Shown here piece by piece: positions 1-41,770 of a stretch of DNA of 41,770 bases. Made by a program: the position numbers and the translations under genes. A model generated the notes under the pieces. It was not told the origin of the DNA. It searched no databases and worked only from the letters and a program-made list of their open reading frames with translations. Source of the DNA: Verrucomicrobiota bacterium. GTDB taxonomy: Bacteria; Verrucomicrobiota; Verrucomicrobiia; Limisphaerales; SIBE01. Each line of letters starts with the position of its first letter. Within the stretch, counting starts at the first letter, position 1. The DNA is taken from assembly GCA_016871535.1 (NCBI GenBank), contig VHCZ01000024.1, forward strand, positions 1 to 41,770, given 5' to 3'.

Positions 1-95
1 GAATTTTGCCTGGGGCTGCGTTGCTCCTCGGTCACAGCCCCACTGGCGGGGGATGCTCGCTCGTCGCGCCTTGCCCCAGGCCAAATTGGGCGCAA
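1..95 (+). repeat. Variable-stem/conserved-loop element, copy A (left part cut by window edge)
   Basis: A hairpin with 15-nt arms at 2-16 (AATTTTGCCTGGGGC) and 73-87, with one mismatch. The loop holds CGTTGCTCCTC at 19-29 and a CTCGTCGCGCC block near 58-70. Both loop blocks recur in the copies at 6325-6427, 41398-41501 and 41680-41768, although the arms here are unlike the arms of those copies. No outer terminal inverted repeat is visible on the right side, and the left side lies outside the window. Confidence 0.65.
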
Positions 96-126
96 CGAAC
101 GTGAGCGTATTTACGAAACGGACCAC

Positions 127-1740
127 TTAGCCAATGGCCGGAGCAAACTTCGGCGGTCTGCGCGCTTGGGTTGCTTGCTCGAAGGCAAAAGCCAGCTTGA
201 GCAACACCGGTTCGCTGTAGGCCCGCCCAAAAAAGGAAAGGCCAACCGGCAACCCCATCACTTGTCCGGCTGGAACCGTGATGTTCGGATAGCCCGCCAC
301 CGCCGCCGGCCCGGAACTGCCGCCCACTCCCCGGTCGCCATACAGATGGTCGGTCTTCCCGGCCGGCCCACCCGAAGGCGAGATGATGGCGTCCAGATGA
401 TGCTTGTCCATCACGGCATCAATCCCTTCCCTGCGAGAGAGGCGGCGGCATTGTTCGAGGGCGTCAAAGTAAGCTTTCTCCGTCAACGGCCCTTTTTCTT
501 GCGCGCGGATCATCGTTTCCTGGCCGAAGTGAAGCAGCTCCTTGTCTTTGTTCCGTTCGTTGAATTCAATCACGTCCTGGAGGGTGCGCACCGGCGCTTT
601 GGGCCCAAGCGACGCGAAGTAGGCGTTCAAACCGGCCTTGAATTCATAGAGCATCACTTCCCGTTCCGCAGCGCCGTACCGGCTCAATTCATCGGTGAAG
701 TCCACGAGCACCGCGCCGAGCCGCTTCAATTCTTCCAACGCCGCGTTGAGAACTTTTTCCGAAATACTGGATTGGAAGTAGCGCCGCGCCACGCCAAGCC
801 GCGCGCCGCGCAGTCCGTTTGGATCGAGGAATTGCGTGTAATCCCGCGCCGCTTTGCCTTGGCTCGATTCGGTCGCGGCATCGCGCGGATCAACGCCCGT
901 CAGCGCGCTCAGGACAATCGCGGCGTCGCGCACGGTCCGAGTCATCGGCCCCGCCGTGTCCTGGGTGTGCGAGATGGGGATAATGCCGGAACGGCTGATG
1001 AGTCCGACCGTCGGTTTCAGTCCGACGATTCCGCACACGGTCGAAGGTGAAACAATGGAACCGTCCGTCTCGGTGCCAATCGCTGCCGCGCAAAGATTCG
1101 CGGAGACCGCGACTGCCGAACCGGAACTGGAGCCGGATGGATTGCGATCCAGCGCGTAGGGATTTTTCGTCTGCCCTCCGCGTCCGCTCCAGCCGCTCGT
1201 CGAACGATTCCCCCGGAAGTTAGCCCATTCGCTGAGGTTGGTCTTTCCCAGAATGACGGTGCCGGCCTCGCGCAGCTTCTGAGCCACGAAGGAATCCTGC
1301 GGCGCGATGGAACCCAGGAGCGCCAAGGAACCCGCCGTGGTCATCATCCGGTCGTGCGTATCGATGTTGTCTTTGATCAGGACGGGAAGGCCGTGGAGCG
1401 GCCCGCGCGCGCCTTTCGCTTTGCGTTCCTTGTCCAACGCGCGGGCAATGGCGAGGGCGTCGGGATTGAGTTCGATCACCGAGTTCACCGAAGGCCCGTG
1501 TTGATCGATCTCCTCGATGCGCCGAAGAAAACTTTTGACCAGAGAAACGGAAGATTCTTTGCCCGACTGCATCGCGCGTTGCAGGTCGGCAGTCGTGGCT
1601 TCTTCCCACTCGAAGGACTTGATGCGGAATCGAGGCTTCGCCGAATCGGTGGGCCGTCCTTCCGAATGGGCGAGCGTGGGGCCGAGGATCGATGGGGCGG
1701 CGGCGAGGGCGGTGAGTTGGAGGAAAGTTCGTCGGTTCAT
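127..1740 (-). CDS. Amidase-signature hydrolase, Tat-exported
   Basis: This 537-residue protein belongs to the amidase signature family (GatA-like fold), which hydrolyses C-N amide bonds. The N-terminus NRRTFLQLTALAAA looks like a twin-arginine signal, so export is likely; a GatA subunit of tRNA amidotransferase would be cytoplasmic. The Ser-cisSer-Lys triad can be placed: Lys near residue 123 in GLPVLIKDNIDT, the cis-Ser in PSGSSSGSA near 204, and the nucleophile Ser near 228 in TETDGSIVSPS. The C-terminal part keeps the family's GYPNITVPAG motif. The length suits a secreted amidase. The substrate cannot be read from sequence. It is the first gene after a hairpin repeat and is followed on the same strand side by a 700-bp repeat-rich gap. 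Confidence 0.9.
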   Translation of the reverse strand: MNRRTFLQLTALAAAPSILGPTLAHSEGRPTDSAKPRFRIKSFEWEEATTADLQRAMQSGKESSVSLVKSFLRRIEEIDQHGPSVNSVIELNPDALAIARALDKERKAKGARGPLHGLPVLIKDNIDTHDRMMTTAGSLALLGSIAPQDSFVAQKLREAGTVILGKTNLSEWANFRGNRSTSGWSGRGGQTKNPYALDRNPSGSSSGSAVAVSANLCAAAIGTETDGSIVSPSTVCGIVGLKPTVGLISRSGIIPISHTQDTAGPMTRTVRDAAIVLSALTGVDPRDAATESSQGKAARDYTQFLDPNGLRGARLGVARRYFQSSISEKVLNAALEELKRLGAVLVDFTDELSRYGAAEREVMLYEFKAGLNAYFASLGPKAPVRTLQDVIEFNERNKDKELLHFGQETMIRAQEKGPLTEKAYFDALEQCRRLSRREGIDAVMDKHHLDAIISPSGGPAGKTDHLYGDRGVGGSSGPAAVAGYPNITVPAGQVMGLPVGLSFFGRAYSEPVLLKLAFAFEQATQARRPPKFAPAIG

Positions 1741-1845
1741 GGCTTCACACGTAACGGCAAAGCATCAACCGCAGGAGATCGCAAAGCGAATGAAGTGAGA
1801 CTGAGACCTTCCGTGCGCCAGCGATTCTCATTCTGCGACTCTGGG

Positions 1846-1915
1846 AGCGCCGGCGTCCCCGCCGGCGTGTCGGGTTGCTGAAAGATAACAGGAATTGGCC
1901 GACAAGGATGTCGGC
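1846..1915. repeat. Pair of short GC-rich hairpins in intergenic space
   Basis: GCCGGCGTCCCCGCCGGC and GCCGACAAGGATGTCGGC are two short perfect-armed hairpins about 30 nt apart, in the gap between the amidase and the efflux gene. They look like dispersed intergenic palindromes. Only this copy is visible in the window. No gene is seen between 1741 and 2457. Confidence 0.45.
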
Positions 1916-2231
1916 GCTTCCGGTAAAATGAGAAGGGCTATCCGTGCGCTCGGCACCTTGGCGGCGGTCTGCAGGATCATTGTATTCTTTGTGGTCTTTG
2001 CGTTCTCTGCGGCTAAACCTTGCCTGGGTTGCGGTGTTGCGCCGAATACTCGCAACTCCGTCGTCGGCGTCAATAGGCGTTTGATTGGTTGGGGATCATA
2101 CCCCACGAATTCAGGGCGGACCGCGAACCGAAGGAGCAACGACTCACGCGCCAGCGCCTTGGCGTGCGGCAGCCTCTCTGCTCCCTAGAAGCCGTTCTCC
2201 CGTCTGGAATCCCAACGGGGTTCTGCCCCAA

Positions 2232-2397
2232 AGCCCAGGGTTGCGAGGAACGAGCTACCCCTGGGGATGGGGGGAAACACAGGTCCAACCCCAAACGGGG
2301 TTGCGCCTTCGGCCTACGTGAGAGACGCAACCCCGTTGGGGTTGGTTCCGCCTCGTGCGTTCTACTCAGGGTAGCTCGTTCCTCGCAACCCTGGGCT
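2232..2397. repeat. Nested palindrome (29-nt perfect outer arms, inner stem)
   Basis: The outer arms 2232-2260 and 2369-2397 are perfectly complementary over 29 nt (AGCCCAGGGTTGCG at one end). Inside, 2285-2305 and 2326-2345 form a second stem (CCAACCCC...GGGGTTGG) with one bulged A. The whole unit would fold as a long two-storey hairpin. A partial AACGGGGTT copy lies just upstream near 2214. No gene overlaps it. Confidence 0.75.
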
Positions 2398-2457
2398 GGA
2401 GGATGCAATCTCCTGAATCGTTTCATGGGCTTGGGGGTTGAACGCAAAAACAGATCA

Positions 2458-4183
2458 TCATGGTTTCGGTTGAGGCGATGGCGCGCGAGACGATAAGACT
2501 TGCAGTCTGGCGCTTTCCCAGCCGCCGCCGAGGGCTTTGATCAATTGCACCGCCGCGATCAGCCGCTGGCCCGTGAGTTGAGCGCTGGCCCGCTCGGTTT
2601 GCAGCGTGGCGCGATTGGCATCCACGACCTCGAGGTAGCTCACGATCCCGGCCCGGTAACGTTCGCCCGCCAGTTCCGCAGCCCGGCGCGCGTTGGCCAC
2701 GGCGCGGTCCTGCGCAGCGGCCTGGGTCGCAAGGTGAGCGATGCCCGCCAGACTGTTTTCGACGTCGCCAAACGCCACGAGCATGCGCTGACGATAGCGG
2801 GCGACCGTTTCTTCGTACGCGGCTTGGGAGCGTTTGTACTTCGCGCGGTTGCGGCCTCCAGCAAAGATGGGCAGCGAAAGGCTCGGCCCGATGGACCAGA
2901 CGCGGCTGTCCCAATTAAACAGGTTATCGATGTCCCCGCTCACGTAGCCGCCGGAGCCGGTGAGGCGCAGCACGGGAAAGAAGGCAGCTTTGGCCACGCC
3001 GAGGCGAGCGTTCGCGGCGGCGAGTTGACGCTCGGCTTCGGCAATCCGGGCGGCGCTCGAGCAAGTCGGAAGGCAGGCCGGCGGGAATGTCGGGTGTGCG
3101 TGGATTCCAGGACCGCGTTTCGGTTTCTGATTCTCCTGACAAATCGACGTCGCTTTTCCCCTCACCCTGCCCTCTCTCCAAGGAGAGGGGAACAGCACCA
3201 CCGCGCTGGACAGTGCCAGCGTCCGTGGCCAATGCCGACGCGTCCTGCGATTCCCCCTCTCCCTGAGGGCCCTGAGGGAGAGGGCCGGGGTGAGGGGGAA
3301 CGTGACGTCCGGCTGACGAGTTGTGCGAAATCGAAGTCAAACGGAAGCCCGACGGATTCTCTCCGACCAGGATGGCGAGGGCGTTTTCCAACTCAGCGCG
3401 GCGTTTGGCGAGCGACGCAGTTTCGGCTTCTGCGGTGGCCAACTCGGTTTCCGCGCGAGCGACTTCGAATTCGTTTCCAATGCCGCCTTCAAAGCGGCTC
3501 CGGACAAGTCGGACTTGTTCGCGGCGCAGCTCCACCGTGCTCGTAACCGCCGCGATCTCAGCGTCGAGCGCGCGCAGCGCGAAATAGTTTTGAGCCAGGT
3601 CAGCCTGCAGCGTGAGCAGGACATTGTGAAATGCGGCGAGTGAAGCCTGGGCGTCGGCGCGCGCGCTTTCGAAGCCGCGGCGCACGCGGCCCCACAAGTC
3701 GATTTCGTAACTCAAATCGAGCGGCGCGCGGAAGGTGTTGGCGGAGATGTCGCCGAAGCTTGGCACCTGGTTGGGCGAGAACCGCTCGCGGCGGGCGGTC
3801 GGATCGATGTTCAGGCCGGGCAGCAATTCGCTCCGGGCCACGCGGGCGGTGGCGCGGGCCTGATCCAGACGGGCAATCGCAGCCTTGAGTTCTTGATTGG
3901 ATGCGGCGGCGCGGCGTTCGAGCTCATTGAGTAGTTCGTCATTGAAAATTTCCCACCATGCGCCCTTCGGAACATGATCGAGCGACTGGCCTTGTTTCCA
4001 TTCGCCAAGTCCAGCGGCTTTGTACGCCGAAGGAACGGCATTCGTCGGCTGCGTATAATCCGGGCCGACAGTGAATACGCCGGCGGAGGAGTCAAGGCCT
4101 GTGAAAAACACTCCCAACAAGAGGAGCGCTGCGGCGAATTTCCGTGCAACTGGCCCACGGGCCGCCGGGCGCTTGGTCTGCAA
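2458..4183 (-). pseudogene. NodT/TolC-family outer-membrane efflux protein, frameshifted and repeat-invaded
   Basis: The translation is a NodT-type outer-membrane factor of tripartite efflux: VGPDYTQP near the mature N-terminus, WWEIFNDELLNELERRA, LSYEIDLWGRVRR, the LPSDLLERRPD motif, then IAEAERQLAAANARLG and LSLPIFAGGRNRAKY. The protein is split: the frame changes inside RRPD-IAEAE near 3056, consistent with loss of about two bases. Two CCCTCTCCC-type palindromes at roughly 3157-3302 add an in-frame peptide (HPGPLPQGPQGEGE) just before that motif. At the 5' end a signal-like stretch (KFAAALLLLGVFFTG) has no ATG; the nearest start is TTG at 4183, right at the edge of a palindrome array, so the original start may be lost. 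No lipobox cysteine is seen. Either a decayed gene or partly a sequencing error. It is not adjacent to the MacAB genes at 24.7 kb. Confidence 0.75.
3157..3302. repeat. CCCTCTCC-type palindromes inside the efflux gene
   Basis: Two units, CCCTCTCTCCAAGGAGAGGG near 3170-3189 and a longer CCCTCTCCCTGAG...GAGGGAGAGGG unit near 3256-3285 with flanking GGGGTGAGGGGGA. They resemble a common dispersed repeat read as PLSLERGQGEG or HPGPLPQGPQGEGE. They sit in frame between the two halves of the NodT-like coding sequence. Confidence 0.65.
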
Positions 4184-4186
4184 GCC

Positions 4187-4560
4187 ATGCGCACGGCCCT
4201 TGAACCCATCGCCGGTAGGGCGGTGTTGCCGCGCCGCCGCTTCGACGGAAGACCGGCTGCGCGGCAACGCAGCCCTACCCGATTCATCGGAAGCTCCCAC
4301 GCCCAAAAGGCGCGCATTGGGACCATGAACCGTAGCCGCCGACGTGAGGAGGCGGATTTCCCGGTTAACCAAAGCGCTCGCCTCGTTTCCTCGGCGGCTA
4401 CGAACCGACGGTTCATGGGAAGTTCCCTTGGTCTCGGAACCATGCACTCGGCCCATGAACCCGGTAGGGCGAGTCCGTCCCGGCGAGCCGCTCGACGTGT
4501 GTTGAACACGTCCGACTCGGCTCGCTGGGGACAGGCTCGCCCTACCGTCGGGTCCATGGG
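4187..4560. repeat. Palindromic module array 1
   Basis: Three palindromes in series, each entered by a TGAACC-like tag and left by a TTCATGGGAAG-like tag. Unit 1 (4214-4279) has GGTAGGGC...GCCCTACC arms; unit 2 (about 4324-4414) has CGTAGCCGCCGA...TCGGCGGCTACG arms; unit 3 (4463-4546) is 84 bp and related to the units at 31792 and 37969 in opposite orientation. Unit 1 recurs at 28451-28508. The array lies where the 5' end of the NodT-like gene would be expected. Confidence 0.75.
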
Positions 4561-5035
4561 AAGCGCAGCGCGTTCTGGAGCTGGCATGGCTTCCATGTCG
4601 TGGCACGAGTTCTTGGACTAAGGTCATCCAGTGCTCCGTCGTCCACCTGAGAATCTGCAATCGTTTCATGGATTCAACTTTCTTGGCATTGGTTTCAAGC
4701 GCGCGCCGGAGCAGCGCTTTGCTCCGGAAGCACCGGCGACTCCGGCGCCGGGGCCGGCTTCTTGTCGAATGACTCAATGCGGCCGCGGTGCGGGAAATCT
4801 TGCTCGTCTCCGAGTTGGACGCGTGAATGTTTAGCTTGGGATGAGAGCCGTGTCTATGGAACGAAAGTAGTAGTTGTCTATTTAGTCAAATTTAGCGGCA
4901 AATTTTTTTTGTGCTCCCTCATGCTGGCACCGGGGCCGGTTCGCTGACTCCAAGCAACTCGTAAGAATCCGATTAGTGCTTGAGCAGCGCGGGATCATTT
5001 CCCTATTCTGAGTCGGTATTTCCTTAGGGACGAAT
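4561..5035. other. Intergenic, nothing recognised
   Basis: Between the palindrome array and the PfkB gene no RNA gene, hairpin with T-run or convincing open frame is seen. The stretch 4830-5000 is AT-richer than its surroundings and could hold the promoter of the kinase gene, but no convincing -35/-10 pair was found. Confidence 0.4.
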
Positions 5036-6109
5036 TTGGAACAGATCATGGGAGCCTCGACGAAAACCAAAACCGCCTCCTCCCGTCACGGCCTGCTCGC
5101 GGGTGGAAACTGGATCATCGACCAGGTCAAATTGATTGACGTTTATCCGCAGCCAGAACAACTCGCCAACATTCAGAGCCAGGCCCAAGGGACCGGTGGC
5201 GCGCCGTACAATGTGTTGATCGATCTGGCTCGGTTGGGCGCAGGCTTTCCCCTTTTTGGCGCTGGACTCGTCGGGGATGACAACCTGGGAGAACTCATTC
5301 TGAGGGATTGTCAGAAGCATGAAATCGACACGCGATTTCTGCGACGGACGCCGAGCGCGCCGACTTCTTACACGGACGTGATGACAGAGATCGGCCATGG
5401 CCGCCGCACGTTTTTTCACAATCGCGGCGCCAATGCGCTTTGGACGGGGGAGGATCTGGATTTCCTGAAATGCAAAGCCCGAATCTTTCACCTCGGATAT
5501 TTGCTGTTGCTCGATGCTCTGGACCGGCCGGACAAAACATTCGGAACAAAGGCGGCGCGATTGCTGGCCAATGCTCGAGAAGCGGGAATCAAGACGAGCG
5601 TGGACGTAGTCAGCGAAAACAGCGATCGATTCTCCAGAATCGTGACGCCCTCGCTCAAACATGTTGATTTTTGCATCTTGAATGAAATCGAGGCGGGGAA
5701 GACCGCCGGGTTCACGATCCGCCAAGGTGACGGCAAGCTCGACACGGTGGCGCTTCGGCACACGGCGGGCGCGTTGCTTCAACACGGCGTCCGCGAATTG
5801 GTGGTCATCCATTTTCCGGAAGGCGCGTTTGCCCGGACGCGCAAAGGGGAAGACTTCTGGCAATCCTCCCTGGTTTTGCCTCCCAAATTCATCGCGGGCA
5901 CAGCCGGGGCTGGCGATGCATTCTGCGCAGGAGTTCTCTTGGGCCTGCACGAAGGTTGGGACTTGGGGCGATGCTTGATGACAGGGGTTTGCGTGGCCAC
6001 GGCGTCGCTCTCGGATCCCACTTGCACCAACGGTGTCAAGTCGCTCAACTCCGCTTTGGCATTGGCCAAGAAGTTCAGGCCCCGTCCGCCGCTGGAAACG
6101 AAGGAGTGA
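5036..6109 (+). CDS. PfkB-family carbohydrate kinase
   Basis: The protein is a ribokinase/PfkB-type kinase that would phosphorylate a sugar or sugar-like substrate with ATP. Visible signatures are the N-terminal glycine motif GTGGAPYNVLIDLARLG with AGLVGDDNLGE, and the C-terminal GTAGAGDAFCAGVLLG, whose GAGD aspartate is the catalytic base; the usual leading Asp of DTxGAGD is Gly here. About 357 residues, slightly longer than typical (about 300-320). The chosen start is TTG at 5036, with AGGGA at 5026-5030 five bases upstream; ATG at 5048 is the alternative. The substrate is not identifiable: no neighbour gives a pathway. It converges on efp, with repeat copy B between them. Confidence 0.88.
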   Translation: MEQIMGASTKTKTASSRHGLLAGGNWIIDQVKLIDVYPQPEQLANIQSQAQGTGGAPYNVLIDLARLGAGFPLFGAGLVGDDNLGELILRDCQKHEIDTRFLRRTPSAPTSYTDVMTEIGHGRRTFFHNRGANALWTGEDLDFLKCKARIFHLGYLLLLDALDRPDKTFGTKAARLLANAREAGIKTSVDVVSENSDRFSRIVTPSLKHVDFCILNEIEAGKTAGFTIRQGDGKLDTVALRHTAGALLQHGVRELVVIHFPEGAFARTRKGEDFWQSSLVLPPKFIAGTAGAGDAFCAGVLLGLHEGWDLGRCLMTGVCVATASLSDPTCTNGVKSLNSALALAKKFRPRPPLETKE

Positions 6110-6183
6110 ATTCGGTGTGCGGCCGTGAGGCGTCTATTCGCGACGTGCGAACGGTGTGCCGCCTTGCGCTCCCTGAAGCTCTA

Positions 6184-6458
6184 AGAGCCTGTCTGAAAAT
6201 TGCGTGGGGTCCTGCGGCGAGGGATTTTGGCTGTGGCCAAGGCGGCGAGCCCGGAGCATCCCCGCAGCGGGCTGTGACGGGTGAGCCAACGCAGGCCACG
6301 GACAAAAGACCCGCCGCCCGGAGGGTTTTCGCAGAAAAAGCCGTCTGGCTTCGTTGCTCCTCGGTCAGAGACCGCTGCGGGTATCCTCCCTCGTCGTGCC
6401 TCGCCATCCGGCCTTTTCTGCGAAAACAGGACTCCCACGGAATTTTCAGACAGGCTCT
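6184..6458 (+). repeat. Variable-stem/conserved-loop element, copy B (275 bp, complete)
   Basis: A complete element between two convergent genes. The 18-nt terminal inverted repeats AGAGCCTGTCTGAAAATT (6184-6201 and the complement ending at 6458) are perfect and extend with one bulge through GTGGGGTCCT/AGGACTCCCAC. An inner stem GTTTTCGCAGAAAA (6325-6338) pairs with 6414-6427 and encloses the loop with CGTTGCTCCTC (6352-6362) and CTCGTCGTGCCTCGCC (about 6390-6405). The element has the same length as copy C. No clear target-site duplication and no open frame for a transposase are seen. Confidence 0.85.
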
Positions 6459-6492
6459 AACAGATGTGATGCGGGAACTGGGCTTCGATGCC

Positions 6493-7050
6493 CTACGCAC
6501 GTTCCATGTATTTCCCCGTGCGCGTATCGACTTTCACCTTTTCACCGGTCTTGATGAACAGAGGAGCCTGAATCGTGATGCCGGTCTCCAGGGTCACGGT
6601 TTTCTGGACATTGTTCGCCGAATCGCCGCGAATGCCTCCCGGCGCGTCCGAGACGGTTAAGACCACGCTGGCAGGCAATTCAACCTGGACAGCCTTGTCA
6701 TTGACGAACGTGACGGTCACGGGCGAATTCTCCACAAGATAATGGCTCGCGTCCCCGACAATCTCGGGCGAGAGCGTCACCGTTTCATACGTTTCCGGAT
6801 CGGAAAACACAAAGTCTTCGCCATCCTTGTAGCTGAATTCCATCTTTCGGGTGGTCATCGGCACGACCTCAATGCGCTCGGTTGAGCTGAAGCGAACGTC
6901 GGACGACTTGCCGGTGCGAATGCTTCGGATGCTGGCCTGAACGAAGGCGCGAAGGTTGCCGGGGGTTCGATGCTGACTATCGAGCACAACGGCGACGTCA
7001 CCATTGTAACTGATGGCCATTCCTTTTCGGAGGTCGTTTGCTGTTGCCAT
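6493..7050 (-). CDS. efp: Translation elongation factor P
   Basis: EF-P binds between the P and E sites and relieves ribosomes stalled on polyproline stretches. The 185-residue protein has the usual three-domain length: a KOW-like N-terminal domain (residues 1-65), a central OB domain with YKDGEDFVFSDPETYE, and a C-terminal OB domain ending VKVDTRTGKYMERA. The loop tip that carries the modified Lys/Arg reads PGNLRAF (residues 30-36), so Asn32 occupies the position of Lys34 in E. coli EF-P and Arg32 in Pseudomonas EF-P. The start ATG at 7050 gives MATANDLRKGM as expected for the family. The gene stands alone, convergent with the PfkB kinase. Confidence 0.97.
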   Translation of the reverse strand: MATANDLRKGMAISYNGDVAVVLDSQHRTPGNLRAFVQASIRSIRTGKSSDVRFSSTERIEVVPMTTRKMEFSYKDGEDFVFSDPETYETVTLSPEIVGDASHYLVENSPVTVTFVNDKAVQVELPASVVLTVSDAPGGIRGDSANNVQKTVTLETGITIQAPLFIKTGEKVKVDTRTGKYMERA

Positions 7051-7319
7051 AAACTGACTAAAGTTATCTGAACTGTGGAACTCAGCGAGCGCGTATCCGC
7101 ATCGGACGGCGCTCTTCGCCGGTCATGACTCGTGCGATTATCGGCTCAGAAACGGGGAACATTCCTGCGAGATCTTTCACGAGAATCCGATTCACTAGCC
7201 GTCGATTCATTCGTAGCCGAACCGAGCGGAAGCGGGAAAATACCGCAGCAGACCGTCAATGCAAGCCTTCTCTTGGAGTTTTTTGAGGCGCGGGAATGCC
7301 GTGAGGCGCCGGCGGAAGG

Positions 7320-7862
7320 TCAAAGGCACCGGATGTATCGCCACATCGGTTTCAGGTCCGCGTCGGCGAGCGCCAGATTTTTGATTTCGTCCTTGCCACG
7401 ATGCTTGATGGCGCGTGCCAGACTCTTCTTGGCGGCGTCCAGGCGGCCCAGTTGACATGCATAACACGCGAGGTTGTAGTGGATGACACTGATTTTGGGA
7501 AAGCGTCTGGCGAGTGGAAGGAGTTGGTCGAATGCTTCCCGAGTCTGTTTCAACTCGTGCAGCGCGTAGGATTGGTTGATCCAACCCGATGGATGGCTTT
7601 TGGCGGCCTGAATCTGGCGGCGGGCCACTTGCAGCGCGGCTGTCCAGGACTTCGCCGCGGCGTGAATGCGCCATTCACCTTCGAGCACATCCGGATGGCT
7701 GCGATGCGCTTCGGATATTCTGTTCAGTTCGTGCCGTGCCTCAGCCGGATTGCCCAGTTCCACCCAGCCAATCGCGGCCAAGAGATGATGAACATCCGGT
7801 GGCTCCAATTTCGTCATCTGAGATTTCAATCGAATTGTTTTCTGGCTGTGGCGGAAATCCAT
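7320..7862 (-). CDS. Small TPR-repeat protein
   Basis: The product is a run of tetratricopeptide helices, a protein-interaction scaffold: HHLLAAIGWVELGNPAEARHEL, WINQSYALHELKQTREAFDQL and IHYNLACYACQLGRLDAAKKSLARAI (each shown in pieces) match the TPR pattern, and the end LALADADLKPMW is typical for family members that finish on a partial repeat. No signal peptide is evident. Start choice is uncertain: ATG at 7862 is used here. ATG 7817 would give a protein beginning close to the first TPR, and 7937 would overlap the divergent GNAT gene. Function unknown; no partner is suggested by context. Confidence 0.7.
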   Translation of the reverse strand: MDFRHSQKTIRLKSQMTKLEPPDVHHLLAAIGWVELGNPAEARHELNRISEAHRSHPDVLEGEWRIHAAAKSWTAALQVARRQIQAAKSHPSGWINQSYALHELKQTREAFDQLLPLARRFPKISVIHYNLACYACQLGRLDAAKKSLARAIKHRGKDEIKNLALADADLKPMWRYIRCL

Positions 7863-7929
7863 TGTGCAGAACCCGACGAAAGGCAATTGTATTCTTGTAG
7901 CCTGAGACGACGAAATCCACTTTTCTGCA

Positions 7930-8895
7930 ATGGCCATTTACCCTTCTCTCTGTCCGCGTCTGATGACTGAGGCCGACTTGGGTTTCGCTGACTTACTGCG
8001 TGGCATCGTTGGCTGGAATCAGACGCTGAACGATTGGCAGCGCCTTCGGGACTACGCGCCCCAAGGATGTTTCATCGCGGAATGGAACGGATCCCCTGTG
8101 GGCACGGCCACAACCACTCGCTATGGAACTGAACTCGCGTGGATCGGAATGCTCCTGGTCCATCCCGACTATCGAGGGCGTGGTGTCGGGCGCGCCTTGC
8201 TCGAACATTGCTTGAATCATCTGAAGGGGACGCCGTGCATCAAGCTCGATGCCACGCCGTTGGGTCAAACGCTTTACGACAAACTCGGCTTTGAAGTTGA
8301 ATGGACGTTGACGCGTTGGGAATGCAAATGCTTTGTCGAGTCAGCCGCCCCACATGTGCCTGGCCGCGAGCATCTGCAAACTCAATCGAACGATGCCGAC
8401 GTGGCGTTAACGCGGGGCGCGGGACGTGGCTCTCCGGAACCACTCGTCATTCCTCACGAATCCGTAACTCTTAAATCACTCAATGCTTCGTCGGTAACTC
8501 AACTTGACGAGATCGACTCGCGCGCCTTCGGCGTCTCGCGTGCCGCTATGTTGGAGCGTTTGGTGGTGGGCAGTTCACGGGCGCTAGCCGCGATCTCGCA
8601 GAATGGAAAAGTCCGTGGCTACGGTTTGCTCCGCGCAGGGTCCAAGGCTTCGTATCTCGGTCCGATCGTTGCGGACACGGCGATTGGAGTTGCCCTGGTA
8701 AAGAGTCTTCTCAATCAAGAGAAGGGACGGCCGGTTTACTGGGATGTGCCGGATGTCAACGGGATGGCGGCGTCCCTGGCGCAAGAACTTGGTTTCGCTC
8801 CTCAGCGGCATTTGGTCCGAATGTTCCTTGGCACAAACAAACAGCCTGGGAACCCGGCGCAGTGCTTCGCGATTGCTGATCCATCCATCGGCTGA
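7930..8895 (+). CDS. Tandem GNAT N-acetyltransferase
   Basis: The 321-residue protein carries two acetyltransferase folds. The first (about residues 8-140) has the acetyl-CoA loop in IGMLLVHPDYRGRGVGRALL, where RGRGVG is the canonical Q/RxxGxG/A pyrophosphate-binding motif. The second (about 185-300) is the degenerate GNAT-like domain often found behind it: VRGYGLLRAGSKASYLGPIVAD followed by VYWDVPDVNGMAASLAQELGF. Such two-domain proteins are usually annotated only as GNAT transferases, and the substrate is unknown. The ATG at 7930 is taken; no strong ribosome site is visible. The larA-like gene follows on the same strand after 61 bp, possibly co-transcribed. Confidence 0.88.
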   Translation: MAIYPSLCPRLMTEADLGFADLLRGIVGWNQTLNDWQRLRDYAPQGCFIAEWNGSPVGTATTTRYGTELAWIGMLLVHPDYRGRGVGRALLEHCLNHLKGTPCIKLDATPLGQTLYDKLGFEVEWTLTRWECKCFVESAAPHVPGREHLQTQSNDADVALTRGAGRGSPEPLVIPHESVTLKSLNASSVTQLDEIDSRAFGVSRAAMLERLVVGSSRALAAISQNGKVRGYGLLRAGSKASYLGPIVADTAIGVALVKSLLNQEKGRPVYWDVPDVNGMAASLAQELGFAPQRHLVRMFLGTNKQPGNPAQCFAIADPSIG

Positions 8896-8956
8896 GGTGC
8901 TCTATGATTCTCTTTTGACCTCGCCGGAACTGAGCGCCATATTCGGACTGCTTCTT

Positions 8957-10219
8957 ATGAAAGTGAAACTTGCCTACGGCCAAGGACACTTGAGCGTCGA
9001 GTTGCCAGATCGCCAAACCACGGTTATTGAGCCGTCCCACACGCCAGGCCTGTCGGATGAAAAAGCCGCAGTGCTCCAGTCGCTTGCTTACCCTATCGCT
9101 GCCCGCTCCTTGCGAGAGTGGATCAAGCCCGGTGACCGCGTTTGCATTGCGTTTACGGACATCACTCGCGCTACGCCGAACGATCGGATTATTCCCTGGT
9201 TGTTGGAAAATCTGGCTCACGTACCGCGTGAGCGGATTACGCTTCTGAACTCGCTGGGAACGCATCGACCCAATACTCAGGATGAATTGGAGAAATTGCT
9301 TACGCCGAAAATTGCCCGCGGTTACAGCGTGATCAACCACGAACCGGAGAATCCGGCGGCGTTGGTCCAGTTTGGCACCACCCGGGATGGCACGCCCGCG
9401 TGGATTAACCGCCATTTTGCGGACGCGGATGTCCGGGTCGTGACCGGTTTTATCGAACCGCATTTTTTTGCCGGATTCAGCGGTGGACCGAAAGGGATCA
9501 TGCCCGGTTTGGCCGGACTACAGACCGTGATGAGCAATCACGGTGCGAGGAACATCAGCGACGCCAGAGCCGCGTTCGGCGTCACGGTCGGGAACCCAAT
9601 TTGGGAAGAGATGCGAGAGATTGCGCTGCGCGTCGGGCCGAGTTTTCTGCTCAATGTGAGTCTGAACGGGCAACGTGAGATTACCGGTGTCTTCGCAGGT
9701 GACTTGATTGAGGCCCACAAGGTCGGGATTGAGTTTGTGCGCCGATCGGCCATGCAGAAGGTGAAGTCGCCTTTCGAGATCGTGGTGACAACCAACAGCG
9801 GTTATCCACTCGATCTGAATTTGTATCAGGGCGTGAAGGGGATGAGCGCCGCGGCGCGCATCATCCAGGACGGCGGCACGATCATTCTGGCCTGTGAATG
9901 CCGTGAAGGCGTGCCGTCGGGAAGCCCGCTCGATTTACTTCTTCGCGAGGTGTCGGGGCCGGAGGAAATCCTGACGAAGCTCGCGGCCCCTGGATTTGTG
10001 CGTCCGGAACAGTGGCAAGCGCAAATTCAAGCGATCATCCAGCGCAGAGCCACGGTCTTGGTTCACAGTTCTCTCGCGGACGAAGTCATTCGCGCAGCGC
10101 ATCTGACGCCGTGTCATGACATCGCGGAGGCTGTTCGCAAAGATCTCGCAAATCGCGAGCCTGACGCACGCGTGGCGGTGTTGCCGCAAGGACCGCTCAC
10201 CATCCCATATCTGTCGTGA
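8957..10219 (+). CDS. larA: LarA-family nickel-dependent racemase (lactate racemase homologue)
   Basis: LarA uses a nickel-pincer nucleotide cofactor bound to a lysine and two histidines to racemise lactate or related 2-hydroxyacids. With the ATG at 8957 the protein has 420 residues. Four key residues fall at a constant offset of five from the Lactiplantibacillus enzyme: His103 (H108) in LGTHRP, His169 (H174) in GFIEPHFFAGF, Lys179 (K184) in GGPKGIMPG and His195 (H200) in VMSNHGARN. All catalytic and cofactor ligands are therefore present. The family covers several hydroxyacids, so lactate is not certain. The cofactor genes larB, larC and larE are not in this window. An upstream in-frame extension to 8744 overlaps the GNAT gene and is rejected. 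Confidence 0.9.
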   Translation: MKVKLAYGQGHLSVELPDRQTTVIEPSHTPGLSDEKAAVLQSLAYPIAARSLREWIKPGDRVCIAFTDITRATPNDRIIPWLLENLAHVPRERITLLNSLGTHRPNTQDELEKLLTPKIARGYSVINHEPENPAALVQFGTTRDGTPAWINRHFADADVRVVTGFIEPHFFAGFSGGPKGIMPGLAGLQTVMSNHGARNISDARAAFGVTVGNPIWEEMREIALRVGPSFLLNVSLNGQREITGVFAGDLIEAHKVGIEFVRRSAMQKVKSPFEIVVTTNSGYPLDLNLYQGVKGMSAAARIIQDGGTIILACECREGVPSGSPLDLLLREVSGPEEILTKLAAPGFVRPEQWQAQIQAIIQRRATVLVHSSLADEVIRAAHLTPCHDIAEAVRKDLANREPDARVAVLPQGPLTIPYLS

Positions 10220-10231
10220 ACTCTGAAGAGC

Positions 10232-10441
10232 ATGCCAAAAGTAAAATGCCCGACATGCCAGAAGCAAGGCCACTGGCTTTCCGGTGCGCACGGCCCCTTT
10301 TGTTCCGAGCGCTGCAAGTTGGTCGACCTGGGCAAGTGGCTCGGCGAAGAGCATCGACTTTCCGAACCGTTGCGCCCGGAACATTTTCAGGGTTACGAGG
10401 AGCTGACGTCAGGCGAACATCTGGATAGTCCTGAATCTTGA
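10232..10441 (+). CDS. yacG: DNA gyrase inhibitor / zinc-binding protein YacG
   Basis: YacG is a small zinc-ribbon protein; the E. coli protein binds GyrB and inhibits gyrase. The 69-residue product has the four zinc cysteines at 6, 9, 24 and 28 (KCPTCQ...PFCSERCK) followed by the family's LVDLGKWLGEEH segment. A GAAGAG sequence lies just upstream of the ATG. It begins 12 bp after larA stops, so the two are probably co-transcribed. The rRNA operon leader follows. Confidence 0.93.
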   Translation: MPKVKCPTCQKQGHWLSGAHGPFCSERCKLVDLGKWLGEEHRLSEPLRPEHFQGYEELTSGEHLDSPES

Positions 10442-10606
10442 TTCTAGCGTCCCCGAAAGGTCACATCTTTCGTGACCACAACGGTTGGAACTCGCGGAAA
10501 AATATTCTAAATATTCTTCACAAATCTCTTGCATGTGATTTCAAAATGATTAAGTGTCTCGCTCCTGTTTGTTAGCGGTGCGGTTTGAAAAGTCGCGAAA
10601 AACCTG

Positions 10607-10634
10607 TTGACAGAAAGAAGAAAACAAATAAGGT
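10607..10634 (+). promoter_or_regulatory. Candidate sigma70-type promoter of the rRNA operon
   Basis: TTGACA at 10607-10612, a 16-base spacer, then TAAGGT at 10629-10634. The -35 box is a perfect consensus, the -10 box is weak. It is the only good -35 seen in the roughly 430 bp between yacG and 16S. Transcription would start near 10641. Confidence 0.5.
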
Positions 10635-10669
10635 ATCCGCCGCTCTTAAACAGACGAGATTCGATGTCT

Positions 10670-10710
10670 GAGATACTGCTGTTATCAGTGAGCAGATCTC
10701 GGGTTTTTTT
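10670..10710 (+). terminator. Intrinsic terminator-like hairpin in the rRNA leader
   Basis: GAGATACTGCT (10670-10680) pairs with AGCAGATCTC (10691-10700) with one bulged A, a 10-nt loop, then GGG and seven T residues (10704-10710). The shape is that of a Rho-independent terminator. It lies downstream of the candidate rRNA promoter, so it could act as an attenuator, end a short leader RNA, or terminate yacG read-through. The CGAGAT at 10655-10660 could compete for ATCTCG at 10696-10701. Confidence 0.5.
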
Positions 10711-10750
10711 GTCCCCTAGCGGGGAAAGATTTAGAGGTGGAAGCACCTCG

Positions 10751-10780
10751 TGCTCATTGAAAACTGAATTGTGCGATAAG
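10751..10780 (+). promoter_or_regulatory. boxA-like antitermination motif and 5' arm of the 16S processing stem
   Basis: TGCTCATTGAAAACT (10751-10765) resembles boxA, the NusB/NusE site for rRNA antitermination. The overlapping 10755-10780 is complementary to 12548-12573 over 26 positions, with one G-U pair, and brackets the 16S gene as expected for an RNase III-type stem. Confidence 0.7.
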
Positions 10781-10877
10781 TGAGAGCCCTCGAAGACCGT
10801 TGGTTAAAAGCCAACCGGGATTTGAGTTTAATTTAGTCATTGGGGTGTTTTCACCCCGAGAGAACAAACTAGCGTTT

Positions 10878-12456
<1,579 letters not shown>

Positions 12457-12547
12457 TAGACGCGACCGACATAAGGTCGGCTCGCGTGAGGTCGAACCGG
12501 ATGGATTTGGAGCTATATAGAAGATTCCGAATTCGGAAGGTGGCTCC

Positions 12548-12573
12548 CTTATCGCACAGTTCAGTTTTCAATG
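12548..12573 (+). other. 3' arm of the 16S processing stem
   Basis: Complementary to 10755-10780 with one G-U pair. Together they form a 26-bp helix enclosing the 16S precursor, a typical RNase III substrate. It lies between the 16S 3' end and tRNA-Ala. Confidence 0.75.
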
Positions 12574-12689
12574 GGTTTACTGTTCTTTTCACGTCCAGAA
12601 GGTTCGAACTCGATTGTGTGAGGTCTTAGGAAGTTCGTAGTGCGAAGTGAATAAGCCCGCGATGAATTTGCTTCTGATCCTCCGTGCGT

Positions 12690-12765
12690 GGGGCTGTAGC
12701 TCAGTTGGTAGAGCGGTAGCTTTGCAAGCTATAGGTCAGGAGTTCGAATCTCCTCAGCTCCACCA
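12690..12765 (+). tRNA. tRNA-Ala (TGC)
   Basis: A 76-nt cloverleaf with acceptor GGGGCTG/CAGCTCC, D-loop AGCTCAGTTGGTAGAGC, anticodon loop TTTGCAA (12721-12727, anticodon TGC), T-loop GGAGTTCGAATCTCC and encoded CCA. It is the first of two tRNAs in the 16S-23S spacer. Confidence 0.97.
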
Positions 12766-12793
12766 GGATTGAAACCTCGAATTCTCTAGGATT

Positions 12794-12870
12794 GGGCCTG
12801 TAGCTCAGTTGGTTAGAGCATGCGCTTGATAAGCGCAGGGTCACTGGTTCAAGTCCAGTCAGGCCCACCA
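12794..12870 (+). tRNA. tRNA-Ile (GAT)
   Basis: A 77-nt cloverleaf with acceptor GGGCCTG/CAGGCCC, anticodon GAT at 12828-12830 in loop TTGATAA, T-loop CTGGTTCAAGTCCAG and encoded CCA. It follows tRNA-Ala; in many bacteria, including E. coli rrn operons with both tRNAs, the order is Ile then Ala. Confidence 0.97.
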
Positions 12871-12961
12871 ACCAAAACGGTCCCGAGAATCTGAGTGCAC
12901 GGGACGTGCATGGCTGGACTAATCTGATAAGCTTTCCATTGGCGGAATGACCCGCTAATGA

Positions 12962-12981
12962 TGTTCTTTGAAAACTACACA
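12962..12981 (+). promoter_or_regulatory. boxA-like motif and 5' arm of the 23S processing stem
   Basis: TGTTCTTTGAAAACT (12962-12976) resembles boxA. The overlapping CTTTGAAAACTACACA (12966-12981) pairs with 16046-16061 with one G-U pair, enclosing the 23S gene. Confidence 0.7.
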
Positions 12982-13052
12982 TAGGGATAGAATTAGGGCG
13001 ATTACATTTCGCTGAGTTTCTATTGAGTTTCATATCAATAGATAAACTTTGT

Positions 13053-15939
<2,887 letters not shown>

Positions 15940-16045
15940 CTTTTCCCAATCAGTGCCGCAGTTGGTTCGGCCTAAGAGTCGAATCTAGGCGGAGTGAGTG
16001 GGTGAGCGATTTTCCAACTCGCGATATTATTCGCCAAGTGCCTTG

Positions 16046-16078
16046 TGTGTAGTTTTCAGAGAATTTGCTCTTTGATGG
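16046..16078 (+). promoter_or_regulatory. 3' arm of 23S processing stem and boxA-like motif before 5S
   Basis: 16046-16061 pairs with 12966-12981. TGCTCTTTGATGG at 16066-16078 is the third boxA-like motif of the operon; one precedes each rRNA. Confidence 0.6.
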
Positions 16079-16141
16079 TTGAATTGATATGAGTCGTTTT
16101 GGGCTTCGTATTCGCGGTTCAACCATGAATAGTCACTTTTT

Positions 16142-16256
16142 TTGGTGGCCATGAAGCTGTGGTCCGACCCGTTCCCATTCCGAACACGGCCGTCAAACTC
16201 AGCATTGCCGATGGTAGTACATGTAAAGCTTGTGCGAGAGTAGGTTGCCGCCAGAT
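16142..16256 (+). rRNA. rrf: 5S ribosomal RNA
   Basis: About 115 nt with TGGTGGCCATGAAGC at the 5' end, CCGTTCCCATTCCGAACACG in the loop B/C region, and GTAGGTTGCCGCCA closing the terminal helix. It is 200 nt downstream of 23S. Confidence 0.95.
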
Positions 16257-16433
16257 TTCTTCTGAAGCCAATGTCTCATTTCATTCTTTTCCAGGGCTGA
16301 TCTGTGATGTCGGATTTGGCGCTGCAACTGTTCTAGCCGGACACCCAGTTCGTTGAGGCGCGGCAAAACCGTAGAAAACCTGTAAACGAGGAGAAATGAG
16401 GCTTGCCAACCCGCATTGCCGAGACTAGTCTCC

Positions 16434-16453
16434 GCCTTCCCTTTGGGGAAGGC
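16434..16453 (+). terminator. Possible end-of-operon hairpin
   Basis: GCCTTCCC-TTTG-GGGAAGGC is a perfect 8-bp stem with a 4-nt loop between 5S and rpsP, followed by CCGTGCGGTTTGTT. There is no proper T-run, so it is a weak terminator candidate. The rest of 16257-16516 shows no gene. Confidence 0.3.
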
Positions 16454-16516
16454 CCGTGCGGTTTGTTCGTCTAGTTCATCGCCACGGGAAAACTTCAATT
16501 ATGCATTGATTCTTTT

Positions 16517-16771
16517 ATGCCAGTACGGATTCGTTTGAAGCGCATTGGAACAAAAAACACGCCGGCGTACCGCATTGTGATCGCTGACAGCCGAAGTCCG
16601 CGCGACGGGAAATTCATCGAGGAAATCGGGAGCTATCAACCGCTAAAGCGGCAGGACAATTTCGTTCTCGATCTCGAACGCGCCGATTACTGGGTGAGCA
16701 AGGGAGCTCAACCTACCGATACGGTCGCCAGCTTTTTGAAGAAGGCCAGGAAGGCTGCTCCAGCCTGTTGA
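16517..16771 (+). CDS. rpsP: 30S ribosomal protein S16
   Basis: S16 is a primary assembly protein of the 30S body. The 84 residues match the family in length and sequence: [24 protein letters not shown], then [16 protein letters not shown], and the C-terminal [15 protein letters not shown] (given in pieces). It opens the rpsP-khpA-trmD-rplS cluster directly behind the rRNA operon. No Shine-Dalgarno sequence is visible before the ATG. Confidence 0.97.
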
Positions 16772-16787
16772 TTGATGCCTGCGCTCT

Positions 16788-17033
16788 ATGCAAGCCTTTC
16801 TCGAATATGTGGTGAAAGGGTTGGTGGACCGTCAGGACGCAGTGAGGATTACACCTGTGGACCGCCACGGATTGACGGTCTATGAACTCCGCCTTCACCC
16901 AACAGACGTCGGAAAGATCATTGGCCGCCAAGGTGGAACAATCCGCGCGATCCGATCGCTCGTCCAGGTCGGAGGAGCTCGGCAGGGACTGCGATGCACC
17001 GTGGAGATCGTAGAGGAAAGACCTGAAGACTGA
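16788..17033 (+). CDS. khpA: KH-domain RNA-binding protein KhpA
   Basis: A single type-II KH domain of 81 residues with the RNA-contacting GxxG loop in [16 protein letters not shown] (residues about 42-57). In firmicutes KhpA pairs with KhpB and affects cell elongation and division through RNA binding; the role here is inferred from the family only. It starts 16 bp after rpsP, the usual neighbour. The rimM gene that commonly lies between this position and trmD is missing. Confidence 0.92.
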
Positions 17034-17086
17034 TTTCGGGCGTCGCGCTTTTATCCGCGAGAAAGCGCACTCACGTGCGATCAATT

Positions 17087-17776
17087 ATGAAGATTGACGT
17101 GTTGACTTTGTTTCCGGGAATGTTTTCCGGTCCCATGGAGGAAAGCATCGTTAAGCGCGCTCGGAATCGTGGTCTGCTCCATCTGCAAGTGCACAATCTG
17201 CGCGACTACACTCGTGATCGCCATCGCACGGTCGATGACAAGCCTTTTGGAGGCGGTCCTGGGATGCTGCTGAAACCGGAACCGATCTTTGAAGCCGTGG
17301 CCAACCTCACTGGTGAGAGGACTCGCGTGATTCTTCTCGCCCCGACCGGCCGCAGGCTTGAGCAAGGCGTGGTCAAGGACCTCGCCGGATGCGCGCATCT
17401 CCTGCTGATCTGCGGGAGCTATGAGGGATTCGACGAGCGAGTCCGAGAGCACCTTGCGGATGACGAGTTATCCATCGGGGATTACATCCTGACCAATGGT
17501 GCGCTGCCGGCGATGGTGATTATCGACGCCGTGACAAGGCTCTTGCCCGGCGTTCTGGGTGATGATGAAAGCGCGCACGACGAATCGTTCGCGCAAGGGC
17601 TTTTGGAGTATCCGCAATACACGAGGCCGGCAAATTTTCGCGGCATGCAAGTTCCGGAGGTCTTGCTCTCTGGGAATCATGCTGAAATTGAGAAATGGCG
17701 ACTGGAGCAAGCCGAAGTCCGGACTCGACAAAGGCGACCTGATTTGCTGGAACCGCATCGAAGCAACGCCCGGTAA
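17087..17776 (+). CDS. trmD: tRNA (guanine-N1)-methyltransferase TrmD
   Basis: TrmD methylates G37 of tRNAs that read CNN codons, using S-adenosylmethionine bound in a trefoil-knot SPOUT fold. The 229-residue product has [13 protein letters not shown], the [12 protein letters not shown] loop, [12 protein letters not shown] and [16 protein letters not shown], all characteristic of the knot and active site, and the conserved HDESF with Asp before the C-terminal domain. ATG 17087 is chosen over an in-frame GTG at 17075 because the family begins with MKIDVLT-like sequence. It is in one cluster with rpsP, khpA and rplS. Confidence 0.97.
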
Positions 17777-17800
17777 GCTGCAAAATACGCAAAACGAATT

Positions 17801-18160
17801 ATGAGCCAAGCTATATTTGACAAGATTGAATCAGAACAATTCCGCAAGGAATCGGCGGATTTTGGAGTCGGCGACTCTGTCCGCGTCCATACAAAAGTGA
17901 TCGAGGGCGACAAGGAGCGCATCCAGGTGTTTGCCGGCGTCGTAATTGGTCGTCGTGGCCGTGGTTTGAATTCGACCTTCACGGTGCGTCGCATCAGTTA
18001 CGGCGAAGGAGTTGAGCGCGTCTTCCCGATGCATTCTCCACGGGTGGAAAAGATCGAGATTGAGCGCAAGGGCTCGGTCCGGCGAGCGAAGCTGACGTAT
18101 CTGCGTAAGCGGGTTGGCAAAGGCGCAGTTGCGGTGAAAGAAAAAGAAATCCACGCTTGA
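17801..18160 (+). CDS. rplS: 50S ribosomal protein L19
   Basis: L19 lies at the 30S-50S interface. The 119 residues show the family pattern: [21 protein letters not shown] (in part), [39 protein letters not shown] and [13 protein letters not shown]. Length is normal. It lies 24 bp after trmD and closes the translation cluster. Confidence 0.97.
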
Positions 18161-18196
18161 GGGATCGCTGCGCAGCGCGGCGACGAATCGGTAGCC

Positions 18197-18847
18197 ATGA
18201 ACTGCGCTGTCACCGCTGGGCCGACCTTCGAGCCGTTGGACTCGGTGCGTAGGCTCACTAACCTCTCCACCGGGACTTTGGGCACCCAACTGGCCGATTA
18301 CCTGGCAAGTCAGGGCCACGAAGTAGTTTTACTCCGGGGAAGCAGTTCAATATTCCGGAGCGCTGTCAAGGTCGCGCGCATTATCGAATTCGGAACCGCC
18401 TCCGAACTGGAACGACACCTGGAATCATTAGCCTCTGTGCGAATTGACGCGGTCTTCCATGCGGCAGCGGTCAGCGACTTCGGTTTTGGCAGAGTCTGGA
18501 CGCGTTCGCCAGGCGGGGAATTGCGCGAAATCAGCCGTGGCAAATTCTCTACGCGCGAGGCGCCGCTGCTGGCCGAATTGGTTCCCGTTCCAAAACTCAT
18601 CAACCGGCTTCGCAGTTGGTTTCCCAAGGCATGGCTGGTCGGCTGGAAATACGAAGTGGACGGCACGCGCGCAGCCGCTGTTGACCGCGCGCGAACGCAG
18701 GTCGGCGAGAATCAAACGGACGCCTGTGTGATCAACGGTCCCGCCTATGGCGCGGGTTTTGGCCACCTATCCAAAGAGCATGAACTTTTTCATTTTGAAA
18801 CTTCCTCGGCACTATTCGAACATCTGGAGAGATTCGTGCGCCGATAG
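18197..18847 (+). CDS. Stand-alone CoaB-like phosphopantothenate-cysteine ligase domain
   Basis: The protein matches the CoaB half of the bifunctional Coa(BC) enzyme, which joins 4'-phosphopantothenate and cysteine in coenzyme A synthesis. Seen are the N-terminal TAGPTFEPLDSVRRLTN with a STGTLGTQLA phosphate loop, the central DAVFHAAAVSDF and the C-terminal DACVINGP followed by a glycine turn. There is no N-terminal CoaC flavoprotein, so at 216 residues this is a one-domain form; the decarboxylase must be encoded elsewhere if this is the CoA pathway enzyme. It starts 36 bp after rplS on the same strand and may be in the same transcript. Confidence 0.82.
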   Translation: MNCAVTAGPTFEPLDSVRRLTNLSTGTLGTQLADYLASQGHEVVLLRGSSSIFRSAVKVARIIEFGTASELERHLESLASVRIDAVFHAAAVSDFGFGRVWTRSPGGELREISRGKFSTREAPLLAELVPVPKLINRLRSWFPKAWLVGWKYEVDGTRAAAVDRARTQVGENQTDACVINGPAYGAGFGHLSKEHELFHFETSSALFEHLERFVRR

Positions 18848-18925
18848 AACGTGCGGCGTCACGCTTTCCGTGACCTGGAATAAATCTCTTCACTGGAACA
18901 TTGTTTGCTCATAATTTCGCTCTAT

Positions 18926-20167
18926 ATGAGACTCGCTGGATTCTTGTTCGCCTTGATTCTTGGGGTTTCCCTCGGCCTCGTTCCAGAAGCGGCAGAGTTG
19001 TCCGCACAATTACCAAGCCCCACGCTCAAAATCGAGATAGCCGAAGGGACGAAAGTAAGAGTCACATTCTCCCGCAAACTAAACGAGCGTTACCAGGTTT
19101 ATGTCACTCACGACCTCAAGAATTGGCATTTCTTTGGCAGCATAGTCCAGGGAGGCTCTCAGCCAATCACGATTGAATATCCCGGCGGCGCGAATCGAAC
19201 CGCGTTTTTTAGAGTCGAATCCAGGCCAACATTTGCCCCGGTGCACTCGCGGATGGAGCGAGGAACGAATGGCGAGATTCACCTCAGTTTTCCCACAGTT
19301 GCTGGACGGAGATATCAAGCTGCGCTCTCTATCGATTTGGAGCGCTGGGATTTCAGCGACCTGATCGATGGCACTGGAAGCCGCGAATCCACCGAGATTG
19401 ATTTCCCTGTACCGGCCGCGTTTTTCCGCGTCGAAGCCGTCGATATCCTCCCCTTGCCCAACATGGTTTGGATCCCCCAAGGCCGCTTCGTAATGGGGAG
19501 CCCGCCCGATGAGAAGGACCGCGATCTGGACGAAGATCCATTGACGCAAGTCGTTTTTCCTTCTGGATTCTGGATGGGCAAGTATGAGGTGACGCAGGGT
19601 GAGTATGAACGAATCACGGGCACGAATCCGAGTGGGTTCAACGGCGACCCATCTCGGCCGGTGGAGCGGGTGAGTTGGGAAGACGCCGTCGCCTACTGTG
19701 CGCGACTGACTCAGACAGAGTTCTCGGCAGGCCGGTTGCCGTTCGGCTACGCCTATCGTCTTCCGACCGAGGCCGAGTTCGAATATGCCTGTCGCGCCGG
19801 CACAACCACCCGGTACAGCTTCGGAGATGATCTGGATTACACAGAGCTTGGGGAGTATGCGTGGTACGATGCGAACAGCCTCAAAACCACGCACCCGGTC
19901 GGACAGAAGCGGCCAAATCTGTTTGGGCTGCACGACATCTACGGCAACGTCTGGGAATGGTGCCACGATTACTATGATAGCGCATATCCGGGAGGATCGA
20001 TCGAAAGGCCGTCCGGGCCTTCGTCAGGGGTCAGTCGTGTCTTTCGGGGAGGAGGTTGGGATTGGAAGGCTTCCTCATGCCGTTCGGCTTACCGGAACAA
20101 TGTCCTGCCCACGCGTCGCAGTAATTATCTAGGCTTCCGCGTTGTCCTCGGCCCTGTGCTGTACTGA
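18926..20167 (+). CDS. Secreted FGE-sulfatase (SUMF1-type) domain protein
   Basis: After a signal peptide (MRLAGFLFALILGVSLGL), two roughly 75-residue beta-rich repeats follow, each with YQxxxxxDLxxW...FFRVE, a module common in Verrucomicrobia exported proteins. The C-terminal half (about residues 180-410) is an FGE-sulfatase domain: MVWIPQGRFVMGSPPDEKDR, GKYEVTQGEYE, VSWEDAVAYCARL, YRLPTEAEFEYACRAG, DIYGNVWEWCHDYY, FRGGGWDW and SAYRNN. The copper-binding cysteine pair of genuine formylglycine-generating enzyme is not evident; only one Cys is near the end (SSCRSAYR). A role in sulfatase maturation is therefore not supported. ATG 18926 gives the clean signal peptide; an in-frame TTG at 18905 is less likely. 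Confidence 0.88.
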   Translation: MRLAGFLFALILGVSLGLVPEAAELSAQLPSPTLKIEIAEGTKVRVTFSRKLNERYQVYVTHDLKNWHFFGSIVQGGSQPITIEYPGGANRTAFFRVESRPTFAPVHSRMERGTNGEIHLSFPTVAGRRYQAALSIDLERWDFSDLIDGTGSRESTEIDFPVPAAFFRVEAVDILPLPNMVWIPQGRFVMGSPPDEKDRDLDEDPLTQVVFPSGFWMGKYEVTQGEYERITGTNPSGFNGDPSRPVERVSWEDAVAYCARLTQTEFSAGRLPFGYAYRLPTEAEFEYACRAGTTTRYSFGDDLDYTELGEYAWYDANSLKTTHPVGQKRPNLFGLHDIYGNVWEWCHDYYDSAYPGGSIERPSGPSSGVSRVFRGGGWDWKASSCRSAYRNNVLPTRRSNYLGFRVVLGPVLY

Positions 20168-20176
20168 CCCATGAGC

Positions 20177-21910
20177 TCACATTTGTTCAGTGGTCTCGAT
20201 GCCCAGGAGGTTTAGACCTTGCTTCAAGACCTCGCCGGCTAAGTCGCAGATCAGCAGCCGGGTTTGGCGTTGGCGAGCTTCGGCTTTCAGCACGGGACAG
20301 TTTTCGTAAAAGCGGGTAAAATGTCCTGCGAGATCATAGAGGTAATTACAGAGATAATTCGGCCGGTACTCATCAGCCACCGCCCCGAGGACCAAACCAA
20401 AGTTCAGCAAGTGCTTTACTAGCGCAATTTCTTCCTCCGCCGACAGACCAGCAGCGGTTAACTGCCCGGGTGCTTCGATATCGGTCTCTGTCCCATGCCT
20501 CCGGAAGATGCTTCGAATGCGAGCGTAGGCATAAAGGAGATACGGGGCAGTGTTCCCGTTAAGTGCAAGCATCTTATCCCAATTGAAAGTATAATCGCTT
20601 TGGCGGTTCGGCAGAAGATCCGCGTACTTGATCGCTCCAATTCCAACGATCCTGGCAATCTCACGACGCTGTTGTTCATCGGATCTGGGATTCTTTTCGG
20701 ATACGACTCGAAACGCGCGTTCCTCCGCTTCGTCCAACAAGTCGGTCAGCTTGATCGTGTCACCGGTGCGCGTCTTGAAAGGTTTGCCATCCTCCCCGAG
20801 AATCGCGCCAAACCAAACGTGGGCGAGTTTGATCGGTAGATCGGGGCGCCAGCGACGAAAAACCGCGAAGAGTTGCTTAAAATGCAGTTGCTGGCGCCCG
20901 TCGGTCACATAGACGATCTCGCTCGGATTCCAGGTCTCGGCTCGATACTGAAGCGTCGCGAGATCCGTCGTCATGTAATTCGCAGCTCCGTCGCTTTTCT
21001 GGATCAAGGCAGGATGCGCCTTTAACTCCGGAATCTCGTCGAAGAAAACCGCGATGGCGCCTTCGCTTTCACGGGCAATCCCTTGATGCTGCAAGTCCTG
21101 AACTACAGCTTTGAGCCGGGGATTGTAAGAACTTTCTCCGAGTGTGTGGTCGAATTGAACTCCCAACCGGCGGTAGATGGCGGTGAATTGAGTCTGCGAC
21201 AAGGAAATCATCTCGCGCCAAAGGGCGAGATTCTCTGAGTCCCCGGTCTGAAGTTTCACCAGTTCCTGGCGAGCTTTCTCCAGCATTGCGGCATCGTTTT
21301 CGCAGGCTGCATTTGTTTCCTGGTAGATCCGTTCCATCTGGGCGAGGGCGTCGCGTTGAAGCGCCGCGACATCCCGGGATTGCTTCCATCCTAGCAATAG
21401 TTTGCCGAACTGAGTGCCCCAGTCTCCGATATGGTTGTCCGTGATTACATGATGGCCAAGAAGTCGGCAGGTGCGCGCCAAACAATCTCCCAGGATTGTT
21501 GAGCGGATATGTCCCACGTGCATGGGCTTGGCCACATTGGGGGAACTGAAATCGATCACGATTGTCAAAGGTTGTTCAACCGGCTCAAAAAAGGGGTGCT
21601 CGCTGCGTGCGGCGTCGTTGAGGCATTCCCCCAAGATTGCCGGCGCGATACGAAAGTTTAGAAAGCCGGCGCCTGCGATTTCCACATCGCGGACCCAATT
21701 CGGGAGCTGCAGCCTTTCCATGACATCCTCCGCGAGTTGGCGCGGACTCAAGCGCCGTTCCTTGGCCAGCGGCATCAGGGACGCAGTTTGATAGTCGCCA
21801 TACTTTGCATCCGCGCAGGGCTTGACCAGCACGTTTGCGACGTTGGCATCGGGGAGGCAGTCTTGCACAGCTTGCTGCAAGACCTCATCAAGAACGCGGT
21901 AGGGTAGCAC
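20177..21910 (-). CDS. argS: Arginyl-tRNA synthetase
   Basis: ArgRS charges tRNA-Arg. The 577-residue class I enzyme has the N-terminal Add-1 domain (residues 1-110), the HIGH signature as HVGH in SSPNVAKPMHVGHIRSTI, then NHIGDWGTQFG, a KMSKS-equivalent region GKPFKTRTGDTIKL as in most ArgRS enzymes, and the DALR anticodon-binding domain ending with GLNLLGIETTEQM. Length and motif spacing are normal. The gene is convergent with the FGE-sulfatase gene (10 bp between stops) and is followed upstream by the EIIA gene on the same strand, 60 bp away. Confidence 0.97.
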   Translation of the reverse strand: MLPYRVLDEVLQQAVQDCLPDANVANVLVKPCADAKYGDYQTASLMPLAKERRLSPRQLAEDVMERLQLPNWVRDVEIAGAGFLNFRIAPAILGECLNDAARSEHPFFEPVEQPLTIVIDFSSPNVAKPMHVGHIRSTILGDCLARTCRLLGHHVITDNHIGDWGTQFGKLLLGWKQSRDVAALQRDALAQMERIYQETNAACENDAAMLEKARQELVKLQTGDSENLALWREMISLSQTQFTAIYRRLGVQFDHTLGESSYNPRLKAVVQDLQHQGIARESEGAIAVFFDEIPELKAHPALIQKSDGAANYMTTDLATLQYRAETWNPSEIVYVTDGRQQLHFKQLFAVFRRWRPDLPIKLAHVWFGAILGEDGKPFKTRTGDTIKLTDLLDEAEERAFRVVSEKNPRSDEQQRREIARIVGIGAIKYADLLPNRQSDYTFNWDKMLALNGNTAPYLLYAYARIRSIFRRHGTETDIEAPGQLTAAGLSAEEEIALVKHLLNFGLVLGAVADEYRPNYLCNYLYDLAGHFTRFYENCPVLKAEARQRQTRLLICDLAGEVLKQGLNLLGIETTEQM

Positions 21911-21970
21911 GGAAGGACTATTCTGAAGGGATAACGATGGCAGAGATTCGCAGCCGGATGCAGGATCGCG

Positions 21971-22438
21971 CTACTTCCCCGTCGAAGTTTCGCGGATGAT
22001 CTCGTACATCGCTTCGGCATCCTGGGCCAACTCAAGGGCCTGGCGAAATTCGCGCCGGTGAAGCAGTTTGGCGATGCTGGCCAGCGTGTGAAGGTGCTTC
22101 TGAAACTGGCCTTGCGGAACCAGAAATAGCATGACCAAATTCACCGGTTGGTTGTCCAATGCATCAAAATTAACGCCTTTCCGGGAACGTCCCAGCGCGC
22201 CGACAACTTCATAGATCAAATCGGTCGAAGCGTGGGGAATGCCGATTCCAAACCCGATCCCGGTACTCATTGAGCTTTCGCGCTTCTTGACCACAGCCGC
22301 GACTGATTGGCGATGTTCGGGTTTAATCTTCCCGGTTACGACCAGATTATCGATCAGTTCATCGATGGCTTCCCAACGGTTGGAGGCCCGCAAGTCAGTC
22401 ACGATTTGGTCTCGCTGCAGAATGTCACCGAGGTTCAT
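21971..22438 (-). CDS. PTS EIIA domain protein (PtsN/EIIA-Ntr-like)
   Basis: A single EIIA type-2 domain of 155 residues. The phosphorylatable histidine is His69 in GFGIGIPHAS; further family blocks are KKRESSMSTG and VMLFLVPQGQFQKHLHTLASIAKLL. EIIA-Ntr proteins accept phosphate from NPr and act as regulators rather than transporters. No EIIB or EIIC component is nearby, which fits a regulatory role. It shares the strand with argS downstream, so co-transcription is possible. Confidence 0.88.
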   Translation of the reverse strand: MNLGDILQRDQIVTDLRASNRWEAIDELIDNLVVTGKIKPEHRQSVAAVVKKRESSMSTGIGFGIGIPHASTDLIYEVVGALGRSRKGVNFDALDNQPVNLVMLFLVPQGQFQKHLHTLASIAKLLHRREFRQALELAQDAEAMYEIIRETSTGK

Positions 22439-22579
22439 AGAAATAATCGGAACTCAAAATATTTCGCCTGAACCGATCCACCATTTCAAGAGCGAATTGC
22501 TGGTGCATAGGCCCTGTGTCGTGTCGATGCAGCACGCACCAGAATTGTTTGCTTTCCAGTCTCGCTCTGAGCGTAGTCA

Positions 22580-22612
22580 CAAAAAAGCCCCGACGGAGTT
22601 TCCGTCGAGGCT
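22580..22612 (-). terminator. Rho-independent terminator of the Ala-rich protein gene
   Basis: On the minus strand GCCTCGACGGA pairs with TCCGTCGGGGC around an AAC loop, followed by TTTTTT. The hairpin lies about 25 bp after the stop of the Ala-rich protein gene and before the EIIA gene. Confidence 0.85.
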
Positions 22613-22636
22613 TCCTCGGGAAAATGAACGACAAGA

Positions 22637-24304
22637 CTACGGGCTGGCGTAAGCTTTCACTGTATCACCGATCTTTTTGGCGGATTCGTCAATCTTCGCT
22701 TTGATCGCATTCGGGTCATCCGTCGTCTTGGCGATCTCGGAAACAGCTTTCACTTCTTGAACCAAGGATTGGATTGCCGATGTTAACGCTTGGGCCTTTG
22801 TCACGGCTGCAGTGTCCTTCGAGACGTTCGTTACTTGAGTCTGAGCAAACAACACCAGCGACTGCCGTTCGGCCGCGCTCAAATTGGTATCCTTGGCGAT
22901 TGTCGCCACCGTACTCACAGTGGCCTCTGCCAGACGGACGCCCGCCGTAGTAGCGTTCTGAGTGATGCCGACCGTGGCAGCTGCAGTAGTGGTGGCTTGT
23001 GCTGCGGCAGTCTGAGCGGCCTGGAGTTGCGCTGCCGGAGCGGATGCGGCGGTGGCTTGAGCCGATGCTGCAGCGACTTGAGCAGTTGCTGTATCAGTAG
23101 CGGCTTTGGCTACTGCTGCTGCTGCCGACGTGGCAACCTGCGTTACTGTCGCTACTGTCGATTGTTTCTCGGCAACGCTCAACGAGGTGTCCCTAGCAGT
23201 CGCGGCAACGTTTGCAGCGACCGCTGCCGCAAGCTTGACCGCTGCTTCAGTCGCAGCCTGAGCGGCGGCTCTCGCGGCTTGAGCGGCGGCTGCGGCGGCT
23301 TGAGCTGCTGCTGCACGAGCAGCGCCTCCATCAGTCGCTTGAGCGGCAGCGGCTGAGGCTTGATTTGCGCTTGTTTGTGCCGCGTTTGCTTGAGCGGTAG
23401 CTTGTGCTGCAGCCTGAGTCGCGGTTGCGACAACCTGCGCGACTATGGTCGTTGTCTGTGTTATCAAGTTCTCCTGTTCCTGCTTTGTTAGATTCGATGC
23501 GGGTTTGGCCACGGCGTTGATGGCTTTCACGGTTTCTGTGATCAGAGATGCTTGACTTCCCGTGTCTAGCTTTGCCGTCGTCGCTGTGTTCTCAATGCTC
23601 TTGACTGCGTCGTTGAAAACTTGGCTTCTTGGCGCGGGAGCAGGCGGCGGCGTTGACTTTGGCGGACTTGGCGGTGGTCTCAGCGTTGGACGTCCACCGA
23701 CACGCTTGCGGACCGGAACGCTAGCACTTGAGCCAGTGTTCTTGGCGATGGAACTGATCATGGCCAGAGTCGCGTCGCTTTCGATCTCGGTTTTCGCGGC
23801 CGGGACGGCAGCAATTACAGCCTCCGTAATCTTGTCGGAAAGCTCAGGAACGGCCCCAACGATCCGACGAGTGATTCGTATGGCGTCTTTTGGCGCCGCT
23901 TTGGCAACGCTGGTCGCGATTCGCGTCGCGTGATCGGGGGAATAACTGGCTGCGATCAACGCAATCTCTTGAGCTTGCGCCGGGCACAATTCCGCCGCCA
24001 GCGCGGCAACAGCGGCACTTGTTTCCGGGGCGACTTCAGCGATTGCTTCCAGCAAGGTAGAAGCGAGAGCTGGGCTCTTGGACAGGATGATCCGAGTCAC
24101 GGTGACGGCGACTTCTTCGCGGTCGGTCTCGCTGGCTTTTTGAACAATTTTAGCAGCGTTTGGGGCTTGCTCCAGTGCGGGAACACCCACCACGGCATCC
24201 CGGATGGCCCTGGTCTGGGATTCCGTCAAAGCATTTGCAGGTAAAATTCCGAAACCTAAAAGAGCCGCCAACACAGCAGCCATCCTTATCTGTTTTCGTT
24301 TCAT
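22637..24304 (-). CDS. Secreted Ala/Thr/Gln-rich helical repeat protein, function unknown
   Basis: A 555-residue protein with a clear Sec signal (MAAVLAALLGFGILPANA). Residues 30-185 form short helical repeats of the pattern AxxIxxxVxxAxP (for example EAIAEVAPETSAAVAALAA). A proline spacer PTLRPPPSPPKSTPPPAPAP follows near 205-225. Residues 230-555 are Ala/Gln/Thr-rich helix interrupted by three related blocks: SNLTKQEQENLITQT, TSLSVAEKQSTVATV and TNLSAAERQSLVLFA. The blocks suggest three tandem copies of an Ala-rich coiled rod. No catalytic motif is seen. It has its own terminator and a 400-bp upstream gap shared with macA. A structural, surface or stress role is possible but unproven. Confidence 0.8.
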   Translation of the reverse strand: MKRKQIRMAAVLAALLGFGILPANALTESQTRAIRDAVVGVPALEQAPNAAKIVQKASETDREEVAVTVTRIILSKSPALASTLLEAIAEVAPETSAAVAALAAELCPAQAQEIALIAASYSPDHATRIATSVAKAAPKDAIRITRRIVGAVPELSDKITEAVIAAVPAAKTEIESDATLAMISSIAKNTGSSASVPVRKRVGGRPTLRPPPSPPKSTPPPAPAPRSQVFNDAVKSIENTATTAKLDTGSQASLITETVKAINAVAKPASNLTKQEQENLITQTTTIVAQVVATATQAAAQATAQANAAQTSANQASAAAAQATDGGAARAAAAQAAAAAAQAARAAAQAATEAAVKLAAAVAANVAATARDTSLSVAEKQSTVATVTQVATSAAAAVAKAATDTATAQVAAASAQATAASAPAAQLQAAQTAAAQATTTAAATVGITQNATTAGVRLAEATVSTVATIAKDTNLSAAERQSLVLFAQTQVTNVSKDTAAVTKAQALTSAIQSLVQEVKAVSEIAKTTDDPNAIKAKIDESAKKIGDTVKAYASP

Positions 24305-24703
24305 AAGTTCAGTTACTAAGTACTTTGTTCCCCGTTCAATACGGCCGATTACTATCGGGTCTCAATGCCTAAGTCAAACATTTTTTAGGGATTTCGGACT
24401 CGATTTCTTGAAGCCCTGTCGCGTAGTCGAGGCATGGATTGAACTTCGGTGCAAGGGGTTGGAGACCGACTGGCGATGGTGTGTCCGAGCTTTCCGGTTT
24501 CCAGTGGATTCCTTCGGGGGAAATTGGCCCGAACTTTGCGCTAAAGATGTTCCAAGATCCGGGGCTTGGGTTAGCCGCCGCTGAGAATTGGTTGCCTGGG
24601 GCATGTAACCGGCCTTGCCTGCTGCCCGTCATTAGCGATATTCTACAGCAGACCGTATGACCAAGATTCCGATGCTCTTGCACTCAGTGATTGTCCACCT
24701 CAT
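24305..24703. other. Divergent intergenic region, nothing specific seen
   Basis: This 399-bp gap separates the Ala-rich protein gene and macA, which are transcribed away from each other, so promoters for both should lie here. No convincing -35/-10 pair, operator palindrome, riboswitch or RNA gene was recognised. Open frames inside it look like chance frames. Confidence 0.4.
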
Positions 24704-26245
24704 ATGACCGATGCACTTCCGTCCTCGCTTGGTGTCAAGCGGCGCAAATCCTCCTGGTCAAAGTGGGTAGGCCTTTTGGTTGTTCTTGGCGCAGGGGGAG
24801 CCGGGGCATATTGGTATTTCAACAGGGAAAACAGCAAACCTGCCGAATACCGGGCTGCGAAAATCTCTCGGGGCGACATCACTCAGACCGTCACTGCCAA
24901 CGGTCAACTGACGCCTGTGAAGAACGTGCAGGTGGGCAGCCAGATTTCAGGAACCATCACGGAAATCAGCGCAGACTTCAATTCCAAGGTCAAGAAAGGC
25001 GAGTTGATCGCCAAGATCGACCCCGCGACGTACGAGCGGAATCTTTCCCAGGCCGAAGCCGAACTCGCAAACGCCACGGCGGCGCAAGAACTCGCGGACC
25101 TTAACTTCAAACGTGCCAAAGAACTCTTCGCCAACAAACTCATTTCTGAGGCGGATTACAACCGCGCGGAAGTCGATTTGCACCAGGCCCAGGCAATTGT
25201 CAAAATGCGCCAGGCCAATGTCGAGCGCGCCAAAGTGGATCTGGAGCGGACGCGGATTTTTGCGCCCATTGACGGCATCGTGATCTCGCGCAACATCGAA
25301 GAAGGCCAGACGGTGGCCGCGAGCTTCAATACGCCGACGCTATTCCTCATCGCGAATGACCTGGCAAAAATGCAAATCGAGGCGGCCGTTTCGGAGGCGG
25401 ACGTCGGAGGGGTTCAAGAAGGCCAGCCGGTCAATTTCACTGTCGAAGCGTACACACGTCAGTTCAAGGGGCAGGTGAAACAAGTCCGGTTTGCGCCTAT
25501 CACAAATCAAAACGTCGTCACTTACACCGCCATCGTCGAGGTGGATAATCCTGATCTCAAGCTTCGCCCCGGTATGACGGCCACGGCGTCCATCATTACT
25601 TCACAGAAAAAGGACACGCTTCGCGTACCGAACGCGGCGTTTCGTTTCCGTCCACCTGAAGGCGCTATTGCGAAAACTTCGACCAATGCCGTCAGCAGCA
25701 GCGGGTCTTCCAATCAAATCCAGGCTCCAGTAGCCACCAGCGGCCCATTCGCTGGCCTGCCGACACCCCCGTGGATGGACGGCGAACGCCGCCGCCCGAC
25801 CCAAGAGGAACGGGAGAAGTATGAAGCCTCTCTGACCCCGGAACAGCGCGACCAATATCGCCAAATCATGGATCAGATGCGCGCGCGTTTTGCCCAGGGC
25901 GGAGGGGGCGGAGGTTTTGGAGGTGGCGGCCTTGGCGGAGGTGGCCCGGGGCTTCCCGCGTTTGGGAGCGCCTCGCGCACCGCGCAGGAAGGACCGCGCA
26001 CTCAAACCGTTTATGTGCTGGAGAAAGAAGCGGGAATTGGCGGCGGCGAGGAGCAAGTCTTGCGCGCCGTTTCGGTCAAAACAGGCATAACCGACGGAAC
26101 GAACACGGAAATCCTCGAAGGCTTGAAAGAAGGCGAGGTGGTTGTGACCGGTCTCGTTACGCCTGAACCCTCCGCCATGGCGATGCGTCCGCCTGGAGGG
26201 GGGGCCTTCGGAGGCCCATTTGGCGGGGGCCCGCGGCGCTTTTAG
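24704..26245 (+). CDS. macA: MacA-like periplasmic adaptor (HlyD/RND-type membrane fusion protein)
   Basis: The adaptor links an inner-membrane MacB transporter to an outer-membrane factor. It has one N-terminal membrane anchor (WVGLLVVLGAGGAGAYWYF), a lipoyl half-motif VGSQISGTITEISADFNSKV, a helical hairpin (about residues 105-180), the second lipoyl half RIFAPIDGIVISRNIEEGQ and a beta-barrel domain ending LRPGMTATASI. At 513 residues it is longer than E. coli MacA (about 370) because of a charged insert (about 335-400, EEREKYEASLTPEQRDQYRQ) and two glycine-rich stretches (GGGGGGFGGGGLGGGGPG and a GGGAFGGPFGGGP tail). It is the first gene of a three-gene operon. Confidence 0.92.
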   Translation: MTDALPSSLGVKRRKSSWSKWVGLLVVLGAGGAGAYWYFNRENSKPAEYRAAKISRGDITQTVTANGQLTPVKNVQVGSQISGTITEISADFNSKVKKGELIAKIDPATYERNLSQAEAELANATAAQELADLNFKRAKELFANKLISEADYNRAEVDLHQAQAIVKMRQANVERAKVDLERTRIFAPIDGIVISRNIEEGQTVAASFNTPTLFLIANDLAKMQIEAAVSEADVGGVQEGQPVNFTVEAYTRQFKGQVKQVRFAPITNQNVVTYTAIVEVDNPDLKLRPGMTATASIITSQKKDTLRVPNAAFRFRPPEGAIAKTSTNAVSSSGSSNQIQAPVATSGPFAGLPTPPWMDGERRRPTQEEREKYEASLTPEQRDQYRQIMDQMRARFAQGGGGGGFGGGGLGGGGPGLPAFGSASRTAQEGPRTQTVYVLEKEAGIGGGEEQVLRAVSVKTGITDGTNTEILEGLKEGEVVVTGLVTPEPSAMAMRPPGGGAFGGPFGGGPRRF

Positions 26246-26254
26246 TTTTCCCCG

Positions 26255-27016
26255 ATGCCTGCCATCGTAAAACTGGAGAACTTCCGCAAGACGTACTACA
26301 CGGGCGAGGTCGAGGTCCATGCCGTGCGCGGTGTGTCTTTGGAAATCCAGCAGGGCGAATTCGTCGCGATCATGGGAGCAAGCGGTTCGGGCAAATCCAC
26401 CATGATGAACTCCATCGGATGTCTTGACCGGCCCACGGGCGGGCGTTACTTGCTGGATGGAGTCGATGTCGGCGAGCTTGGCCGCGATGAACTGGCCGAC
26501 TTGCGCAATTCGAAAATCGGGTTTGTCTTTCAGGGATTCAATCTCCTCTCCCGGACGTCTGCGCTGGAGAATGTTGAATTGCCGATGCTCTACGCCCGGC
26601 CGGGCGTGCGCGGACGAGAACAGCGCGACCGCGCCCTGCGAGCGCTCGAGTTGGTCAGCCTCAGTGATCGCGCGGGGCACCATCCGAATCAACTTTCAGG
26701 CGGCCAGCAGCAGCGGGTTGCTATCGCGCGAGCCCTCGTCAATCAACCCAAGCTCCTTCTGGCGGATGAACCCACCGGCAATCTGGACAGCCGGACGAGC
26801 ATTGAGATCATGGGCGTCTTTCAAACCCTGAACGAACAAGGAATGACCATCGTCATGGTCACGCATGAACTCGACATCGCCCGCTACACCAAGCGCAGCG
26901 TGATCATGCGCGATGGCCGCGTCGTGAAGGACACTCCGGTGACAGACCGGTTGTTCGCCAGCCAGGAACTGCAAAAATTGGAACGCGAGCAAAAGGAAAT
27001 CCAACTCGTCTCGTAG
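26255..27016 (+). CDS. MacB-type ABC transporter ATP-binding protein
   Basis: A 253-residue LolD/MacB-family ATPase. All motifs are intact: Walker A GASGSGKST, Q-loop FVFQGFNLL, signature LSGGQQQRVAIARAL, Walker B LLLADEPTGNLD and the switch histidine in MVTHELD. E. coli MacB fuses this domain to the permease; here the ATPase is separate. It starts 9 bp after macA and ends directly against the permease start (TAG-ATG), so the three products are surely co-expressed. Confidence 0.95.
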   Translation: MPAIVKLENFRKTYYTGEVEVHAVRGVSLEIQQGEFVAIMGASGSGKSTMMNSIGCLDRPTGGRYLLDGVDVGELGRDELADLRNSKIGFVFQGFNLLSRTSALENVELPMLYARPGVRGREQRDRALRALELVSLSDRAGHHPNQLSGGQQQRVAIARALVNQPKLLLADEPTGNLDSRTSIEIMGVFQTLNEQGMTIVMVTHELDIARYTKRSVIMRDGRVVKDTPVTDRLFASQELQKLEREQKEIQLVS

Positions 27017-28243
27017 ATGATTATCTTCGCCACCTTCAAGATCGCTCTCCGCGCACTCCGGCGAAACACGCTGCGCACCCTTCTGACCATGCTGGGTATT
27101 ATCATCGGCGTCGGCGCCGTCATCGCCGTCGTCAGCATTGGCAGCGGGGCGAAGGCGCAGGTCGAAGCGCAGATCGCGAGCATGGGGCAAAACGTGATCC
27201 TCATTCTCTCAGGCAACGTCTCCCGCGGCGGGTTCAGAATGGGCTTTGGCACGGCCGGGACCCTGACTCGCGAAGACTTCGAGGCCATTCGAAAAGAGAT
27301 TCCCGATGTCAGCGGCATCAGCCCGGAAGTTTGGGCTTCCGCGCAAATCGCTGTGGGCAACCAGAACTCCAGCAGCCAGGTCCGGGGCGTCGGAGTCGAT
27401 TACCTGGACATTCGTTCGTGGAAACTGACCAGCGGCGCAAACTTCACGGAGGCCGACGTGCGCAACGGGAACAAAGTGGCGCTGCTCGGCAAGACGACGG
27501 CGGAGTTGCTCTTCGGCGACGAGGATCCAGTCGGGCAGATCATCCGCATCAAGAATGCTCCGTTCACCGTGCTCGGTTTGCTCGCGCAGAAAGGCATGAG
27601 CGGCCAGGGCAGCGATCAGGACGATATCGTGCTGGTGCCTTACACCAGCGCGATGACAAGGCTGACCGGGCAGACGACCTTTCGATCCTTCAACGCGCAG
27701 GCCTCCAGCGCAAAACTCCTCCCCAGTGTGCAGAACGATATCATCAGCCTGCTTCGCCAGCGGCATCGCATCGGCCCGGATCGCGAGGACGATTTTCTGG
27801 TCAGAACGCAGCAGGAGATTTCGGAAATGGCTACCGCCACCTCGAAAGTCATGACGTGGCTCCTCGGCTCCGTGGCCGCGGTTTCCCTGATTGTCGGCGG
27901 AATTGGCATCATGAACATCATGCTCGTCAGCGTCACGGAACGCACGCGCGAGATTGGCATTCGCATGGCTGTGGGCGCGCGCGGCCGAGACATCCTTCTG
28001 CAATTCCTGACCGAAGCGGTCGTGCTGAGTCTGCTGGGGGGATGTCTGGGAATCTGCGTGGGATTGTTGAGTTCCAAGGTGCTCCCCAGACTCTTGAGCT
28101 CGCTTGGAGTGACGACACTGGTCTCCCCGACGTCCATCGTCGTCGCCTTCCTTTTCAGCGCGGTCATCGGCATTTTCTTCGGCTTTTATCCTGCACGGAA
28201 AGCCTCCCAACTCGACCCCATCGAATCGCTCCGGTACGAGTGA
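27017..28243 (+). CDS. macB: MacB-type ABC transporter permease (FtsX family)
   Basis: A 408-residue permease with the four-helix MacB/FtsX layout: first helix TLLTMLGIIIGVGAVIAVVS, a large periplasmic MacB_PCD domain (about 50-250), then three C-terminal helices within an FtsX domain (VAAVSLIVGGIGIMNIMLVSV; LLGGCLGICVGLLSS; VVAFLFSAVIGIFFGFYPA, each given in part). The TERTREIGIRMAVGARGRDI coupling segment that touches the ATPase is present. Mechanotransmission exporters of this type extrude peptides, lipoproteins or macrolides. A matching outer-membrane factor is not beside it; the only candidate here is the damaged gene near 2.5-4.2 kb. Confidence 0.95.
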   Translation: MIIFATFKIALRALRRNTLRTLLTMLGIIIGVGAVIAVVSIGSGAKAQVEAQIASMGQNVILILSGNVSRGGFRMGFGTAGTLTREDFEAIRKEIPDVSGISPEVWASAQIAVGNQNSSSQVRGVGVDYLDIRSWKLTSGANFTEADVRNGNKVALLGKTTAELLFGDEDPVGQIIRIKNAPFTVLGLLAQKGMSGQGSDQDDIVLVPYTSAMTRLTGQTTFRSFNAQASSAKLLPSVQNDIISLLRQRHRIGPDREDDFLVRTQQEISEMATATSKVMTWLLGSVAAVSLIVGGIGIMNIMLVSVTERTREIGIRMAVGARGRDILLQFLTEAVVLSLLGGCLGICVGLLSSKVLPRLLSSLGVTTLVSPTSIVVAFLFSAVIGIFFGFYPARKASQLDPIESLRYE

Positions 28244-28309
28244 GCCGACGGAGGATCCAATCCTCCGGCTCTCTTCGCGGTGAGGAATTCTCTCAAGCAG
28301 TGAACAAAG

Positions 28310-28665
28310 TAGAGCGAGCCCGTCCCGCGAGCCGTGCGACAGGCTTGGAACACGTCGGCTCGCCGGGGACAGGTTCGCCTTGCCTCCCTCAATGCCCAAC
28401 GGAAGCTTCCCGGCCTCCGAGCCGTGCGCACGACCCTTGAACCCATCGCCGGTAGGGCGGTGGTGCCGCATCGACCGAAGACCGGCTGCGCAGCAACGCA
28501 GCCCTACCGGGTTCATGGGAAGTTCCCACGGCCAAAAAGCCGTGCAGACGGCCCTTGAACCGAAAACCATGCGGACCGCAGCCTTCAGGCTGCTTCCGCG
28601 CACTCGCCGGAGTCCAGCGCTGAAGTGGCCGAAAGGCCACGGTCGGAGGAGACGGTTCATGGGAA
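28310..28665. repeat. Palindromic module array 2
   Basis: A chain of palindromes fills the gap between macB and the SDR gene. It has a worn copy of the GGTAGGGCGAG unit (28310-28384), a GGTAGGGCGG...GCAGCCCTACC unit (28451-28508), a small CACGGCCAAAAAGCCGTG hairpin (from about 28528), and a 105-bp unit (28556-28660) with nested GCAGCCTTCAGGCTGC and GTGGCCGAAAGGCCAC stems. TTGAACC precedes units and GTTCATGGGAAG follows them, as in arrays 1 and 3. Confidence 0.8.
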
Positions 28666-28734
28666 GCTCGCGGACCGCTGAAGTTTCCAAAACTTCCATT
28701 CCATTTTTCTCGTCCCGCTTTATCCTCCAGTCGT

Positions 28735-29460
28735 ATGCCAGAGCGCTTCGAAGGAAAGAGAGCGTTAATTACCGGAGGAACCGGCGGGATTGGCAGTGCC
28801 ATCGCGCTGGCCTTCGCCGGACAAGAATGCAACGTCACGGCGACTGGCCATACCCTCGAACAGATCAAGAGATTCCCTCACCTCAGTTCGAAGGTCGAGG
28901 CCCGAATGCTCGACGTGACCGACGATAATTCGATTCAAGAAGTGATCGCTGGATTCCACCAACTTGACATCCTGGTGAACTGCGCCGGGACGATCCTGCG
29001 CCAGAATCGCGAGCACGATCCGGCCGATTTCGAGAAAGTGATCGACGTCAATCTCACCGGCGCCATGCGCCTGTGCGCGGCATGCCGGCCGTTGCTGGCA
29101 CGGAGCCGGGGTTGCGTGTTGAACATCGCGTCGATGCTGAGCTTCTTTGGCAGCGGCTTCGTGCCCGCGTACAGCGCGAGCAAAGGCGGCCTCGTGCAGT
29201 TGACCAAATCCCTGGCCATCGCCTGGGCTGAGGACGGCATCCGCGTCAACGCCATCGCTCCTGGCTGGATCGAGACCGCCATGACGCAACCGTTGCGCGA
29301 CGACCCGGCGCGCAACCGCGCCATCCTGGAACGGACTCCGATGAAGCGCTGGGGAAAACCCGACGACATCGCCGGCGCCGCCGTTTTTCTATGTTCTCCC
29401 CAGGCCGCTTTCATCACCGGAGCGATCCTGCCCGTGGACGGCGGTTATTCCTGCACATAG
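28735..29460 (+). CDS. Short-chain dehydrogenase/reductase
   Basis: A classical NAD(P)-dependent SDR of 241 residues. The Rossmann motif TGGTGGIG is near residue 14, NCAG follows around 82, the catalytic Ser is in VLNIASM and the YxxxK pair in YSASKGGLVQL. The C-terminal WIETAMTQPLRDDP and the end GAILPVDGGYSCT are typical of FabG/gluconate-dehydrogenase-like members. The substrate cannot be deduced; no pathway gene is adjacent. The gene starts right after palindrome array 2 and no ribosome site is obvious. Confidence 0.93.
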   Translation: MPERFEGKRALITGGTGGIGSAIALAFAGQECNVTATGHTLEQIKRFPHLSSKVEARMLDVTDDNSIQEVIAGFHQLDILVNCAGTILRQNREHDPADFEKVIDVNLTGAMRLCAACRPLLARSRGCVLNIASMLSFFGSGFVPAYSASKGGLVQLTKSLAIAWAEDGIRVNAIAPGWIETAMTQPLRDDPARNRAILERTPMKRWGKPDDIAGAAVFLCSPQAAFITGAILPVDGGYSCT

Positions 29461-29461
29461 C

Positions 29462-29575
29462 GATGCCGGTTTGAAAGGCCCACTCGTAGGCGTTGCGTCG
29501 CGGACACGCCAAGGCCAGGTTGCCCAAGCCCGTTTTGCCGCCGAGCTTCTCGGGACAAGGTATCCACGGAGAACC
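29462..29575 (-). pseudogene. Remnant of an HNH endonuclease
   Basis: On the minus strand the 3' flank of the SDR gene reads KLGGKTGLGNLALACPRRNAYEW (shown here only as a whole-motif label: GGKT, NLALAC, PRRNAYEW). HNH proteins normally have GGxT...NLALACxxCNxxKG; the second Cys is Arg here and no start or complete domain remains. It is too short to function. The rest of 29576-29730 shows only a short stretch (GGATGGAAACGGATGAACACGG in pieces) that resembles the repeat flanking the GxxExxY remnant at 34.3 kb. Confidence 0.45.
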
Positions 29576-29730
29576 ACGCCACCTGCCCCTGCGGATGGAA
29601 ACGGATGAACACGGATTCGCGGCCGAAGCGGGAAATCCTTCGGAGAATTCTCCGCCACGAGAGGAAACAAGATCAGGAAAGGGAGCCTGTTGTCAGCGCA
29701 TTGCTCGACCACCGAGATTCATGGGCACTC

Positions 29731-30930
29731 TCAAATGCGCAGAAAGATCTTGCGGCGATACATCCAAAACAGGATCAACCACAGAACCAGCAGCACCGCG
29801 CCGCCCGTCACCAGCGGTTCGCAGGCGTCGCCCAGGATTTTGAAAGCGTTCGGTCCCAGGTGCGTTCGGAGTGAGCTGGTGATAAACCCGTTGATCAGGT
29901 GATCCATGCAATAGATGGCGATGGAGTTCAAGCCGATGACCACGAGCGGGAACGCCCAGCGCTTGCACCGCCACACGTCGATCACGCCGTAGAACCCTGC
30001 CAATAACAGAAAACACCACCCCCCGCTGAAGATCGTCCAGGTCGGCGTCCAGATTCGCTTCACGTTCGGGCAGACGCCGAGCCAATGCAGCAGCGTTCCA
30101 GCCACCAGGCAGAGGACGCCCGCCAGCGCCAGCAGTTTCACCTTGGCGATCGCTGGACGCTCGCTGCGCAGCCATCCGCCGGCAATCAATCCGAGTATCA
30201 TCGTGCCGAGGGTTGGAATGAAACTCAGCGTCGAGTATCCGCCGCCATTGAAGAGAAAAGGTTTCTCGCGCGGCCACAAATTCAGGAACCACTGGTCGAA
30301 CGCCCAGGCCAGATTGCTGTTCTTGTTCCAATGCGCCACGAAGCTGTCCGGGCTGGCCAGATGCGGCCAGCCTGCGGCCACGCCGACTTTTGCGTAATCG
30401 AATTCCGGCCCCGGCAAAGGGTACAGCGCAAACGCAGCCCAGTATCCCACGAGAATCGTTCCAAGGGCGATCCACTGCGCCCGCATTGCGCGAAAGCCCA
30501 GCAAGAAAAGGAACGTGTAACCGAGCCCGATCTGGCTAAGTGTGTCCTCAAACGTGAAGTTGGTTTGGGAGCGGCCCGTGGACCGCAGGAACACGCCCAG
30601 AAAAACCAAAAGAACCGACCGCCAAATCGCGTGGGCCGTCATTGCCAACGGGCTTTGCCCCTTGGCCAGCCGGCTGGCAATCGAGTAAGGCAGCGCGACG
30701 CCCACGATGAAACTGAACGAAGGCTGTATCAAATCGTGCAGCGAACATCCGGCCCATTCCACGTGCGTCTGGTGGTAGGCCAGAAATTTCCAGAACGAAC
30801 TTTCCGGAAGCGCGCGAGCGACCCGGCTCAGGCGCAGCACCTCGGCCGCCATGAGAAACATGACGAAACCGCGATAGACATCGAGTGAAGTCAGCCGCGT
30901 CGAAGCAGGTTTTGAAGTGGGAGTGTCCAT
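29731..30930 (-). CDS. HGSNAT/DUF5009-type membrane acyltransferase
   Basis: A multi-span membrane protein (about ten hydrophobic helices, roughly 400 residues) related to heparan-alpha-glucosaminide N-acetyltransferase and its bacterial NagX/DUF5009 relatives. Diagnostic are [16 protein letters not shown] at the N-terminus, the [22 protein letters not shown] loop with its active-site-type histidine (in pieces), and [11 protein letters not shown] near the C-terminus. In this family acetyl-CoA is used on the cytoplasmic side to acetylate a glycan amine across the membrane. The ATG at 30930 gives [21 protein letters not shown]; an in-frame TTG at 30960 is possible. Neighbours do not reveal the glycan. 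Confidence 0.85.
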
Positions 30931-31100
30931 GGAATGAAGTGGAAGGTTATCCGGGTTCAAGGATTGGGCACTGGTTGGCCTTGCTCATAGAACTTTTTCG
31001 GCATCGCTTCAAGCCATTCTCGGCATGCGAGGGCAGGTCTGCTCAGACGATCCATGAAACCGCACTTCCCCGTGCAGAATCTCAAATCTCAAATCTGAAG

Positions 31101-31626
31101 TTGCTGCGCTCAGCTTTGCAGGCTGCCTTCGTGGCGGCTGCCCTCACGAACTGGACGAATCGCGCGCAACCCTACGGGCAGCCGGACCGCGACCAGCCGG
31201 GCGATACCATGATTCAAGAATTCCTGCGAAGGGAAACGGAACAGATTCACGCCGCGATCGCGCAGGACCTCAGATCAACCGAGGATTGGAACAAGCTTCG
31301 TTCGCAGCACAAGCAGGAATACGCTGCAACTCGGCGAGATCGCCGCAATTCATCACGGGACCTACCGGGAAAACCGCTGGTGGTGGCATTCGCGCGGTTA
31401 CACGCCGGCCGGTGTCGAATGTTGGAACGGCGTTCGCGGCATCGATTATCTCCTGACGCGGGGCGACGTCGATCCCGAACGCATTGCGGTCACAGGAATC
31501 AGCGGCGGCGGCGCGACGACCTTCTGGATCGCGGCAGCGGACGAGCGCGTCAAAGTCGCCGTCCCGGTCAGCGGCATGGCGGATATGCTCTCCTACGTGC
31601 CCAAAGAAGGTTGCTTCCATTTACCA
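31101..31626 (+). pseudogene. Remnant of an acetyl xylan esterase-like alpha/beta hydrolase
   Basis: Two pieces of one family are present. The first (about 31170-31320) reads QPGDTMIQEFLRRETEQI...TEDWNKLRSQHKQEY, typical of the N-terminus. The second (31327-31626), in another frame, reads IHHGTYRENRWWWHSRGYTP, WNGVRGIDYLLTRGDVDPERI, then the nucleophile elbow GISGGGA and AADERVKVAVPVSGM. About 100 residues between them are missing, as is everything after GCFH. The result cannot be a working enzyme. The frame runs on into the ApbE gene but the ApbE start is downstream. Confidence 0.75.
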
Positions 31627-31695
31627 GGCCGCGGGCGCGCCTTCAAAGTTCTCCGCGCGTTGACAACCATTTCCCGAGTCGCCACCTTAGCCGCC

Positions 31696-33315
31696 ATGCC
31701 CCGTTGTTCGCTCGGTCGGCGCGGACTCTTGTTCAGCCTTATCGTTTTCGCAGGCACCATTGTTGCGGACGCTCCTCCCCCTGAACCTGACGGTAGGGCG
31801 AGCCTGTCCCCAGCGAGCCGAGTCGGACGTGTTCCAGTCACGTCGAGCGGCTCGCCGGGACGGACTCGCCCTGCCGGCGGTCCGTTCCATTTCCACCACG
31901 AAGGAATCCTCGGCACCTCTTTCGATCTGATCGTTCGAACCGACGCAGCGGAAGTGGCGTGCAAAGTCGAGCAATCTGTCCTCGCTGCAATCGAGCGTCT
32001 CCGAAGAATTCTCAGCACCTACGATCCGGCCAGCGAAATCAGCCGGCTCCCTGTCAACCCCAAGCCGATGCGCTGTTCGCCTGAATTGTTCGAAGTGTTG
32101 AGCGCTTACGAAACCTGGACCGCGCGTTCTCGCGGCGCGTATCAAGGCCAACTGGGAGAACTCATCCGCGCCTGGCGCGCCGCGGAACAGGCCGGTGTGC
32201 CTCCGGCCTCGGCTTCCCTTGCGCGAATCGTGCGGAACGTGTCAACGCCTGCCTGGACTCTCAACGCTTGCGAACGGACCGTCCAGCGCCTCTCGCCGCA
32301 ACCGCTCAATCTGGATTCGCTCGGGAAAGGATACATCCTCGGCAAAGCTGTCGCCGCTGCGCGCGCCGCCGCGCCATCGATCGCCGGACTGTTGCTTAAC
32401 CTCGGCGGCGACATCTTCGCGAGCGGCCTGGAAGCGCCGTCGCGTCCCTGGCTCGTGGGCGTGGCGCATCCGCGAGACCCCGCGGACAACGCCGCGCCGG
32501 TCACGCAGGTGTGGCTGGCGGACCGCGCGATTTCGACCAGCGGGGGTTACGAGCGCGGCTACACGATTGCGGGCCGCCGCTATTCGCACATTCTCGATCC
32601 GCGCACCGGCAGGCCTGCGGAAGGCATTGCATGCGCAACTGTTGTCGCCGCGGACAACGCCACCGCCAGCGCGCTGGCGACCACATTGTGCGTGCTCAAG
32701 CCGGAAGAAGGCCTGGCGCTGATCCGAGCAACACCTGGCGCGGAATGCCTCATCATTGCCGCCAGCGGCGAACAGTTCCGCAGCGCGCAGTTCGCGGCGC
32801 TCGAAATCCCCGCCCCCGGCGGCGCGAAGAAAGCGAACGAAGCCAAACCGAGTTTGTGGCCAAAGGATTTTCGATTGACGCTGACGCTCACGCTGAAAGG
32901 CCCGGCTGGCGGAGGCGGCGGGTATCGCCGTCCTTACGTCGCGGTTTGGGCGGTGAATGAAAAGGGCGCGCGCGTCCGCACCATCGTGCTTTGGGGCAAC
33001 CAGGCGCGCTACTTTCCCGACCTTTACGATTGGTCGTACGGCGAGAAGGATCGGCTCGATTGGGCGGCGACGATCGCGCGCGCGACGCGTCCGCCTGGCC
33101 GCCATCGCGTGACCTGGGACGGGCGCGACGATTCCGGCGACCCGGTTCCTCCCGGCACCTACACGATCTTTGTAGAGGCAAATCGCGAGCGCGGCACTTA
33201 CGCCAAAGAGAGCGCAAAGATTTCGTGCGGCTCGGAGCCATCCCAAAGCGTCGTCAAAGCCACGTCAGAGTTTGAAGAAGCCCAACTCACGTACGGCCCT
33301 TCCCCGTCCGAATAG
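31696..33315 (+). CDS. apbE: FAD:protein FMN transferase (ApbE) fused to DUF2271
   Basis: ApbE (flavin transferase) attaches FMN to Thr/Ser residues of exported redox proteins. From ATG 31696 the 539 residues comprise a signal peptide (RRGLLFSLIVFAGTIVADA), a 28-residue block encoded by a palindromic repeat, the ApbE domain (about 62-375, with LDSLGKGYILGKAV, LLNLGGDIFASG and the metal/FAD segment YSHILDPRTGRPAEG), and a C-terminal DUF2271 domain (WGNQARYFPDLYDWSYG, RVTWDGRDDSGDPVPPGTY). DUF2271 often accompanies ApbE and PepSY proteins in periplasmic flavinylation clusters. The PepSY-type membrane gene follows after 14 bp, supporting a joint function. Confidence 0.93.
   Translation: MPRCSLGRRGLLFSLIVFAGTIVADAPPPEPDGRASLSPASRVGRVPVTSSGSPGRTRPAGGPFHFHHEGILGTSFDLIVRTDAAEVACKVEQSVLAAIERLRRILSTYDPASEISRLPVNPKPMRCSPELFEVLSAYETWTARSRGAYQGQLGELIRAWRAAEQAGVPPASASLARIVRNVSTPAWTLNACERTVQRLSPQPLNLDSLGKGYILGKAVAAARAAAPSIAGLLLNLGGDIFASGLEAPSRPWLVGVAHPRDPADNAAPVTQVWLADRAISTSGGYERGYTIAGRRYSHILDPRTGRPAEGIACATVVAADNATASALATTLCVLKPEEGLALIRATPGAECLIIAASGEQFRSAQFAALEIPAPGGAKKANEAKPSLWPKDFRLTLTLTLKGPAGGGGGYRRPYVAVWAVNEKGARVRTIVLWGNQARYFPDLYDWSYGEKDRLDWAATIARATRPPGRHRVTWDGRDDSGDPVPPGTYTIFVEANRERGTYAKESAKISCGSEPSQSVVKATSEFEEAQLTYGPSPSE
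31792..31875. repeat. 84-bp palindromic module inserted in frame in apbE
   Basis: The arms start GGTAGGGCGAGCCTGTCCCC and end GGGACGGACTCGCCCTGCC, and the centre carries GTCGGACGTGTTCC. Close copies are at 37969-38050 (same strand) and 4463-4546 (opposite strand). The 84-bp length is exactly 28 codons. The reading frame stays open and encodes GRASLSPASRVGRV...SGSPGRTRPA between the signal peptide and the ApbE domain. Confidence 0.85.
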
Positions 33316-33329
33316 AATCCCCTCCAGGA

Positions 33330-33923
33330 ATGAACTCGGGTGAACATCGGCGGAGGCTCCTCAAGAAGTGGTCCCGCACGCTTCACATTTACCTCTCCAT
33401 GCTGGGACTTCTCGGCATTCTCTTTTTCTCTCTGACGGGACTCCTGCTGAATCATCCGGATTGGTGCGGGTTGTCCACGCCGCGGGTCACCAAGGTCGAA
33501 GGCGCCGTTCCTTTGGAGATGCTCAAGACGCCGGACCAATTCGCGGTCGTCGAGAAACTCCGCAAGGATTTCGGCGCCACCGGCGCGGTGGATTCATTTG
33601 AAGCCGACGAGGACCGGATCACGGTAGTTTTCAAAAGTCCGGCGCGGCGTGTGCAGGCGGTCATTGACCGGCAGAAAGGCCGCGCGGAAGTCCTGCTGGA
33701 AAGCCGCAACGCGGCCGCCCGCCTGGCCGAACTGCACCGCGGAGTCGAGGCCGGTTCCGCGTGGCGATTCATCCTCGACGCCATCGCGGTGCTGCAACTT
33801 GTCGGCGCGCTCACCGGAGTGTTGCTCTGGTGTCTGGTGCCGCGCTGGCGTCCGCTGGGGCTGGCCGCGCTCGCCGTGTGCGGAGCCGCCTGCGGCCTCG
33901 TTTACTGGTTTCTGGTGCCGTAG
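33330..33923 (+). CDS. PepSY-associated membrane protein
   Basis: A 197-residue protein with one N-terminal membrane helix behind a basic start (RRLLKKWSRTLHIYLSMLGLLGILFFSLTGLLL in pieces), a periplasmic part of about 110 residues, and two C-terminal helices (IAVLQLVGALTGVLLW; LAALAVCGAACGLVYWFLV). The WSRTLHIYLSMLGL...FFSLTGLLLNH segment, with a conserved helix His and LNHP, is typical of PepSY-associated TM proteins. With ApbE-DUF2271 immediately upstream it is probably part of a periplasmic flavin-dependent redox unit; such proteins can anchor or relay electrons for flavinylated domains. Confidence 0.85.
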   Translation: MNSGEHRRRLLKKWSRTLHIYLSMLGLLGILFFSLTGLLLNHPDWCGLSTPRVTKVEGAVPLEMLKTPDQFAVVEKLRKDFGATGAVDSFEADEDRITVVFKSPARRVQAVIDRQKGRAEVLLESRNAAARLAELHRGVEAGSAWRFILDAIAVLQLVGALTGVLLWCLVPRWRPLGLAALAVCGAACGLVYWFLVP

Positions 33924-33933
33924 ACGGTAGCCC

Positions 33934-34065
33934 GGCAATTACGAAAGAATCTACTGGGACTTCGTGGCGGCGGACGGACAAAAGCCCCGGCCGGACGACA
34001 TCACGAAGCCGCTTCAAACCGTCATGAAGGAATTGGGGTTTACGAACGACGATTTGTTCATCTGA
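33934..34065 (+). pseudogene. C-terminal remnant of an unidentified protein
   Basis: Forty-four codons, open from about 33934 and ending at TGA 34063-34065, read NYERIYWDFVAADGQKPRPD, then DITKPLQTVMKELGFTNDD and LFI. The composition is protein-like, but there is no start codon near its beginning and the upstream neighbour stops at 33923. I do not recognise the family. Between 34066 and 34281 no gene is seen. Confidence 0.4.
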
Positions 34066-34281
34066 CGACAGATCCACCGGAGACCCTTAGTCAACAGCTC
34101 TGCCTGCCTGCCGCGAACCGCGATTTGCGTTTGCCAAATCCTCCGGGGTCCCTTAGCTTGCCTGCCGATGTCAGTGGCTCAGCCCGCAACAACGACGACT
34201 TTCTAGGCGTTCACGAACAACGTGGACGCCAACGCCTCGCACTTTCCAGTTCGAGGCGTTTTTGTTTGGTGTAGCTCAATC

Positions 34282-34577
34282 AACCACGGATGGACACGGA
34301 TGAACACGGATAAGGGACCCGATCTAATCAGACCCGCGGGGGACAAATTGCTGCTCCGGGAAGAGACGCACCAAATCCTCGCTTGCTCGTTTGAGGTGCT
34401 CAACGAGTTGGGGCACGGCCTCCACGAGAAATGCTATGAAAATGCATTGGTCGTGGAATTCGCCCTTCGCAAGATCGGATTCGCCCAACAGCGTCAGTTT
34501 GAGGTCCTTTACAAAGGCCACAAAGTCGGGCTTTTCATCCGCCTCCCATCCGTGTCCATCCGTGTCGATCCGTGGTT
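34282..34577. repeat. Inverted-repeat pair framing the GxxExxY remnant
   Basis: AACCACGGATGGACACGGAT at 34282-34301 matches the reverse complement of 34558-34577 at 19 of 20 positions. Each side continues with further CCATCCGTGTCC-type half-repeats. A related stretch is near 29595. The right copy abuts the thrS start region. Confidence 0.75.
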
Positions 34578-34584
34578 AAAATAG
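34300..34584 (+). pseudogene. Truncated GxxExxY-family protein
   Basis: The frame MNTDKGPDLIRPAGDKLLLR...FEVLNELGHGLHEKCYENAL, then RQFEVLYKGHKVGLF, matches the GxxExxY family, whose name motif is GLHEKCY here. Normal members (about 120-130 residues) continue after VG with a DLVVExxIIVELK-like segment. Here the protein runs instead into the CCATCCGTGTCC repeat (IRLPSVSIRVDPWLK), so the C-terminal third is lost. The N-terminal codons also come from the flanking repeat. Family function is unknown. Confidence 0.75.
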
Positions 34585-34589
34585 ATGTT

Positions 34590-36767
34590 ATGGAATCAGC
34601 CAAGCAACCGAACGAACGCAAATCTCTCGACGAACGCGCCCGGATGACCGATCTGGAACGCATCCGCCATTCCTGCGCCCACGTCATGGCCACCGCCATC
34701 TTGCGGTTGTGGCCCGACGCCCAATTCGCCGCCGGCCCGCCCGTCGAAAATGGTTTTTACTACGACGTGGACCTGAGCCATCGCATCTCGCCCGAAGATT
34801 TCGAGAAGATCGAGGCCGAGATGAAGAAAGAGATCAAAGCCAACCACGTCTTCGAGAAGATCGTCGTCACGCGCGAGCAAGCGGTGAAGGACGCGGAGAG
34901 CGGGCGGCTCGGCGGATTGAGCGAGCGTCCGGGCAATCCGAGTCAATTCAAGCTCGGCAATCTCGCGGACATTCCCGAAGGCGAGCCGATCACTTACTTC
35001 AAGAACGGCGATTTCCTCGATCTGTGCGCCGGGCCGCACGTGATGCGCACCGGCAACATCGGCGCCTTCCGGCTCACGCACGTGGCCAGCGCTTACTACA
35101 AAGGCGATGAGAAGAATCCGCAGCTCCAGCGCATTTACGGCACGGCGTTCAAGAACAAGACGGAAATGGAGGCCTACTTCACGATGGTCGAGGAAGCCAA
35201 GAAACGCGACCACCGCAAGATCGGCCAGGAGATGGGCCTGTTCACGATCGACACCGAATTCGTCGGCCCCGGTCTGCCGCTCTGGCTGCCCAAGGGCGCG
35301 GCGATTGTCGAGGAACTGGAGAAGCTGGCCAAGGAAACCGAGTTCGCCGCCGGCTACGTCCGCGTCAAGACGCCGCACATTGCGAAGGAGAAGATGTACC
35401 TGACCAGCGGGCATCTGCCGATTCTCTACAAAGACTCGATGTTTCCGCCGATGGAACTCGAAAAGGATGAATTCGAAACCAGAAGACTCAAAGCTCAAGA
35501 GAGAGAACTTCGCGAGAGAATCCGGGAGTTTCTGTCAAAGCAGTCACAAGCGTTCGCCCAAGCCCGATTGAGTGAAGCTCAGGATACTGGCGACGTTCCC
35601 GCCGGTCTTTCTGTAGATGCACTTCAGAAGCTGATTGCGATGAAGATTCCGGGAGAGTTAAGTGATTCAGCAATCGAAAGTGCGCTTCAGGAATTCGATA
35701 AGACCTCAGTCGTTCCAGACGAGAATCAGGACTTCAAATCCTCTGAAATTAGATCAGCGATCTTGGAGTTAAGAGAGAACATCGAAGAACAGAAATCTCT
35801 CAAGACTCGCTACTACCTCAAAGCCATGAACTGCCCGCATCACCACCGCATTTTTGCGGCGGAGCCGCGCAGTTATCGTGACTTGCCGTTGCGCCTGGCC
35901 GAGTACGGCATGAACTACCGCTACGAGCAGTCGGGCGAGCTTTTCGGCCTCATGCGGGTCCGCTCGCTCAACATGAACGACGCGCACATCTACTGCCAGC
36001 CGGAGAAGTTCGCCGAAGAGTTCAACGCGGTGAACGAGCTTTACCTGAAGTATTTCAAAATCTTCGGTCTCGAGAAATACGTCATGCGCTTCAGCACCCA
36101 CGATCCGAAACGGCTCGGCGAAAAATACGTCAACGAACCGGAGCTGTGGATTCAAACCGAGAACATGGTCCGCGAGGTCCTGAAGAGCAGCGGCATCAAT
36201 TACGTCGAGGTGCCGAACGAAGCCGCGTTTTACGGACCGAAGATCGACGTGCAAGTCTGGAGCGCCATTGGCCGCGAATTCAGCATCGCCACCAACCAGG
36301 TCGATTTCGCCGTGCCCAAGCGCTTTGGCCTGGTCTATCGCGACCGCGACAACACCGACAAAACTCCGCTTTGCATTCACCGCGCCCCGCTCGGCACGCA
36401 CGAGCGTTTCATCGGCTTCCTGATCGAGCATTACGCCGGCAACTTCCCGCTCTGGCTCGCGCCGGAACAAGTTCGCGTCCTGACCATCGGCGATGACGAA
36501 CCCCTGGTGAATTACGCCAAGTCCATCGTCCTGGAACTGCGCGCCAACATGGTCCGCGCCGAGGGCGATTACGGCACCGACAAGATCAACGGCAAAATCC
36601 AGCGCGCCGAGCAAGCCAAAGTCCACACGATGCTCGTCATCGGCGCCCGCGACATGGCCGCCAACGCCGTCAGCGTCCGTCTCCATGGCAAAGGCAACGT
36701 CGGCGCGAAGCCGAAGGCGGAAGTCCTGGCAAACATTTTTCAGGAAATCAAAGACAGGAAGGGATAA
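34590..36767 (+). CDS. thrS: Threonyl-tRNA synthetase with an internal insertion and no TGS domain
   Basis: ThrRS charges tRNA-Thr and edits Ser-tRNA-Thr. Starting at ATG 34590 (725 residues), the protein begins almost at the editing domain (HSCAHVMATA and LDLCAGPHV), so the usual N-terminal TGS domain is absent. The class II core is intact: zinc ligand Cys in MNCPHHH, RYEQSGELFGLMRVRS (motif 2), LGTHERFIGFLIEHYAG (motif 3), and the anticodon domain ending VLANIFQEI. Between YKDSMFPPME and YYLKAMNCPHHH, where the family has only a few residues, about 115 extra residues are encoded (35456-35810), charged, helical and AT-richer than the flanks. The start region borders a repeat and shows no ribosome site. 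Confidence 0.95.
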   Translation: MESAKQPNERKSLDERARMTDLERIRHSCAHVMATAILRLWPDAQFAAGPPVENGFYYDVDLSHRISPEDFEKIEAEMKKEIKANHVFEKIVVTREQAVKDAESGRLGGLSERPGNPSQFKLGNLADIPEGEPITYFKNGDFLDLCAGPHVMRTGNIGAFRLTHVASAYYKGDEKNPQLQRIYGTAFKNKTEMEAYFTMVEEAKKRDHRKIGQEMGLFTIDTEFVGPGLPLWLPKGAAIVEELEKLAKETEFAAGYVRVKTPHIAKEKMYLTSGHLPILYKDSMFPPMELEKDEFETRRLKAQERELRERIREFLSKQSQAFAQARLSEAQDTGDVPAGLSVDALQKLIAMKIPGELSDSAIESALQEFDKTSVVPDENQDFKSSEIRSAILELRENIEEQKSLKTRYYLKAMNCPHHHRIFAAEPRSYRDLPLRLAEYGMNYRYEQSGELFGLMRVRSLNMNDAHIYCQPEKFAEEFNAVNELYLKYFKIFGLEKYVMRFSTHDPKRLGEKYVNEPELWIQTENMVREVLKSSGINYVEVPNEAAFYGPKIDVQVWSAIGREFSIATNQVDFAVPKRFGLVYRDRDNTDKTPLCIHRAPLGTHERFIGFLIEHYAGNFPLWLAPEQVRVLTIGDDEPLVNYAKSIVLELRANMVRAEGDYGTDKINGKIQRAEQAKVHTMLVIGARDMAANAVSVRLHGKGNVGAKPKAEVLANIFQEIKDRKG

Positions 36768-36850
36768 ACATGTGGCGGAAAATTTTTCAATCGATGTTCT
36801 GAGCGAAAACCGCGCTTCCAAACGAAACTGTGAGCAGCTAAGAAGCAACC

Positions 36851-37090
36851 ATGAAAACGATTTCGATATCCGAACTGCGCTCGAAGACCCGCACTCTGGT
36901 GCGCGCGTTGGAAAACGGCAAGTCAGTGGGACTGACGAATCACGGCCGCAAGCTCGCTCAAATCCTTCCAGTACGGCTGTCCCACGGCATCAGTGCAACC
37001 GATCCGCTCTACCGATTCCATCGCCACGCCGACGCCAAAGCGAAACCGCTGACCGACCGGGAGATCGACCGCTTCGTCTATGGCGGCTGA
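36851..37090 (+). CDS. Phd/YefM-type antitoxin of a PIN toxin-antitoxin pair
   Basis: A 79-residue protein with the Phd/YefM fold at the N-terminus: MKTISISELRSKTRTLVRAL, then GKSVGLTNHGRKLAQILPV. The N-terminal part binds DNA for autoregulation; the C-terminal part (about 50-79) should wrap the toxin. The stop overlaps the toxin start by 11 bp, the normal arrangement for type II pairs. Its own operator is not resolved in the 83-bp gap after thrS. Confidence 0.85.
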   Translation: MKTISISELRSKTRTLVRALENGKSVGLTNHGRKLAQILPVRLSHGISATDPLYRFHRHADAKAKPLTDREIDRFVYGG

Positions 37091-37499
37091 ACCGCTGTTC
37101 ATTGATTCGGGTGGGTTTTATGCGCTGGTTTCGCCCAAAAGCGATGTCCACTCGCACTCCGTTGCCATCATGGAGGAAGCCGCTAGACAGAAGCGTCGGG
37201 CAATTACCACAGACCACATTATTGACGAAACGGCCACATTGCTTCGCGCTCGTGGCCTTTCCAAACTATTGGTGGAATTCTTCCGCATGACGGAAGAGTC
37301 GCAGGCTTTGACCGTTGAATGGACTACCCCCAACCGCTTTGCAGCCGCCCGCAAGTTCATGCTCAAACATCTGGATCAGGAGTTTTCATTTACGGATTGT
37401 GTGAGTCTCGTCGTGATGAAGGAACTTCGTCTGATCGATGCGCTGGCAACAGATCATCACTTTCGCATCGCCGGATTCAACCCGTTGCTAGGGGAATGA
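37080..37499 (+). CDS. PIN-domain toxin (VapC-like ribonuclease)
   Basis: A 139-residue PIN domain nuclease. Candidate metal-binding acids are Asp9 (FIDSGGFYAL), Glu50 (DHIIDETATLL), Asp106 (SFTDCVSLVVMKEL) and Asp125 (ALATDHHF), in the order and spacing of active VapC-like toxins, which cleave tRNA or rRNA. The ATSDxHF-like ending fits the family. Translationally coupled to the antitoxin through the 11-bp overlap. Confidence 0.88.
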   Translation: MAAEPLFIDSGGFYALVSPKSDVHSHSVAIMEEAARQKRRAITTDHIIDETATLLRARGLSKLLVEFFRMTEESQALTVEWTTPNRFAAARKFMLKHLDQEFSFTDCVSLVVMKELRLIDALATDHHFRIAGFNPLLGE

Positions 37500-37589
37500 G
37501 GGAAAGGCGGGCGTGAAGAAAATAGCGTGAGCACGCCCGGCCAAAGAAGCACGAGAACCCATTCCAACACTCATGCGCTTCCAAGTCCT

Positions 37590-37968
37590 CGCTGAAGGCG
37601 AACCCCGCCCCGTCGTTGGAAACCGATCCGTCGTGGAACCGAACGCGGCTCTCCCGCCAACTGTGTGAGCGCTGGCATTGGCGCAACGGGGCCGGGCGTC
37701 TGAAGGACATGGCCTGCCGCAGTCTGCTTTTGAAGCTGGAGGAGCGGGGGTTGATCCGCTTGCCGCCGCGGCGGACCGCGTCCGTGAACGGCCTGCGCAA
37801 TCGGCAGGTTCAAGCCGTCGAATGCGAGCAGAGTCCGGTGCAGGGTTTCCTGGCCCAGTTCCAGCCTTTGCAACTGCTGCCGGTGCAGAGTCCGGCAGAG
37901 GGGGCGCTGTTCCGGTTCCTGCTCTGGCGCCATCATTACCTGGGCTATGGCAACACGGTCTCGGACGG
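37590..37968 (+). pseudogene. N-terminal remnant of a DruA-like (DUF4338) protein
   Basis: The translation has DPSWNRTRLSRQLCERWHW, AGRLKDMACRSLLLKLEERG, LIRLPPRR and, later, FRFLLWRHHYLGYGNTV. This order matches the N-terminal part of DUF4338/DruA proteins, known from Druantia defence loci and from transposon-like solitary genes. The frame then enters a palindromic module at 37969 and the conserved C-terminal half is missing. No good start codon is present (TTG 37616 at best). Whether it came from a defence locus or a mobile element cannot be told. Confidence 0.7.
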
Positions 37969-38210
37969 TAGGGCGAGCCTGTCCCCAGCGAGCCGAGTCG
38001 GACGTGTTCCACGCACGTCGAGCGGCTCGCCGGGACGGACTCGCCCTACCGGGTTCATGGGAAGTTGCCACGGCCAAAAAGCCGTGCACACGGCTCGTGA
38101 ACCGAAAACCGTGCGGACCGCAGCCTTCAGGCTGCTTCCGCGCACTCTCCGGATTCGAGCGTTGAAGCGGCCTAAAGGCCACGGTCCGGAGGAACGGTTC
38201 ATGGGAAGAG
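37969..38210. repeat. Palindromic module array 3
   Basis: A GGTAGGGCGAG unit (37969-38050), almost identical to the one in apbE, then GTTCATGGGAAG, a CACGGCCAAAAAGCCGTG hairpin, and a 106-bp unit (38098-38203) nearly the same as 28556-28660. The module order after the first unit is the same as in array 2. It truncates the DruA-like remnant. Confidence 0.85.
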
Positions 38211-38281
38211 TTCAGGTCCAAAAGGAACAGGACGCTTGGCCATCGGCAAATGAGAGGTTCGACTTTGTCTTTCAAAAACGG

Positions 38282-38953
38282 TCATCTCAGGAAGATCTCG
38301 TTCGTGGCGCCTTTGAATTCCACCGTGACGCTGTGGCGCTCGATTCCGACCACGCGGGCGCCGTCCACGGTGTCACCCATGAACAGCGTCCGGTTGTTGA
38401 TCAGCACGGACGGTTTGGACATGCGGAAATAAATTCCACCCAGCTTGAGCGGCGGGAAGGTGACATTCCGCGAAGCCTGTTGCGCTGGCACTTCGGTGGC
38501 GGGGGCCTGCGGTGACGGGCTTTCGTCCTTCGCCGGCGCAGTGGGCACGATCGTGTTCGGAGTTGTCTCCGCAACTTTGACGGGCGGAACGCTTGCCACG
38601 GTGGGCGCGGGCGTCGTGGAAGGCGCGGAACTCGGCGGCGGGGCCGGCGAGGCGACCGTCGTCTTTGGTTCGGGCGGGGAAGTCGTGGCGGGGAGCGGAG
38701 TCTCAGTTTGGACAGGTTTGGGAGAGGCGGATTCGGTTTGGCGCGCCTCTTGAAGCGCTGCGTCCAGTTTGGCCACGGCTTGGAACGGTTTGGTCAGGTT
38801 CGACGCGATGGGAGATTTGCCTGCGGCGGGCGCCTGGTTTGTGGCCGGTGGTTTAACGGCTGCGACCTGGAGGGGCGCGGGCGCGTTAAGCCACTGCCAG
38901 AGGTACCAGCAACCCGCCAGCAGCAGGACGGCGGCTCCGCCAACGAAGATCAC
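38282..38953 (-). CDS. GspB-like secretion protein, membrane and C-terminal part
   Basis: The product has one membrane helix (MIFVGGAAVLLLAGCWYLW), a long Pro/Ala/Thr linker (about 30-150), and a C-terminal domain with FPPLKLGGIYFRMSKPSVLI, LINNRTLFMGDTVDGARV and GIERHSVTVEF. This is the type II secretion system GspB/general secretion assembly domain, which works with the ExeA ATPase in aeromonads to assemble the secretin. The start given is GTG at 38953. Four codons upstream, in the same frame, is a TAA that separates it from the conserved cytoplasmic start. See the next entry. Confidence 0.7.
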   Translation of the reverse strand: MIFVGGAAVLLLAGCWYLWQWLNAPAPLQVAAVKPPATNQAPAAGKSPIASNLTKPFQAVAKLDAALQEARQTESASPKPVQTETPLPATTSPPEPKTTVASPAPPPSSAPSTTPAPTVASVPPVKVAETTPNTIVPTAPAKDESPSPQAPATEVPAQQASRNVTFPPLKLGGIYFRMSKPSVLINNRTLFMGDTVDGARVVGIERHSVTVEFKGATNEIFLR

Positions 38954-38965
38954 CGAGTTTTTCCG

Positions 38966-39076
38966 TTAGGGTTCAGGATTCTCGACGGGTTGGAGCGGGG
39001 GGTCCGCGGGAGATTCCGGCGGTGGCTTCGCGGGGCCTTGCCGGGCGCGTTTGAGAGCATCATTGATCAGGCTCAT
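38966..39076 (-). CDS. GspB-like N-terminal cytoplasmic piece ending at an in-frame stop
   Basis: MSLINDALKRARQGPAKPPP is the canonical start of GspB proteins. The frame stops after 36 residues (VENPEP then TAA at 38966-38968) and, in the same frame, RKNSV leads into the membrane helix of the next piece. The ATG overlaps the exeA stop as ATGA (39073-39076), the sign of translational coupling. The simplest reading is one gene split by a nonsense mutation or a base-call error; reinitiation at the GTG is possible. Confidence 0.65.
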   Translation of the reverse strand: MSLINDALKRARQGPAKPPPESPADPPLQPVENPEP

Positions 39077-39888
39077 ACGTTGATCTTTCCTTCCAATTCC
39101 CGAATGGCCACGCCGGCCATCCGATAGTCGATGCATTCCCGCTGCTGAACGTAACCGGCCAGGAGGCATTTGTCACACACGGCGTTCACGAGGCGAGGAA
39201 TGCTCTGGCTGTAGCGGTAAATCCGCCAGAGCGCCGTCATCGTGAAGTAAGGCGAGCCTTTGGCGCCGGACACTTCCAGGCGATGCTGCACGTAACGTCC
39301 AACCTCGCCGCGCTTCAAAGGGCGCAAGTGATACCGCACCGTGATCCGCTGCCGCAGTTGCCGCAATTCGAACGCATTCAACCGGTCGCGTAATTCGGGC
39401 TGGCCCATCAGCACAATCTGGAGAAGCTTGCGGTCGTCGGTTTCCAGATTCGAGAGCAGCCGGACTACTTCGAGCAGGTCGTTGGTCAAATCCTGGGCTT
39501 CGTCGATGATGAGCACGGCGTCGCGCTGGTCCGCGGCCAGCTTCAAGAGGAAGTCGTTCAGGACGGCCACGGTTTCCAGGCGGTCCATGCCGTGCACGGC
39601 CAGGCCGAATTCCATCGCGATCGCTTTGATGAGTTGGTCCGCATTTAGGACCGGATTGAGAATGAGCGCGGTCGCAAACCGGTCGCCGAGCTGTTCGAGC
39701 ATGGCCCGGCAAATGGTCGTCTTGCCGGAACCGACTTCGCCCGTAAGTTGCACGAAACCTTTGCGCTCCCGGATGCCGTAGAGCAAGTGATTGAACGCCT
39801 CGCGATGTTTGGCGCTGTAAAACAGAAACCTTGGGTTGGGCGTCAGATCAAACGGCGGCTCCGTCAGACCGTAGTAGTCCAGATACAC
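39073..39888 (-). CDS. ExeA-like AAA ATPase (type II secretion)
   Basis: ExeA-type ATPases, with GspB/ExeB, help insert the secretin multimer across the peptidoglycan. From GTG 39888 the 271-residue protein begins VYLDYYGLTEPPFDLTPNPR, the standard family opening, with Walker A GEVGSGKTT near 50-58, Walker B VLIIDEAQDL and sensor-like IVLMGQPEL. It ends before the C-terminal peptidoglycan-binding part seen in longer ExeA proteins. A longer frame upstream to 40173 overlaps the ccsA-like gene and lacks family sequence. Overlap with the GspB-like start indicates a two-gene unit. Confidence 0.88.
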   Translation of the reverse strand: MYLDYYGLTEPPFDLTPNPRFLFYSAKHREAFNHLLYGIRERKGFVQLTGEVGSGKTTICRAMLEQLGDRFATALILNPVLNADQLIKAIAMEFGLAVHGMDRLETVAVLNDFLLKLAADQRDAVLIIDEAQDLTNDLLEVVRLLSNLETDDRKLLQIVLMGQPELRDRLNAFELRQLRQRITVRYHLRPLKRGEVGRYVQHRLEVSGAKGSPYFTMTALWRIYRYSQSIPRLVNAVCDKCLLAGYVQQRECIDYRMAGVAIRELEGKINV

Positions 39889-40048
39889 AAGTTTTCTATA
39901 GCCAAAACGGAGGGCGGAGAGAAGCAAAAGGTTTTCCTGGCGCGGAGAGACGAGCGGCTTCGGTCTCGAGGCTCCCGACCTCAGCGAAAAGAGTTCGAGA
40001 TTACGTGGGAGGGCGCAAACTTGTGGCTGCTGTGCGCGCTGAAGCGGT

Positions 40049-40891
40049 TCAGCAACCTGCCTTCCGCAGCCAGCCTGCGGGGGCCAATCCGACCAGAAAG
40101 ACAACGAGATTGGAGGCGATAACGGCCAGCAGGAGCCCCGCGTAGTTCGGCGCTCGGTAGGAGTGGACCTCACTCAATAAATTTCCTCCGAACCACGCCA
40201 GGCTGACGACGATGTTACCCAGGACACTCAGGAGGAGGATGCTCCCAGCCGTGACCCAGCGGACCCGGTGGAGCGTCAGGAAACAAATCAGCCAGATCAC
40301 GACGCACAGCCCTCCGGTTTCCTTTGCGTCCCAAGCCCAGTAACGGCCCCATTCGAGACGAGCCCAAACCGTCCCGAGCACTACGCCGATCGCCGTCAGG
40401 GATGTGGCCACACAGCCAAAAGTGAAACTGACCCGAGAGAGCGATTGCAGGCGAATCGGAGTGAAGTCGGCAACGCAACGTTGGCCGACGAAACAAACCC
40501 CAAGTGTCCCGAGGAGGAACACGCTCAAGTATCCCAGCGTCACGGTGAAAACGTGGATGGCCAGCAAGAGACTCGATCTGCCGGTCTCGAAGCGTGAGGA
40601 CAGAAAGACGGCCAGGAGGAGCGCCGCAGCAACGCCGACCCCGGCCACCGCTCTGACCGGCCACCACGTGCCACGCTCCAGCTTCTGAAACTCTGATGCG
40701 ATGGCCGGCGGTGATCCCAGTTGCCGGACCGCAAGTTGGAACGCTTCAGCCTCGGTCATTCCCGACCGGACAAGCAGGTCCACGTGCTCCCGCAAATGAC
40801 TTTCCAATTCATCGGCCGCATCACGCCCGACGTGGCGCGCAGCCATCAGGGTCTTGCGCCATTCGGTGATCCATGATTCCAGATCATGCAT
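40049..40891 (-). CDS. HAAS (permease prefix) domain fused to a CcsA-like membrane protein
   Basis: Residues 1-75 form the HAAS/permease-prefix domain (LESWITEWRKTLMAARHVGR and AADELESHLREHVDLLVRSG, then EAFQLAVRQLGSP), typically linked to PadR repressors. After a helix come about six membrane spans with a CcsA/CcmC-type heme-handling core: AIHVFTVTLGYLSVFLLG, GTVWARLEWGRYWAWDAKET with the WWD-like motif, HRVRWVTAG and LLSEVHSYRAP. CcsA proteins bind heme through conserved histidines and the tryptophan-rich loop in cytochrome c maturation. The fusion of the two domains is unusual. The start overlaps the padR stop by 8 bp. No ResB/Ccs1 partner is nearby. Confidence 0.85.
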   Translation of the reverse strand: MHDLESWITEWRKTLMAARHVGRDAADELESHLREHVDLLVRSGMTEAEAFQLAVRQLGSPPAIASEFQKLERGTWWPVRAVAGVGVAAALLLAVFLSSRFETGRSSLLLAIHVFTVTLGYLSVFLLGTLGVCFVGQRCVADFTPIRLQSLSRVSFTFGCVATSLTAIGVVLGTVWARLEWGRYWAWDAKETGGLCVVIWLICFLTLHRVRWVTAGSILLLSVLGNIVVSLAWFGGNLLSEVHSYRAPNYAGLLLAVIASNLVVFLVGLAPAGWLRKAGC

Positions 40892-41219
40892 GGTTCGGCC
40901 TCCAGAGTTGATTCAAGGTTGAAGAAACCAACGTCCATTGCTTCTTCTGCTGGCGGAGCAACTTTCGCCCCTCCGGTTGCAGCGAGTAATACTTTCGTTT
41001 GCGACCGGACTCGGATTTTGTCCAGCGACTGCTCACCAGACGCTGGTCTTCGAGCCAGTGCAAAACGGGATACAGCATGCCGTCGGTCCACGCGATTTGT
41101 CCGCCAGACAGATCCTTGACGCGCTGAATGATTGCATAGCCGTAACTCTCGCCTTCGGAAAGAATCGAGAGCACCAGCGCCACCGAGGAAGCGGCCACCA
41201 ATTCCTTTTCAAGTTTCAT
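40884..41219 (-). CDS. PadR-family transcriptional regulator
   Basis: A winged-helix repressor of about 111 residues from ATG 41219 (MKLEKELVAASSVALVLSIL). Family features are ESYGYAIIQRVKDLSGGQ, WTDGMLYPVLHWLEDQRLV and SGRKRKYYSLQPEGRKLL. A longer frame to 41246 would start inside the promoter palindrome. PadR dimers bind inverted repeats, and a perfect one covers its own promoter, so autoregulation is likely. It overlaps the HAAS-CcsA gene, as PadR-HAAS pairs commonly do; it probably controls that gene. Confidence 0.93.
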   Translation of the reverse strand: MKLEKELVAASSVALVLSILSEGESYGYAIIQRVKDLSGGQIAWTDGMLYPVLHWLEDQRLVSSRWTKSESGRKRKYYSLQPEGRKLLRQQKKQWTLVSSTLNQLWRPNHA

Positions 41220-41227
41220 GGCCCCAG

Positions 41228-41256
41228 AACATACATTGCACTGCAATGTATGTCAA
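41228..41256 (-). promoter_or_regulatory. padR promoter with palindromic operator in the spacer
   Basis: On the minus strand TTGACA (41256-41251) is followed by 17 bases and TATGTT (41233-41228). A perfect 25-bp palindrome (41229-41253, half-site ACATACATTGCA around one central base) fills the spacer and both inner box edges. Transcription should start near 41221-41222, two or three bases before the ATG. Confidence 0.75.
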
Positions 41257-41301
41257 GGAGAACCGCGCGGCTGCGCGGCTGCGATGTCGATTCGCCGACG
41301 G

Positions 41302-41363
41302 TGGGGCGACGCTCCTGTGGAGCTTTTCTTCGATGGCATTGGCTTGGCAGGAGCTTCGCCCCA
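41302..41363. repeat. Palindrome TGGGGCGACGCTCCTG / CAGGAGCTTCGCCCCA
   Basis: The 16-nt arms at 41302-41317 and 41348-41363 are complementary with one mismatch and enclose a 30-nt loop. It lies between the padR promoter and repeat copy C. Confidence 0.65.
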
Positions 41364-41367
41364 TCTT

Positions 41368-41642
41368 AGAGCGTGTCCGAAAATTCCGCGGGGTCCTGTT
41401 TTCGCGCCAAAGGCCGGATGGCGAGGCGCAACGAAGGAGAATATCCTCCCTGGATCTTCGACTGAGGAGCAACGAAGCCAGGCGGCCTTTGGCGCGAAAA
41501 CCCTCCGGGCGGCGGGTCTTTTGTCCGTGGCCTGCGTTGGCTCGGTCCTTACAGCCCGCGTTGGGGATGCTCGGACCTCGCCGCCTTGGCCACAGCCAAA
41601 ATCCCTCGCCGCAGGACCCCGCGCAATTTTCGGACACGCTCT
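41368..41642 (-). repeat. Variable-stem/conserved-loop element, copy C (275 bp, complete, inverted)
   Basis: This is the same element as copy B in reverse orientation and with the same length. Terminal inverted repeats are AGAGCGTGTCCGAAAATT on both ends and extend through GCGGGGTCCT/AGGACCCCGC. The inner stem GTTTTCGCGCCAAAGGCC (41398-41415) pairs perfectly with 41484-41501. Relative to copy B, changes on one arm are matched on the other. The loop block GAGGAGCAACG (41464-41474) is conserved. No target-site duplication is obvious. Confidence 0.85.
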
Positions 41643-41643
41643 C

Positions 41644-41770
41644 AGGGTCTGTGCAAAAATAAATTCCGGTTTTGCTGGAGGCGATTTCGCTTTCTGGCGA
41701 GGCACGACGAAGGAGCATAGCCAGGGCTCTGCGACTGAGGAGAAACGAAGCCAGAAAGCGAAATCGCCCC
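41644..41770 (-). repeat. Variable-stem/conserved-loop element, copy D (cut by window end)
   Basis: It begins one base after copy C with AGGGTCTGTGCAAAAAT, a diverged version of the terminal repeat. The inner stem GGCGATTTCGCTTTCTGGC (41680-41698) pairs perfectly over 19 bp with 41750-41768, and its sequence is unlike the stems of A, B or C. The loop keeps GAGGAGAAACG (41737-41747) and GGCACGACGAAGGAGCATA. The right end lies outside the window. Confidence 0.75.

What the first reader, a model, noticed from the sequence alone, without database searches (positions are those of the whole stretch)
6325..41768. Stem-loop family with a conserved loop but interchangeable, always self-complementary stems
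Four elements (2-87, 6325-6427, 41398-41501, 41680-41768) share a loop of about 50 nt with the blocks CGTTKCTCCTCRGTC and CTCnTTCGT(C/T)G(T/C)GCCTCGCC. The stems are AATTTTGCCTGGGGC, GTTTTCGCAGAAAAAGCC, GTTTTCGCGCCAAAGGCC and GGCGATTTCGCTTTCTGGC. They differ strongly between copies but each pairs with its own partner arm. Ordinary dispersed repeats diverge at random; here the pairing is kept while the sequence is replaced and the loop is the fixed part. This suggests the folded form, as single-stranded DNA or RNA, is what spreads or is recognised, with stem arms exchanged by a copying process such as template switching. I know of no named family with this behaviour; that is a statement of my knowledge, not a search.
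Basis: partly seen in the sequence, partly recalled or inferred. Interest (0 to 1): 0.8.

Follow-up and report, generated by a model that had tools for sequence, protein, structure and literature searches.

The report
Cross-phylum hairpin core with replaceable stems
The stem-loops are parts of small transposons that carry a structured core whose inner loop is nearly the same in six bacterial phyla while its stems differ from family to family yet stay paired; in Bifidobacterium the stem is built from the end of the neighbouring gene, and I know of no described element that behaves this way.

Summary
The four window hits are hairpins inside about 270-bp transposon-like elements (MITEs) with terminal inverted repeats and 3-bp TNA duplications; one IS5-type element with similar ends lies in the same genome. 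The loop block occurs 284 times in this genome. Sixty copies with different stems covary strongly (score 0.608; shuffled 0.172). Over 12 copies from five phyla, the loop half not used for selection is 88% identical, the outer arms 33%. Rfam has no match at its thresholds (only weak sub-threshold ones). A covariance model finds multi-copy sets in Bacteroidota, Acidobacteriota, Elusimicrobia and Bifidobacterium. In Bifidobacterium 55 of 60 fetched copies lie beside a stop codon, in the gene's direction, and the far arm is usually complementary to that gene's own 3' end. I read this as a conserved folded core whose arms are renewed by inverted copying (template switching) and kept by selection for folding. 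In this genome it spreads as ordinary MITE DNA. What the core does is unknown. 'Always self-complementary' has exceptions: chimeric copies.

The parts
1..126 (+). Right part of a family B MITE, cut by the contig start: right hairpin (model hit 3-86) and right terminal repeat ending in GGACCAC, followed by TTA
   Evidence: end of the repeat set by comparison with five intact family B copies
6185..6457 (+). Complete 273-bp MITE (F-type ends GAGCCTGTCTGAAAATT / AATTTTCAGACAGGCTC), TAA on both sides
6225..6307 (-). Left hairpin of that MITE, diverged core
   Evidence: model hit, 39.2 bits
6336..6416 (+). Right hairpin of that MITE, canonical core
   Evidence: model hit, 84.1 bits, (this sequence is in the model's alignment)
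41369..41641 (-). Complete 273-bp family A MITE (ends GAGCGTGTCCGAAAATT); flanks TTA and TCA do not match
41409..41490 (-). Right hairpin of the family A MITE, canonical core
   Evidence: model hit, 82.4 bits
41519..41601 (+). Left hairpin of the family A MITE, strongly diverged core
   Evidence: model hit, 28.3 bits, E 2.7e-5
41645..41770 (+). Left part of a family C MITE (end GGGTCTGTGCAAAAATAA), cut by the contig end
41685..41763 (-). Hairpin of the family C MITE, canonical core
   Evidence: model hit, 85.8 bits

Best explanation
The window elements are MITEs of about 270 bp (terminal repeat - left hairpin - short linker - right hairpin - terminal repeat) that insert at CTNAG with a TNA duplication and are most likely moved in trans by IS5-type transposases. 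Each hairpin carries a core: an internal loop of two near-invariant strands (about TTCGTTGCTCCTCRGTC and TCCYTCGTCGCGCCTY, which resemble each other as direct repeats) between a variable apical hairpin and a variable outer stem. The core is the conserved unit in six phyla, inside unrelated terminal repeats and, in Bifidobacterium, at the 3' ends of genes. Mechanism that I think most likely: (1) selection keeps the folded core, because unpaired loop strands cannot be kept by a pairing-driven process (inferred from conservation); (2) the arms are kept complementary, and lengthened, by replication template switching, in which one arm or the flank beside it is copied inverted onto the other side, so that a new site gives a new stem (inferred). 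Shown: anatomy, duplications, covariation, cross-phylum loop conservation, gene-end arms. Inferred: transposase in trans, template switching, anything that reads the core.
For: Identical TNA flanks in 30 of 35 intact family A and 10 of 10 intact family C copies; IS5-type transposase gene between ends 1-2 bases from the family A repeat. Covariation 0.608 against 0.172 shuffled and at most 0.206 slid; arms of 72 stem classes score 49.8 with their own partner, 23.4 with swapped ones. Loop half not used for selection: in 87 of 116 occurrences against 27 of 2320 shuffles; identity 0.878 against 0.33 for the arms. In 17 close families 12 of 14 double changes are Watson-Crick (shuffles mean 3.7, maximum 8 of 1000), 6 of the 12 by transversion on both sides. 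L271 and L279. Bifidobacterium: stop codon beside 55 of 60 cores, control 643 of 3000; own far arm complementary in 45 of 55 against 16 of 2161 swapped; own 25.8 against 15.0 for the same gene in another species.
Against: Single-arm changes (169) far outnumber paired ones (14) within close families, so most copies simply decay. L271 and L279 are one copy each of 35. Chimeric copies have unpaired arms. No empty site was compared, so inverted copying at the gene ends is inferred. In three of 15 gene groups the own arm is hardly or not better than that of the other species (aspS, one ABC-F and one araA copy). No partner transposase was found for families B to E or in 14 other genomes. Function of the core is untested.
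Confidence: 0.6

Rival explanations
1. A functional structured RNA: the folded transcript acts (for example at mRNA 3' ends), and pairing is kept by ordinary compensatory selection at each copy, without special arm copying; MITEs merely carry it about.
For: Conserved internal loop with covarying stems is the usual look of a structured RNA; sense orientation and stop-codon position in Bifidobacterium; the same genes carry it in several species.
Against: Wobble counts on the strand that would be the mRNA are the wrong way round in outer stems: A.C 17 against G.T 3 in Bifidobacterium, 92 against 60 elsewhere, although apical stems elsewhere go the other way (G.T 14, A.C 8). Half of the paired changes are double transversions. 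Nearly identical bursts of copies at unrelated sites are not expected of a per-copy function. No expression data.
Confidence: 0.22
2. Ordinary MITEs: the shared loop is common descent only, the stems diverged by chance and hairpins are neutral.
For: Terminal repeats, duplications, bursts of near-identical copies; about 41% of family A flanks would match by chance given TNA, still less than the 30 of 35 seen.
Against: Arms at 33% identity but paired, loop at 88% across five phyla; gene-end arms in Bifidobacterium.
Confidence: 0.08
3. REP/REPIN-like elements moved by a Y1 (RAYT) transposase acting on the folded single strand.
For: Two hairpins in inverted order per element; 13 Y1_Tnp matches in the genome; a frame that looks RAYT-like to me follows one copy in L035 (recognised from memory, not searched).
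Against: TNA duplications and terminal inverted repeats; only 2 of 13 Y1 loci contain the tested ends, both as a separate MITE to the side (L097 also read); the stems are far longer than the 6-9 bp of GTAG and 8-9 bp of CGTC repeats (PMC3733652, passages).
Confidence: 0.04

Closest known systems
MITEs of IS5-type elements (PHIS superfamily; C|TNA|G targets are described for the eukaryotic NuwaII group, PMC4482050, passages)
   Same: Terminal inverted repeats, TNA duplication within CTNAG, high copy number, no coding capacity; a DUF4096/DDE_Tnp_1 transposase with similar ends in the genome
   Different: The interior holds a structured core shared across phyla and across unrelated terminal repeats; in Bifidobacterium I saw no terminal repeats beyond the arms (by eye)
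REP / REPIN / BIME repeats (GTAG- and CGTC-tagged; PMC3733652, passages)
   Same: Dispersed palindromes, mostly outside genes, stems with complementary changes, some in tandem or inverted pairs
   Different: Here long stems, a 17+17-nt conserved internal loop, TNA duplications; no short tagged stem
Bacterial MITEs with RNA-type structure and downstream-of-gene position (Delihas review PMC2229807, abstract; Borrelia repeats PMC2674063, passages)
   Same: Compensatory changes including transversions in stems; some lie right after or over the ends of genes
   Different: Those are lineage-specific; no core shared by phyla and no arm complementary to the host gene's own end is described in what I read
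Template switching at inverted repeats (PMC8794818, abstract and introduction; PMC8604942, passages)
   Same: A process that copies one arm inverted, makes or mends stems in one event and inverts spacers
   Different: It is a mutation process, not an element, and does not explain the conserved loop

Membership tests
IS5-type MITE (families A and C of this genome) | Terminal inverted repeats and a short target duplication | tested here: met
   Family A 35 intact, all with TNA on both sides, 30 identical; family C 10 of 10
IS5-type MITE (families A and C of this genome) | Ends shared with an autonomous element of the same genome | tested here: inconclusive
   L105 ends are 1-2 mismatches from family A ends over 17 bases, 2-3 from F-type; none for B to E; transposition not tested
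IS5-type MITE (Bifidobacterium copies) | Terminal inverted repeats and target duplication | tested here: inconclusive
   None seen by eye beyond the gene-end arms; no systematic test
REP/REPIN | Short stem with GTAG or CGTC tag and a RAYT gene flanked by the same repeats | tested here: not met
   13 Y1_Tnp loci: 11 without the tested ends, 2 with a separate MITE beside them; tag not searched systematically
Any Rfam family | Covariance-model score at or above the gathering threshold | tested here: not met
   Window at gathering threshold: only rRNA and tRNA. Seven loci and 20 Bifidobacterium loci by E-value: one and three weak matches, all below gathering scores
Integron attC sites | Conserved core sites at the stem base with an integrase | not tested
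   Considered from memory only; here the stem is the variable part
Intrinsic terminators | Hairpin followed by a T run | not tested
   No scan was run; no T run follows the arms in the window copies (by eye)

The most novel reading that the evidence does not exclude
A structured core, shared by at least six phyla and not tied to one transposase, that lands beside a stop codon or inside a MITE and acquires its stem by inverted copying of whatever flanks it, so that each host gene end or terminal repeat becomes half of the hairpin; the folded purine-rich strand (antisense to the gene in Bifidobacterium) is what the cell or the element reads.
Probability: 0.35. Interest if true: 0.93.

Novelty: new variant of a known kind. 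Interest (0 to 1): 0.8.

Why it matters
If right, it is a widespread structured nucleic-acid motif without a name, with near-invariant strands that can be used to find what binds it. It also offers many natural replicates of hairpin stems being replaced while pairing is kept, an open question in RNA evolution (PMC8794818, abstract). In Bifidobacterium it places a hairpin over or beside the stop codons of housekeeping genes such as nusG, guaA, upp, ldh and nrdE, which can be tested directly.

Tried and rejected
Autonomous partners: PF01797 and PF01609 in this genome (13 and 4 matches) gave one element with similar ends (L105); PF01609 in 14 other genomes (13 with matches; the 30 loci given were tested) gave none with the ends on both sides, only three weak one-sided matches. 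A fuzzy-pattern script timed out; nhmmer replaced it. Orientation of neighbouring genes for 30 loci of this genome with a crude gene caller showed no clear preference. Viral contigs: 0 for the strict pattern; plasmids and phages: no match of the family A element. Spread: relatives 7 of 58 including the own genome (strict pattern); phylum 1 of 288, the own genome only (strict pattern); phylum 2 of 96 including the own genome (model with stricter filters); Myxococcota 1 of 140, the centre genome only (strict pattern); Bifidobacterium 17 of 41 including the centre genome (model). So the distribution is patchy. Model counts per genome are lower bounds because only 150 candidates were scored. Paper searches cover the held library only; 0 papers hold six 15-letter motif strings.

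Rows dropped before counts: seven loci (L013, L155, L131, L165, L112, L194, L120; chimeric or poorly paired), rows with N and near-duplicates before alignment A1 (60 kept), which favours pairing. L271 and L279 were left out of the family A pair counts; rows under 75% identity were dropped (L314, L334 and one L109 copy are named). One search also left out pairs closer than 25 nt; without that cut one search gives 17 Watson-Crick, 3 G.T and 12 bad double changes, most of the bad ones in short flank folds. Rows in A1 are related in groups, so its shuffle counts are not probabilities. For Bifidobacterium I fetched 60 of the 90 listed matches, chosen by me: sites with tandem copies and one genome's set first, then roughly by score.
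Full report
What is in the window. The four stem-loops exist as described. They are parts of larger units. The copy around 6325 lies in a 273-bp element, 6185-6457, with ends GAGCCTGTCTGAAAATT and TAA on both sides; the copy around 41398 lies in a 273-bp family A element, 41369-41641, whose flanks TTA and TCA differ; the first and last copies belong to families B and C and are cut by the contig ends. Both complete elements have a left and a right hairpin in inverted order with the same kind of core, the left one more diverged (39.2 and 28.3 bits against 84.1 and 82.4).

How it moves here. The loop block occurs 284 times in the 6.67-Mb draft genome, the reversed control never. Family A: 35 of 41 sources gave an intact copy; all 35 have TNA on both sides, 30 identical, where about 14 would be expected if the two sides were independent; family C: 10 of 16 sources gave both ends, 10 of 10 with identical flanks. 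This marks a double-strand transposase that prefers CTNAG. L105 in the same genome holds an element with a DUF4096/DDE_Tnp_1 transposase between ends that differ from the family A repeat by one and two bases of 17; its own flanks (TGA, TAA) do not match. For families B to E no partner was found. L097 carries F-type ends around an unrelated palindrome, so ends and interior are separable.

Covariation. I aligned 60 copies with different stems, poorly paired and chimeric ones left out beforehand. Twenty-one pairs (14 outer, 7 apical) pair in 80.2% of cells (shuffled 52.1%), with 353 double-change cells (shuffled 132.7) and a covariation score of 0.608 (shuffled 0.172, sd 0.012; slid versions at most 0.206). 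The number of pairs with a double change, 20, is not unusual (132 of 500 shuffles reach it). Rows are related in groups, so these are not probabilities. Without those removals, arms of 72 stem classes score 49.8 with their own partner and 23.4 with swapped partners.

The loop is the fixed part. The second strand, not used in the scan, is present with at most four mismatches in 87 of 116 usable occurrences, against 27 of 2320 shuffles; 29 occurrences, among them 13 of 14 outside the five main groups, look like chance matches of the 17-letter word or broken copies. For 12 copies that I chose from Verrucomicrobiota, Myxococcota, Acidobacteriota, Elusimicrobia and Bacteroidota its identity is 0.878, against 0.33 for the outer arms and 0.545 for the apical stem. 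In Myxococcota, Elusimicrobia, other Verrucomicrobiota and Chitinophagales the copies again sit between terminal repeats at CTAG or CTNAG, with repeats unlike those here; Acidobacteria and Flavobacteriales are less clear (by eye). Whole-genome searches with the covariance model gave at least 61 copies in a Chitinophagales genome, 70 in an Acidobacteria genome, 17 in an Elusimicrobia genome of 1.4 Mb, 11 and 2 in two Flavobacteriales and 5 in Bifidobacterium saguinibicoloris. The distribution is patchy: 2 of 96 genomes across this phylum by model, the own one included. Rfam has no match at gathering thresholds, and only weak ones below them by E-value.

Bifidobacterium. Seventeen of 41 sampled genomes of the genus have 2-8 copies, 90 in all. 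Of the 60 that I fetched, 55 have the stop codon of a reading frame of at least 80 codons on the same strand within the 60 nt before to 14 nt after the model start; in 54 it starts 1-22 nt before, in 17 exactly 1 nt before. The antisense side gives 22 of 60, random places 643 of 3000. The near arm is that gene end. The far arm is complementary to it at a score of 20 or more in 45 of 55, reached by 16 of 2161 swapped arms; in 37 of 55 at least six paired bases lie in the stop codon or the coding part. Among 15 genes found in two or more copies, the own arm scores 25.8 (42 copies) and the arm of the same gene elsewhere 15.0 (88 comparisons); aspS, one ABC-F and one araA copy show little or no own advantage. 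For guaA, four copies ending IEWE, the far arms follow GAA TAA, GAG TAA, GAA TAA and, with one mismatch, GAG TGA. Genes named by profile include nusG, nucS, purD, aspS, a glycogen phosphorylase, an ABC-F protein, pntB, L-lactate dehydrogenase, araD, araA, upp, guaA, nrdE and guanylate kinase; three of the 20 tested had no profile match.

Mechanism. Two things need explaining. The loop strands are unpaired, so no pairing-driven mutation can keep them; I infer selection on the folded core. The arms are free in sequence but stay paired. In 17 close families (109 copies) 12 of 14 double changes are Watson-Crick pairs (shuffles mean 3.7, maximum 8 of 1000), six of the 12 by transversion on both sides, which have no wobble intermediate; single changes are far commoner, 169. 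In family A one copy has its interior inverted between the terminal repeats, or equally two bases swapped (L271), and one has the only mismatch of the outer repeat stem turned into a pair (L279). Arm homogenisation and spacer inversion are the published marks of template switching (PMC8604942, passages), which can also create and mend stems (PMC8794818, abstract and start of the introduction). Copying past the end of the hairpin would turn the flank into a new far arm, as seen in Bifidobacterium. I therefore favour template switching for the arms plus selection for the core, at 0.6. No empty site was compared, so the copying step is not shown.

Against and open. Some copies are joins of two families: L294 has a C left half and an A right half meeting in an 11-nt shared stretch, L288 and L314 are similar joins, and L013 has a B arm opposite a C-like arm. 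They show recombination at or near the loop, and that 'always' is too strong; assembly error is not excluded. Wobble counts lean to the purine-rich strand: on the CGTTGCTCC strand A.C against G.T is 92 to 60 over outer-stem classes (37 classes against 16, sign test 0.005), 17 to 3 in the Bifidobacterium gene-end stems, 28 to 0 at one apical pair there. But apical stems elsewhere go the other way (8 to 14) and single changes within families are near even (68 to 51, p 0.14). This argues against a plain mRNA hairpin and is unexplained. The function of the core is not known.

Verdict. The carriers in this genome are a known kind of element. I did not find the shared core, its behaviour or the gene-end form described in the libraries that I searched.

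Noticed in passing
G000 contig starts (C3, C4, C11, C14, C23, C24, C42, C48, C49 and others): Many contigs begin 14-23 nt before the loop block, so the draft assembly breaks at these hairpins and the copy number is probably underestimated.
   Followed up: no
(72 stem classes; 60 Bifidobacterium copies): A.C mismatches exceed G.T on the CGTTGCTCC strand in outer stems but not in apical stems of other phyla; cause unknown (selection on the other strand, or a mutation or repair bias).
   Followed up: partly
L376, L383 (second hairpins), window 6225-6307 and 41519-41601: In some hairpins the conserved loop strands seem to be replaced by short self-complementary stretches (for example GTCC/GGAC, CCCG/CGGG, GCGGAGAGC/GCTCTCCGC), as if the open loop had a closed, variable counterpart.
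   Followed up: no
L371, L372, L374, L375 (Bifidobacterium): Two or three cores stand in tandem on the same strand about 105-110 bp apart after one gene.
   Followed up: no
Myxococcota and Acidobacteria copies (L109, L132, L135, L181, L203): A second conserved pair of strands (about GATSCATCC and GGGCGCCTCG) flanks the outer stem, possibly a second internal loop.
   Followed up: no
L097 3041-3182: A MITE of about 140 bp with F-type ends but an unrelated palindromic interior; L314 looks like a join of this type with a family E element.
   Followed up: partly
window 10878-16256: Complete rRNA operon: 16S, two tRNAs, 23S, 5S (Rfam).
   Followed up: no
window 4410-4461, 28510-28561, 38052-38103; 31789-31877, 37964-38052: Two other repeat families, both partly palindromic, unrelated to the core.
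   Followed up: no
L035, after the element: A reading frame that looks like a RAYT-type Y1 transposase (recognised from memory, not searched).
   Followed up: no
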